DNA of 64,000 nt from Fragilaria crotonensis (taxonomy: Eukaryota > Bacillariophyta > Fragilariophyceae > Fragilariales > Fragilariaceae), in assembly GCA_022925895.1 (NCBI GenBank), contig JAKSYS010000017.1, positions 1 to 64,000 on the forward strand, read 5' to 3'. The notes beneath the pieces were generated by a model. It ran no database searches and was not told the origin of the DNA. It saw nothing but the letters and a program-made list of their open reading frames with translations. Below are positions 1 through 64,000 of this stretch, piece by piece (position 1 is the first letter of the stretch; every line of letters starts with the position of its first letter). Both the position numbers and the translations under genes were made by a program.

Positions 1-1980
1 GCGTCCTACCGTCGCCCCACCTCCCAGTCCGCCCGTGCCAGCCACGTCTCCTCCCAACCTCCCTGCACGCCGCCATTCCCATGGCACCGTCTCGCATCGC
101 GACTCCGTCACATCTCTGCCGCGGCCTGCAACGTCATTCTCGCCGCCGCTCGCGTCGGCTCCCACCCAGCCGCACCGTCGCACCATTATGCGCTCCACGG
201 CAACGCTTTTAATCCAGACACCGGCAAGCTTGCTGAATGTGAACTCAGCCAATGCAGCGAAGGCCACCTTTGGCAACAATCCAATGCCGACAAATCGGGC
301 GCCTCGCCCAAGGCCACGGCGATCAAAAGGCACCAACACCATGTTTTTCATTAACATCGCTGACATCCCAAAAGGCCGCAAGGATACTTATTTACGCGTT
401 GTTGCAGCCACCTGCCCCGAAAGGTCAACCTCGCCGCGTCCGTTGGACCGTCGGCGGCGATTGCACGAGTATCCTGACGATGTCAGCACCAAAACAGCGG
501 ACCTCACCACCGCCAAGCTTCTCATCAACAGCACCATTTCCACTCCTAATGCGCGCTACATGACAGCCGATCTCAAAGATTTCTACCTCGGAACCCTGAT
601 GACGCGCTACGAATACATGCGCATCCCGATCGACATGCTTCCAGCAGCCATCATTGAACAGTACAACCTACGCCCTCTGTTTCACAACGGGCACGTCTAC
701 GTTGAAATTCGCCGTGGGATGTACGGTCTCCCAAGCCGGCCGCCTCGCCAACAATCAACTCATCGCGTTTCTGGCTCCCACGGATATCATCCTGTTCCGT
801 TAACACCCGGGTTATGGCGTCACAACACCAAAGACATTGTCTTCAGTTTAGTTGTTGATGATTTTGGCATTCGCTACACTTCGCGCCCCGACGCCGAGCA
901 TCTCATCGCCACCCTCGAAAGCATGTATCAAGTCAGCACCGACTGGACCGGCTCCCGTTATTGCGGCTTAACGTTACAATGGGATTACGTTGCACGCATG
1001 TGACGTTTCCATGCCGGGCTATATCGAGCGTGCGCTCCATCGCTTTCAGCATCCCGCACCAACCAAGCCAGAGCATTCCCACATCCATGGCAAAACCGAC
1101 CTACTACGGCGCCAAACACAATTCGCCATTGCACCCGATACTACCACCGCCCTCGATGCTACCGACAAACGCCGCATTCTTGAAGTTCTCGGCACACTCT
1201 ACTATGCCCGCGCCATTGATTCCACGCTCCTCACAGCCATCGGCGAGCTCGCCACCGAACAATCCGAAGGCACCAAACCACCATGGAAAAACTCGCACAA
1301 CTCTTAAACTACTGTGCCACCATCCCGATGCTACCGTGCGATTCACCGCCAGTGACATGCTCCTCGCCGTCGAGAGCGGTGCCTCCTATCTTTCAGTCGT
1401 TAAAGCTCGTTCCCGTGCTGCCGGATGTTTTTATCTCACCAATGCACCCACCACACCCACCGCCGCGCTCAAACCAAATGGCGCCATCCACGTCCTCTGC
1501 CATATTATGCGCGAGGTTCTTTCCAGCGCCGCCGAAGCCGAACTTGGTGCTCTTTTTCATAATGGAAAAGAAGCGTGCCCACTACGTATTGCTCTCGAAG
1601 AAATGGGCCATCCCCAACCTGCAACCCCAATGGCAACCGACAACAATACCGCCAGCGGCATCGCAACCGATACTGTTAAACAAAAGCAAATCCAAAGCAA
1701 TCGACATGCGTTTCTACTGGATTCGCGATCGTGTCCGCCAAGGCCAGTTCAAAATCTACTGGAGCAAAGGCCAAACCAACCGTGCCGATTATTTTTCTAA
1801 ACATCACCCAGCATCCCATCATCGCCATTCGATCCACGTACTTATATTTGCATACGAATCCTACGCGCAATTACTTCGACTGTCTCCGATGACGTCACAC
1901 CGCCGCCTCCTGCGGCCAATTCTACAGTGGCCCCTGGTGAGGGTGTGCTGTTATCCCAGGGAACCCGGAGGGTCATTGTG
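1..1980 (+). mobile_element. Ty1/Copia LTR retrotransposon fossil, 3' part of pol
   Basis: Translated pieces in several frames match a Copia-type reverse transcriptase followed by RNase H. The RT part lies near 430-1,000, with a VDDF-type active-site segment near 855. The RNase H part lies near 1,340-1,800 and ends in a typical integrity motif around NRADYFSK. The first 250 bases encode the proline-rich linker usually found between integrase and RT. The upstream half lies outside the window, and I found no clear LTR after the coding region. The copy is broken, with roughly half a dozen frame interruptions, so it is an old fossil. Confidence 0.75.
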
Positions 1981-2660
1981 ATTACGTCACAGGACGCAGC
2001 ACTATGCCCAAGTCCAGGAGGTCCAAATGAAGTTTTTCCTCGTAGCTTCTACATGCAATTAATACCAAGCAGAGGTGTGGCCGGACCTTCCAGGGCCACC
2101 CAAATCTAGCCTACATTTATGGCTCACCGTTTTGAACGACAAGCACTTCAATACCTGGGACACTCACAGCTCACAGCATGGCTTGTGAAGCATACTGAAA
2201 CGTGTCCTGCGAAGACATCTTCAGTGTACTGGCCTCGTCATGTCGATGATCACCCCTCCTAGAGATAGACCGTCTATTGTGGCAATGACTCATGGCACCT
2301 ACTGCATAACTGTGTTCAGGGGATCGCATGCTGCTTAAATTCCCATGCAAGTATTTCCAAGCCAAAGAGCTAGCGAGAAGTTTCGAGTGAACGCTGATTC
2401 TTCGACACGGAGATGTATTCCTGAACGATATGTTTTTAAACTATAGTTTTGTCCTTCAATGCACCCTGGGCTCAATGTAGTAGCCTATCGGAGCAGAGGC
2501 ATTGAACTTTTGCTGATATTCTCGCGACAAATTGAGCGGCATTCGCTTTATTCAATGCTTTTATCCCCATCCTCTTGCTTACGTCAGTTTTGGGAGCAGC
2601 AACATGGTCTGGGTTCCGATGTTGTTCCCATAGTTCGGTGTCTGCAGACCAAGGTAATTA
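1981..2660. other. Region without recognisable gene
   Basis: Only short open frames occur here and none has recognisable similarity. It is probably Copia 3' flank plus intergenic DNA. Confidence 0.5.
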
Positions 2661-3412
2661 TTATAGCTCACACCATTGATCTGCGCAATGGGAACATCCT
2701 AGACATTCAATATCTCTCCCCGCTGCGTCTGTTGTGTAATCTGTTCGGACCTTCAGCACGGTGAAGGAGATCAGATTGCCGTCGTCGCCCGGACCGTTGG
2801 TCCGACCAATCTGATTCCAAATGTTGTTCACCAATTTGTGGAAACAGACTTTACCAGTCCTGTTGCAATTGAAGTTGGCACCTAAGTCGCCATCAACAGC
2901 GCGGAAGTCCCTCTCTGAATGACCCCGGTGATGAACTCTCATCTCCTTGGCCACCGTCCGTCGAGAACTGGCCCATGTGAACAAGAGCGACACTGCCACT
3001 ATTGAACTGGGGCGTCCAGAGGGTGTCGCGCCCGTTTTTCTTCCCGAAGGCAATGGGGACCGTGTTCTGCCACGGCTGAGCCCTGCTGAACACGTTGAAC
3101 TTGAATTTAAATGCTTTACTGGCAACGCCATTGTCGCCCGCACCGTTGGTGCGACCCACCGAGACGGTCCCATGCCTGAACAGGACTCTGCCATTCGAAT
3201 CATTGTAGACGTTCACGTCGCCGCTAGCAGCAGCAGGAACCGAACCTTGTTTGCTCAAGGCGCCACTTCCAATTTTCAATATTGTGGCATTGCCGACAAA
3301 GATTTCCGCTAACATACGGTGCTGAAGTCGTTGGCACTACGAAGGTGGTGATGGTCGTCCACATCGTTGGACAGTGGTGAGGAGCCAGACAAAGGAGAAG
3401 AAACGACTTCAT
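2661..3412 (-). pseudogene. Putative secreted protein with GRTNG-x-GD repeats, split over three frames
   Basis: The reverse strand starts at 3,412 with a short N-terminus, MKSFLLLCLA, that looks like a signal peptide. Two other frames follow, a 140-residue stretch (3,315-2,893) and then the end of a 180-residue stretch (to 2,661). Both contain the same motif: VGRTNGAGDNG in the first and IGRTNGPGDDG in the second, each close to a Phe/Val-rich strand such as FKFKFNVF or ISFTVLKV. This looks like a repeat protein with two diverged units of roughly 90-100 residues. I see no clear GT-AG intron at the frame changes, so the gene is either decayed or affected by base errors. The family is not recognised. 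A segment near its 5' end (3,326-3,375) resembles the start of the large repeat gene at 5.9 kb, which suggests both are extracellular. Confidence 0.4.
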
Positions 3413-4326
3413 TGTCTTTTCGTGTACCAGACAACAAGATTACAGGGAGACAACAAGATCACAGTGAGGACAACTGTCACATTGAAAGGAATTAAGAGCA
3501 ACGACGACAATGTGGTGTTTGTGGGGTGGTGATGAAGGACGGCAGTTGCGTGAAATTGGGGAGTATGAGAGATGTGTGGCCGAGAGTCTCAGCGTCCATC
3601 GTTACAGTGCATGTCTCGAGTGATGAGCAATCTGAGGGAGCTCGACACTCTCCTGTTGAGAACATAAGATCCCAGGCTTCGTGAATGCGCATCCGTGTCT
3701 AATAACAATGATGACGACTCACGACTCACGACTCACGATAATCCTAAAAGCGAAAGGCTTCTCATCGCGGCGAAACCAACGAAAATGAAGGTGAAGACGG
3801 CCGATGACACCACACACAAGACATTCAGCACTTTAAAGGAATAAAGATATGGGAACGCAATGTGGAGGATACGTTAGGTGGTGCAAAGGACGCTCAAACG
3901 AATGATGCGTGATTGGAGAGGCACATCCTCACGGAGAGAGACACGACGTGACGACACGATACACTTAGAAGTGGGAAGGAGTCCGATTCAGACACACACA
4001 ATCTTTGCAACGCAACAACATGTCACATGTCATACGCATGTCATATGAGCTTGTAGTCTCATGGAGTAATGATGAGATGCCATTGCGACGCGTACCTTTT
4101 GAGAACTTGTTTGAGATTGTGAGCAACTACTATACTACATGGAAATTTGTAATCATCCTAGTACGCTATCTAACCCTACCACACGTTTCTTGTGCCTTGT
4201 ATGCATACATTACATCTTCCTTAACTTAGCGGACATACTTCAGTTGTTCGAGATTCAAAACAAAGGCCCAATAAACGCGACACGTACGCATACTATATAA
4301 CGATAGTTAAAATGAACCGAGCATCA
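3413..4326. other. Non-coding stretch with a short tandem repeat
   Basis: No supported gene. A 7-bp unit, ACGACTC, is repeated three times at 3,714-3,734. The small open frames here have no recognisable features. Confidence 0.5.
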
Positions 4327-4424
4327 CACTATAAATGAATTATGCATCAACCGGTACTCACACTATAAATGAATTATGCATCAACCGGTACTCACTATAA
4401 ATGAATTATGCATCAACCGGTACT
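4327..4424. repeat. Three-copy 32-34 bp tandem repeat
   Basis: A unit that begins CACTATAAATGAATTATGCA and ends CAACCGGTACTCA occurs at 4,327, 4,361 and 4,393. The third copy is two bases out of step and ends at about 4,424. The copies are identical over the shared length, so the expansion is recent. Confidence 0.9.
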
Positions 4425-5790
4425 AGTATCAGGTATCGTAGTTCAATGGAGGGACCATGCTGGCGACATAGTAATTAAATGAACGGCGGCCGGCAGCCGG
4501 CGGACGGCGGATCACAGACAGGGTGTGTTAGAAACTTAGAAATCAGAAATGCGTAAGGTACCCACACTTGGGCTATTCCGAGTCAATTGCTGATACTCGG
4601 AAATGGCTCATCCAAAAGTAAACGCTAATAAAATATTTGATGATATATATAGAAAGCCTATAGAAAGCTCCTGACGTCTCCCTCCAGCAAAAGCAAGCTG
4701 CTCGAGGGAATGAGATCCCGCGTCACTCGAGATCGAGATTGACGAGAACTTCAAGTGTTCACAGACAGTCAGGTATTAATTACTACTAAATAAATATACG
4801 AAACGATTTGCATCAAGGCGGCGCATCCTGGGTTTTCGAACCGGATGAAGTTCAGTGCGGAGCGTACAATGCGGTACTCGATGAGTACCGGTCCGTGCTG
4901 ATACTACCGGTCGTGAACGCGAAGAAGTTTTACAAATGTTGCGAACTAAACCCGAACCCGCTACAAGTATTCGAGATTCGTATTCACGCACTGTGGAATG
5001 GTGGTCTTCAATTTTGTGTTCGTTGTATAGAAAAATATTCGTGTGTATTAGACCTACTATCATAGAGTAAAAAAGGTTCGAGGTGCGACCTGCCATATAA
5101 GCAAACAAAGCAATCGTATCATATTCACAAGTTTAGCAGCGAAACACGAAACTGCGTCTCACCATCAAATCATCGATTCAGGATAGCTCCAACACAGTCA
5201 ACAACACAGGGTAAGTCAATGGCTTGATTGTGGCATCTTTCGTCTCTCGGGAAACTGTCCGCAAGTGCATTGTGTTCATGCGCGAACCCCATGCATAGTG
5301 CTGCATGTTTATGGGAAAGTCGCATTTACTCGTGAGATTCTTCTTGTCTCTCGATCTCATGGATCATCGCCATGGTCCATGTCGTCCAGCTTGTGTTTTT
5401 GCCGAGTGTGTGACAGACATGGTCGTCATGGACATGACAGAGAAAAAAAGGGTTCGTTTACAAAATGTATGTTCACCCAGTTTTCCCTTGCCACAATGGC
5501 GTCATCTTTGTATGCATATATATGTATGTGGTGACCACACCTTGCAGTTTGTGGTTTGTGCTACTGTACATGTGAGATACAGTACGTACCCACACCTGTA
5601 CAATACCTGTCCAGCCGCTTGTCAGTACGTCACACCTGCAGGGCCCAGGTTTCCAACCACCACACTTCTGACGACCACGATGCAGTACCTGGTACAATAT
5701 GCGACTTGTGTGTATTACTTGTAGTGCAGTACTAGTAGTACCATGTACCCGCCTAACTTTCCTTTTTCATATCGCCTGTTCAACTTTCGA
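4425..5790. other. Intergenic region, nothing recognised
   Basis: Short open frames on both strands have no recognisable domain. The region is AT-rich with several GTAC-containing stretches. It probably includes the upstream region of the repeat-protein gene that follows. Confidence 0.45.
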
Positions 5791-5847
5791 CGTATGAATA
5801 CCAGGTACTGAATACCTCCACCAACAGACTAACAGACAGACAAGGAC

Positions 5848-8800
5848 ATGAACTGGCTGTCCTCGCAGTCCCGTGGCTGCATCTCACTGCGGTCACTGCC
5901 GACTTCCATCACCACCTTCGTCGTGACAACGACTTTGAGCACCGTTTGTTGCAGCAGACATGTCCTGCGACGACGACGTGCAATCCTATTGTTTTCTCGT
6001 GTGATGATCCTGGATACGTATCTGGTTCTGGTCCGTGTTATCAAGTAGGCCAGCCGTCGTGCCTGACGACGGGGGCAGGTGTGCGGTTCAGGAATCTTGT
6101 TTTTAATGGTGCGCAAGAAATATTCATGGGAGCTGGTGATCTTGGATTACCTACATTACGGTCGGCTAGTCATGTTGCTTGGTCAAATGGGTGCTACCCA
6201 TTCAGTTGGACATTCACACCACCACCCGCGGACACTCTCGTTCTCGCTGGCATTGGTACTCCTAATCCACTGACTATCCCCAGTGTTGCTGCTGTAGTCA
6301 ATGCCAAGAGTGCTGCTCCTTCGGCTGGATGGAATGGCCTTTCCATTGCCATGACAAACCGTCCTCCTGCTGGCTACGATGGAAACGTGGATTTGTTGCA
6401 GGTTACACTGTCTAAAGCCGATGGTACTGATGAGAAATTACTGGGTGATTTCTGTGGGGTCCCTCAAATCTATCTAACTTGGACCATCAAGAACTTTGAC
6501 TTCTCGGCTGGATACAAGATTTCTGGATTGATTGCGCGGAGAGAAATTGGCCTAATAGCCTTGGTCAAGAATCAAGCAAGGTGGATCTGTCTACCATGAC
6601 GTATTGTTCCGCTTCTCCGACCGATTCTCCAACCGCTTCTCCGACCGCTTCTCCGACCGATTCTCCGACCGATTCTCCAACCGCTTCTCCCACCGATTCT
6701 CCAACCGCTTCTCCCACTGATTCTCCGACCGATTCTCCAACCGATTCTCCCACCGATTCTCCGACCGATTCTCCGACCGATTCTCCGACCAATTCTCCAA
6801 CCGCTTCTCCGACCGATTCTCCGACCAATTCTCCAACCGCTTCTCCGACCGATTCTCCAACCGATTCTCCGACCGATTCTCCAACCGCTTCTCCGACCGA
6901 TTCTCCAACCGCTTCTCCGACCGATTCTCCAACCGATTCTCCGACCAATTCTCCCACCGCTTCTCCGACCAATTCTCCAACTGCTTCTCCGACCGACTCT
7001 CCGACCAATTCTCCGACCGATTCTCCAACTGCTTCTCCGACCGACTCTCCGACCAATTCCCCGACCAAATCTCCGACCAATTCTCCCACCGCTTCTCCGA
7101 CCAATTCTCCCACCGCTTCTCCGACCAATTCTCCCACCGCTTCTCCGACCAATTCTCCCACCGCTTCTCCGACCAATTCTCCAACCGCTTCTCCCACCGC
7201 GACATGTCCTGCGACGACGACGTGCAATCCTATTGTTTTCTCGTGTGATGATCCTGGATACGTATCTGGTTCTGGTCCGTGTTATCAAGTAGGCCAGCCG
7301 TCGTGCCTGACGACGGGGGCAGGTGTGCGGTTCAGGAATCTTGTTTTTAATGGTGCGCAAGAAATATTCATGGGAGCTGGTGATCTTGGATTACCTACAT
7401 TACGGTCGGCTAGTCATGTTGCTTGGTCAAATGGGTGCTACCCATTCAGTTGGACATTCACACCACCACCCGCGGACACTCTCGTTCTCGCTGGCATTGG
7501 TACTCCTAATCCACTGACTATCCCCAGTGTTGCTACTGTAGTCAATGCCAAGAGTGCTGCTCCTTCGGCTGGATGGAATGGCCTTTCCATTGCCATGACA
7601 AACCGTCCTCCTGCTGGCTACGATGGAAACGTGGATTTGTTGCAGGTTACACTGTCTAAAGCCGATGGTACTGATGAGAAATTACTGGGTGATTTCTGTG
7701 GGGTCCCTCAAATCTATCTAACTTGGACCATCAAGAACTTTGACTTCTCGGCTGGATACAAGATTTCTGGATTGATTGCGCGGAGAGGAAATTGGCCTAA
7801 TAGCCTTGGTCAAGAATCAAGCAAGGTGGATCTGTCTACCATGACGTATTGTTCCGCTTCTCCGACCGCTTCTCCGACCGATTCTCCGACCGCTTCTCCG
7901 ACCGATTCTCCAACCGCTTCTCCCACCGATTCTCCAACCGCTTCTCCCACCGATTCTCCAACCGCTTCTCCGACCGATTCTCCAACCGCTTCTCCGACCG
8001 GCTCTCCAACCGCTTCTCCGACCGATTCTCCGACCGACTCTCCGACCGATTCTCCGACCGATTCTCCGACCGCTTCTCCGACCGATTCTCCAACCGCTTC
8101 TCCCACCGATTCTCCGACCAATTCTCCAACCGCTTCTCCGACCGATTCTCCGACCGATTCTCCAACCGCTTCTCCCACCGATTCTCCAACCGATTCTCCG
8201 ACCAATTCTCCAACCGATTCTCCCACCGCTTCTCCCACCGATTCTCCCACCGATTCTCCCACCGATTCTCCAACCGATTCTCCAACCGATTCTCCAACCG
8301 ATTCTCCAACCGATTCTCCAACCGCTTCTCCGACCGACTCTCCGACCAATTCTCCAACCGTTTCTCCCACCGCTTCTCCGACCAATTCTCCCACCGCTTC
8401 TCCAACTGCCTCTCCGACCGACTCTCCGACCAAATCTCCAACCGCTTCTCCGACCGACTCTCCGACCAATTCTCCCACCGCTTCTCAACTGCCTCCGACC
8501 GACTCTCCGACCAAATCTCCAACCGCTTCTCCGACCGATTCTCCGACCGATTCTCCGACCGACTCTCCGACCGATTCTCCAACCGCTTCTCCGACCAAAT
8601 CTCCAACCGCTTCTCCGACCGACTCTCCGACCAATTCCCACCGCTTCTCCAACTGCCTCTCCGACCGACTCTCCGACCAAATCTCCAACCGCTTCTCCGA
8701 CCGATTCTCCGACGAATTCCTCCGCTTCTCCGACCGACTTCTCCGACCAATTCTCCAACCGATTCTCCAACCGACTCTCCGACCACTTCCCACCGCTTCT

Positions 8801-10921
8801 CCGACCGATTCTCCGACCGCTTCTCCGACCGACTCTCCGACCAATTCTCCGACCAATTCTCCAACCGCTTCTCCCACCGACTTCTCCGACCATTCTCCAA
8901 CCGCTTCTCCGACCGCTTCTCCAACCGCTTCTCCGACCGATTCTCCAACCGCTTCTCGACCGATTCCCACCGCTTCTCCGACCAATTCTCCGACCGATTC
9001 TCCGACCGATTCTCCGACCGCTCTCCGACCGCTTCTCCGACCGATTCTCCAACCGCTTCTCCGACCAATTCTCCACCGCTTCTCCGACCGATTCTCCGAC
9101 CGCTTCTCCGACCGATTCTCCGACCGATTCTCCAACCGATTCTCCACCGATTCTCCGACCGGCTCTCCGACCGACTCTCCGACCGATTCTCCACCGCTTC
9201 TCCGACCGATTCTCCACCGACTCTCCGACCGATTCTCCGACCAATTCTCCGACCGCTTCTCCGACCAATTCTCAACCGCTCCGACCGATTCTCCAACCGC
9301 TTCTCCGACCGATTCTCCAACCGCTTCTCCGACCGATTCTCCGACCGACTCTCCAACCAATTCTCTCCGACCGGCTCCAACCGATTCTCCTCCCGACTTC
9401 GACCGATTCTCCGACCAATTCTCCAACCGCTTCTCCGACCGGACCGACTCTCCGACGACAACGATTCATTCTCCGAACCACTTCTCAACCGATTCTCCAA
9501 CCGCTTCTCCGACCGCTTCTCCGACCGATTCTCCTACCAATTCTCCAACCGCATCTCCGACCGGCTCTCCAACCGCTTCTCCGACCGGCTCTCCGACCAA
9601 TTCTCCGACCAATTCTCCAACCGACTTTCCGACCGATTCTCCAACCGCTTCTCCGACCGATTCTCCAACCGCTTCTCCGACCGATTCTCCGACCAATTCT
9701 CCAACCGCTTCTCCGACCGGCTCTCCAACCGCTTCTCCGACCGACTCTCCGACCAATTCTCCAACCGACTCTCCGACCGATTCTCCGACCGATTCTCCAA
9801 CCGCTTCTCCAACCGATTCTCCAACCGCTTCTCCGACCGCTTCTCCGACCGATTCTCCTACCAATTCTCCAACCGCATCTCCGACCGGCTCTCCAACCGC
9901 TTCTCCGACCGGCTCTCCGACCAATTCTCCGACCAATTCTCCAACCGACTTTCCGACCGATTCTCCAACCGCTTCTCCGACCGATTCTCCAACCGCTTCT
10001 CCGACCGGCTCTCCGACCGACTCTCCGACCAATTCTCCAACCGCTTCTCCGACCATTTCTCCAACCGACTCTCCGACCGCTTCTCCGACCGGCTCTCCAA
10101 CCGACTCTCCGACCGGCTCTCCGACCAATTCTCCAACCGCTTCTCCGACCGGCTCTCCGACCAATTCTCCAACCGCTTCTCCGACCGATTCTCCAACCGA
10201 TTCTCCGACCGGCTCTCCAACCGCTTCTCCGACCAATTCTCCAACCGCTTCTCCGACCAATTCTCCGACCAATTCTCCAACCGACTCTCCGACCGATTCT
10301 CCAACCGCTTCTCCGACCAAAACTCCAACCGTTTCTCCGACTGATTCTCCTACCGCTTCTCAGACCAAATTTCCCACCGCTTCTCCGACCAATTCTCCCA
10401 CCGGTTCTCCAACCAAATTTCCCACCGCTTCTCCGACCGATTCTCCCACCGTTTCTCCGACCAAATTTCCCACCGCTTCTCCGACCGATTCTCCCACCGG
10501 TTCTCCGACCAAATTTCCCACCGATTCTCCGACCGATTCTCCCACCGCTTCTCCGACCAAATTTCCCACCGCTTCTCCGACCGATTCTCCAACCGCTTCT
10601 CCAACCGCTTCTCCGACCAACTCTCCAATCGCTTCTCCAACCGCTTCTCCGACCAACTCTCCAACCGCTTCTCCGACCAAAAAGCCAACCGCTTCTCCGA
10701 CCAAAAAGTCTCCAACCAAGAAGCCAACCGCTTCTCCGACCAAGAAGTCAACCAAAAAGCCAACCGCTTCTCCGACCAAAAAGTCTCCAACCAAAAAGCC
10801 AACCGCTTCGCCGACCAAAAAGCCAACCGCTTCTCCGACCAAAAAGTCTCCAACCAAAAAGCCAACCGCTACTCCGACCAAAAAGCCATCCAAAAAAGGA
10901 AAAGGTCTGCGCTTCATCTAG
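5848..10921 (+). CDS. Giant secreted Ser-Pro-Thr repeat protein with duplicated Cys module and Lys-rich tail
   Basis: The main open frame runs from 6,581 to 10,921 (1,446 residues). A preceding frame (5,946-6,599) carries the same kind of module and joins it if one missing base near 6,540 is allowed for. The order is a 210-residue module with several Cys (5,957-6,622), a Ser-Pro-Thr-x tract to about 7,200, the same module again (7,201-7,867), a long Ser-Pro-Thr-x tract (x is mostly Asp, Ala, Asn or Gly), and a tail rich in SPTKKPTASPTKK ending GKGLRFI. The composition resembles extracellular or frustule-associated diatom proteins that are heavily glycosylated on Ser/Thr and carry lysine clusters. 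That role is an inference. The start is unresolved. An ATG at 5,848 lies in another frame, the module frame is open upstream without an ATG, and the module could begin after a CAG splice acceptor near 5,957. Confidence 0.65.
5957..6622 (+). repeat. Module copy A of the Ser-Pro-Thr protein
   Basis: This copy is nearly identical to 7,201-7,867. I see one substitution (near 6,293) and one missing G (near 6,540) over about 665 bp. The missing base moves the frame and ends copy A's open frame at 6,599. Conserved features include TCPATTTC near the start and TMTYC at the end. Confidence 0.9.
7201..7867 (+). repeat. Module copy B of the Ser-Pro-Thr protein
   Basis: Direct duplicate of 5,957-6,622, placed 1,244 bp downstream and in frame with the Ser-Pro-Thr tracts on both sides. 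The duplicated block starts exactly at GACATGTCC. In copy A that point follows GCAGCA, so the boundary may coincide with a splice acceptor. Confidence 0.9.
7868..10680 (+). repeat. 12-bp tandem repeat encoding Ser-Pro-Thr-x
   Basis: Units of the type TCTCCGACCGAT or TCTCCAACCGCT are repeated for almost 3 kb, and a related tract lies at 6,605-7,199. The unit has no stop codon in any of the six frames, so long open frames appear on both strands. Between about 8,635 and 9,500 single-base slips switch the main frame between Ser-Pro-Thr-x, Arg-Phe-Ser-Asp and Leu-Arg-Pro-Ile readings without causing termination. Confidence 0.9.
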
Positions 10922-12846
10922 GTCTTGCTTTTCCAATTTGCCCTACATATCACGACACGAGCATCATGTCTCCCGAATCTATCTAGACTGAAATAAGTCT
11001 GCCTGGCACTCCTTCAGTGACCAAACAAAAAGAATCATTAGCACATAGTGTGAGTTGATTACAAATATATGTACCTTGTGTACAAGGTAAATCGCAACGT
11101 TCTCTACACGACGTAAAGGCCGAAACTACCGGTAGTCTGCCGCCACTTTTGTTCGTTGAGAACGTTTCCCCTGTGAGCATGGCCTTGAAAAGTATGCATG
11201 AGTTTACGGACAGTCTTTCGACAACTGGTTTGTTGGCGATCCATGTCAACCATTGGGGTGCGCTGTTGAGGATGCACAAAGTCTCTGTCACTGGTTTCGT
11301 AGCCTTGCGTGAGAGGAACAGTTCAAATTTGACAATATGCTAGGGGGAACTTGAGGAATTGAAAAGGTAGGCTTATCAAGTGCGCCTTAGTAGCAGAAGT
11401 AGTTGTAGTAGTAACTACGTTTGGTGAACAATCGTCACAATGTGTTGATCAACGATATCACTGCAATCACTTCCAGTCAACACTGCGTAATGATCCTTGG
11501 CATCGTGAATAGGTCGGAGTTCCACCGTATCATGCGTTGCCTTCTTCGTAACAACAAAATGGAAGAAGTGTATGGAGAAAGATTTGGTGGATAGCGTGAT
11601 TTCGCAAAAGGTCATTTCGGTCCATGAGCTTCGCAAATTCGGAAACTGAATGCCACCATCGTCAGGTCCAGCACATTAGCTTAGTGGGCCGCCTTGAATG
11701 CCATTTTAGGCATTTTTCAAGGAGAAGGAAATAATGCGCTTGTGCATGTATCCTCATGCCCGTTAAGAAGCATGCACACCAATTCTGTTGAAAGAACATA
11801 TCTGAAACAGATAGGATGGCTGCGACATACCATGAGGACCACGTTTGCAAAAAACCATAGGCGTCATTATCCCTACACACCAGTGGCCACCTTATCTCGG
11901 GCATCGGAACCGTTTCGCCTCGAATTCCAAAGTCATTACCCTTGAAGCCACCGGCCCAACATCGCTGCAATACATGTGCACCAACTGCGGATGGACCTCA
12001 TCAATATCAGAAATGATTTTGAGTGGGCACTGGGCGGGAAAAGTGGCGATCTCCACGCACACTATGCGGAAACGCGACTACATCATGCGAAACACATAGA
12101 GGTACGCAGACAATTCCAAACCATGTACACACAACATCGTCTGATGCTGGAGTTGCGAGGATAAGAATCACTTTTGGGGACCTCGGCGGAACACGTCGAC
12201 AAGGTACAGTAGATGACAGGGGTCGGAATAGTTAATACCAAACACCAAATACTAACCGGGACAAAAATGTAGCAGCGGTTGGTGCAGCGGTTGGTGCACC
12301 GGTTGTGTATAGGTGGCCATTTTTTGGTTAAATGCATCGCTGACTTTATCACGGTTTAGTATTATTATTAGTACTAGTGGGTTCCTCACAACTATTCGTC
12401 CACGGTCCAAGGATCAGTCACTACAACAGCAGCTGCAGCGGCAGCATCGGGAGTATCTCCGTGCCCGAGACTGATGGGCTCAAGGTCGTCGGTGACGTTA
12501 TTTTCAGATACCATGGTTGAAGGATGTGGCAAAGGGATGTGATGCTGTATCAGATGAGAGCACAGATCACAGATACGATGAACAATGAACTTGCTTTTGG
12601 GTCCCGTTCCCGTACCCGTACTGTTTCGGTTTTCGGTCATCATTCTTTAGACCAACGTCTACTTGAACTTCAGTACAAACTGCATTTATTGTGTTGGTGT
12701 TCCAAATTCTGCCACAGAGGTGCCGTTTCACACCTCTCTAGTAGTGTTCGTAACCGACTTCCTAACGTCTAGCGCACCTGTAGGATCATACCCGCTGTGG
12801 TACAACTGGAAGAACGCAGGAACGTCAGTACTTTTCATGCATATCC
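10922..12846. other. Intergenic region with small unassigned frames
   Basis: No gene is supported with confidence. A minus-strand frame at 12,643-12,392 ends in an acidic, alanine-rich tail and could be the end of a host gene, but only 83 residues are visible. Frames at 11,415-11,970 (-) are not recognised. Confidence 0.4.
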
Positions 12847-13444
12847 TTTGGTTTGTGCGTGTGTGTGTGTGTGTCTGTTACGGAGTATGACCACTCTGGG
12901 GTACTGTTGTACTGTTACGTGGATTACATGTACTACAGGTCTACAGTACATAAATCGACGGTAATTTATGTTGAAACGACAGTGTCCTACATTACTGTAG
13001 TACCGTACTGTAGGAATTCAAAGCTACTGGACGGAATAGTCATCGAATTTGCTGTAAACAGGTTGTTTCACAAATGCTACTGTAAACACCAGTATGTATC
13101 ATACGATCATACGCCTCCGATCAGTTGAGAACACAGTATGTACCCCCAGTGTTGTGCTCACATGCCCCAATATTGCTGTTCATCGCACGGTATGTTTTAC
13201 AGTAGCATTTGTCATGCAACCTGTTCACCACGAATTCAATGACTATTCCATCTTCCATCCAGTACCTTTGAATTCATACAGTACAGTACTACAGTAATGT
13301 AAGACACTGTCGTTTCAACATAAATTACCGTCGATTTATGTACTGTAGACATGTAGTACATGTAATCCACGTAACAGTACAACAGTACCCCAAAGTGGTC
13401 ATACTCCGTAACAGACACACACACACACACACGCACAAACCAAA
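12847..13444. mobile_element. Fold-back element with ~240 bp inverted arms
   Basis: The left arm (about 12,847-13,086) begins TTTGGTTTGTGCG followed by a GT run. The right arm (about 13,192-13,444) ends with its complement, an AC run followed by CGCACAAACCAAA. The arms match through most of their length with small differences, leaving a loop of roughly 100 bp. No transposase is present. The structure fits a MITE or fold-back element and would make a long hairpin RNA if transcribed. I see no clear target duplication. Confidence 0.8.
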
Positions 13445-13519
13445 TTTAAAAAGGAGTAGGATAACCATAGCCTTCTTTCACTTGCGGTCGGTCAACCGGT
13501 ACTGCAATGGTCATACCCA

Positions 13520-13855
13520 GGCATGGCAAAAATAGGCGGGCGCCTGCCGCTACGGGCCTACCCGCCTAAAATCGAACTTGGCATGCCGCCTAAAGTTAAC
13601 CTAAATATAGGTATACGTGCCAGATAATCCGGAATACAGCAGACTCGGGTCAGATATGCATACGTGTCGTCGCGTACTATGCTGGGCCTATCGGCATGCT
13701 ACTACTCGCTACTGGCACGACTTGCACTACTGGTACTGTACCGTACCCCTAACCCCTAACCCCACCGCCTATACATGAAGTCGGCATGCCGCCTAAATTT
13801 ACCATTTTTAGCCGGGTGTAGGCGCGCCGGCCGGATCGCCTATTTTTGCCATGCC
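13520..13855. mobile_element. MITE with 19-bp terminal inverted repeats
   Basis: The left end GGCATGGCAAAAATAGGCG is mirrored at the right end by its complement, CGCCTATTTTTGCCATGCC. A second inner motif, GGCATGCCGCCTAAA, occurs near both ends. Length is about 336 bp with no coding capacity. A matching target duplication is not obvious, so the family is unassigned. Confidence 0.7.
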
Positions 13856-13863
13856 CACTAGTA

Positions 13864-14347
13864 GAGACCATTCGGGGATTAATTCGATGTGTCGATCAAG
13901 CCGGCCTAGCGTTATCTGGCCGTTTCACTCTGGCATTTTGTAAGATGACATTTTCATTCTTGACACAGGAGTAGATAACGGTCAAGTCCAATTTTCAAAT
14001 CCACATAACTTGACGAATTCTTGCAACAACGATACAATCATGCACTATGTTCTTCCATGGGTGGCAATGAATGACATAGTGCACGCTTTTATCGTTAATC
14101 TCATTTTTGACGAAATTCTCACTGACAGCCTTGACCTCGAACCGACAGGAAAATTCCAATCGTGATTTTTTGAGAATCATGAATACTTAACCAATCTTTT
14201 TCAACACTTAGCCAATTTTTTTCAATATTATATCTACATTTCTAAAGTATTAAGATAAAGAATATGCGTTATTCTTTGCATTGGCAGGCGTGAAAATATG
14301 ACTCATAACCAAAAATTGACACACCGATTTAATCCCCGAATGGTCTC
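13864..14347. mobile_element. TA-flanked MITE, GAGACCATTCGGG family
   Basis: The terminal inverted repeat GAGACCATTCGGGGATTAA, extending with a few mismatches to about 32 bp, is present at both ends. The dinucleotide TA lies on each side (13,862-13,863 and 14,348-14,349). Length is 484 bp with no gene. The TA duplication suggests mobilisation by a Tc1/mariner-like or other TA-targeting transposase. A second family member lies at 62,463-62,782. Confidence 0.8.
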
Positions 14348-14536
14348 TAGTCGGTCATACCGGTTAAAAACGGTGCATAAACTGTCGCGTGAGTACAGAG
14401 AGTGCTGGATGATTTGGTACTGTACCCCTGTAAAGTACTATCAAAGAGGTATGCATAACTTTGGTCGTAAGAATCAACATATGACATGATGACAACAAAT
14501 TCTTGCGCTGCAATTTATACATGTGCAAGTATATTA

Positions 14537-15084
14537 CTATCGCCTGGGATGCCTTCATGACTAGTGCTCGTTGCTCTACGGCCCTCGCTCATTCCACCAC
14601 TCGGTCAAAACTAGTCCACAACTGGTTAAACCTGGGATCTCAAAGGGCGAAATTTGGGAGTGGAGGTACTACCTCCGAGATTGAACGCCGATGTCCATAC
14701 TGCAACAAAGCTGAGGACTTTACCCATCTGCTGACCTGTGACGATCCGCGTGCCCTCAAAGTTCGGTATGAAGCAATGGTCCCTTTGCGAAAAGCACTAT
14801 GTGCGTCTGGCCAAGGTGGCTCCGCACTTCTACGAGCTATCCAAGCATGGACACTCACTCCTCTTGCTCACATCACTTTATCAGCTGGTGACAATATTTT
14901 AAATCTTCACGGCTCAGTGGTTATGGCGCTGGAAAGCCAACAGCATATTGGTTGGGTCCATTTCTTTCGTGGCTTTGTCAGTCTGCACTGGGGCCATGTT
15001 CATCCAGCAACAGATACAACACTGCACGCAGACCGGTGCGTACAGTCGGAGAAGACATTAACCACAATGATCACTGCTGTTCAA
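14537..15084 (+). mobile_element. LINE-C, left part (C-terminal pol fragment)
   Basis: This is the start of a 5'-truncated LINE. The flank ATGTGCAAGTATATTA at 14,521-14,536 is repeated at 37,894-37,909 as a 16-bp target duplication. The open frame (14,503-15,093 including flank) encodes the region after RNase H, with a Cys/His motif, CPYCNKAEDFTHLLTC, near 14,695. The coding frame breaks off at 15,084, where LINE-B is inserted, and resumes at 37,236. Confidence 0.8.
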
Positions 15085-16919
15085 TATATATAACCTAATT
15101 ATAGGGTTAACACCGTCACAGTCCTTTTGTCAAAAACTACGTGTGTACCCCGGTACGGCGAACCTTTACAGATCCGCGGAACCTAATAATGTTCAATCGT
15201 GTCTTCACGTCTGTCGAAAAAACTCAATGTCTCCAAGAGTCGTCATCACTGGTGTCAGAAAAAATCTGTCATCCTCGTTTGGGTAGTGCCATCTAATTCA
15301 AATTGGGCTCTCGCCTTTCTCATGTAATGCAACCAGCGTCGTCGCGAAGAGCTCGCGTTCACAATGTCACCAAGTGGTCGTTCGCAGAAATGTCTATCGG
15401 CCGCGTTGACCATGTGAGCTTGTTCATGGAGTCTCCTCTAAGTCAGGGTTCCGGAGTTGCTTGCATACTACGGACGTCGTTGAATGTAGGTGGTGGTTCC
15501 GAGCTGCCCACAACTGCGTGCTCAGTGTATGGACGGCCTTAAGCACCTTCCGCATGGTATAACCTCCTCTGGCCTCGTTATATACGCCTGAGTCTCCGTC
15601 CGGTTGCGACGCCAGTTCACTCCAGGCAACCGAGAAAAATCCGCGTGATGCAGCTGCCCACCCGATGCGAGTTTGTTGATGCTGGAGAGCGAGTTCGACA
15701 TATGGAACTTGGTCCTTGGGTACCATGGACATGTCCACTGTCCCTGGCTCCTCGTTGATCCAACACAGGAGCTGACTTTTCAGCGTGCGAGTGGCTGATG
15801 TCGCTCCAATCGCATCCATTGATTTCCGAAAAACTTTGATGGCCTGAATTCTGCCCGGATTCTCCTTGCATTGCAGGACGTGGTCGGATGTTTCGTCAGT
15901 GTGTAGAGAGCATGGGCATAACTTCAGAGATGTGGCTTTAATAGTTGCGACTCGGTTCCGACGATCTCCCGTATGTCGTTGGTCGTACATCAGTTTCGTT
16001 TGTGCCACCTGTTGCGATGGCAGCAGCGATCTGCAAAACTGACCCAGCACCTTAATATCAAGCGTGTTCCACACTTCGTTGGACCACCTATGTTTCGATT
16101 GTAGGTATGCACGGAGATGGTATCCGTTGATGTGGAATCGGATACACGCCTCAACTTGGCCGACCTGTCGAACCCCGTTGATACGCACAGAAACTCTTTC
16201 CTCCGGAACGTGATCCGTCTTTTCCCGCGATTGACCACTTGTCCGGTGATCCCTGAACCATGTCGCCAATTCATCTGCCCGATTATTCCGCTTTACATCG
16301 AGTGAGTGGGAGCCGGTGAGTTCCTTGTCTGATGACCTTTAATCCACTTTTGTGATGATCGTATACCGGACTCTTGCTTCAGACATCGAATCTGCGGCAA
16401 GAAGTCGGCGTTCTCCGGTTGACGTCTGCATGGTTCGTGGACTTTTGTGTGTTTTTCACGTTGGCCAATGCCGCTTTGCTGTCGCAGACCCATCGAAACT
16501 TACACTTATATTTCAATCCCCACTGTCGTACGAACAGTGTAAGTAGGAGCATCGGTGCTGCGAACCCTGCGATCTCGCATCGCGTGGAATTCGCCACGTC
16601 TCGAGGTCCATCTACAGGCCCTGCGCCTTCGAATAGGACAGTGTTATCGCTCGTGCTGATGGTCCACCCAAAAGTCCCCCTGATGTCTTTCAAACCGCCA
16701 TCCGAAGCTATCGTCAATTTACCTTTCGATCGGCTGGCGTTCCACACAGCCGAATCGTCCACTCGCTGACTAATATGAGTCAATAAGCGCCGTTGACCGT
16801 GCGGAAGATGGTTGATCATGTCCGCTAAGGCTAGATCTCGACTTCCTTCGATTGGTACTGAAGGCGACTTTAGCCGCGCTTTTACCTCTCGCAAACTGTC
16901 ACTTGGTACACGTTTCCAG
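15085..16919 (-). mobile_element. LINE-B, 3' part: RNase H and C-terminal domain
   Basis: Minus-strand LINE inserted in LINE-C, with target duplication AATGATCACTGCTGTTCAA at 15,066-15,084 and 37,217-37,235. The RNase H domain is read near 16,740-16,400 (IASDGGLK, then TFGW and the segment around CDSKAA). A frame change near 16,290 leads into a 281-residue frame ending at 15,424 that holds the motif CPCSLHTDETSDHVLQC. The 3' untranslated region runs to 15,085 and ends in a TA-rich tail. The 5' part of the same element is at 36,796-37,216, because LINE-A was inserted in between. It is 5'-truncated and not autonomous. Confidence 0.85.
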
Positions 16920-18709
16920 TGCGCCGTCCACATACATTGGATCCAACACCCGTCGCATCGATTATATGTTCGGATGTGCGAGAACGATGTCAGCATTGAG
17001 CCGCCAAGGGACCCTATCCTACTTCGAAGGACCTCAATCTGACCACCGTGCCTTGTACAATGATTTGAATTTATCTGAACTTCTAGGAGCAGCGTCCACG
17101 GAACAAGTCTTAGTATCTGCTCCACGTCGATGGTTACGGAGCGGCAACCCTGAATCTGTTGCACTTTACACAACAAAAATGAAAGCCTACTACAGGGATC
17201 ACAATATGGTTGAACGTATCGACAAGCTCTTTCATAACCATAAGGATCTACCTAGTTCCCAGGTACGGAAACTGCTCAACCAGTGGGATTCAGATCAAGG
17301 CCGAGCGATGAGAATGGCGGAGTCGGCACTGTCACAACGTCCGAGACCATACGTGTGGTCTCCGAAGTTGCGGAATGCTGGTGTCGTACTGAGATACTGG
17401 AAGCTGCGACTTAGGGAAATCCATTACTCCGAGGACTACGGCATCACCTTTGAAAGATGGGAGCGTCAAATCCAGCAATATGATCCTTCTTTTGTGCTAC
17501 CTGACAGACACGCGCAACTAGATTTAGCGAGCATTCGTCGTCAACTAAATAGTGCACATAAAGCCCTCAAGAAGCTTCAGAAAAACGCTTCTTCTCATAG
17601 GGTGCACAGCTACGAGGAGTTACTTGACAAATATAATTCGGACACAAATCAGGCTACTCAAAAGGAATCCGAAAGACGAGCTAAAATTGTATCGAGGACA
17701 ATCAAAGGTGAGGAGTGCAAGCAGCTATATACAAAACTTCGGACGATTGTGAAGCCATCGGAATTTTCGTCTATCTCCAAAATCGAAATCCCAAGAGCGA
17801 ATACATCATTATCGACTACTCTTCCGGGTCATGTGCATTCCGTACTTCAAATGGATCCCGAGGCCCTTGTTTGGGACACCATTATTTCACGGGGAGGATA
17901 TCGAGAATCATCTGCTACATTTTAACAGAGAGGCGTTTCGGGCAGCGTCCGCTTCTCCCTGTGGGAGCGGCGTCATTCATGATGCATTATCGTTTACCAG
18001 TTTATCGGACGATGCAGAGGCTTTCCTATACGGCAACACTCCCCCCGCATGGTATGGCGACAATGAGCTTCTTCGAGAGTTTCTCGCTTCTTTTCATATA
18101 CCAGAGACAGTACTGTCGAGCGACCCTATTAATCTGGAGATCACTACGGACGACGTCATCAAAGGTTTTACATCATGGAAAGAAACAACAACGACATCAC
18201 CATCAGGACGACATCTGGGGCATTACAAGGCGTTGTTGCAGGATCCAATACTTTTGAACTGCTTTTGTAAGTTTCTTAACATTGCAATATCGCGGGGCAT
18301 TGCGCCGCAGCGGTGGTGCATGGCGGTTAATGTTATGATCGAGAAGGACCCTGGAAGACCAAGGATAAATCGCCTACGGATTATACACTTGTTTGAGGCA
18401 GACTACAATCTTTTCCTTAAGATTATGTGGGGCTCGCGTTTGGTCCAACAATCGGTGGCTCTCAATCTCCCTGAACGATGGACAGCATGGATCAGTTCCG
18501 GGAAGAAAAACCATGGATCCTGTGATGTTAAATCAGCTCACAACGGATCTTTGTCGTGCACTCAAGGTAAATTACGCACGTTTTGACAACGATGCTTCAG
18601 CTTGCTTCGACCGTATTATCGTTGCCTTAGGTATGCTTGCGGCACGGCGCTGCGGTATGCCGGTTGAAGCAGTCCGCACGCATGCACAGGCCCTGGAACT
18701 GATGCGATA
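16920..18709 (+). mobile_element. LINE-A, left part: end of endonuclease and start of reverse transcriptase
   Basis: Plus-strand LINE inserted in LINE-B, with 16-bp target duplication TGGTACACGTTTCCAG at 16,904-16,919 and 36,780-36,795. It is truncated inside the endonuclease domain, and the remaining end shows RIDYMFGC and QSDHRALYNDL. A linker and the RT fingers follow in two frames (16,852-17,925 and 17,831-18,586), with the segment around GRHLGHYKALL, RIIHLFEADYNLFL, and then FDNDASACFDRIIV. The reading breaks at 18,709, where the Plavaka-like transposon is inserted. It continues at 33,574 in exact register with the homologous LINE-D protein. Confidence 0.85.
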
Positions 18710-19245
18710 GTCATCAGAAGGTGCAGAATGTTAACTATGTCATTATATGTTAACTTTTTTGTGATATGTGATACATAAATTGTCTTTAGTCGCAATTATC
18801 TTGTTACAATTGAATGCATTTTTGCTTAGAAGTTATTATATTAGTTTGTTCTTACAGTATATACTTGAAAGTAATAATATTGATTGTTACGTTAACAAAA
18901 TATCAAATTAAAGCATTGTAAGACATAATATGTTTGGTTATTATGCGTCACATGCAAATAAAGTGGTTAAAAATTCATCATATACATTCTGATCTTACCA
19001 TCATGGTTTATTGAATGACCTACGCTTATCACGCACTCCTTTTTTCAATTGAACGGTATGTATCTTACATCCCACATTTTTGTTATTGGATCGGAGAAGG
19101 GGATTACGAACGAACCATTTCTGGCTTCATTGGAAATAATCATTGTACACCAATCATTTCACGCCAATTTTGTTGATCACAATAAAACATTTGTGTTCTG
19201 TTCTCATTACTCTGCGCGTTAACCAAATCATCAGCAGGGATCAGC
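18710..19245. other. Left subterminal region of the transposon
   Basis: AT-rich non-coding DNA with repeated GTTAAC words (for example near 18,732 and 18,751). By analogy with other DNA transposons this would hold transposase binding sites and the promoter of the transposase gene, which is an inference. Confidence 0.45.
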
Positions 19246-22200
19246 ATGTCAGTGTCAACTAATGCTTGTGCCGTTTGTGGAAAGAGTTTCAAGAGGCTTC
19301 AGTCCCACCTCGCTCAAAATTTGGCATGTAAATCATTCTACATGTCACGTGTCAATGCAGCAGCTGCAACAGTGGCACCCACCATCCCAAACGACAGCAT
19401 TGAAAACACAACTAATGCGTCGCAAGGCGGAAATGGTACCACTTTCCCGAATTCGAGGACTTCACTCCGTGGGAGTGGTGCATCTGTAAGAGGAGAGGCG
19501 GGGGATCCTCTGCATCACGACGTCAACGATTTGAACGCAGTTGACGATGACAACTTTGTGATGTTTGACGACAACGATGATGGCGACGCTGGCAATCAGG
19601 ATGCTTTCGAAAAAACTGAAGAAGAGGACGAGGAGGGTCCTGATCTTGGTGTGTTGGATTTGTGTTTGGAACTGTTCAAGCTGCGAGCGAACCCACTAGG
19701 TCTCGCGCGATTTTCCCAGGAGGAGAAGGTCCTAATTGAGTTATTGGATCTCCTTAGAAAGCTGCACTGTCCTCTCAAAGCATTTACCGTCATACTGAAG
19801 TGGGCTGCCAAATCAAATGCAAGTGGTCATGTGTTCCGCGAGGGTGTTCAACCAACTCGTGAGAAGGTAATTGCCAAGTTGTACCAAAGGTATAACATGA
19901 ATGGACTGATCCCCAAGGAGAAGAAATTGTATCTCCCTTACACGCAGAGGATAGTGTCCATGGTTTTTTTTGATGCCCGCGAGGTGTTCGCGTCGCTTCT
20001 CTCATGCCCCACACTTAATCAGGACACAAATTATTTTTTTGATGAAGCAAAGGATCCGTTTGTTGCACCACAAGCATCCTCCGATGTTGGTGACATACAC
20101 ACAGGTCGTTGTTATAGAAAGACGTATGATGCCCTGATAAAGAAGCCCGGTGTTGACATGCTCCTACCTTGTGTCATGGCGATGGACAAGACCCACATCG
20201 ACATGGCCGGACGGCTCCAGATGGAGCCCATAACAGTCTCGCACGGCCTTTTGAACCACATTACGCGCCGCCTCCCAAGCGCCATGCGCATCCTTGGATA
20301 CATCAATCACAGCACCCCCGCCAACCTCCCATCGGATGCCGAAATTGATCCCAAGTTCAATGCACCCGCAGACTTGCCAAAGGTGTGTACTGTGTCAACA
20401 ACCCAATTCGGTGCCCCGATGAAAATATCAGTTGGGCGACTTTACTCCTCAACGAGATGCACATGCAGATCCAGTTTATTCTCGAAGAGTCTGGTTTTTT
20501 GCAGTTACAAAAGCACGGCTTCCGATGGAATCTGCAGTACAATGGAACAATGCACCCCGTCGTGTTCCACCCGTATGTCCCGTTCATCATTGGTGACACA
20601 GAGGGTCACGACCGCCTATGTGGGCACTACACCGCCCGATTTTCACAGATCAAACAACTTTGTCGCATTTGTGAGTGCCCTACATACTTGACTGGTTACT
20701 CGAAGTCTAAGTTTCCCCATCGCCTTCCCAGAAAAATGGACACCCTTGTACGCAAGGGTTTGACCAATGAGCTCCAATTGCTGTCGCAGACCTACCTTAA
20801 AAACGGCTTTGCCGGGGTTCGCTTTGGTCTGCACAATCAGCGGGGCATTTTTGGTGCCTGTCCGGGTGAGATGCTGCACTTGATTTCTCTTGGTTGGTTC
20901 AAATACTGCCTGCAGGCTTTCTCCACCCAAGCCGGTCCCAAGTCCAATGCATTGAAGGAGTACGATCAACTGTGTGCAAAATTGGGCCGCAAACTGTCAA
21001 GACAGAGTGACCGCGATGTCCCGCGAACCAACTTTCCCAAGGGATTCTCATCAGGAACCAATCTGATGGGACACGAGATGGCGGGTTGCCTTTTGGTGAA
21101 GTTATTTGCGTTGCACACCACCTGCTTCCGCGCTATCTTCGATGTCGGGAAGAAGGAACCGAGACTTGGGGTTCCCGACCAAAGGCTTCGTTATGAAAAC
21201 CATGTCACCGATTGGATTGACATCGTGACCGCTCTTCTAGTGTGGCACCAATGGATGAAGCAACCGTCCATTCCAAAGAAAATGGTGAAGCGTTCACACG
21301 TGGCAGTTCAGTGGCTGATGCGTGTTGTTGCTGAAGTGGCACCTCGCCCAGGAGCAATGGGAAACAACACGATCAAGACACATTTGGTCCTGCACCTGTG
21401 CGAGGACATTCTTGACCACGGTGTCCCAGAGAATGTAAACAGTTCGTACGCGGAGTCAGCCCACATTCCACTTGCAAAGGTAACATCACGGAACACCCAG
21501 AAACGAGCCGTTTCATTCACCAAGCAAGCTGCCCATCGTTATGTTGAGAACCTTGTTGTATCACTTGCTTCCGCGGACATGGACACTGACTAAAAAAGCG
21601 ATGCCTGCAACAGAGCTGGTCAACCCAATGCATTACTTGTCGACGGCAAGGGTGGCCGACATTTCAACCTTTCATGGAAGACTGGTGATGAATTTTCAGT
21701 GTGCCGCTGGACTCACCCGTCTCGGTGATAACATGGAGACAGCCCACCTTTCAACTCGAGTGATGGAGTTCCTGAGTCAACACTGCCTGCCCAAGGTGCC
21801 ACAGCACTCGCTTCCATGCTTCACATTGTTTACGGACCGCAAGGGCAACAAGTACCGGGCTCACCCCTGTTACGATGGCAAAGCCTGGAACGACAGCGCG
21901 ATGATCAAGTGGGAAGGATACCCTCGCAATTATCCAGCGTTCATCCACACCTTTGTCGATCTTCGCGGGCTTCCAAATGGAGAGCGCATTAACATCAAAG
22001 CAAATGGGCAGAAAAATTTGGAAGCCGGATTGTACGCTGTCGCCCATTCGTTTGATCCAGTTTCCATCGGTGACCTTGACACTCCAAACACTCTCATAGG
22101 GCGCTACACCCCACATTTCCACTCACCCAACGAGAGACATCCGACCTTGTTCCTGGTGGACGTCAAGTCAATCTTATCTCCAGTGCTTGGCATCGAAGAC

Positions 22201-22614
22201 GTCCCCCCATTCGGAGTAGAGAAAGCGCCGAGGCGCAAGCGGTGTCACCTGTTTTTGATCCGTCGGAAGGCGGAGTGGCCCCAAGCGTGGGATTCTCTCA
22301 TCAATAAGTGTCATCACGATTTGGAACACGACGTGGACGATGACACTTGGTTTGAAGAGGAGTATGAGAAAGAATTTGTCAGCCGCCTGCCAAGCGGCCG
22401 GGAGGTGCATAGGGTCAAGACTTCCGAAGAGTTTGGAGCCGAGGTTGCTGCAAAGAAGGCCGAAAAGGTTGCCGCCAAGAAGAAGAGGGAGGACACCGCC
22501 ACAGAGAAAGCGGCTGCAAAGGCTGCGAAGGCTGTGAAGGCCACCGCCACACAACAGTCCATAGGGAACTTGAAACGCAAAAGGGAAGCTCCCGTGAAGA
22601 CAAACAAGGGGTAG
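19246..22614 (+). CDS. Plavaka-type D-D-E transposase (with intron; reading split)
   Basis: It cuts and rejoins DNA at the transposon ends. The N-terminus has a zinc-finger-like motif, CAVCGKSFKRLQSHLAQNLAC, typical of Plavaka proteins, and then an acidic linker. The catalytic core shows AMDKTHID near 20,180 (first Asp), IIGDTEGHD near 20,590 (second Asp) and YAESAHIPLAK near 21,460 (Glu), all in the order and context known for Plavaka. The C-terminal part (21,541-22,614) ends in a Lys/Ala-rich basic tail. A likely intron of 74 or 86 bp begins GTGTGT at 20,383 and ends at 20,456 or 20,468. Either choice joins the first two frames in phase. A further frame change near 21,590-21,720 lacks an obvious intron, so this copy may be inactive. 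A KDZ-type assignment is less likely. Confidence 0.7.
20383..20468 (+). other. Candidate intron in the transposase gene
   Basis: The donor GTGTGT follows the codon AAG. Two acceptors, ACGAG at 20,456 and TGCAG at 20,468, both restore the downstream frame in phase 0. The implied length of 74 or 86 bp fits diatom introns. Confidence 0.5.
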
Positions 22615-22745
22615 CTAGGCAGTCCTTAGGGTGCCATCGATGAGAGTACCAGTAGAAGGAATAGTTTCAGTATTCAAATCGAACATGTTGTTTATTTTTT
22701 TTGTTTCCTTGGTATCCTGTACCTTCCACCAACCTCCAGGTCAGT
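22615..22745. other. Spacer between transposase gene and Gypsy insertion
   Basis: Short non-coding stretch after the transposase stop. It ends with TCAGT, the left copy of the Gypsy target duplication. Confidence 0.6.
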
Positions 22746-23129
22746 TGCCCTACGCGCGAAGTAATCAGTTTTATTTTGGAGGCTAATTTGTAGCTAGTTT
22801 TAAAGGATTAATAGTTGCACCTTATTAAAAGTTATGAGACTAGTTTTTAAAACAAGAGAGCAGTCCCATCCTTGGTGGGATTGGACTGTTCTCTTTCATT
22901 CATCTAGGAGACTCAGTGAGTCTCCAAGAGATGTCAGACAGTTCTCATTCTACTGTTGTACGGTTGTACTGTTGTACAGGATCAGTGTTCTATTGTTGCA
23001 CTGTACTATGGTATTACTAGTCTACCGGTATATCCAAGTACTATACATGGCCATTGTATTGTAGTACTGGATACTAGTAATATAGTATACTGTATCGCAC
23101 TACGCTAAGGGCACGTGCGGTGTACTGCA
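22746..23129 (-). repeat. Gypsy LTR (3' LTR in element orientation)
   Basis: 384 bp, apparently identical to 27,596-27,979. It starts TGCCCTACG and ends GTACTGCA on the plus strand. Confidence 0.95.
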
Positions 23130-26100
23130 CTCGCTTCCCTAATTGGGCGGTACGCGTTCTTTATATGGTGTTAGTCGACGTATGTTGACACGTTCATTGA
23201 CAATGCCACGTTGAATGCGTACTGTACCATTAGCATAGGTTTCAGTAATCCGATAAGGTCCCGTACGTGGGGCGGATAATTTGGAGATCAGTCCTGGTTT
23301 TCTAGTAGGACTTTTTCGCCAACACGGTACTCGTGTTCAATGCGTTTAGCATTTTCCTTTTATTATTGGCGTTAATAGTATCTTGCTTACGTTGTCTTAT
23401 CCTAGCCCAATCCGTCTTTAATTGGATGGGCAACAACATGTCGCGTCCAAATACTAACTGTCCGGGTGTAGCATCTAATGTAGTATGTACTGTACTACGT
23501 ATTGCCCACGCAGCTGCACTTAGGAACGGTCCCCAAGGGTCATTCGCATCGAGTTCTTTTTTGTTCGAGTTCGAATGTCCGAAGTGCATTACCCAGTACT
23601 TGATGTACTCGTTCTACAATACCGTTTGATTGTGGGTTGTAACTGGATGACGGTTTTTCTTTCATACCATAATTCTCGCACATTTGTTTGAATTGTGCTT
23701 TGAATTCGGAACCGTTATCATACCCTATATGTTGGGGTCGTGGATATCTCGTCAACCACGTATTATTAAACGCTTCCATAACAGTATGTGCGTTCTTATC
23801 TGGTATTGCTATGACTTCGAACCATCCTGTTACGGGATCAATCATAGTCAACGCACGAAGTGTATGCGTAGACGTTGGAGTACGTACAACGTATGGTCCA
23901 ATCAAGTCTACGTTTACACGAGACCAGGGAAGTTCTTCAGCTTCCTTAGGAGGTAAGTGTCCATACTTCTTCCTTTGTTTCTTAAATAGTTGACACGTAC
24001 GACAACGTCTTACAGAATGTCTCAACGTGACTACGTAATTTTGGCCACGTACATGTTTGTCGTATCGTTGCTTCAGTGCGTGATTCGCCTGGGTGTGCTA
24101 GATACTCATGATACCAAGCCACTACGCGTTGTTGAAGTTGAATAGGAATATATATTTTTCCTTGGTACGTAATGACCTCAACTCCTTCAATTGTTTTGGT
24201 ATTGAAGTTCTGACTTTTTGATTTCGTACTTCTTCGTTTAAGCTCATTATCTAACCGTTGGTATTTAGCGATTAGCATAGGACTTAACGGAAAGTCAGTT
24301 TCTTTAACGTCTGTTTTTGTCATGAAGATGTAAGCCATCGTATCATTTGTAGGCTCTGTTGGTAACTTCTCATTGAAGTTCGCATCTAATCTTGACAAGG
24401 CGTCAGCAATGACGTTCTTTTCTCCTTTTATATGTAGAAAGGTAGGTCCAAACTCTTCTATCAGGAGTCTCCATCGTATTATACGATCAGTGGACATTTT
24501 CTGATATAGGAGATTCTTATGATCGGTATGTACTATCAGTTTTGACCTAATAGTATATTTTGAATTCCTTAAGTGTTTCTACTATGGATAACAGCTCTTG
24601 TTCACCAGTCGTGTAACGTTTTGAGCGCTGTTAAGTTTCCTACTGTAGAAAGCTAACGGACGGTCATTTTGCATTATGACTGCTCCCAGTTGATAATCAC
24701 TGGAGTCCGTATAAATGTGAAAGTCTTTTGAGAAGTCAGGATAAGCCAGTAATGTCTCTCGACTTATTATGGCCTTAATGTCTTCAAATGCTTTCTGTTC
24801 TTTATCGTGCCAAATAAATTTAGCTTTGGCAGAACACAGCGCCGTAAGCGGTGCTAGTATGTGACTTCTACGTCGCCACATGTCACGGTAGTAATTGATC
24901 ATACCTAAGAAACGTCTTAACTGCCGTTTGGTAGTTGGTGGTGTCAGCCGCATAATCGCTTCCACTTTCTTAGGTTGAGGTTGGATACCGCGACGAGTAA
25001 TCCAATATCCTAAGTAATCAAGCTCGGTCACAGCGAACGAGGATTTACGTAGGTTAACGGCAAAGCCAACATCAGTTAGGCGTTGCAACACGAGTTCAAC
25101 ATGCTGAAGATGGTCCTCGTAGGAACCTGCTGTTGTAATCAGTATGTCATCTAAGTACGCACGCACATTAGGCAAATCGCCCATAATGTCATTAATTATG
25201 GCCTGAAAGATGTCAGGACTGCCATTCAAACCCATAGGTAGGCGACAGTAGCGATATTTGCCCCAGGGTACAATCATTGTACATAGATAGCTGGATTCTT
25301 TATCCAGGACAATATGGTAGTAGCCCATACTTAAGTCCAGAGCCGTTGCCCAATTAAACCCTTCAAGTTTCTGAAGAAGGTCTGCAATCTTGGGTAACGG
25401 GTATGGTTTACGTTTTATGTACCTATTAAGTACACGAAAGTCCGTTAGGACTCGAACGTCACCAGTCTTTTAGGCTGTATGAGCGTTGGTGCCGCCCACT
25501 CGAGTCATTGCACTTCGTTAATACTCCTATGTCACATAAACGTTGAATTTCTTTCTTCGTTGTTTCCTCGTAGCATTTTGGTACAGGAACGGACGAGCGT
25601 GATACGGCTTCTCATCCTTACTTAAGGGCCGTAGTTCGAGATGTACAGGCGGTACATTGAGTACGCCCAGTCCTCCACTAAACAACTTCGGATACTTTCG
25701 TAGCGAACGTACGAGTTGTTTTTGTTGATCGTTACTTAGGTGCGTATCCATGTGTGCGTAGTCATCCAGATCTAACGCACTATAGTCTGCATCCAGTATA
25801 CGTTTCTGCCTCGCTTCTGCTTCCTTGAGTACCGTAGGTTCGATACTGTGGTAGTAGATAGCTGTAGCATTCTGTAGATCGGATATTACGTGTTTTTCTT
25901 TCATGGGAATTTCTACACCTTCCCATACTATCCGTTGTGTATTGAAATTAATTTGATACCCAATTCTGATAGTAAATCTGCACCGATGATCATGTCATAC
26001 TGTGCATTCTTGCGCAACGTATGTGTGTCCTCGTGACACACCCATTGTACTATCTTTGACGTACTAAACTCGGGTAATTTGAATTTAATTTCCCGTTGCA

Positions 26101-27595
26101 GTTTCGTTACGAATTGACCACCCATAGTGTGCCATCGTGTATGTGATGTTTTGAATACCGGTCCAGTTAAGCCCCGTATCGCATCCTTAAGTATAATTGT
26201 CGCAGATGCTCCAGTGTCTAGCAAAATGCGAACAATGCCGGGTTTGCCTGTTCCCATCACTTCGCCCACGACTTCGGTGGTTTTGTGTTTTTGTTTTTGT
26301 CTCTTACTGCCATGGCCATCTTTGGATGGCAATATCTCACTAGAAAATGAACCAAAGTAGATGGAACTTTCGTCACTATCTTCTTTAGTCTCTACTGTGC
26401 TAATGGTTGTCTTGGGACTGAACATTTCCACGATTTCTGCATCCGAATTCTCGGGTGTAAAGTCGCGGACCTTACGCTTGCCAGACTTCGGGTTGCGTGG
26501 AAGACGCTCAAGGATAGCGTTAAGCTGCTCCTGCGTCATCAAGACATTTCGGTCAGTAAAACCGACATTTTCTTACCAGGTTTCTGTTTCCCCTTGTTCT
26601 CAGGGTTAAACCAACAGTCTTTCGTAGTATGATTCGTACGACCGCAATGCGCACACTTCTTATACTTAGACGACTGTGTTTTGGCCGTTGCCATTTGTCA
26701 GCGGACTTACCGTTCCAATTGCCCTTTTCGTGCCCTCAGGGTTATCGGTTTGTCCACCTTACGACGTTTGGCCTCAAGTGCCTGTCTGAGTTCAAGTTTC
26801 TCAAAATAATCAACAGTGCCTTGAAAATCGAACTTATAAAGCTCGATGTTCGCACCAAGAATGACCGCTTGCCATTCTTCAGGCTTCGCCTGGTTGAGAA
26901 TTTGAATCAAGTCGTCATCAGACAATTTAGACGGTTCAGCCTTACCTTCTTCCCGTGGAAAATACGGTAAGTAATTATTTAGCTCGCGTAAACGCGTAGC
27001 AAAGTTACGAACCGTATGACTTCCAAGACGTAGGTAATGCTGCATGTACACCACCTGCTTCTGGTACGCATGCAAGATTGGGAAGTAAGACTTACCAACT
27101 TCCGTCATTACCAGCTGGAAAATCTCGTTTGAGTCTTCCTCTGTCGTGCGGGACCCGCTCGTTCTCCGTATCGAGTCTACGCCACGTTTGCTGGAATTTG
27201 TCTCTTGCACTGCCCTTAAGTAGTGCAAGAGCCATAGACGCTTTTGTTCGCCAGACTCGAGCGGATAGTCACGAATGACCTCCTCGAGCTCTATGCGCCA
27301 CTTCACCCACGCTTCTGGCGAGTGTCGTAGTCTCCAAACAAACGAATTCTCTTTTCGATATTTTTGGAGTTCGCATTTCCGGCTTCAATCGGGACGTCGA
27401 TTTTTTTATAGTTGCCCTCATCGTCAGATTTCTCTGTCGATTTCTTGGGCCTATCAAAATAAATCGACGGCGGATTCAACGCAGTTCGACTGACGGAATG
27501 CGACATGTTCCGCAGACGAATTTTCAGACGCTTTGCGCTTACCTTTATTTTTGTTCGTCATGGTGATGTACTGACTACTGGGAGTGAATTCACTG

Positions 27596-27979
27596 TGCCC
27601 TACGCGCGAAGTAATCAGTTTTATTTTGGAGGCTAATTTGTAGCTAGTTTTAAAGGATTAATAGTTGCACCTTATTAAAAGTTATGAGACTAGTTTTTAA
27701 AACAAGAGAGCAGTCCCATCCTTGGTGGGATTGGACTGTTCTCTTTCATTCATCTAGGAGACTCAGTGAGTCTCCAAGAGATGTCAGACAGTTCTCATTC
27801 TACTGTTGTACGGTTGTACTGTTGTACAGGATCAGTGTTCTATTGTTGCACTGTACTATGGTATTACTAGTCTACCGGTATATCCAAGTACTATACATGG
27901 CCATTGTATTGTAGTACTGGATACTAGTAATATAGTATACTGTATCGCACTACGCTAAGGGCACGTGCGGTGTACTGCA
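27596..27979 (-). repeat. Gypsy LTR (5' LTR in element orientation)
   Basis: 384 bp, apparently identical to 22,746-23,129, and followed directly by the TCAGT target duplication. Confidence 0.95.
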
Positions 27980-28058
27980 TCAGTTGCCCGCACCTGCCAG
28001 CCACCAAAACCAGCGGCACAACGGAGGGAGCTCAACAGTCAGCTCAACAGAAGCGAAC

Positions 28059-30442
28059 TCAACAGCAGGACAACCGACACCCGCAACCACGGCATCCCCG
28101 GATTCGATCCGAGGCCCCCCCCCCACGGGGTTTTCTCCGCCTCCTGTTCGGCCGCTTCTTGCGATCCACCACCGCTTTAACAGGAGAGGGCTTTCCGGGA
28201 CAGAAAGCCTCGGCACACGCGGCACGCCCCGCCTCAACAATTTTTTCCTTTGCTGCCGTGAAAGTCCCATAAAGATAATTTCGAAAGGGAGACCCCCTCT
28301 TCCTGGCAACAAACCCACGTTCCATCCCGTCTGGACAGGAAACCGACGTGCAGTGCCGGATCACCCTGCCATCCCAGCTGATGGCCACGCCGTGGCCAAG
28401 TTTCACCGCCATGCCACTGAACTTGGTTTTTGTGCCCGGTCGCAGGCCGCACACACTGGGGATAACAAAATACCAGTTCTTCCCAAGGCCCCGCACCTCC
28501 TCTGTCCACACACTATAGCCCTGCGAGGCATCGTTCACGTCGTAGTGCGAGGAGTTGCCCAGGTTTATGCTCATGTCGACGGTGTATCCGACCCGTTGTC
28601 TACGCTCTTGCGCTTCCATTTTCCTCCAAAGTTCCTTGCGAAGGCAATCGCCACCGTCTCTTTCGTCATCGTCATCATCATCAACACAATTCTCACCGTC
28701 GCAATCCGACCCACCCCGCCCGCACGACCCACCCGTCGGAAGGGCAACGCCATCCATCGGTGGCACCGGACTCAGTCCCGAGTTCTCCTCGGTGTCCCTT
28801 ACCACGGAGTAGACCACAGGGAAACAGCGACTCCCAAGGGTTGCCAAGTCAACCACGAGACCCCGGAGGACACTATCCGAAACACATCCATTGGCTGCGT
28901 ACGGAATCTTGCTGTGAACAGCAACGCCCGTCGGGGACTCCTTTTTCTCGATTCTGGTGCCCAGTGCAAACATTGAACCGACATCGGACGACTTCGCCCT
29001 GGCAGTGCCCTTCGCCCCCGACACTCGAATCTGACGACATCGCAATGTCAACCGCTCCAGCAACTCAAGGTGGTCATCGCACGCACTGATCTTCGTTACG
29101 TTCCGGATGGACACGACAGACTCACGGTTTGGAATTCCATCGACGCGAACGTGAACATCAATGAAGTGAGTTTCTTCTGGATCGATGATCCAGCAAGACT
29201 CCTGCAGATTGTAGTGGTGGCTGCCGTCAACGTAATGCCGGCAATCAAACTTCGCACTACTAGAATTTCTGAGTTTGTTGCGGAATTCATGAGCGCGGTA
29301 GTCAGCAGGGACAGTCCGCAGGTCAATGCCAGCAATGAAATCTGGTGGTAACGCAGGTAATTCAGCATCACTATTGTGAACGGCCCTGTGCACAACCCGA
29401 TTCTGTAGGGAACTGGTAGGTACCCCGTGGAGATCCTCCACGCAGAAACACGGCGGTTGTCGCCTAGACCGCGATCCGAATAGAACCGCCTCACAAAGCT
29501 GTCACCACCAAAGGCATACAACGGAAAGTCGTGTTCTGTTCCCTCCGTCCTCTGCAAGCGGAGCCAGCTCATATCATACGCTCTCAGCGTGCCGGGCACG
29601 CCAGCATCCCCAACGTGACGGTCACGGTGACAATAGAACACCCCACACTGAGGTAGGAACAGAATTGCAGCCCGGTAGAAATGATCCATCCCAGGGCCGA
29701 TGTCTTCCGGTTTGCGTGACAGGGCATGACGGACTGCATCGCAGTCATCGCAATGCGAACGACGGCCGCCACCACCACTCCTCCCCCCCTTCCCACCGCC
29801 AGTCAAAACGGCCGGTGAAGGAGCCCGATTGAGTATCACGTCCATCACGTAGAACTCGTTGAGGAACTCCGACTGGAGTCCGGACTCCGGGAACATGTCG
29901 GCAGCGGAACGCAATTGAAACGGCTTGCATCCGAAAGCCTTTGCAATGACGCTCACGGGAGTAAAACACAACAATTCGCGGCACTCCCCATCACCACCCC
30001 GCATGGCCTTCACAAATCTCCGCCTGAATGCAATCCTCTCCTCCGGAACAACGGCCATGGACAACAGCGTCATAATGCGCTGATGAGTTGGGCGATTCTG
30101 CCTCTCGTCTCGCCCAGTAGGAAGGAATTTCCCACTGTCCGCTCCCGGAACACGTGGCGAGTTCCCCAGGTTCCTGACACACGCCATAGTTGGGGAAGTC
30201 CTATTCCCGGTCTCCGCAGCCTTCTTCTTCGCGTTTTTCCTCTTCTTTGCGAGCTTTTTCGTCTTCGCCAACCCCACTCCCACAACCTTCCTCTCCGCCA
30301 CAACCGTCATCCCGTTCTCCACCACAACATCCACGCCAACGCAACCAACGTCGCGTCGATTTGGCGACATCGGGCTCTCTACTGCTTCCTGGCAGGTAGT
30401 GAGCCGCACAATGCCAGTTCCGTGTCCTTTTTGACAAAGCAA
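28059..30442 (-). CDS. Transposon-borne protein with 2-oxoglutarate/Fe(II) dioxygenase-like C-terminus (TET/JBP-like candidate)
   Basis: Two overlapping minus frames (30,442-29,096 and 29,441-28,059) look like one protein of about 790 residues with a frame change near 29,370-29,440. The N-terminus has a basic stretch, KTKKLAKKRKNAKKK, that fits nuclear targeting. A long unassigned middle and an acidic run follow. The last third reads SINLGNSSHYDVNDAS, WYFVIPSV and HGVAISWDGRVIRHCTS. The HYD (28,536-28,547) and the His in GRVIRHC (about 28,354), with an Arg twelve residues later, match the HxD...H...R layout of 2-oxoglutarate/Fe(II) oxygenases. Transposon-linked TET/JBP enzymes, which oxidise 5-methylcytosine or thymine, are known from fungal DNA transposons. 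Assignment to that group here is my inference. It could also be another cupin-fold enzyme. Confidence 0.5.
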
Positions 30443-30542
30443 TCAACGCGCTTCCTGGCGCGGACTGTCAATTTGTCTCAAAGGAAGCGAGAACGATCCG
30501 ACGGCGACGTTATGTTGCGAAACACAATCAATGAACGAAGTA

Positions 30543-31535
30543 CTTCATAGAAGTACTCTGACACCAGATTGTGATTTTTGGTGTCAGTGCGCGCAGAAAA
30601 CAGGCAAAACAAGATACACTGCGTGCTATGCAAAAAAAGGAAACTTCACACATGGGAACTCCAAGCAAGACCTTTAAATGAGGTGCATTTACTTAGAGTA
30701 ATTGCACGAGTACAGCCATATATACATGGTTTTAATACATAGATTTAATTCGTAGCAATGTTAATTAAGTATCCGTGTATATGTATAATAAAATGACATA
30801 CACATCGCATAAGTATGTTGTACTTAATCAAGTTTAGTAGTCAAAAAAGAGAATGCTTATTTACATGTATGTATGATTTATTAGTTTCCCATGACTGGAC
30901 TGCATACTGCTACATGGCCGTTGTACTGCAGCATACGTATCGACAGTAGTCGAATTTTTATGATTCGTGTCTCAAACTGTCATAAGATTCATAATCCACC
31001 TATGTATTCAACGCGACACACATATTCAAAGATATGTTAATAAATATATTTGTATACACCTTACTAATAAACATATATACACGAACTAATAGTACCACTG
31101 CTGCGTACGACATTTACCGGTACTGACGATACATGATTGGCGAGGCCGCCCATGCAAAAACAAGACTGCACTACACACATGTCGTATATATTCAAAACCT
31201 TACACATATCCATCCAAGTAGATGAAACTGTACATTTACGACGTTATGTAGTGAACACGCAAGTACATTCAAACAACATAAATGACATGCACATGTTAAA
31301 TTATTGTTAAAATTGAACATAATAAATTTATGTTCAAATCATGTACAGTTACATGATGAACAAACAGGACAACAAGTGCACGCTTCCAAAACTGTTCTCT
31401 GATTCAAAAAAAAGAGTACATGACTAAAAATTGCAATCTTGTTATTGAACTCACACTTGCTGCGAATTGAAACGTACCAGTCAGACTTGTTTCTAACCCA
31501 TTGCTTGCTTTTTGTACTTGTCCATTGCAGCCGTC
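30543..31535. other. Divergent intergenic region inside the transposon
   Basis: AT-rich and without a gene. It separates the minus-strand dioxygenase-like gene from the plus-strand third gene, so it probably contains both promoters. Confidence 0.5.
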
Positions 31536-33132
31536 ATGCCTCCAGTGGTGACAAACATTCTGGAATCCTCACCAGCAACGCGCACTCGGAGCAAACAAGG
31601 ACAAGGCGGACGCGTTCGTCTAGACAGGAACGGTGAACCCGAAACACCAACGGCGCGGACAAAGAGGAAACTGAAAGAGGAGAAAAGGAAGGCGGCAAAA
31701 CGTGCAAAACTATTGGAGACAGGACAGCAAACGGACCCTGTGGAGACAGTTGAGCTGGAGAAACCGGGAAAAAAGCGTGTTGTTGGTTCGGGCGGCAAGG
31801 CAAAGAGGAAGAAAACAAACAGGGCAAAAGCAAAAAGGGCTCCGCCCCCACCACGCAACAACCCGGGTTCTGAACGAAAGGACTCGGATGATGACTCGTC
31901 CTACAAATCTACTGATGGCGACAGGGATGATGATACCGAGGCGGGGGGTAAGAAAGTTCCTCGAACCCCCGATGCTATTCATGACTCACCAGATGACAAC
32001 GAATCATCGGGCGATGACGAGGATTCTCGTCGTCGCAGCAACTCCTTGAAACGTCAGCAACAGAATCGTAAGGAGTCGAGCCGCCGTGCCCAGGAAGGTG
32101 CGGCTGATCCTCCGAGCGAGGACGAGGACGGAACTTCGAAGGCGTCAAAGCCCCCAAGCAGGGCAACAAATGATTACAGGCCGCGGGAGTTGCAGTTTAA
32201 TGCAGAGTTGGAAGTTCCGACAGTGGAGAAGAATGTGGCGCGGATTACGATATTTGTCAAAAACAACTTGTTCCGTAGGATCAAGTTTGTAACCAGTCAA
32301 GCATCATTCACCAAGGCTTTTCAAAAGGTGAGAGAGGTGGAGAGGCCCAAGAATCCGTACGTGTTTCAATTGACATACGAAAAATGTTTCACTAAGGCGT
32401 TGAACCAAAAACGAAGTACTTGCGAACAGTCCGGCTCCCAAATTGCAAGGGATGCAATCAAAGACTTCAAAAAGCGCGTGAAGAGTTCTTCACATTCGAG
32501 GAATTCTGCAAGCTCAGGAGATCTACGTCAGAAAGGGAAAAAGGGCGTTCTTCTGGTTCTTCAACAACTTCTTGGAATGTGTTTGTGGTGCGAACGTCTT
32601 GAGAAATGCAAAACAACACAGCTCATTTCGGCGGCGCGAGAGAGCAATGGATCAAAATTGTGAGTGTGAGCGACGAAGCCTTCGGTTTGTTGCTAATCGA
32701 CAATTACTTGGAGAAGTGGAAAGTCGTAGCGGAGGAGGAGGCAGGAGGCACTGGACCAAGAACGGAAAACAACAGCACAACAACAGAAGCAGAAACAGGC
32801 AGCGGGCAGGGAATACAAAAGAAAGCAAGAAGAATGGCGGGAAAGTATACTCAAAAAAAGCGGGACAATGCAAGTACAGTGGGTGGAGTCGCGACGGAAT
32901 TAGCCAGTTCAATGCATTGCGCAAGGTGGTTGAAGAGGACAGGGCGTGTCCGGAAGCCGAGCAAATGGAAAAGGAGTTGATGCGTTTCTGCAGGGCAAGC
33001 GCTGGAAAGAAGAATGCTGGTGATAATCAGGATGACGAGCTAGATGCAGGTGGTGCAGCGCCCAATAATACGTTGGAGAGAGCGGAAGCAATGGTGCCTG
33101 TCGAGGCGGACTGGGACTCAGATGATGACTAG
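31536..33132 (+). CDS. Third transposon gene, unrecognised, charged nuclear-type protein
   Basis: ATG at 31,536 (MPPVVTNILESS). The first 220 residues are disordered and highly charged, with basic clusters (KRKLKEEKRKAAKRAK) followed by acidic Ser/Asp runs, which fits a nuclear or DNA-associated protein. A folded-looking segment begins near 32,175 (RELQFNAELEVPTVEK). Further segments with aromatic and hydrophobic patterns are found in other frames: FFTFEEFCKLR near 32,485, WIKIVSVSDEAFGLLLIDNY near 32,650, and ISQFNALRKVVEEDR near 32,900. The protein ends with DWDSDDD. About four frame changes are needed to read all of these, so the copy is decayed or affected by base errors. I do not recognise the family. 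Its position suggests an accessory protein for transposition. Confidence 0.5.
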
Positions 33133-33573
33133 ACGTTGCATCGGGTGCCTTCTCGTTAGAAGTGACAACAACATCAGCAACTCGTAATGAAACAATATAG
33201 GTGGATTTAATCAACAATTGTGATTTGTACAATTGAATTTAGGAGTAACATATATAGTTACAAAGAAACATAGTCAACAGCATATATATCTACTAAGCAA
33301 CATAAACGACAACAAATATGGTCATTTTACAACGGAATCACTTAACAAAGATGGTGTATTGTCGTTATAAGAAAGTAACAAGAAGCAAAATATGTTAACA
33401 TAAATGTTTATGAAACAAGTCAATATGTTGCTGATATGGTTAAAAGTAACAATATATTGTTGAGCTAACATATTTGTTTACTCGACCATGTACATTGTAA
33501 GAACAGGAAAGACGGACACCATTATCCGGTAACACTGAACATGTGAAAATTTAGTTACCATATTGCACATCAG
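33133..33573. other. Right subterminal region of the transposon
   Basis: AT-rich non-coding DNA with ATGTTAAC and related words, resembling the left subterminal region in composition. Confidence 0.45.
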
Positions 33574-36500
33574 TACACGGTTAAAACGGTGTACGGGGTT
33601 TCGGAGGAGTTTTATACGGGTACATCAATGGAGCCTCTTTTTGGGACGGGCCAGGGTAGTGGTGCATCGCCGGCGGTATGGCTATCCCTCGTGGTCATCC
33701 TACTGAACACTTTGGACAGATTGGTACCAGATAGAATCAGTTTCCGATCAGCGGATGGAACAATACACCATGAACGCCTCGTTGACGCATTTGTCGACGA
33801 CACAGCGATTGGTCTGACGGATGACGGTACACGCTCGCTCACCCAGTTGGTTTCGGCTCTCAAATCAGCAGCCCAAACATGGAGCAACTTCTTCACTACT
33901 CGGGAGGGGCTTTGAACTTATCTAAGTGCTCGTGGTACGTTATGTACTGGGATTGGCGACAGGGGCGACCTCAAATTCGAGAAATCTCAGAGAACGACCC
34001 GACTATAACTCTTTTCCAACAGACCAACACACTACCGAAAGTTCCAATTAAGCGATTAAAGCTATCTGCGTCGACGCGAATTCTGGGGGTCCATCAAACA
34101 CCTTTGGGTGATTTTTCGGATCACATAACGGTGCTCTAAAAGAAGGCGGACCAATATTCTATCTACCTTCGCTCCCCCCGCCTTACTCCTTTGGATGTCC
34201 GAGTTTTTCATCGATCCATCTACTCGCCCGCTATGAGGTATTCTCTTCCGGAGTCGCTGTGGATGAAGAGGAACTTGATCGCATCCAATCTAAGGTTATG
34301 CCTGTTATCGTACAGAAACTCGGCCTCTCGAGTAAACTTCCAACAGCTGTAAGGTATGGACCGCTAGCAATGGGAGGTCTCGATCTGTTGGATCTTCGCA
34401 CCGAGTGTGGAATTGAAATGATAAAATACTTTCGGCATGAAGTATTCGGTGGCACAAAAGTCGGTAAACTACTTCTCCTTCAGGTTCAGGCATCCCAATT
34501 GGAATCTGGCATGTCGCATTTTCTATTGGAGGAACCATCGATTCACATTCCGTATCTCACTCCAACATTGATTCTATCCATGCGGCAGTTTATGTCCAAT
34601 CATAATATCAGCATAACATTGACGAACCAATACAAAGTCAATCTGCAGGGACGTCATGATAAATACATCATGGATACCGCTCGACTACAGAGATACAGCA
34701 CCAATCAGCAACGCGATTTGAACTTGGTCCGGATTTATCTGCAGGTGACGACACTTGCAGATCTTGTCGATCCATCTGACTCATTCAAAATAGCGGAGTG
34801 GGCTCTTGACGCCCACAGACCAGTCAACTTTGTCGCTCAACCTGCATGGCCTCGCCAGAAAATTTGACAGCATCACAACGTCGTATGTGGAGGAAGTATA
34901 TTTCCTCCCAGTTTCTTCGGTATGGCAGATTTTGGCAAACGTCTCCACGCCCATCTTTGAAGGAGATCAAAGAGAAGTTATCGAACTTGTCTCCAGCCGC
35001 TACGAACTTCTCGGAGGCAAGGACATCTCTACCCAGACATCGTCGGAAACGACTCCTTGCATATGTTCGTCCCATGGTATCGGACGCTGATCTCTGGGAC
35101 GAGTGCCAACGAAAACAGACTTTGACGATTGCATCCGACGGCGGACTCAAAGGACGACAAGGCACATTCGGATGGGTTCTGAGTACACATCGTAACAAAA
35201 TCTTGGCTGAAGGCGCGGGTCCCATCGATGGGCCATTCGACACTTCAAGCTCCACTAGGAGCGAACTTGGCGGATATGCAGCATCGTTATTATTTTGTCT
35301 TCTTTACTTCACACGATATGGGGCAAACGACATCAATGCAACTTTCGGTGGGTCACCGATAGCAAGTCCGCAATAACAAACGTCAGCCGACAAACCTCTC
35401 GGGTGGTCAAACAGAGTCGTCAACCACACAATTCCGACTATTTAGGCCTTATTCGGCAGGAGACTGTGAACCTGCGGCGCACCATCACTCCCGTATGGGT
35501 CAAGGGGCACCAGCGTGATTCCTCACGAAGCGTGACAAGACGATCGCATGATATTCAATGTAACAATCGAGCGGATGAGTTAGCAACTTGGTATCGTGAG
35601 CATCCATCACATCGTCAGTCAGTGGAACACACCGAGCACACGCCTGAGTCAAGAGTCTCGATCTCCATAAATGGTTTGCGGCTCACGAGCCAGATTGAAG
35701 AAAGCCTGCGCTTCCACATCAATGGATACCATCTTCGACAATACATACAGTCGAGGCAGCGATGGCCGGATCAGGTGTGGCAACGAGTTGACTTCGAGGC
35801 TTTTGGCTCTTTTCATCGGCGACTCACATCATCTGAGCAAATTGCACATACAAAGTTCATTTTCGATCAATGGCACACTGGGAAACAGCGATATAACGTG
35901 GCCACCATCAAAGATGCAAAACTTCAACTATGCCCGTGCTGTCGAACGGTCATTGAAACATCTACACATGTCATTCGGTGTCAGCAAAACCCGGACCATG
36001 CTACAGCACTCAAGGAGTTCAGACGGAGGATGTCACCAGAGGAGTATCATCCTGTGTTTCAGTTCTTGAAGGATGACGTAATTGCATGGATCGAGGATCG
36101 AGAATTCCATCCAATGTTGACGGATTTTTCGGGGGAAATCAGAGACAGTCTTCGAGTCGCGCTTCGAGACCAGACACAAATTGGATGGGACAATGCGATC
36201 AAAGGCTACTTGAGCGTGGCGTGGCGGGATACTGCTCAAAAATCTTTGTACGGAAATTCACTTGACAGTCAAGCAGGAAGGGTCTTCACAATGTTGAGTC
36301 ATTTTGAGAGCGATGCATCTTCTGACGCAACAACTGTGGAAATCGAGGAACAGAGTCTTGCACGAATCTAATGACAAGGAACAATGCGAAATCCGTGACA
36401 CCGAACGTGCCGAAATATGCAGTTTGCATGCGCAACCAGAGCGAGTACCAGCGGGCGACAGACATTACTGTGAACGACCACTATCCGACATACTAAAGAT

Positions 36501-36779
36501 GTCGCCAACGTCACGACGACGGTGGCTGCGATATATGAATATGGCAAGGGCTCGAATGACTCATGAAAACGACAAATGTTAATGACGGCATTTTTCGTCC
36601 TGTGCCGAAGGACAGGTAATGCATGACCTGGAGATTGATTTATTAGTGTATGGGGTCAACGGGGTTTAGTTTAGATTACGGTCGCCTACCGGTTAAATGG
36701 TACGGCTGCGGTGGGGTACACTCTTTGGTCTTGACTAAAGACCGAGGGCGGTGTTAACCCGATAATTAGTTCTTATATA
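33574..36779 (+). mobile_element. LINE-A, right part: RT palm, RNase H, C-terminal domain and tail
   Basis: It continues the LINE-A polymerase after the transposon insertion. The RT palm has GTGQGSGASPAVW and the active site FVDDT at 33,790-33,804. The thumb and connection regions follow in two frames to 34,867. RNase H has IASDGGLKGRQGTFGW near 35,130, TRSELGGYAASLLF, and the segment around WVTDSKSA near 35,350. A C-terminal Cys/His motif, CPCCRTVIETSTHVIRC, lies near 35,930. Coding ends at 36,582. The 3' region ends with GATAATTAG and a short TA-rich tail at 36,779. There are at least four frame changes, so it is inactive. The RNase H and tail closely resemble LINE-B, so both belong to one family. 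Confidence 0.85.
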
Positions 36780-36795
36780 TGGTACACGTTTCCAG

Positions 36796-37216
36796 AGCGA
36801 CCCGTATCGCAGAAACTGAGACGAGAGATACCGTTTCCACAGACGGCGTTGCGTTGACGTTGGCTCTTCTAGTCGTGGCCACCCCGGTTTTGGTGCAAAA
36901 TTGCTGTGTCGTACACCCGCTAGCGCTTCCTTTTCAATACACCGTGGATCCTGAACAGCTCGCATTTCAGAGATCGTAGTGCATTGAAGGTATATTCTTA
37001 CCAAGTTGATGTCTCTTTGTTGGCTGCCCGTGTACTGAACCAATCGCGACGGTTGCATCACAAATTTGTCATGAGTACCCAACTTCTCAAGTCGTAGGTC
37101 ATCTGAAACAGACATTGTCAGGTTATGGTTCGAGAGGAACTGGCGTAGAGATGAAATCCATGTCGGTGTTAGATACGAGATCTTGAGTCCGGGGAACTCC
37201 AATAGTGGTTGGGGAT
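36796..37216 (-). mobile_element. LINE-B, 5' part (RT connection region)
   Basis: Minus-strand frame 37,313-36,735 includes YLTPTWISSLRQFLSNHN and SSQFLRYGSLWKRVP. The last residues lie on the 16-bp duplication caused by LINE-A. The same protein continues on the minus strand from 16,919 (LWKRVPSDSLRE). LINE-B therefore starts, 5'-truncated, at 37,216 and was later split by LINE-A. Confidence 0.85.
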
Positions 37217-37235
37217 AATGATCACTGCTGTTCAA

Positions 37236-37893
37236 GACTACTCCATGGCCATATGGAGGAGAAGAAATGACATACTCCATGCATCCAACCCTGATTCTCT
37301 CGCCATTGTCCATGCTTCCCTCAATGCCGCTATCTCACAGCTATACAGTGTGAGTTCTACTCTGTCTTCCATACTTCAAAGCTACTTCACTCTCCCTCTT
37401 GACGATCGCCTGCGTCAGTCTCCCCGCCAACGGAAACGCTGGCTGCGCCTTGCGCATCTTGCTACATCCCACTCGTCAGCAACTGGGACACGCCAACAAC
37501 TCCTCTCCACCTATTATCCTCACGCACCGGTGCCAACCAGCGACATCCGTGACCACCAGACGGGACGCCGAGAGTCCTGTCGTGCCTCGATCCTGATACA
37601 GCCGCCTATCACATCCTACTTCGGACCACCGCATACGTGATCACCCTACCGTAGCGATATGAAACTCTGTCATTGTTTCATCGCTTTCTATATCCATCCT
37701 TCGAGTTCCACGGTTCTGGTTCTCTGACACACAACTATGCCTCCCTGCCTACCACCTGCTGCTGCATTATGTCTTATTGCTTCTTTACCTCAATCTGCTC
37801 CTGATCAATTCGCCCGCCTTCTCCGGCTAGCAACATGAAATGCATCCGCCTAGAAATAGACATATGATAAACATGTATAGAAGAGTTTAGTAT
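37236..37893 (+). mobile_element. LINE-C, right part: end of pol and 3' region
   Basis: The frame continues from 15,084 across the LINE-B target duplication (MITAVQ is shared) and reads DYSMAIWRRRNDILHAS, ending at 37,640. About 250 bp of 3' untranslated sequence follow, then the right copy of the target duplication at 37,894-37,909. LINE-C is the oldest and outermost layer of the nest. Confidence 0.8.
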
Positions 37894-37909
37894 ATGTGCA
37901 AGTATATTA

Positions 37910-38294
37910 GAGGTTGCCAAGCTGGAAAACTCCATTAAATATAAGAAAATTGTGCTCTCAAGTCATTCACATGAAATTCGTACGACCCAGTATCCTCGAT
38001 AACCAAGAAGTTTTTCAGAATACTATACTGTGCCACAGCAGTAGTTAGTTATGATTGGGCCCGGTATCAGGTCAGTCATAACCGGGGTGTTTTTTTAAAT
38101 GCCAGTTATGGTACGGTTCAAAACCGGGGTGTTTTTTTAAATGCCAGTTATGGTACGGTTCAAAACCGGGAAACCGGGTATACCAGAACCGGTAGTATAA
38201 CTATTCCAACCCCTGGTAGATGACGATATGTATTCAAGGAATGTAATTTTAACACGACTACTTAGTAGCACAGTACGATACTCACACCTCACAC
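37910..38294. other. Intergenic region with a 42-bp tandem duplication
   Basis: No gene. A 42-bp unit starting ACCGGGGTGTTTTTTT is present twice at 38,081-38,164, and several related ACCGGG words follow. Confidence 0.7.
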
Positions 38295-38653
38295 CAGGCT
38301 GTGTTATTTTGGGAAAGTTCCCAAAACACCAAAATAACTTATTTCGGGACATTTTTGAAACTTATTTTGGGAACTTTAATTGGGAACATTACAGTACACA
38401 GTACAGTGTGAGTCCTACGTGATTGCTACGTGGATCGTCAGTACATCGATGATATCACACAGTAATACAGTAATTCAGTACTACTTTGACCGAGTTGCCA
38501 GTACGACGTCAGTCCAAAAAAGATTCGGGCGATGGCCAGTTGAGCTCTACTGAATCCTACGTATTCTACAAGGTTTAAATCGGGAACTTTTAAAATGTTT
38601 AATTGGGAACAAATTCCCAAAATAAGAAAAAGTTCCCAAAATAACACAGCCTG
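38295..38653. mobile_element. hAT-like MITE with 8-bp target duplication
   Basis: The terminal repeat CAGGCTGTGTTATTTTGGGA is mirrored at the other end (TTCCCAAAATAACACAGCCTG region). The 8-bp duplication CCTCACAC flanks it at 38,287-38,294 and 38,654-38,661. A CAG-type tip and an 8-bp duplication are hallmarks of the hAT superfamily. It is 359 bp with no gene. Confidence 0.85.
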
Positions 38654-38661
38654 CCTCACAC

Positions 38662-40737
38662 TCTGATGAGTGGACCACTACAAGTACTCTACCGGTAGTC
38701 ATAGGTCTCTACGCTACTTTCTACTAAGGGTATAATTGTGCTAGACAATAGACTACCGATAGCAGAGGGATCTACTGTATGGCATACTGTCGTACATGGC
38801 ACTGGAAACGGGTCACGGATGGTCACGGATCACTGAAAGGCTTGGCTACATTTTATATGGCTGGATTCACGAAGAGGATTCGCGAGGTAGAGCTCTACGT
38901 ACTAGTACCACTATTTTTTTAGCGCTCGCATATTGAAAATTGATTTACACGCCAAATCACTTGCTTTTCATTCCATTGACCATGGCAGTGAATATCTCAA
39001 CCAATTCTTGATATTCCGTGGAGCTTCTTGAAGCTACATCATCTCCTTGCTCTTCATGAGTGAAAGCACATTGAAGCTCCACAGAAAACGCAGTTTTGAT
39101 AAATTCACGACCATTCCAATTTCTACTGATCACGCGCCAGGAGATGGCAGTAAAGGGGAGCACCTTCTTCTCTTGTGATTCCAGAAACGTTGTCTGATGA
39201 AGAGAACAGTTACCAGCATGTTGCCCAATTGAGTGTTGGTGTCAGTCATACCAAATGTCACGAACCATGATGACGATGACAGTGGATCTTGGGATGGATC
39301 CAGATTCGAACCCTTAGAGCATCCCCACCCGAGGCGAACACGTGGTGAACTCCGTTTGGAACATTCTTGGAAGCATTTTCACCATTCCTACTTTTTCCTT
39401 TCAAAATAAGGACGGAAGAGGCTCACAGAATGTCACTCCTCGGAACTTTTGCTCCCCAGACGTTGGATCAATTTGTTGGCTGTCGATGTGTCGACCGATG
39501 GCTTGCTCTCACGACGTGACATGTGAAGTGCCATGAGTTGGGCATGCATTGCCTGGATACAGATGAAGGTCATAGCAGACTAACAGGGAAGATGAATTTG
39601 ATACTGTCACCGATGAAGCCTCTGTTGTTGGTGTGCTCCTTGATGGTGCTAGCAAGCAGCTCCAAACGTTTTGGCTACTAGAGCCCAATCCTGGTTCCAT
39701 CGCTGGATCAATGCATCACGGCATCTCGTGATCTGTTGTCACTGCTAAGAGATAAGGAATCACCCATCATCATCCTGCAGGACTCGAGTCATGGACACCG
39801 CACGTGTGAGGAACTTCTTGACGCTGGGAGCCCTTCACTTGCATTTGTCACCCGACACGGCGGTGGTGCGCAAGTTTCGAGATTTTGCTGTAAAACCTAT
39901 CCAGAAGTTGCCAATTCTCTGCCCATTCAAGTTCATGAATCGAGAGACAGAATTGGCTGATATATGTCAATATCAATTTGAATAACCGGACTTCTTGGCC
40001 AGTATTCGATTTGTCAGGATATGTCAATGACCAGCCAAGATATCTCATACAAGATTGGCATGAACTACACAATCCTGCTGCCCAATACAAACCTAATTGT
40101 CAACAACTTCAAATTGATTGGTGTTGATTGAAAGATCAAATGCTACTTTCTGAGTGGCTGCCTCACCCTGCCAAGAAATTTGAATGAATATGCTACTATG
40201 GCACATCTCGGATGTATTTTGTTGGGTGCGGTCGCCTGCAATCATGTTGCGTACAATCATAATGCTGCTTTCTTTAAAGCAGACCTCACTATATTTATCC
40301 AACAAGCCGGGCAATCAAGAGCATGGCGGATGAGATGGAATCACTTTGATTTCAGCATACCCTTTCTTGGTGTTCGACTGTGGGCTCATTCCTCCTGGTC
40401 ATGACTCATGACTGCTCACCATCTTGTTGCCATTACCTTGCTTTGTTGGTGCAGATCTCGTCACGCTGGCGCTCACGTCGCGGGTTCTGAAACTCTCGAA
40501 CATTATATTGTACATCGACTAGACTAGCTACTTCTTCATTGCCACAGTTGGGGTCTATTTCGGCTAGATGAACAAAAGCTGCACTGACAACCCGATTAGA
40601 ATCACCAATTCAGTAGCTGTACCGTAACCTTGGTATACTTTTGACGTCGGAAATAAAAAAATTAATACTAGGCCTACGTAGAGCTACCTCGTGTACCCAA
40701 AATATGCATCCAGCCATATGATACATGAAAAGAATTC
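38662..40737. other. About 2 kb without a recognised gene
   Basis: Only short, unconvincing frames on both strands. None shows a domain that I can name. Relics of host genes are possible. Confidence 0.45.
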
Positions 40738-41194
40738 TTGATAGAGCATCGGAATGGACTCGATTCTTTATCCATTGTGTTCCCCGAAGACATGCGAGTG
40801 TTGGCGACTGCTATCTACTCGAACGTTTTTGAGCACGTTGTTACGCACTTTCGGGAACAACGGAGACTCTTTGATGATTCGATTTACGACTTGCAAATCG
40901 GAACCTACAACGATGCGCTCATCACCATTGGACCCGATAGGCTTTTGCAGATTCGTTGGAACTGCTTCACGACCACAAACTCTCTGCTATACCAGTGGTG
41001 GATGTGAATGGAAAAATAATGAGCGGCTACAGTCGGTCGGATATAACCTTTCTCTTGGCAACCGGAAATGATGCCGAAGATGCCATTGCCAATTTAGATT
41101 TGAAACTGGCCGATATCATTGCTCAACAGCTACCCGATATGGTCACATCGGACGCCTTGCACACGTGCAGCAAGGGACACACGTTACAGAGCAT
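40738..41194 (+). pseudogene. AMPK-gamma-like (CBS domain) gene fragment
   Basis: The fragment reads FEHVVTHFREQRRLFDDSIY and LQIGTYNDALITIGPDRLLQ. In a second frame it continues with ELLHDHKLSAIPVVDVNGKI, YSRSDITFLLA, and finally LHTCSKGHTLQSI. This is the last pair of CBS modules of the AMP-activated kinase gamma subunit (SNF4 type), which senses AMP/ATP. The one-frame shift near 40,950, the missing N-terminal half and the abrupt end at 41,194 against a duplicated tail of the neighbouring gene show that it is a broken partial copy. Confidence 0.7.
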
Positions 41195-41406
41195 CAACAA
41201 ACCCTCTGTAACGCAAAATAAGTGGTGAAGAGAATCGATTTCCACATCCATCTGAAAGAGAATCGCAGATTCATCCGCTGGATCGTGTTGATTGCTCAAC
41301 GAGTCTGCAACAAACCCTCTGCAACACAAAACAAGTGATGAAGAGAATCGATTTCCACATCCATCTGAACGAGAATTGCAGATTCATCGGCTGGATAGTG
41401 TTGACA
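41195..41406. repeat. Tandem duplication of the 3' end of the pRiA4b-like gene
   Basis: About 99 bp at 41,195-41,293 are repeated at 41,308-41,406, 113 bp apart, with several substitutions. On the minus strand both encode ADESAIL-x-QMDVEIDSLHHLF. The copy farther from the gene body is fused directly to the CBS gene fragment. Confidence 0.9.
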
Positions 41407-42495
41407 CATGCCATCAAATGCTGTTCCCTTGGGCGCATCGGACTTGTGAACGGTCGCACCACCAGAACAGAGACGCAAGATTTTGTTTTTATAGGTCAAC
41501 CATCCACGAGGAACCTGCTTATCCTTGCGATATCCAGCAAGTGCAGCAAGTTTGGGAAAGGCTGAATTGATGAGGCGGATCGTTTGCGGAAAGGAGGCAA
41601 CTCTCATTTCAATAAAGCCATCTTCTAGCTCACGAGAATATCGCTTCGACACTGTGGGTTTATGTCCCTCTGGAAGGACCACCATGCTGAACCAGCTGTA
41701 CATGGGATATTCCCCATGGGTTGCGTACTTGAACTGTGAAGCGTAGTCGAAGCAATGAAGATAGACGGACAAATCATCACCAGCCTGACATGGCAGAAAA
41801 ATCATGTGAATGAGCCCATCCTTATCTTTCTGGACGTAACCATGGTTCTGTTTTCCACCCGCCTGGAAGAGATTCAACTCAACCGAAGGAGCGTCTTGGT
41901 CTTGAAATGCCCATCCATTGAAGGTTGGGAAAAGGGCATTGAGATCGACATCCTGCGCATCGTATAGAATGTATCCATTCGGCGCAACCGTTGGTTTGCG
42001 ACGAGGAAACAAGGACTCATCCACAACGACAGGATCTGCATCACCAGTATTGCCATTTGTTTCTTCGCAAGTAATTTTGTACTCCAAATCGTCTCCATAG
42101 TCATAATTCAAAATCATGGTGGTCGTCTTCGGCACCAAAGCCAAATCAGAAAGCATTGTCCTGTTGGCACGACGTTCCGATTGACAAGGAAAATCTCCAG
42201 ATTCGTAGACTCTCCTTCCCGGCAGGAGACGAATGTTCCACATGTGAGCATCGGCTGATTCGTTTCGTCCAATCGTCGTTTCTCGACAGATTATATCAAC
42301 TAAATCGTAAAGCGTCTGTGTGGAGAGAACTTGCACTTGAACTGGAGAATGAGATACGCTAAAGGTCAAAATGCGCGCGGCGCCTTTTGCCTTTTTGGCG
42401 GCTGGAGCTGACGATGAGTCATTCACATTCGCATTGTTGGCATTGGCATTGGTATCAACTGCTTCAAGTCTGCGATGGAATTCTGGTTCATTCAT
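41296..42495 (-). CDS. pRiA4b ORF-3-like domain protein
   Basis: Intact 399-residue frame from ATG at 42,495. Residues 1-40 are disordered, Asn/Ala-rich and end in a basic KKAKGAAR. Residues 40-155 carry the pRiA4b ORF-3-like pattern: ILTFSVSHSPVQVQVLSTQT, then MWNIRLLPGRRVYESGDF and ALVPKTTTMILNYDYGDDLE, which corresponds to the YDFGDDW signature of the family. The rest (LFPTFNGWAFQ, YLHCFDYASQFKYATHGEYP, and so on) is not recognised. The family is common in bacteria and mobile elements and its function is unknown. No frame break is seen, so this is the best candidate for a living host gene in the window. A LINE lies about 350 bp upstream of the start. Confidence 0.7.
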   Translation of the reverse strand: MNEPEFHRRLEAVDTNANANNANVNDSSSAPAAKKAKGAARILTFSVSHSPVQVQVLSTQTLYDLVDIICRETTIGRNESADAHMWNIRLLPGRRVYESGDFPCQSERRANRTMLSDLALVPKTTTMILNYDYGDDLEYKITCEETNGNTGDADPVVVDESLFPRRKPTVAPNGYILYDAQDVDLNALFPTFNGWAFQDQDAPSVELNLFQAGGKQNHGYVQKDKDGLIHMIFLPCQAGDDLSVYLHCFDYASQFKYATHGEYPMYSWFSMVVLPEGHKPTVSKRYSRELEDGFIEMRVASFPQTIRLINSAFPKLAALAGYRKDKQVPRGWLTYKNKILRLCSGGATVHKSDAPKGTAFDGMCQHYPADESAILVQMDVEIDSLHHLFCVAEGLLQTR

Positions 42496-42848
42496 GGCAG
42501 TGGCGGTGTGCGGTGTGCGGTGTGCGATGATTGTTCTGATTGTTCTGATTGTTCACGTCCTCGCAAGTATGAGGATGAGCAACTATGAAATGATCACGAA
42601 CGTGACAAAATTGCCGCGCGCCTCGCCACAGGTGTCTTTGCGCCACAGTGCGCGCCACCTTGAATCTACAGATTCCGAGTCCAGTACAAGTACTTGTGGT
42701 CTGATATCGGTACAGTACATGTGTGACGTTGTACGTAGTCACATTTCCAAATGGATTCACAGTTCCTAGTACGGGAGTACAGCATTCTACTGCATTTATT
42801 TCGTCACCGGTAGTCAGTGGCCAGTGGTACTATTATTTGTACTGGCTA
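42496..42848. other. Upstream region of the pRiA4b-like gene and LINE-F target site
   Basis: No gene is recognised. It ends with TATTATTTGTACTGGCTA (42,831-42,848), the left copy of the LINE-F target duplication. Confidence 0.6.
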
Positions 42849-44621
42849 AAACAGGTCGAATGGCATCAGATTCCTCTCGAGGCGGTTCCTGTGGAGGTTA
42901 GTCAAGTCGCAGCTGAGGAGTGGGTTGTAGTCGAGAGAAGTGTCGTTCGTGTTCTTCATCATCCCGTACAGGTGGCAACGTTTGAACAATATGTTGAGGA
43001 TCTTGAGCCATGGGAGTATGATTTATTATCCCGCACGAACCTACCGACGGATCCCTTTTCGGTAGGACTCGCTTTATCGCACGGCGTACGAGGTGTCAGC
43101 GACGGGTCGGTATGGCTTAAGCAAATGGGTGCGTACGGATGGACGTTGAGCACGGACTTAGGAGAGAGGTCAGCTGAAGGGATGGGCCCAGCCCCAGGAG
43201 CAAACCCGAATTCGTATCGGTCCGAAGCGTATGGAATGTTGGCTATGTTGTGTTTCTTGAAGCGCCTCGCAGAGTTTACGTACCAACATGAACCGTGGCA
43301 CGGTACACTAGCGACAGATAGTTTGAGTCTGGTGGAGACGGTACTTGGCATTAAACGAAAACCATCCGTGATGGAAGCTGCCGCCTCCGAACCGGAACCC
43401 GTGCAGCTCCCGTTGGATCCACTGAGTCCAGAATGGGACTTGATCGTTAATATCCGTCGGTTGCTTTGCGAAATGCCGGGGCTCAGTCTGGAACATGTCC
43501 GCGGTCATCAAGATCGTCGCGGCACTTATCAGCAATTGAGTCTCATGGCACAACTAAATGTGGATGCTGATGCCTTGGCTAACACTTTCCAGCGAGAGTA
43601 CGGTGCGCTTCGACCTCATGCCTTGTTGACAGAGGAGGCCGGCGTTCATTTGATTACACCAAAGGGAACGGTCACAACAAAATATAAAACCGCAATCCGA
43701 CATCAAGCGACTTACGGTCCATTATTGGTCCATCTTCAAGCACGGAATGGATGGAACGACAGTACGACGGAACGGATCAATTGGAAAGCTCACGCTGCAT
43801 GCTTACACAAGAGAATCAAGAGACGAGACCACTTCATTAAGTTAGTTCACGAGATACTACCGACTAATCATCGGCAACATAGACGTGATCCCAGTCGACG
43901 AGGGTGCCCGGTGTGTCCGTGCGGTGATGAGGATTGGGACCATATCCTGCGATGCGCGCATTCGAGTCGAGCGGTGTGGCGAGTGAACTTACTCGAGGTC
44001 CTTGGAAAGACTTGTGCCAAATGGGAATTTCGTCCCGGCCTAAGAACTATACTTTTGGACGGTATCAAGGGTTGGTTCACGTGTGCGGACCCAGAGTCAT
44101 ACCAATTAGACACGGCGATCTATGACGACGAGTACGAACGCCTCATTACACAACAAAACAAGATTGGTTGGAGACACATATTTCTTGGCAGATTCAGTTA
44201 CGAATGGGTTGATTTGCAGGATGCTCATTATGCCACACGACCAAATTATAATTCGAAGAAAAGCAAAAAAGGTTCTAAGTGGCAGGTTGCTATGATTGGG
44301 CGATTGTGGGACAATTGGTATCTGTTATGGGAAAGCCGAAACAATGATTTGCACGGAGCAGACGCCAGGTTGAGCGCGATTGCGGACAGGAGGAATGCCT
44401 TACAAACGTTGAGAGAATTGTATGCGTTACGAAACATGTACGAACCGACTGTCCAGGAGTTATTGATGGAGGATGTTCGTGACCACGAAGCCAAGTCGAC
44501 GTGGCATATAAAAACCTGGTTGCAGATCAATGAACCGATTCTGAGACTAAGCGTGAAGAGGGCGACTAAATTAGCGACTTCGGGGATGCGTTCGTTGAAG
44601 TCATATTGGGCAAAACGATAG
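42849..44621 (+). CDS. LINE-F RNase H and C-terminal domain (truncated ORF2)
   Basis: One uninterrupted frame of about 590 residues. RNase H is near 43,080-43,600: GVRGVSDGSVW, GMGPAPGANPNSYRSEAYGM, LATDSLSLVET, and then LEHVRGHQDRR with LNVDADALA. These give the four acidic positions. A Cys/His motif, CPVCPCGDEDWDHILRC, follows near 43,900, and the protein ends LKSYWAKR. It is homologous along its whole length to the last 600 residues of LINE-D. The apparent ATG at 42,723 lies in flanking DNA, so the frame is an accident of insertion. It lacks RT and cannot move on its own. The absence of frame breaks suggests a fairly recent insertion. Confidence 0.85.
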   Translation, partial: KQVEWHQIPLEAVPVEVSQVAAEEWVVVERSVVRVLHHPVQVATFEQYVEDLEPWEYDLLSRTNLPTDPFSVGLALSHGVRGVSDGSVWLKQMGAYGWTLSTDLGERSAEGMGPAPGANPNSYRSEAYGMLAMLCFLKRLAEFTYQHEPWHGTLATDSLSLVETVLGIKRKPSVMEAAASEPEPVQLPLDPLSPEWDLIVNIRRLLCEMPGLSLEHVRGHQDRRGTYQQLSLMAQLNVDADALANTFQREYGALRPHALLTEEAGVHLITPKGTVTTKYKTAIRHQATYGPLLVHLQARNGWNDSTTERINWKAHAACLHKRIKRRDHFIKLVHEILPTNHRQHRRDPSRRGCPVCPCGDEDWDHILRCAHSSRAVWRVNLLEVLGKTCAKWEFRPGLRTILLDGIKGWFTCADPESYQLDTAIYDDEYERLITQQNKIGWRHIFLGRFSYEWVDLQDAHYATRPNYNSKKSKKGSKWQVAMIGRLWDNWYLLWESRNNDLHGADARLSAIADRRNALQTLRELYALRNMYEPTVQELLMEDVRDHEAKSTWHIKTWLQINEPILRLSVKRATKLATSGMRSLKSYWAKR

Positions 44622-44749
44622 GACACGATGAGGAAAAACCAAGTTTGTGGGGTCTAGCCTAAACCCAGGCTACGGTCTCACCGTGTGGGTCGAGCGTCTA
44701 TATAACCCGGACACAGCGGCAGCACGTTAAATTAGATTTGGTGTTTTTT
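42849..44749 (+). mobile_element. LINE-F, 5'-truncated LINE with 18-bp target duplication
   Basis: Bounded by TATTATTTGTACTGGCTA at 42,831-42,848 and 44,750-44,767. The 3' end has the same tail as LINE-D (a GTCGAG segment, then CAGCACGTTAAATTAGAT and a run of T). The 5' truncation and long duplication are typical of target-primed reverse transcription. Confidence 0.9.
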
Positions 44750-44837
44750 TATTATTTGTACTGGCTACTGGCTGCTGCGCCGTGCAACTCATCTAACACA
44801 TGTGATAGTTGATTGTTGATTGAGCGCAATTCGCAGC

Positions 44838-46490
44838 CAGGCCTCCCTATTTTCGTGTAAATCCGAAAATAACGAAAATAGCTGAATTCGGGAGTTTTGA
44901 AAACTTATTTTCGGGCTTAAATTCGGGAACTACTTAATTGCCGTAGTTTACTCACCATTGAGTGCATAAAAGTACCTCCTTTTTTACCATTCATGAACTA
45001 ATAACTAATTTGAAAGACTCTCCAAGGTCCTGTATTCTTTGCATTTGTAATTATAGTCCAAGAAAGAGAACTGTTAATGGCATCTTCAACAGCGACTTCA
45101 TGTCCCCTGCTGTCCAATTGAGAATGATGAAGACAGATTCCACCAAGCTCATATTGGACATGCTGGATGAGCAACATCACCATGAAGTTCTTCTCTTTTC
45201 CTTGTATACACAAAATTCTCTGAAGGATTGAAGTGCACTCTCATAGGTAACAGCTTCCAAACTCACCTAAAATCCTCCAGCATATTTCTTGCGTAAGGCA
45301 ATCTTCAAGGAGGCATCATGGAAGGGCATCAATTTCTTCAATGCCTTGCTCCAATATCTTCACCAGCAAGCAAGAGGCAATCCATTTGATGTTGCGATGC
45401 TCCTTTGGAGGAATCCCTCGGTGCAATGCAACACAGCACCAAGAAGACCTTCTTGCTGGTAAAACGGAAGGGGACAAATGTCATCAAGAAGGACCTCCCG
45501 CATCCATCCTCCACACTTAATTCTGCAAAATTGTCCGCAATTGTAGATACAAGGTCCTTCTTCCTTTCCTCAGAAACACTGTCACGGGAGGCTGGTGACC
45601 CAGCCAGCTTCACTGCTGCTTGCTTCCTCCCTTTCACCCACTCAAGAAGGACAAGGATGAGTAAGGGTGGCATGCAGCAAGCAAACAACAATAACCTCCT
45701 TTATAGCTTCTGTTGCTGCATGGCTGGACATAAGAAATATGATACAAATTGTACTAAAAGCAAGTCAAACAAAAGAACTTTCATTGCCCTCCTCCTCACA
45801 TTCAGAAAAAGGTAAGGTCCTCCACATCTTCACATCCGCATAATCATATTGCTGGTGACATCCTGAGACATTCAATGATTATTTTTAGCACAATACTTCC
45901 ATCAAGGGGGACGAAGGAACGGCTTCTGGTTGTTGTGAAAATGACCTTAGGTTCAATGTCTCTTCATGTATTTTGTCATAGGAGCTGTACTAGCTTGCTC
46001 TTTATTGCTCACCGCTAGTACAAGAATGGTGCATGTTGTTTGTGAATGTGATAAACAAATCAGTGCACCATGGAGTTGTGTAATATGTTTTAGTTATTTG
46101 ATGCCCACTTGTGCTTGTGGTCAGGAGTGTGGCATCATTGTTGTCACCGCCAATATGTGTACACAGTACACAGCTATCATACCAAGCTCTACACTCCTGT
46201 TGACACAAAATGACCTCAACAAATCTGCAAAGTATACTTCAGATATCAGTTTTGATGGAATTTCAAAGCATCCATGGCCTTCTTGGGTGTCATGGTGAGT
46301 AGTTTGTAACTTCAGAATTTAAAATCCACCAGTTTTTCACTATCCCTTAGACCGTCAAAGTTTGACCATTTTTAACACGGCGTTGTACGAGAGAAAAGTG
46401 CCACGTCACCCTTAAATTCGGGAGTTTTGCGAACCTTAATTTCGGGAAAATTCCCGAAATTTAAAAAAAAACCGAAAATAGGGAGGCCTG
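44838..46490. mobile_element. hAT-like non-autonomous element, 1.65 kb
   Basis: The terminal repeat CAGGCCTCCCTATTTTCG at 44,838 is mirrored by CGAAAATAGGGAGGCCTG ending at 46,490. The 8-bp duplication TTCGCAGC lies at 44,830-44,837 and 46,491-46,498. The subterminal DNA is rich in inverted TTCGGG/CCCGAA words. The interior has only short frames, including a 117-residue frame (45,691-45,338, -) that I cannot assign, and no transposase is visible. Confidence 0.85.
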
Positions 46491-46498
46491 TTCGCAGC

Positions 46499-47242
46499 CC
46501 GCGTTACATCTGACATTGTACTGGAGGGTGGAGGGTGTAATACACTTTGTCATCCGACCGGCAAGATTCCTCTTAAAATGTGCATCCCTCCAATATTCCC
46601 GCCACTGACAAAAGGGGCAGTACCTTATCGACGTCTGAGGTTGTCTAGCTATACAATGGTGACCAAGACTTGACTTTACAATACAGCAAGCTTGGTGAGG
46701 TCCAAAAGGAGCACTTGGCTCAATTACACCACTATTATGCTGCCAATCAATTCTGCAGAAGCAACCCCTGATGACTGTCAGATCCAAGGACCTCAAGACC
46801 TTTGGTCGATTTTCTTCCACTACCCGTAAACCAGATAATTACTTTCCAACAAACCTTCTTGGGAAGGATCCTAAGCTTCGACCCGAGGCTCAAGATACAC
46901 CGAAGCAAAGGCCACAGGTGGCTTTGCATAGATGCAATGAAACAACAGCATCTTTAGTCATATAACATTCTCAATGAGACACTCTATGACATAGTAGTAG
47001 TACAAGCAGCCTAAGAGATGATGTTGTACGACACTCCACTACCGGTATGCATTGGAGTCCCTGTGCAACGGGTATTCGATACTCAACTAGTACTATACTG
47101 GAGTACCCGTTGTTGCGTGTGATAACTGGACTATTGTTGTGGATATGCTCGTACACTCCAGTATAAATATATATATATGTTGCTGTGGATTGTACATGTA
47201 TATGAATACATGCCCCATGACCCATGACCAGTGTGAGGTGCT
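46499..47242. other. Intergenic region with unassigned frames
   Basis: A minus frame near 46,820-46,500 contains CPFCQW and other Cys/His positions but is not recognised. A short AT microsatellite lies near 47,163-47,178. No gene is supported. Confidence 0.4.
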
Positions 47243-47314
47243 ACAGTACCAGTAGTGCTGTAACCACTTATTACTACTATACCCCTCGTACTGTAGTAGA
47301 CTGGAGGCCTGACA
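47243..47314 (+). repeat. Direct repeat left of a Copia fragment
   Basis: The sequence from ACAGTACCAGTAGTGCT to GACTGGAGGCCTGACA is repeated at 49,091-49,143 and differs mainly by an 18-bp insertion. The two copies bracket the Copia fragment. Confidence 0.8.
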
Positions 47315-49090
47315 GGTTATGAGCAGAAAGAGTGGTCAACGCCATCGGGTATGGTTGTAGTTGTAGCAGCCGCCAGTGAAGACATTGAATGGGTGCCGAA
47401 TGTACCGGTAGCCGGTAGTGCATCCGATGGCACATACGGAGGCGGCAACAGTGGCAGAAACCTATGCGACCTGTGACCTGCGTCGAACAGCCTGCATGCA
47501 GAGTCTACTGGGCAATGACCGCACAAATATGTCTACTCACAATGGGCGCCGATGCTGGTAACGCTTTTGCGGAAGCTCCGCCGGCAACAGAACCTTTCTA
47601 TATGCATCTGAAAATTGACGATCAATTTAGGGAGTGGTGGACAGAATGTAAAGGACGTCCGCCCATCACTCCTGGATATGTTCTCCCTGTTAACCACGCA
47701 TCGCAATGACATCTTGAAGCGGAACGACACATTCACAATATCCTGGTGAACACATTAAAGTTTTTCCCCACTACCCATGAAAAGTGTTTATACAGTCGAC
47801 GGGATTCTGAGGACAATCTTCAAATGATCCTATGCCAATTGGATGATTTTTCTGTGTCAGCGCCGGCACAACAAGATTGTCAGGACATCATACGCCAGAT
47901 TGGAACCCATTTAAAGGTACCTTTGAATGATCTGGGGATCATCCGTAAGTTCAACGGTGTAAACATTCAACAAACAAAATGGTATATAAAAATCTCGTGT
48001 GAGGATTATCTCATGAAGATATTGATGCAACATGAATGGCTCCAACTGAAAGCGTCAATCTTCCGGTTCCGATGCGGAGTGATTCAAAATATCAGCGGAA
48101 CTTAAACGGCCGAACGTCCGATGACACCAGAGTCTCTACACAACATCCAAAAACAAGCCGGCTTCTCTTTTCGGATGACGACTGGTGAATTGATCTATGC
48201 TCTCATTGTCGCTCGGATTGAAATTTTTTTTGCGATTGTTAAACTTTCGCAATTCAATGCCAACCCGGCTCTCATTCACTACAAAACCATCCGTCGTATC
48301 TTTGCATACCTCAACAACACCCGCGAAGATGGTCTCATCTATTGGCGACCCCAACCACGAGTTGACTTACCAGCGGTAGCGGCACCTGTTCCACGTTCCC
48401 ACTTACACAATCGGCTTCCAGTACATCCTCAATCCCCTATTTTGCTTTTAGCATATTCCAATTCCGACTGGGGCAGTGATACATCCCACAGACGATCCGT
48501 ATCGGGCACAATCATCCTTCTTTCTGGTCCGACTGTGTTGTTCAGCACGAAGTATCAGAAAGCAATTGCTCTCTCCAGCACCGAGGCTGAATTTGTGAGT
48601 GTGTCCGATGCAGGCAAGTCCGCCTTATATCTCCGCGCCCTGTTGAATGATCTGGGCTTCGACCAATCTGACCCAACAACCCTACTTATTGACAACACCG
48701 GTGCAGTATTTATGGTGGATGCACAAGCCCCCACCCGTCGGACTCGACATGTTGACATCATATATTTTGCCCTGTTACATTGGAGTGATACGGGGCAATT
48801 GAAAGAAGCAAAAGCCATCCCCACAGCTCACAACCTTAGCGATTCGATGACAAAACCTACGGGGCGCATTAAATTTCACCAGCATGCTGACCTGTTTATT
48901 GGACGTATACCACCTCCGTATGTGCCATCGGATGCACTAGGACATTTGGCACCCATTCAATGTCTTCACTGGCTACAACCACACCCGATGGCGTTGACCA
49001 CTCCTTCTGCTCTATACCATCCGATCTTCACTGGGTTCTCCGTTGATTACTCGGATCTCGATGGTACAGACCATGGGAGGGTGAGAGGGT
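47315..49090 (+). mobile_element. Ty1/Copia fossil: RT to RNase H
   Basis: Pieces of diatom-type Copia pol occur in order: RT near 47,490-48,100 (GNAFAEAPP, EKCLYSRRDSED, and so on), then the connection and RNase H at 48,121-48,900 (SSTEAEFVSVSDAGKSALYL, LIDNTGAVFMVD). It is broken, with about three interruptions, and the gag and integrase parts are absent. An inverted copy of its 3' end (about 47,330-47,452 against 48,908-49,017) lies just before the RT, so the locus was rearranged. It is probably old. The direct repeats at its edges are not typical LTRs. Confidence 0.75.
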
Positions 49091-49248
49091 ACAGTACCAG
49101 TAGTGCTATACCCCTCGTACTGTAGTAGACTGGAGGCCTGACACAGTGACCAGAAGTGACGAGAAGCAGAATCAACATTTATTCCAACTGATACTACAAT
49201 GGTGTGCGAATGTACGACTAGTACCTACCGTGATTACTTCCTGTGACA

Positions 49249-49964
49249 ATGACCATGTCGTCGACGGTAGCTGGGCCACAACGGCGGAGCTCGTGCCATC
49301 CCTCCTCGCCTCAGACTCTCGCATGTATACTTGCAATACTTATGGTTGTTCAAGTGTTGTTGGTTCCGTTGTCTTTCCATGGGAGTTTACAGTCATCGAC
49401 ATGGGTTCCAGCCACTGATGAGTTTACAATCGCTACAGCTAGATTTTCGGCAACGACTGTATTGTTCCCACAAAGAAGAAGCACTCTTGGGACAAATAGG
49501 GCAGCACTCGGAAAGAAATTAGAGTGTGAAAGAGACGAAATCAAGGTGAACCCGACAGGACATTCAATGGCTATCCTGTTTATCATCGTCGTGCGTCTGC
49601 AACGAATTCAATACACTCCTCGGTACAATGCGTGGGCGAAAACTTTCGAACGAATGCATGGATTCATCGATCCTGTAAATTTCGTCATTTTTGTTTTGAT
49701 TCTGTAGAGAAGGAATTCGTCATTTATCAGTCCAACGAAGACGCTCAATTGCAACAAGCGATCGGAAAGAATAATTTTGCATTTTCATCCAGTGACATGG
49801 ACGAAGATGTCAGTGTTGCTATAGGTGGAATCAATACCAAATGGACTTGGTCAAGTGGAGCTCCGCGGCTTCGTTGGTTTCCCAAAGTTGTTCGAGGTGC
49901 CTTGGAGGACGATTATTATGCAGTAGACGACGACGTGGTCTGGGTGCCCTATCATGTGATTTAA
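49249..49964 (+). pseudogene. Fragment of a possible type II membrane protein (glycosyltransferase-like), frame-split
   Basis: The frame from ATG at 49,249 (or 49,255) begins with a short polar segment and a strong hydrophobic stretch, ACILAILMVVQVLLVPL, that fits a signal anchor. It continues to 49,707. A second frame to 49,964 carries NTKWTWSSGAPRLRWFPKVV and ends DDVVWVPYHVI. An N-terminal anchor with a downstream lumenal-looking part is the layout of Golgi glycosyltransferases, but no catalytic motif is visible and the family is not certain. The protein stops at 49,964 without an obvious C-terminal domain, and the Copia element begins soon after. It is therefore probably a truncated host gene. 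Confidence 0.35.
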
Positions 49965-51787
49965 ACCAGACACCGTCGGATGAACAACGTTCAGACGACG
50001 ATGAATGGGAGGGCTTTCGCTAAGAGGTGTAAACAGAATTATAAAGTCTTAGGTGCGAACGATGTTAATCACGAACATCGGAGCTTTTGGACTCTCACAA
50101 CTGAAATGACTGCATACCACTTGTTGATGACCTTTTATCAAAGTGTGTTTGAACCCCGACTGAAATATGGGTAGCGTATGGTTTAGTTTCATACGGTAGA
50201 TCCGTTGACGGTAACCCCATATCATCACACTCCCTCTCGCGACTATATTTGCAAGTCGGCGTGAGGACTCACCAACCCATTACTAGTGCCCGATGTTTAA
50301 TCAATGTATCCTCATTGAGGGCCTTAGTCAGAAAATCAGCTGGTTGGTCGTGTGTGCCAATCGGATGAATCGAAATCTCCCCTCGCTCCACATAGTCCCG
50401 GAAATGGTGCAATCGTATGTTCAGGTGTTTCGTCCTCGGCCTGTACTTGTGGGTTTTGGCCATTTCGAGAGCACCGCTATTGTCTTCGAACACCTTGCAA
50501 TGCACCGTCGCCTTCGCCGTGGTGATCGGGTAGCCGTTCTTCTTCAATTCTTTCAACAACTCCATTATCGGTATAGCATCGCGCAGAGCATAACTCAGAC
50601 CGGTGTACTCCGATTCTGTTGTCGACAGAGCTATCTCCGTTTGTAACTGGGATTTCCAGAGCAGCGGACACCCGGCGTAGTTGATGACGTAACCATGTCT
50701 CGATCTTGCGGTATCTCTGTCATCGGCAGCAGTCGCCGGATCCCAGTCTCCACAGAAACTGGCATCTACATATACCTCGAGATCCTTATTTGACATCGGA
50801 CTCAGGATAGTACCTTTGTCCCGCGTTCCGTAAAGGTAACGTCCCAACCAACGTACGGCATCCCCGTGCTCCTTTCTGGGATCGGACACGAAACGTGCGC
50901 ACTGGTGCACAGCGTATGATATATCGCTTCGTGTCGCTTTTTCCAGATAATTGAGCTTCCCAATTACCGACCGGTAGTTGAACGAGTCGTCAAAACGTGG
51001 TGATTCGAGGTGTCGCATCAGAACCTTGAATGAAGCAGCAGGTGTAGACTTTGGTTTGATCTTGTCTCCGATCAATCGCAGGTCCTCCAAGATCTGATCT
51101 ATCAAGTGTGGTTGCGACAGGTGTATGGTACCGTCGATCCTTCGCTCGATATTCACACCCAGGAAGTCAGCCAAATCTCCCTCCACGGTTATCGCCAACT
51201 TCGCCTTCGTTCTGAGCTCCTCGATGATATCGTCGATTTCCTGTTTGTTTGGTCCCGCAAGCAAGCTGTCGTCGGTGTACAAAACATACATTGTCGATCC
51301 TCGGTAGAATACGCATTCATCGACTTTGGATTGCTTGAACCCAAGTTCGTCGATGAGTTTCCGCACAAGGAACTTGTTCCATACCCGTCCTGCTTGCTTT
51401 TGTCCATAAATGTTCCTGTGTATTTCGAGCACGTAGTCATTGGGATTTGTCCCATCTTCAAGATCGATACCTGCCGGAATTTTCATGTACAAGGTTCTTT
51501 CCACAGGTGCTTGTGCGAATGCTTGGACGAAATCGATTTGTTTCGTGTACCAACCGTGGGCAGCAGTCAAGGTGAGCAACATACGAACGGAATTCCAGGA
51601 TGCTACCGGGGAGTATGTCTCATGGTAATGTACGCCCGATTTCATTCTGACCCATCGATGTTCAGCCGAGCCTTGTACTTCTTGATTGCCCTACACAATT
51701 TTCGAATCGAGTTTTTCGCAAGTACAATCTGTCCGCCGACCGTGATTGCGTATATTGATTAGGAAGTTGTCGCGTGAACGAGCCACC

Positions 51788-54700
51788 ATGACCAAGCCAA
51801 ACGGCAAGGCCTCTGTCCATCCTCTAGCACTCCCCGACGATTGGGACTCCCCGGATTCTCTTTATGGCTTCCAGTGTGATGCGTGGTTGGACCATCCGAT
51901 GAAAAACGGACACGATTGGTTTTCTACCGAAGAACGTGCCCGTCGCGAAGCCAACGCCTACGCTTATCGTCAGAAAGGGACCAAAGAGAATTGGAGTAGA
52001 TACCTCTCACTTGGTTTCTTCGTATTCGAGGAGGATTGTTTTGAATGCGATAAGCTCTGGGCGGATATGGAGAAGGATCCACTCCAAGTTCATCGATCGA
52101 TTTGGTATAACTTCCGTTTTCACATCGACCAAATGATGGATATTCCTCCGAAGTTGAATGCATGGGCCATAAACGTTACTCGCGCATATCTCTCGCACTT
52201 TGATCCATCCACCCTCTACGAAACAGACACGCTGGCCTATTCGTGGAAAACGATGCCGTTTATGGAAACCTCAATGGAAGTTGATAGCCCGACAGACTGG
52301 ATTCCAGTGACTAATCGTCGCCGCTCCAAGAGTCCACCCGCGTCTGTGCCTCCAGAAGTCATCTCACCAACAGCCGATGCGGGAGAAGTTGTTCCACGTA
52401 CGAGTTCCCCTGGCGAAGCAGTCACTCCCTTGACAAGCACTATGACATCGACTCAGAGGTCAGAAAAATCGAGAGTTTCGGCCTCATCTACGAGATCGAG
52501 CAACCGGCAGATATCCTGGTCGCACAGACTCCCATCCGTTACTACCGTCAGGGAGAATGAAGAGAAGGACGAAGAACAGGACGGCAACGGAAGTGAACAG
52601 CCCGCCCTAGACAATTCAAATCCCAATAATACAAGTCAAGGTTCATCTACAGGACAATTTACAACTCGCCCATATGAAAAAGTTGCAACGAATGATGGCA
52701 CTCATAGAGTGACCGTTAGATGGAGACCACCGGAACCTCCCAACATGTACGAGCGTGATAAGAAGAAATTGAATGATGGCCTCCGGGAACTAGTCTGTAC
52801 CATGCTCCCACCAGAAGTCGGTCTTCTCTATCGATGGGAAAGCGAAGATCTGCTCCTCTCCAACTCGGCTCAGCAAATGACCGCCTCGGAACTTCGCGAC
52901 TTCATTTCTCCTGCAATTACGTTTCTTCCGGCGCAGCACCAGATTGTGTTTGGCTTACGGATCGGGTTTGCCACTACTCCGGGTCAATGGACGCGTTCAG
53001 CCGCCATGCAGATGCTCTTTACAGCAAAGCAGGTTGATATCATTATTTCTAACTCAACGAGCACGAGCGGAAAGATGGTCACCGCCGGATACGTTTTGTT
53101 CAAAGCACCGAACACTACCCAAATCTCTCGGTATACACAGTTCCTGCGCAGTGTTCTTCCAGATACAGCCCCGTATTTTGATGTTGTACGATTCAAAAAG
53201 ACTCCCATGGATCAACTGATCCCTCATCTCCGCATTCAACGTGGTGAAAAACACGTCACTCCTCTTTGCCAAGCATTGCTCTGTCATGACAGGCCGTGGG
53301 AGCGCCATGTTCCTTCCTCGTTATGCCTTGGGTGCCATGACTGACGAAAAGATTAAAAGCCATTTTGAATTTCACGATAAGTGGGCCAAGTCGCTTAAAG
53401 CGATTGTCATGTCACCACAAATCAATCACTTGGACCAGAAGAGGACAGAATATCACGAGGATGGTACAACACTCGAGCGATCCACTCGCGAATGGATGTC
53501 TACAATATTGGCACCGGATCAGAAATCTCCCGCATTATGCGATGTCGTGAATGGACCTCCGGACCACAAAGCATATCTCTTAGTTCCAAGTCATTATTTT
53601 GCACTGGTCCAACAGGAGTGGCGGTCCTACAAATCTCGATTGTATCCTCCTCGCCACCGGGAGGCACGTTTCCGCGATTCGCTCCCAGGCTTGCCTGACG
53701 TCATCCATATCCAAGCGGAGATCGAGTCACAAGTTTCATTCCTCGAACAACTGTTTGAATCGTCGGAATGGCAGCAACTCCCATCGTTTGCTTCCCATGC
53801 ACGTGTCGCCGGTAATAGTCAAAAACAGACTGTTCCATCCACCAACAAACGACGTTCAGCAGAGCCGAGCTCTGCGTGGCCAACTCCAGCCGAGGCAGCT
53901 AACGCATCCACCCTTAGAAACCAGCGGGCAGAGACTGATGGCAGCCCACGGGATCAGTCAACAGATTCGTTCCATCGTAATGGCGGAGGAATCTCTGTGG
54001 GCACTACGGATGACCGCAGCACCCAGTCTACCCATTCACTTACCCATGTCTCTAGGATCTCAATGACGGATACCCGATTTCAAGAGCTCGAGCATTCGAT
54101 GCAACAAAAATTACTTGCATTGGAAGTCTCCGGACAGAAATCGTCGGATCGCCTTATTTCTATGGAACTCCAATTCAGCAGGATCGATGATTTAGATAAG
54201 AAAGTGGCCGCAGTCCATGAGAAACTGGACCGCGCGACAGCCCAAATGAATGAATCGCACAAAACTCAACAAACTATGTCGGAGGATATGGAAGCCATGC
54301 GGAGTTTGACTGCTCAGCAGTTTGCCGAAATGAATCAGCGGTTGCTCTCCAATTTAGAAAGCCAGCACACGATGTCGACCACCATGCTCGATCTTCGAGA
54401 GCATTTCGAAAAGATGTCCGAGTTTATGGAACACCTCGCTACAAAAATGGAATTTGATCGGAAAACTGCAGTCGACTCCAAGTTGCAAGCAACGTTTGTT
54501 TCAACGCATTCTGCGAAGGCTCGGAGGTTAACCTCTCAGGACTCTCGTTCTACGGGTAGCGCAAGTACAAGTTCCTCTGCGTCGAAAACGTCAGTTCATT
54601 CGACCACTTCGTCTACAGTGTACAGTTCACCAGAGAAAAGAAATTGCGGTCGCACCATAAAGACGAGCCGAAGAGGTACCATCCATCAGCGGGAACTGCG

Positions 54701-54946
54701 GACAACCCTTCAGCCAATCACCAGGATAGCCAAGTCTCCGATTACATGGAGTTGTGCACAAATTTAGAGGATGTTTTCCCTCACCAAGATGAATCCCAAC
54801 GGTCTCGGCACAATTTGCATAAGTCACCCGACAATTGCAACTTTCAAACGCAAGATGATGCATCGTCAACAAATTCCCAACAGTCAGCTCCCCTAGATTC
54901 TCAATACATCATTTCAACGGATCTAGGCGGAGCGGACAGTCCATGA
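51788..54946 (+). CDS. LINE-D ORF1 protein (coiled-coil, unrecognised N-terminal domain)
   Basis: The ATG at 51,788 has a strong context, GCCACCATGA. The frame runs to 53,344. The adjoining +1 frame carries the protein from about 53,280 to 54,640, and the original frame resumes to a stop at 54,944-54,946. Two small compensating indels explain this, since the first and last parts share one frame. The N-terminal part (MTKPNGKASVHPLALPDDWD) is not recognised. A Ser/Pro-rich linker follows, then a second folded region near 52,740-53,300 and a coiled coil at about 54,060-54,470 (ELEHSMQQKLLALEVSGQKS and similar heptads). Coiled coils are typical of LINE ORF1 proteins, which bind the element RNA. 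The stop overlaps the ORF2 start in the sequence ATGA. Confidence 0.7.
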
Positions 54947-56460
54947 ATCTTTCACTGCAAAATGCAGGCCATCCACCTAGGCCGAACACGGTGGATCGAA
55001 GCCCTGACAGGGCGTCGGAGTTAGCGACAGCACAGAAGCAATGGAGAAATTTATTCAGTAGACCTTCCTCTCCTGGCGTGGCCCCACAATGTTTAAGTCA
55101 AGTAAGTCACCGCAAACGGGGTCTATTGACAAGGTCCAATCAACGCGAGAACCATCCATGGGGGGACATCCTCGGACAAAAATCACCACACCACACCCGT
55201 GTATATGTCCAAAATGTGAACGGAATTTCTATTGACGGAAGAGGAGGGCAATTGAATGATATATGTGCGGTGGTTCAAGAGACTCAGGCAGATATTTTTT
55301 GTGGTCAGGAACACAACCTCGATGTCACGCAAATGCATGTTCGTAGTCTTTTATATGATACAGTTCAACAATATTGGGATAGGACCAGATTCATCGCAGG
55401 GACGACGCCAATTCCTTTCGCAACGCCGTACAAGCCGGGTGGCACGTTCCTCCTTACCAATGGACGCACTTCGGGTAGAGTTGTTCACCAAACCCAAGAC
55501 CGTTGGGGACGATGGGTAACTCAAGAATTCTCTGGCAGGGCAGGAATAAAAGTGGTCATCGTGTCCGCATACCAACCAGTTGAAAAACGAGGCCAAGAAG
55601 GGAATCTCACGGTTGCAGGTCAACACCGCAGTCTGCTGTTACAAGCCCAAGATTCCGTCACGAACCCTCGGTCGGCATTCAGACGAGATCTTTTATCGGC
55701 TTTGCGAGGTCATCTTCGAGCAGGTTCGGATATTCTCCTTGTGGGCGATTTTAACGAAACCTTTGGTTCCGATGCGGACGGAATGAGTTTTATAGCTGGT
55801 GAATTGCAATTGGTGAATTTGGGTCCAGGGCGTCACTCATCCCACGCTCCAGCAACGTATGCGAGAGGGACAAAGTGTCTAGATTATGCATTGGGTAGTC
55901 CGAGACTCCAAGCGGCGCTGGCGGCAATGGGATACGAGGAGTTTAACGCAAGGTTATCTTCTGACCATCGCGGGTATTTCCTGGACTTCGACACGGATAA
56001 GCTGTTCGGGAGTCCGACCCCAGACTTGGCGACGCCAAATCGAAGAATGCTCAAAGCCAACAATGTACGCCAAGTTACCGCATACATAGACCGCATGTAT
56101 GAATTGCTCTCTGCTCATAACGCATTCCAACGTGGGCACAAACTTACCCATCCGGGAAATCGGCATCAATTTGCTGAGCGACTGGACCGCGACGTCCTCG
56201 CGGCAAGCATGTCTGCGGAAGCTAGTCTTCCTCAATTTGGTAAACCAGCTTGGTCCCTCGAATTATCAAAGGCCCGACGGAAAGCACAGTACCTTCGGAA
56301 AGCCTTATCCACGTTTCGCCTTGCTCTCGACAATACAAAAGTTCTTCAGAATTTTCCCAAGCATTTCCGGAAGCCGAAGTTCCAAGTACACAAGGTCACT
56401 GCTCCCGTCTTCTTCGTTCCGCAACTTTGGAAATCCGATCTCTGGTTAAACAAAGCTACG
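54943..56460 (+). CDS. LINE-D ORF2, N-terminal endonuclease (EEP/APE type)
   Basis: The ATG at 54,943 overlaps the ORF1 stop. Metal-dependent endonuclease motifs appear in order: VYVQNVNGIS near 55,201, CGQEHN at 55,300 (catalytic Glu), VSAYQP near 55,563, VGDFNE at 55,741, CLDYALGS near 55,878, and SSDHRGYFLDFD near 55,958 (catalytic Asp-His). This domain nicks the target strand to prime reverse transcription. The frame stays open to 56,652, but the protein seems to move to another frame between 56,360 and 56,460, where the RT part begins. One indel is therefore likely in ORF2. Confidence 0.85.
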
Positions 56461-59400
56461 TCACACGTCGAACAGAACGGCGTCAACGTATTAAAGCCCT
56501 GGAAACATCCCGTTGTAACTCGGACAAAGAGACGGCTCAGCGCTTGCGCAGACTCCAGAAGGCTGAAGACATCACAGCTGTCACTCATAAACTCCGTCAT
56601 GTACGAGGAAAGTATTCTCGTTCAGGAGTGGTTCGGTTGGAAATCCCTCTAAACACAGGAGATGATCCAAAAACATGTACACAATGGCAACAAATCGACG
56701 TTCCTACGGAAATCGTTCGGCTCCTTCAAGAACGGAATCGGCTTCATTTTGGCCAGGCACATGGGACACCCTTTACAGTTCCACCGTTGGCAGATCTATT
56801 AGGGTATACGGGTATTAGTGAAACTCAGAACAAAATCTTGCAGGGCACCTTTGACGCTTCGGAGCTCGACGAGCATGTGCAACTACTCATTCGCCACCTT
56901 CGAGCTACTCACACGATGTTGGCAGATACCACGCGCCCTACAATTGACGACGATGACTTTTGTGCTAAACTTCGGCTGTGGTCAGAATCTACCACAACGT
57001 CCCCGTCTGGCATGCATCTAGGGCATTATAAGTCCCTAATCGCAAGGCATTCTTTCTCTTCCGACCTAGCTGATGAGGAGTTGGCGCCAGAGTTTAAAGA
57101 ACGCAAAGACGAGCTGGACTATAGACAGCAAGCTATTCGTCAACTACGATTGCAACTCCTGAACTACGCATTGGAGCGAGGTTACTCGTTTCTGCGGTGG
57201 CAGAAAGTGGTCAACACCATGTTGTTCAAAGACACAGATAACGTGAGATTGCATCGCACGCGCGTCATTCACATTTACGAAGCAGATTTTAATTTGTTCC
57301 TCGGTATCAAGTGGCGGGAAGCAATGCATCAAGCAGAAGATTTGCAACTTTTGAATGACGGACAATTCGGGTCCCGACCTTACCGAAATGCAACGGAACC
57401 GGTGTTTATCGAAGAACTTCAATTGGAAATCTCTAGAGCCACCCGCAAACCCTTGATTCTCACGAACTACGACGCTACAGCATGCTACGAGCGTATTATT
57501 CCCAATTTAGGGATGACCGTCAGTCAGAAATATGGCGTACCAGCTCTAGTCACGGCTAGCAACGCTTCGACATTGGAAAAGGCCGACTTTTATGTACGCA
57601 CAGAACTGGGCATCTCTCCCACTGGCTATCATCATGAACCCGAGTTTCCGGTGTATGGTACAGGACAAGGCAGTGCAAATTCTCCCGCGATTTGGTGTTT
57701 CTTATCTAGCACTCTTTTTGATTGCTACGACACTCGAGCACATCATGCGGAATATTGGGATACGACGGGCGACGTCAATGTCCAGCTTGGACTCATTGGT
57801 TTTGTCGACGATTGCAACGGCCAAACCAATTCGTTTGAACACGATGGTTCTCGCGCAACAGTCGAAAAACTCATTTATCAAGCACAGGCTAATGCGCAGC
57901 AGTGGACCGATTTACTCCATGCTAGCGGAGGAGCTCTAGAATTAACTAAGTGTTCAAGTCACATTCTCCAATGGCAGTTTTCTATGACTGGAGCTCCGGT
58001 ATTGATACCGTCACATACATCGGATGGCGTTACTATCAAGGTCTGGGAGTCCCAAACCAATTCGGAAAAGAACCTACAGTTACTTCCTGCTTACACCGCA
58101 CATAAGACACTCGGTCATTACAAGGACCCAGCGGGCACTCAACGAGAACAATACAGACAGTTGAAGCGGAAGAGCGACTCTATTACCGCCTTCTTGTGGG
58201 AAACTCCTCTCAGTCGATTGGAAGCTTGGACATTCTACTTCGCTTGCTATTTACCAGCGGTGAGTTACCCCCTTGCGAGCTCTTCGCTCACTCCGCAATG
58301 TCTCGATCGCATCCAGCGGAAAGCCATGTCAATCATTGTCCCTAGATGTGGCTTCAATCGCAATACAAAGAAAGCTATCCTTTATGGACCATTAGCGCTC
58401 GGAGGTGCAAATTTCCGTTCTTTAGTGTCTCAACAAGGCATTTCCCAAGTAATGATGTTCATCCGTCAGTGGCGACGAAATTCCCTTGCAGGAAAATTGC
58501 TTCGTATTGCGGTGTCTTGGTTCCAGTCCCAAGTTGGGGTCTCATTCTCCATTCTCGAAAGTGTTCATCATCCGTTACCACACTTAGAATCCAAGTGGCT
58601 CCGTTCCCTTCGAATGTTCCTGGCTTCCATCGACGCGAAGCTCCGCCTCGATACCCCGTATTTACCCGAGCTTCAACGTTTACACGATGTGTGTATCATG
58701 GACGCGATCCTTTCTTCCCGGAAGTTTAATCCTACCGAGATTTGCAAGTTGAATTATTGCCGTCTGTATTTGAACGCTGTCACTATCTCAGACCTGACTC
58801 TTATGAATGGTCGACAGTTGGATCACAATATGTTATTGGGTAACCACTCCTGCCTCAGTAGCTTTACCCATGGCACTGCCATCCATCAAGAAAGGCCTTC
58901 GGAGCGAACATGGTTACTATGGAAAAAGGCGAACCAGATTTGGAGCACACCCGAGGGAACGCTTTATCAACCTCTGGGAGACTGGGTCTTACCAATTCAC
59001 CAACTTCGGCAGCGACACGCCGCCTATTGGTGGACGGGTCGGCTATGGGTCAGGATACAAGATCGGTACACCAAGTGCACCATGGTATCGGATCGACACT
59101 TTCGCGAAACAGCTACTTCATGTAGTTGGGATGCTCTTCCGCGCCTGGCCGTTCCTATGTTAGCAATCCTAAGTTCGCCGGGATGTTGGAAAATTGCCCA
59201 CCAGAGTCACATCCTTGAGATTAATCGCCCACCGATCGCCGGAACGTTTTCACAGTATATAGCATCTCTTTCCGACTGGGAGTCCGAACTCTTGACTCAC
59301 CTTGATATGAGTGATGACCCTTTTTCCGTCGCCGTTGCTCTTGAACATGGCGTTCGAGCCGTCAGTGACGGCTCCGACTGGCACCAAATCCAAGGTGCTT

Positions 59401-60905
59401 TCGGCTGGACGATTAGTACGGACCGCGGTGACCGTTGTGCACGGGGTATGGGCCCTGCCAGTAGTCCCTCTCCACACGCATACAGATCGGAAAGTTATGG
59501 CCTCCTCTCCCTTTTGTGTTTCCTCCGCCGACTCGCAGAGTTTACCGGGAAACATGACCAATGGTTCGGTATCGTGGCGACTGATAGCCAGAGTCTCATT
59601 GACACAATTCTCCAGCGTCGAGGACAATGCCTTCCTGGCCACGACGTCTTCAACGTGGCCGACACACCCGTTTGCAGTTTCCCACTTGAACCCACCCTTC
59701 CGGAGTGGGATGTCATCCGAGGTATTCAGGTTCTTCTTCAAGAAATGCCGCTGTTGACCCTTCGACATGTTAAAGGTCACCAAGATCGGGCGACTCCGTA
59801 CCAGCAACTCCCTTTGCTCGCACAATTAAATGTCGAGGCTGACGCGCAAGCAACACGATATCAACGAGAACTGGGTACCTTCAAACCGGTTGTCCTCCTG
59901 ACTGAATGGGCCGGCGTGCATTTGGAGTTTCCTACGGGAACAGTCACGGCGCATTATGAAACGGCTCTGAGGTACCAAGCGACAGCGCCGGCGTTAAAAG
60001 CCCACATGCAAGAGCGGTATTCGTGGTCTCAACAGACAATGGCGGCAATCAACTGGCAAGCGCATGGTAAAGCAATGCGTCGATCCCTCGATCACCGCAC
60101 GTTCCTTGTAAAACTAGTCCATGGCATTCTTCCAACGAATCAACGACTTCATCGGTCGGACCATCGACGGAATAAATGTCCAAGCTGCCAAACCGTCGGA
60201 GAAAGCTGGCAGCATATCTTATGCTGTCCGTCCGTTGCACACTCTTCATGGCGTACGTCCATGTCGGCACAGCTCGACTCCAAGTGCGCAACCCTGGGAA
60301 CGATGCCACGCCTTCACGACATGTTACTTCAAGCTCTTCGTGATTGGTGCATACACGACCCGCATTCTGTCAACGCTTACCAAGTACAACCCTCCCCCAA
60401 TGATTCTCCAGCTATCCGGCGCGTTATCTTTCAACAAAATGCCATCGGATGGGACCACATATTTTTGGGTCGCTTCAGTAGCGAGTGGGCATCAGTGCAA
60501 GATGCATATTATGCTCTTAAGGCACACTCGACTGAAACCAAGCGGCAAACAGGCCAAACCTGGCAAACGGCGATCATTAGTTGCATATGGCAACAATTGT
60601 TCTTACTTTGGACCATCCGTAATCAAGCCCTACATGGTGCAGATTCTCGCTTACAAGCACAGACAGCCAGACGTGAGGTTGAACGCCAGCTGACGGATCT
60701 GTATGATCTTCGCAATCACATGGAACCCAGTGTTCAACGTTTGCTGCATAGCGATCTTACGGAACATTTTTCGAAAACAGTGGCATACAATAAAAACTGG
60801 CTGTCGATCTACGGTCCCCTCGTCAAGCAAAGTATCAAGCGAGCAAAAGCTAAGGCCATCCAAGGAGTTAAAGCCATCACACACTACTTCGGTACCAAAA
60901 GGTAA
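56430..60905 (+). CDS. LINE-D ORF2, reverse transcriptase, RNase H and C-terminal Cys/His domain
   Basis: Uninterrupted frame (open from 56,250) of about 1,490 residues. RT shows SGMHLGHYKSLIARH, RVIHIYEADFNLFLGIKWRE, NYDATACYERIIPNLGM, YGTGQGSANSPAIW, and the active site GFVDDCNG at about 57,798-57,821. FVDD replaces the more common YADD/FADD. A long connection follows, then RNase H near 59,350-59,850 (VRAVSDGSDW, AYRSESYGLLSLLCF, IVATDSQSLIDT, LRHVKGHQDR, LNVEADAQATR), with all four acidic positions present. Near 60,177 is the motif CPSCQTVGESWQHILCC, and the end is KAITHYFGTKR. The combination of APE endonuclease, RT and RNase H resembles the I/Tad side of the LINE tree. The exact clade is not determined. 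Confidence 0.9.
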   Translation, partial: EIRSLVKQSYVTRRTERRQRIKALETSRCNSDKETAQRLRRLQKAEDITAVTHKLRHVRGKYSRSGVVRLEIPLNTGDDPKTCTQWQQIDVPTEIVRLLQERNRLHFGQAHGTPFTVPPLADLLGYTGISETQNKILQGTFDASELDEHVQLLIRHLRATHTMLADTTRPTIDDDDFCAKLRLWSESTTTSPSGMHLGHYKSLIARHSFSSDLADEELAPEFKERKDELDYRQQAIRQLRLQLLNYALERGYSFLRWQKVVNTMLFKDTDNVRLHRTRVIHIYEADFNLFLGIKWREAMHQAEDLQLLNDGQFGSRPYRNATEPVFIEELQLEISRATRKPLILTNYDATACYERIIPNLGMTVSQKYGVPALVTASNASTLEKADFYVRTELGISPTGYHHEPEFPVYGTGQGSANSPAIWCFLSSTLFDCYDTRAHHAEYWDTTGDVNVQLGLIGFVDDCNGQTNSFEHDGSRATVEKLIYQAQANAQQWTDLLHASGGALELTKCSSHILQWQFSMTGAPVLIPSHTSDGVTIKVWESQTNSEKNLQLLPAYTAHKTLGHYKDPAGTQREQYRQLKRKSDSITAFLWETPLSRLEAWTFYFACYLPAVSYPLASSSLTPQCLDRIQRKAMSIIVPRCGFNRNTKKAILYGPLALGGANFRSLVSQQGISQVMMFIRQWRRNSLAGKLLRIAVSWFQSQVGVSFSILESVHHPLPHLESKWLRSLRMFLASIDAKLRLDTPYLPELQRLHDVCIMDAILSSRKFNPTEICKLNYCRLYLNAVTISDLTLMNGRQLDHNMLLGNHSCLSSFTHGTAIHQERPSERTWLLWKKANQIWSTPEGTLYQPLGDWVLPIHQLRQRHAAYWWTGRLWVRIQDRYTKCTMVSDRHFRETATSCSWDALPRLAVPMLAILSSPGCWKIAHQSHILEINRPPIAGTFSQYIASLSDWESELLTHLDMSDDPFSVAVALEHGVRAVSDGSDWHQIQGAFGWTISTDRGDRCARGMGPASSPSPHAYRSESYGLLSLLCFLRRLAEFTGKHDQWFGIVATDSQSLIDTILQRRGQCLPGHDVFNVADTPVCSFPLEPTLPEWDVIRGIQVLLQEMPLLTLRHVKGHQDRATPYQQLPLLAQLNVEADAQATRYQRELGTFKPVVLLTEWAGVHLEFPTGTVTAHYETALRYQATAPALKAHMQERYSWSQQTMAAINWQAHGKAMRRSLDHRTFLVKLVHGILPTNQRLHRSDHRRNKCPSCQTVGESWQHILCCPSVAHSSWRTSMSAQLDSKCATLGTMPRLHDMLLQALRDWCIHDPHSVNAYQVQPSPNDSPAIRRVIFQQNAIGWDHIFLGRFSSEWASVQDAYYALKAHSTETKRQTGQTWQTAIISCIWQQLFLLWTIRNQALHGADSRLQAQTARREVERQLTDLYDLRNHMEPSVQRLLHSDLTEHFSKTVAYNKNWLSIYGPLVKQSIKRAKAKAIQGVKAITHYFGTKR

Positions 60906-60953
60906 TTGGGAGTTCAGTACAGTACAAGTCCGCTAGCCGCTACTGGCACACGG

Positions 60954-61032
60954 TAGTGTCTAGTCGTGCGGGTCGAGTGTTTATTTATCCGAACACAGCG
61001 ATAGCACGTTAATTAGATATGGGGTTTTTTTT
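60954..61032 (+). other. LINE 3' tail, probable RT recognition segment
   Basis: The segment with GTGCGGGTCGAG, CAGCGATAGCACGTTAATTA and a T-run has close counterparts at the ends of LINE-F (about 44,685-44,749) and the retroposon (about 61,845-61,926). Conservation of the last 75-80 bases in elements with different bodies suggests a structure needed to start reverse transcription. Confidence 0.65.
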
Positions 61033-61073
61033 CTTGATTGCCCTGGTTTTTACATCTCTCTTTCGTCGCATTT

Positions 61074-61926
61074 AGAATTTTTTCCGAGGAGTTTTTGCCA
61101 AGTAAGTGGTTGTTTTTACGTGAGTTCTGGTACGTTTTCTACGCAACTTAGAGCACAACAAAGTCAAGTCAACGGATGGCGCTACAGCCTTCCCCCGACC
61201 TCTCGTCTACAAGTATCAACACCAATATGCTTGAGAATGATTGTGGTGCAATTGGCATCAACGCGTATGGAGCGGTTGCAGCGTTTGAGGTATCATCAGA
61301 TGTGCGACGTGATCGATTTTTTCCTCATGTAGAAACCGGTATTGTTTCTACGCTGTCTATCCCCCGAATTTTGCTTGATTCAACACCATCAGCGACGAAG
61401 GACCTCCGACCGATTGCTGGTATCCATACCAGCACCGTGACCTATTTTACTGCTGACCAAAGTACTGTGACGAAATCCGATATGACTATTGGGGTGTTCT
61501 CCACCCAGTTCCATGACCCAACACCTTTCTGCTACGCGCCCTTTGGCGTTTCAAATGACCGAACACACCGCTACCAAATTCCGAACGAAAGTTGGAGTGA
61601 CCTGATCCTCCGAGTATACTGCTACGCACCATATGGTGGTGCTCTACATGCTACCGACGTACACTGCGACAACTAGTAAACCTACGGCAACTAAGTTCAA
61701 TGATCCAAGGTTTTTCCCGCACTACAGTCACCCTCCCTATGATACGACGACTCCATGCAGCATTATTTGGCACAATTTCAGTACGACAGTACTGCAGTAA
61801 CAGAAAACAATTATGGTGGCCTCTACTGTACCCCAGGGTAGCGGTCATCCGTGTGAGTCGAGTTCCGTCTTCGTCCGGAACAGCGGCAGCACGTAAAATA
61901 GATAGTCGGTTTTTTTTTTGTTTTTT
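61074..61926 (+). mobile_element. Non-autonomous retroposon with LINE-like tail and unrelated ORF
   Basis: Bounded by the 16-bp duplication CTCTTTCGTCGCATTT at 61,058-61,073 and 61,927-61,942, with a T-run at the 3' end. The last 80 bases resemble the LINE-D and LINE-F tails, but the body does not. It lies only 29 bp from the LINE-D insertion. Confidence 0.85.
61176..61676 (+). CDS. Unrecognised 166-residue ORF inside the retroposon
   Basis: ATG at 61,176, stop at 61,676. The protein has a balanced, folded-looking composition (ENDCGAIGINAYGAVAAFEV, GVFSTQFHDPTPFCYAPFGV, LRVYCYAPYGGALHATDVHC) and no frame break. It has no RT, endonuclease or RNase H features. It may be a captured host transcript or the element's own protein. 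I do not recognise it. Confidence 0.45.
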   Translation: MALQPSPDLSSTSINTNMLENDCGAIGINAYGAVAAFEVSSDVRRDRFFPHVETGIVSTLSIPRILLDSTPSATKDLRPIAGIHTSTVTYFTADQSTVTKSDMTIGVFSTQFHDPTPFCYAPFGVSNDRTHRYQIPNESWSDLILRVYCYAPYGGALHATDVHCDN

Positions 61927-62462
61927 CTCTTTCGTCGCATTTGCCACACCGCTGGGAGTACAGTCTGACCTTCCGGTACCTTGGACTTGTGAACTACGAC
62001 GAAGTTTCCATTTTCGAATTGATCCTGGATTTCTTTCTTCATGCCCTTCAGAAACTCTTTTCTGTCCTCTTGTTTCATTGCCTCGTGGTAGTAAAGGGTG
62101 TCGGGATCCGACACCGCCTTGTAAGCGTATAGTGGATCGTTGTACTCCTGCTCGTCTCCCTCTGGGAACATGGCTCGATAACAGAATATCTCGCCCTCTA
62201 CGTCTCCAGAAGTCAGCTCGCCAATCTCGGCGGCCATGATGGTCAGGAGGCTTGTGATGGGTTTTGTCTTTCGACCGGACCTTGTTGTGTGTATCTGGCC
62301 CTGCACCTCCGTCGACCTGTTACCACGATTGTCGAGGGGTGCTGCAGGCAATCTGCCCACATCTGCTGCAGCTGGTTCACTTGTTCGAAGTGACTCCGGA
62401 GATACCACCCTATCACTCGATGCCCTATCGTTTCGCTTTCGTTTTCTTCTGTTGTTGCACTA

Positions 62463-62782
62463 GAGACCATTCGGGCTCTGAAGGACTGGCCCGAAAATGC
62501 GAACACGCGTTAACAGACCGTTACATGACATATTTCGGATCGTTTGTAGTGTACCTTTCTCTCCCAATTCCTTGAACTTCGATGAGATCGTGCACCATTG
62601 TACTCCATGTATGTAGAGGTCTCACGTAGTGCACGATCTCATCGAACTTTTGGGTTTTGGTGAAGTTGATGATTGCTTCCTTCCACGGGGAAGCAAATTA
62701 AACATGTGTGTTCGAATTTTTCAGTTAAAAAATGGGATATGTGTCTAATTTCGGGCCAGCCCTTCAGAGCCCGAATGGTCTC
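62463..62782. mobile_element. TA-flanked MITE inside the Copia element
   Basis: The terminal repeat GAGACCATTCGGGCTCTGAA, continuing to about 34 bp with a small gap, is mirrored at the right end. TA lies at 62,461-62,462 and 62,783-62,784. It shares its first 13 bp with the MITE at 13,864-14,347, so the two are one family. An internal hairpin (62,577-62,595 paired with 62,629-62,647) lies in its middle. Confidence 0.9.
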
Positions 62783-64000
62783 TAGTGGTGTGTTGGTTGC
62801 TGTTGTTGACTCGCGTCCACTCTCGTGCTCGGATCCGGTTCAGCGCGCTCCATGAGGTTCGAGACGTCAGGGTTTTGCGCCCTGCACTCTGTTCCTTGTG
62901 CCTCCCTCTGAGTTCGAAATCCGGTTCTCAGCAACCAATCGGCATGCGTGGTCGTCTTCCTGACGGTGTCAAAGGAGGAATCGAAGGCAACATGGTACTG
63001 TGGGCTTACTAGTCCAGTGGACCTGTCCAGCACCAGTGCGACGTTTCTCCCGTGATGTGGCGACCTGCCAAGGTAGACCCCAAGTTTCGCCCTGTGCTTC
63101 CATTTGTGGAATGGCCGTCTGCTCTGAAGATCGTTGTCCAGAACATACGCCGGGCAGCCGAAAGGCTTCCAATGTTTCGGGTTCGACGACACCTTTGTGT
63201 TCGTAAACAATTCGATCGGTGTTCTCCGTTCGGGGTCCTGCATGCACGGTGTATTGTTTATGGATTCGCCTGCCATCCTGACGGCATACGGCCATAAGTG
63301 CGCCGTAATGTTGTTCGACCATCGCGAGTTGGCGTGAATGAGCATTGCCCTTGCCAATTCCTGCAGTTCGCGAATCCTGCGCTCCGCAATCCCATTCTGG
63401 TGGTGTGCATTGACACCTGCGAAGGTGAGACCTTGCCCGAGTTTCTGGCACTCTTCGGTCCACAGCCTGGCTTTAAAAATACCGTTGTCGGCGTGATAGT
63501 TCAACACTTTGATCCCATGTCGGTGGGAGAAGCTTTCAAACGCTCTTTTACCTTCGACGGTTTCTTCAGCTGATGCCGTTTTCTGTAAATGGACGTATCC
63601 CATTCGGCTATATTGATCGACGATATCGTGGCATATCGGTACCTCTTGGTCGTTAGAAATCCCGTCATCTGCGCTATCAGTCCCGGTGTTGGAGATACCA
63701 GTTGGTGTCAGTGCATTCCTACATTCTTGGATACTGTGCTATTGTTCAACTGCGCACAGTATACCATCTATGGTCGTGTCTTGTATGACGCGCCACTCCG
63801 ACTAGTATAGTTTAAGCTGGTGTACTTCATCGGCACACAACTTCTAACTTAGCTTAAAACTATTACCTCCACTGCATTCTTGCCGGTCTACGATCGTAAG
63901 GGTGAAGAGGTACAGTTATTGCTTCGTCCATTCCAACGACACACGACATCACCATCACCGACATCGACCCCTTTGCGACGCGCACCTCTCAAGTTCGCCA

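Follow-up and report, generated by a model that had tools for sequence, protein, structure and literature searches.

In studies of nested transposable elements it is standard to derive temporal order from containment, as set out in the available parts of a Drosophila nest paper (PMC1794594), a survey of plant LTR elements (PMC6911290) and the REANNOTATE paper (PMC2672092), and the same logic is applied here; a maximum nest depth for comparison was not found stated in those parts of the three. The Drosophila paper, as far as its available text goes, considers the transposition of nested elements plausible, DNA elements being one route, and the plant survey, in the part available, reports 26 similar LTR pairs that had probably not moved together. 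For Plavaka elements (CMCT clade) the available part of PMC12730594 gives termini 5'-TGT..ACA-3' for PlavakaA and 5'-CATCA..TGATG-3' for PlavakaB, and describes some fungal Plavaka elements that carry TET/JBP dioxygenases.

The stretch of DNA analysed here (64 kb, called the window below) contains a nest which from outside to inside consists of LINE-C, LINE-B, LINE-A, a Plavaka-like DNA transposon and a Ty3/Gypsy element. The five element types, their nesting, their boundaries and their target duplications were all found where the original prediction had placed them, and we hold with high confidence that an ordinary nest formed by successive insertions is the best explanation. The elements and their parts are:

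14537–37893, plus strand: LINE-C, whole, containing LINE-B
14537–15084, plus strand: left half of LINE-C, C-terminal part of the LINE protein, resembling the C-terminal parts of LINE-A, B, D and E
37236–37893, plus strand: right half of LINE-C, ORF end and 3' part; the frame resumes and the joined ORF of 948 bp is open
15085–37216, minus strand: LINE-B, whole, containing LINE-A
15085–16919, minus strand: 3' part of LINE-B, from the RNase H region (by eye, without a Pfam match) to the 3' tail
36796–37216, minus strand: 5'-truncated start of LINE-B; the frame continues into 16919 with no junction gap relative to LINE-A
16920–36779, plus strand: LINE-A, whole, containing the DNA transposon
16920–18709, plus strand: left part of LINE-A, end of the endonuclease region (by eye) and start of the reverse transcriptase (RT), with a TA copy
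33576–36779, plus strand: right part of LINE-A, remaining RT, RNase H region (by eye) and 3' tail; the joined RT is gap-free at the junction relative to LINE-D
18710–33573, plus strand: Plavaka-like DNA transposon, 9,625 bp when the Gypsy element is left out
22746–27979, minus strand: Ty3/Gypsy element with several frame breaks, in the order protease, RT, RNase H, integrase

Each level is bordered by an exact target duplication (no strand assigned):

14521–14536: LINE-C, left (ATGTGCAAGTATATTA), exact 16-mer, twice in the window
37894–37909: LINE-C, right, exact 16-mer
15066–15084: LINE-B within LINE-C, left (AATGATCACTGCTGTTCAA), exact 19 bp
37217–37235: LINE-B, right, exact 19 bp
16904–16919: LINE-A within LINE-B, left (TGGTACACGTTTCCAG), exact 16 bp
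36780–36795: LINE-A, right, exact 16 bp
18708–18709: DNA transposon, left, TA (2 bp)
33574–33575: DNA transposon, right, TA
22741–22745: Gypsy, left, TCAGT (5 bp)
27980–27984: Gypsy, right, TCAGT

The three LINE duplications and TCAGTTGCCC, a string that opens with the Gypsy TCAGT, each occur exactly twice in the window, at the expected sites, and have no copy on the other strand of the window. As a control for chance, 4000 draws were made of two random 80-bp stretches each, positions 5700–11200 being excluded. A shared string of at least 16 bp was found in 7 of the 4000, in all seven of at least 27 bp; these are presumed to be cases of self-overlap or of both stretches lying in repeats. In the remaining 3993 the longest shared string was 15 bp, seen once. 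The TA duplication by itself is no proof; what supports the boundary of the DNA transposon is that the LINE-A frame resumes there exactly. A sixth, outer level was considered and dropped: the outer flanks (200 + 200 bp), when joined, are without a long reading frame, and in a self-comparison of the window no repeat pairs them. ARAGORN found no tRNA in the window, and Rfam nothing at gathering scores.

LINE-A, B and C each start within the coding region (LINE-A as judged by eye against LINE-D), and this 5' truncation, together with duplications of variable length (16, 19 and 16 bp), is what is expected of LINEs. LINE-B and LINE-C are truncated beyond the RT region that LINE-A retains. Neither the joined LINE-A RT nor the LINE-B pieces have a Pfam match of their own; LINE-A and LINE-B are taken to be LINEs from their similarity to LINE-D, with which LINE-A aligns over the RT region with E values of 1e-32 to 7e-31. 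The LINE-D RT itself matches RVT_1 with 1.9e-05 and 24.9 bits, which is below the cut-off of 29.6, and the upstream ORF of LINE-D matches Exo_endo_phos with 1.8e-12. The 3' tails of LINE-A and LINE-B resemble each other. The LINEs of the nest are no more than distant relatives of one another, the proteins of LINE-A and LINE-B being 44–47% identical.

According to the original prediction the interrupted frame resumes at every boundary. This is true of three of the four inner boundaries, at which joining the flanks restores a frame that can be aligned to LINE relatives of the window that are themselves uninterrupted; the Gypsy site lies between two ORFs. When the parts of LINE-A on either side of the DNA transposon are put together, their alignment to LINE-D, which is uninterrupted, has no gap where they meet, and of 61 shifted joins the true one has the highest score. 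LINE-B, joined across LINE-A, likewise aligns to LINE-A without a gap at the junction, the true join ranking 5th of 61 (270 versus 276). LINE-C with LINE-B taken out can be aligned across the junction both to LINE-E and to LINE-D, the true join being best of 61 against LINE-E and 12th of 61 against LINE-D; to the LINE-A ORF at 35262–36371 it aligns before the junction only. With such ranks the scans of LINE-B and of LINE-C against LINE-D leave the cut unpinned; it is pinned by the duplications.

These results bear on the suspicion that at least one boundary is an assembly artefact, a false join of different loci. Repeats are where assemblers fail, and the frame breaks in the Gypsy element, whose LTRs are identical, could also be read errors. 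But false joins are not expected to yield exact duplications and three restored frames, outside the nest, ORFs 4253, 1914 and 1419 bp long are intact, and the window is free of N, so that we regard an artefact as extremely improbable.

The DNA transposon carries, besides the Gypsy element, three gene regions:

19189–22614, plus strand: transposase region, three overlapping ORFs with two frame breaks, Pfam PF18759 (Plavaka)
28059–30442, minus strand: second gene region, two overlapping ORFs, no known family
31536–33132, plus strand: third gene region, of no known family, two overlapping ORFs with many charged residues

The transposase matches PF18759 with E = 1.5e-06 and 28.1 bits (cut-off 26.3) over profile positions 40–163 of 325; the read-through protein matches over the same stretch only (27.9 bits), and the second and third transposase ORFs alone are without a Pfam match. 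In Plavaka (CMCT) transposases the stretch from the second D to the last E is expected to contain a C(2)C and an H(3-4)H motif. Here a single ORF has CRIC and HLVLH after GDTEGHD and before YAESAH, the D and E having been placed by eye and such short motifs being able to arise by chance. The TA duplication agrees with the 2 or 3 bp of this clade. The second gene has no Pfam match near a cut-off, its only matches among PDB sequences (E 1.8–2.1) are caspase chains taken as chance, and its single-sequence structure model (mean pLDDT 31.8) is uninformative. A tentative reading of it as a TET/JBP protein, suggested by motifs, found no support in Pfam, PHROGs, the PDB sequence search or the low-confidence structure model. 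This first of the two familyless genes could serve an accessory function like that of the dioxygenases of some fungal Plavaka elements.

The element begins with GTC and ends with CAG. In its left end, GTCATCAG, two bases precede CATCA, and its right end is ..CACATCAG, not TGATG. There is no clean inverted repeat between the ends (their score was reached by 99 of 2000 shuffled pairs). The 8-mer ATGTTAAC, a motif picked after looking, occurs four times in the window (both strands), always in the end regions of the transposon and twice per end; parts of the shared end motif are no more than moderately enriched over shuffles (ATGTTAA 0.054 at the left and 0.03 at the right end, TATGTTA 0.28 at the left). 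The common 8-mer points to the two ends being parts of a single element. A left boundary about 10 bases further leftward, with which the ends look more alike by eye, was rejected: it would remove three LINE-A residues relative to LINE-D, whereas the TA boundary is gap-free.

It is conceivable that the region from 28 to 33 kb is a separate element beside or inside the Plavaka-like one, i.e., a sixth level. Both right-hand genes are without a known family and therefore tied to the transposase by position only, and the ends of the proposed element do not form a clean inverted repeat. LINE-A, however, resumes exactly at 33574, ATGTTAAC is common to both ends, and the repeat scan turned up just one weak inverted repeat lying wholly in this region (30041–30059/30913–30931, 19 nt, 84%). 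A separate element is thus improbable, and the whole of 18710–33573, without the Gypsy copy, is treated as one DNA transposon. With the ends described above the element is not filed as PlavakaB, and its GTC and CAG do not agree with the termini of PlavakaA. Tentatively, and with considerable doubt, it may represent a Plavaka-like lineage outside PlavakaA and PlavakaB, characterized by a TA duplication, unequal ends, ATGTTAAC near both ends and two extra familyless genes, and carried by a probably non-fungal host.

The Gypsy element is bounded by LTRs identical in 384 of 384 positions:

22746–23129, minus strand: 3' LTR, 384 bp, identical to 27596–27979
27596–27979, minus strand: 5' LTR, 384 bp

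Between them the minus strand encodes, in this order, RVP (4.2e-05), RVT_1 (6.6e-27), RT_RNaseH_2 (6.7e-19) and rve (6.6e-11), which with the short duplication identifies a Ty3/Gypsy element. It sits where two convergent ORFs leave a gap of 205 bp, 131 bp past the stop of the transposase ORF and 74 bp from that of the minus-strand ORF, and interrupts no gene. A mechanical plus-strand ORF (27936–28976) crosses its right end; since the start of this ORF lies in the LTR and it runs antisense to the minus-strand ORF, it is not counted as a gene.

The mechanisms by which these types of elements transpose are known. By them, a 5'-truncated LINE-C would have inserted by target-primed reverse transcription, creating the 16-bp duplication; a second 5'-truncated LINE (B) would then have entered C in opposite orientation, and LINE-A, whose 3' tail resembles that of B, would have followed as the third by entering B. 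A cut-and-paste Plavaka-like (CMCT) transposon would next have entered a TA within the LINE-A RT, and the Gypsy element would have entered this transposon between two genes, either after its arrival or earlier, riding in with it. Thus, of the predicted order of insertion, the arrival of C, B, A and the DNA transposon in this sequence stands as the simplest reading; the place of Gypsy as the youngest is not fixed, since a DNA transposon can carry a Gypsy copy along.

In that alternative, Gypsy joined the DNA transposon at another locus, the pair moved into LINE-A as a pre-formed nest, and Gypsy was not last. According to the available text on Drosophila (PMC1794594), which also shows potentially transposed nests, cut-and-paste transposons can carry along an insert that lies between their ends. 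The length of the composite (14.9 kb) makes this less likely. The plant LTR pairs mentioned above (PMC6911290, in part) also speak against it, but they are retroelements rather than a DNA transposon. We consider a pre-formed nest possible but rather unlikely.

Nor does the nest provide the clean time series that had been expected of it: each nest family is represented by a single copy in the material analysed, the LINEs are distant kin, and the density of frame breaks does not follow the order. Frame breaks are densest in the innermost element, Gypsy, despite its identical LTRs, intermediate in the DNA transposon, and lacking in the 948 bp of the outermost, LINE-C, for which reason frame breaks are of no use as a clock in this nest. 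Perhaps the Gypsy copy was already defective when it inserted. Fragments of the transposase, LINE-A, the Gypsy RT, the second gene and LINE-D, used as queries against viral_contigs, and the second gene against genome_contigs, revealed no relative; these were single-protein queries, which find close relatives only.

What the locus offers is a well-marked local record of the order of insertion of several element families in one genome, in which uninterrupted LINE neighbours allow some junctions to be checked within one sequence, and which yields a partial order rather than a clean clock. The part that merits further study is the Plavaka-like transposon with its two familyless genes. It is like the Plavaka elements in the available part of PMC12730594 in the Pfam match of its transposase, the C(2)C and H(3)H motifs and the 2-bp duplication, and differs from them in ends that fit neither PlavakaA nor PlavakaB and in extra genes that match no known family. 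The LINEs share with those that have an endonuclease of the Exo_endo_phos kind (LINE-D being the local reference) the similarity of RT and C-terminal protein, the duplications of variable length and the 5' truncation, and differ as divergent families. The Gypsy copy is like other Ty3/Gypsy LTR retrotransposons in domain order, 5-bp duplication and LTRs of the form TG...CA, and differs by its several frame breaks. Nests of transposable elements are already known, and the five-level nest adds a further case to them; it differs from those described in combining three LINEs with a DNA transposon and a Gypsy element and in having an exact duplication at each level.

Every target duplication named in the original prediction, a five-level nest of transposable elements, was found at its place by exact string search. 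The nest exists and had been well described:

14537-37893: LINE-C, the outermost element; 1,206 bp without inserts; duplication ATGTGCAAGTATATTA at 14521 and 37894
15085-37216, minus strand: LINE-B, inside LINE-C; 2,256 bp; duplication AATGATCACTGCTGTTCAA at 15066 and 37217
16920-36779: LINE-A, inside LINE-B; 4,994 bp; duplication TGGTACACGTTTCCAG at 16904 and 36780
18710-33573: Plavaka-like DNA transposon, inside LINE-A; 9,625 bp; TA dinucleotide on either side
22746-27979, minus strand: Ty3/Gypsy element, inside the DNA transposon; 5,234 bp; string TCAGTTGCCC at 22741 and 27980

Each of the four longer strings listed occurs twice in the window and not at all on the other strand. In TCAGTTGCCC, TCAGT is the duplication proper; TGCCC is the LTR start at the left copy and a coincidental target match at the right. 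The two Gypsy LTRs (22746-23129 and 27596-27979, 384 bp each) are identical, and the minus strand matches protease, RT, RNase H and integrase in this order.

The 16-, 19- and 16-bp LINE duplications are not due to chance, because random pairs seldom match over such a length. When the longest exact common string was scored in 4000 draws of two random 80-bp stretches (5700-11200 excluded), it was 4-8 bp long in 3934. Seven draws gave at least 16 bp, every one of them at least 27 bp, and are taken to be self-overlapping or to lie with both stretches in repeats; the maximum of the remaining 3993 was 15 bp, seen once. The 5-bp (Gypsy) and 2-bp (TA) duplications are too short for this test; these two levels rest on the identical LTRs and on the restored reading frame, respectively.

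The three nested LINEs all start within the coding region (for LINE-A as judged by eye) and are therefore 5'-truncated. LINE-A and LINE-B share 44-47% protein identity and 51 of their final 67 bp; their pieces gave nothing over a cut-off in Pfam; LINE-C is 29% identical to LINE-A. Two uninterrupted relatives lie outside the nest. LINE-D (54859-60905) is nearly intact, with an endonuclease ORF (match E = 1.8e-12) and a 1553-aa RT ORF (weak match, 1.9e-05, under the cut-off) separated by one frame break, and is 24-38% identical to LINE-A over several stretches. LINE-E is a related shorter copy (45% protein identity to LINE-D).

There are transposable elements outside the nest too, since pieces of LTR elements, probably of the Copia type, are found on the minus strand at 50269-51690 and 62782-63738 (RVT_2, E = 1.5e-34; SH3_retrovirus, E = 1.2e-06). 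A 359-bp element at 38295-38653 resembles a small non-autonomous hAT-type transposon: its terminal inverted repeats (CAGGCTGTGTTATTTTGGGAA) match perfectly over 21 bp, and the 8-bp CCTCACAC stands on both sides. Three more inverted-repeat elements follow one another at 12847-14349: a 598-bp fold-back, the arms of which are about 90% alike, and two elements of 336 and 488 bp whose inverted repeats measure 19 bp (perfect) and 35 bp (91%), respectively. At 5757-10921 there are two adjacent ORFs, the second mostly SPTDSPT/SPTASPT repeats, with a stretch of about 200 residues nearly unchanged in both.

It had also been claimed that the interrupted frame resumes at each boundary. This holds for the DNA transposon, LINE-A and LINE-B but not for Gypsy, which sits between convergent ORFs: its insertion point is 131 bp past the transposase stop codon, and the minus-strand ORF ends 74 bp away from it. 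A mechanical plus-strand ORF (27936-28976) spans the right end of Gypsy; it starts in the LTR and runs antisense to the minus-strand ORF. The other joins were ranked by alignment score among 61 versions, with offsets from -30 to +30 bases, the local controls outside the nest being the ORFs of LINE-D (56244-60905, open over 4253 bp) and LINE-E (42705-44621, open over 1914 bp). LINE-A joined over the DNA transposon aligns gapless at the junction with LINE-D, the true join ranking first (score 192, runner-up 185). For LINE-C joined over LINE-B, the alignments to LINE-D and LINE-E pass through the junction, and the true join ranks first with LINE-E (104, runner-up 97) and 12th with LINE-D; with the LINE-A ORF as third reference the alignment is confined to the part before the junction, whereas by tblastn the joined LINE-C matches LINE-A across it (residues 176-258, 29%, E = 4e-08). 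LINE-B joined over LINE-A is gapless at the junction when aligned with LINE-A, and the true join ranks fifth (270, top 276), perhaps due to a small insertion, further on, by which the two differ. Judged from these alignments, the frame evidence is strong at the DNA transposon boundary and supportive at the two LINE-in-LINE boundaries, where the duplications fix the cut points.

By containment, every inner element inserted at a time when its host copy already existed. It is unlikely that a pre-formed nest arrived with a LINE, because LINEs are copied through RNA, even if a paper on Drosophila nests states that movement of pre-formed nests is possible also for retroelements (PMC1794594). For the DNA transposon this is easier: a Gypsy already inside could travel along, and DNA elements can, as stated in the same paper, move with nested elements inside; in a plant survey, 26 similar nested LTR pairs were judged probably not to have moved together (PMC6911290). 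The predicted order, from LINE-C as oldest to Gypsy as youngest, is thus best supported for C, B, A and then the DNA transposon at its present place, whereas Gypsy may have come last or with the DNA transposon.

Nor does the nest provide the clean time series envisaged. Frame breaks, counted by minimum tiling with stop-free segments, amount per kb to 0 in LINE-C (open over 948 bp), 1.04 (n = 2) in LINE-B, 1.47 (7) in LINE-A and 2.08 (8) in Gypsy, and within the DNA transposon to 0.59 (2) in the transposase, 0.43 (1) in the second gene and 0.63 (1) in the third; the two raw breaks of LINE-C and the third of three in LINE-B lie past the frame end and are not counted. Decay therefore does not track nesting order, and frame breaks are no clock here. 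Of the Gypsy breaks, two resemble single in-frame stops; the rest reduce to between two and four changes of frame, and a natural gag-pol shift could account for one of these. Identical LTRs limit substitutions to at most 0.0039 per site (95% upper bound). At the rates that PMC6604790 reports for one diatom (per site per generation, 4.77e-10 for substitutions and 1.58e-11 for indels), if valid for this host, this bound would allow about 0.5 indel in 3,845 bp of Gypsy, which leans, not decisively, towards a copy already defective at insertion or towards read errors.

The DNA transposon contains three coding regions:

19189-22614, plus strand: transposase region
28059-30442, minus strand: second gene
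31536-33132, plus strand: third gene

The transposase matches Pfam Plavaka with 28.1 bits (cut-off 26.3) and contains C(2)C and H(3)H, motifs given for the Plavaka clade (PMC12730594). At the left end CATCA stands two bases in, as given there for PlavakaB, whereas the right terminus is not TGATG; the element is therefore called Plavaka-like and placed in neither named sub-lineage. All four copies of ATGTTAAC in the 64 kb (both strands) lie in the two end regions of the transposon (921 bp together), two per end; the string was picked post hoc. Its parts are moderately enriched relative to shuffled ends (500 each): ATGTTAA 0.054 left and 0.03 right, TGTTAAC 0.002 and 0.062, TATGTTA 0.28 and 0. 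The best short similarity between the ends (six-base offset) was matched by 99 of 2000 shuffled pairs. The second and third genes have no family match in Pfam or, with one piece each, in PHROGs, and the second has no convincing match among PDB sequences; its structure, modelled for 405 residues, came out useless (mean pLDDT 31.8). The second gene carries the stretch HYDVNDASQGYSVWTEE..NWYFV.

Among the Plavaka papers listed, as judged by titles and abstracts, six of eight deal with fungi, one with Amoebidium and one with a green alga; Plavaka transposases outside fungi have thus been published (Amoebidium, PMC11244446). Literature searches covered the nests and LINEs of diatoms, Plavaka, and nested insertions; among the matches listed, no paper on this locus was recognised; novelty is claimed neither for the five-level nest nor for a non-fungal Plavaka element. 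The earlier interpretation is right in outline, except that Gypsy interrupts no gene, that its age is not fixed by nesting and that decay is no clock. Nested elements are well known, and ordering insertions by containment is standard practice (PMC2672092, PMC1794594, PMC6911290); the nest adds a further case of a familiar type.
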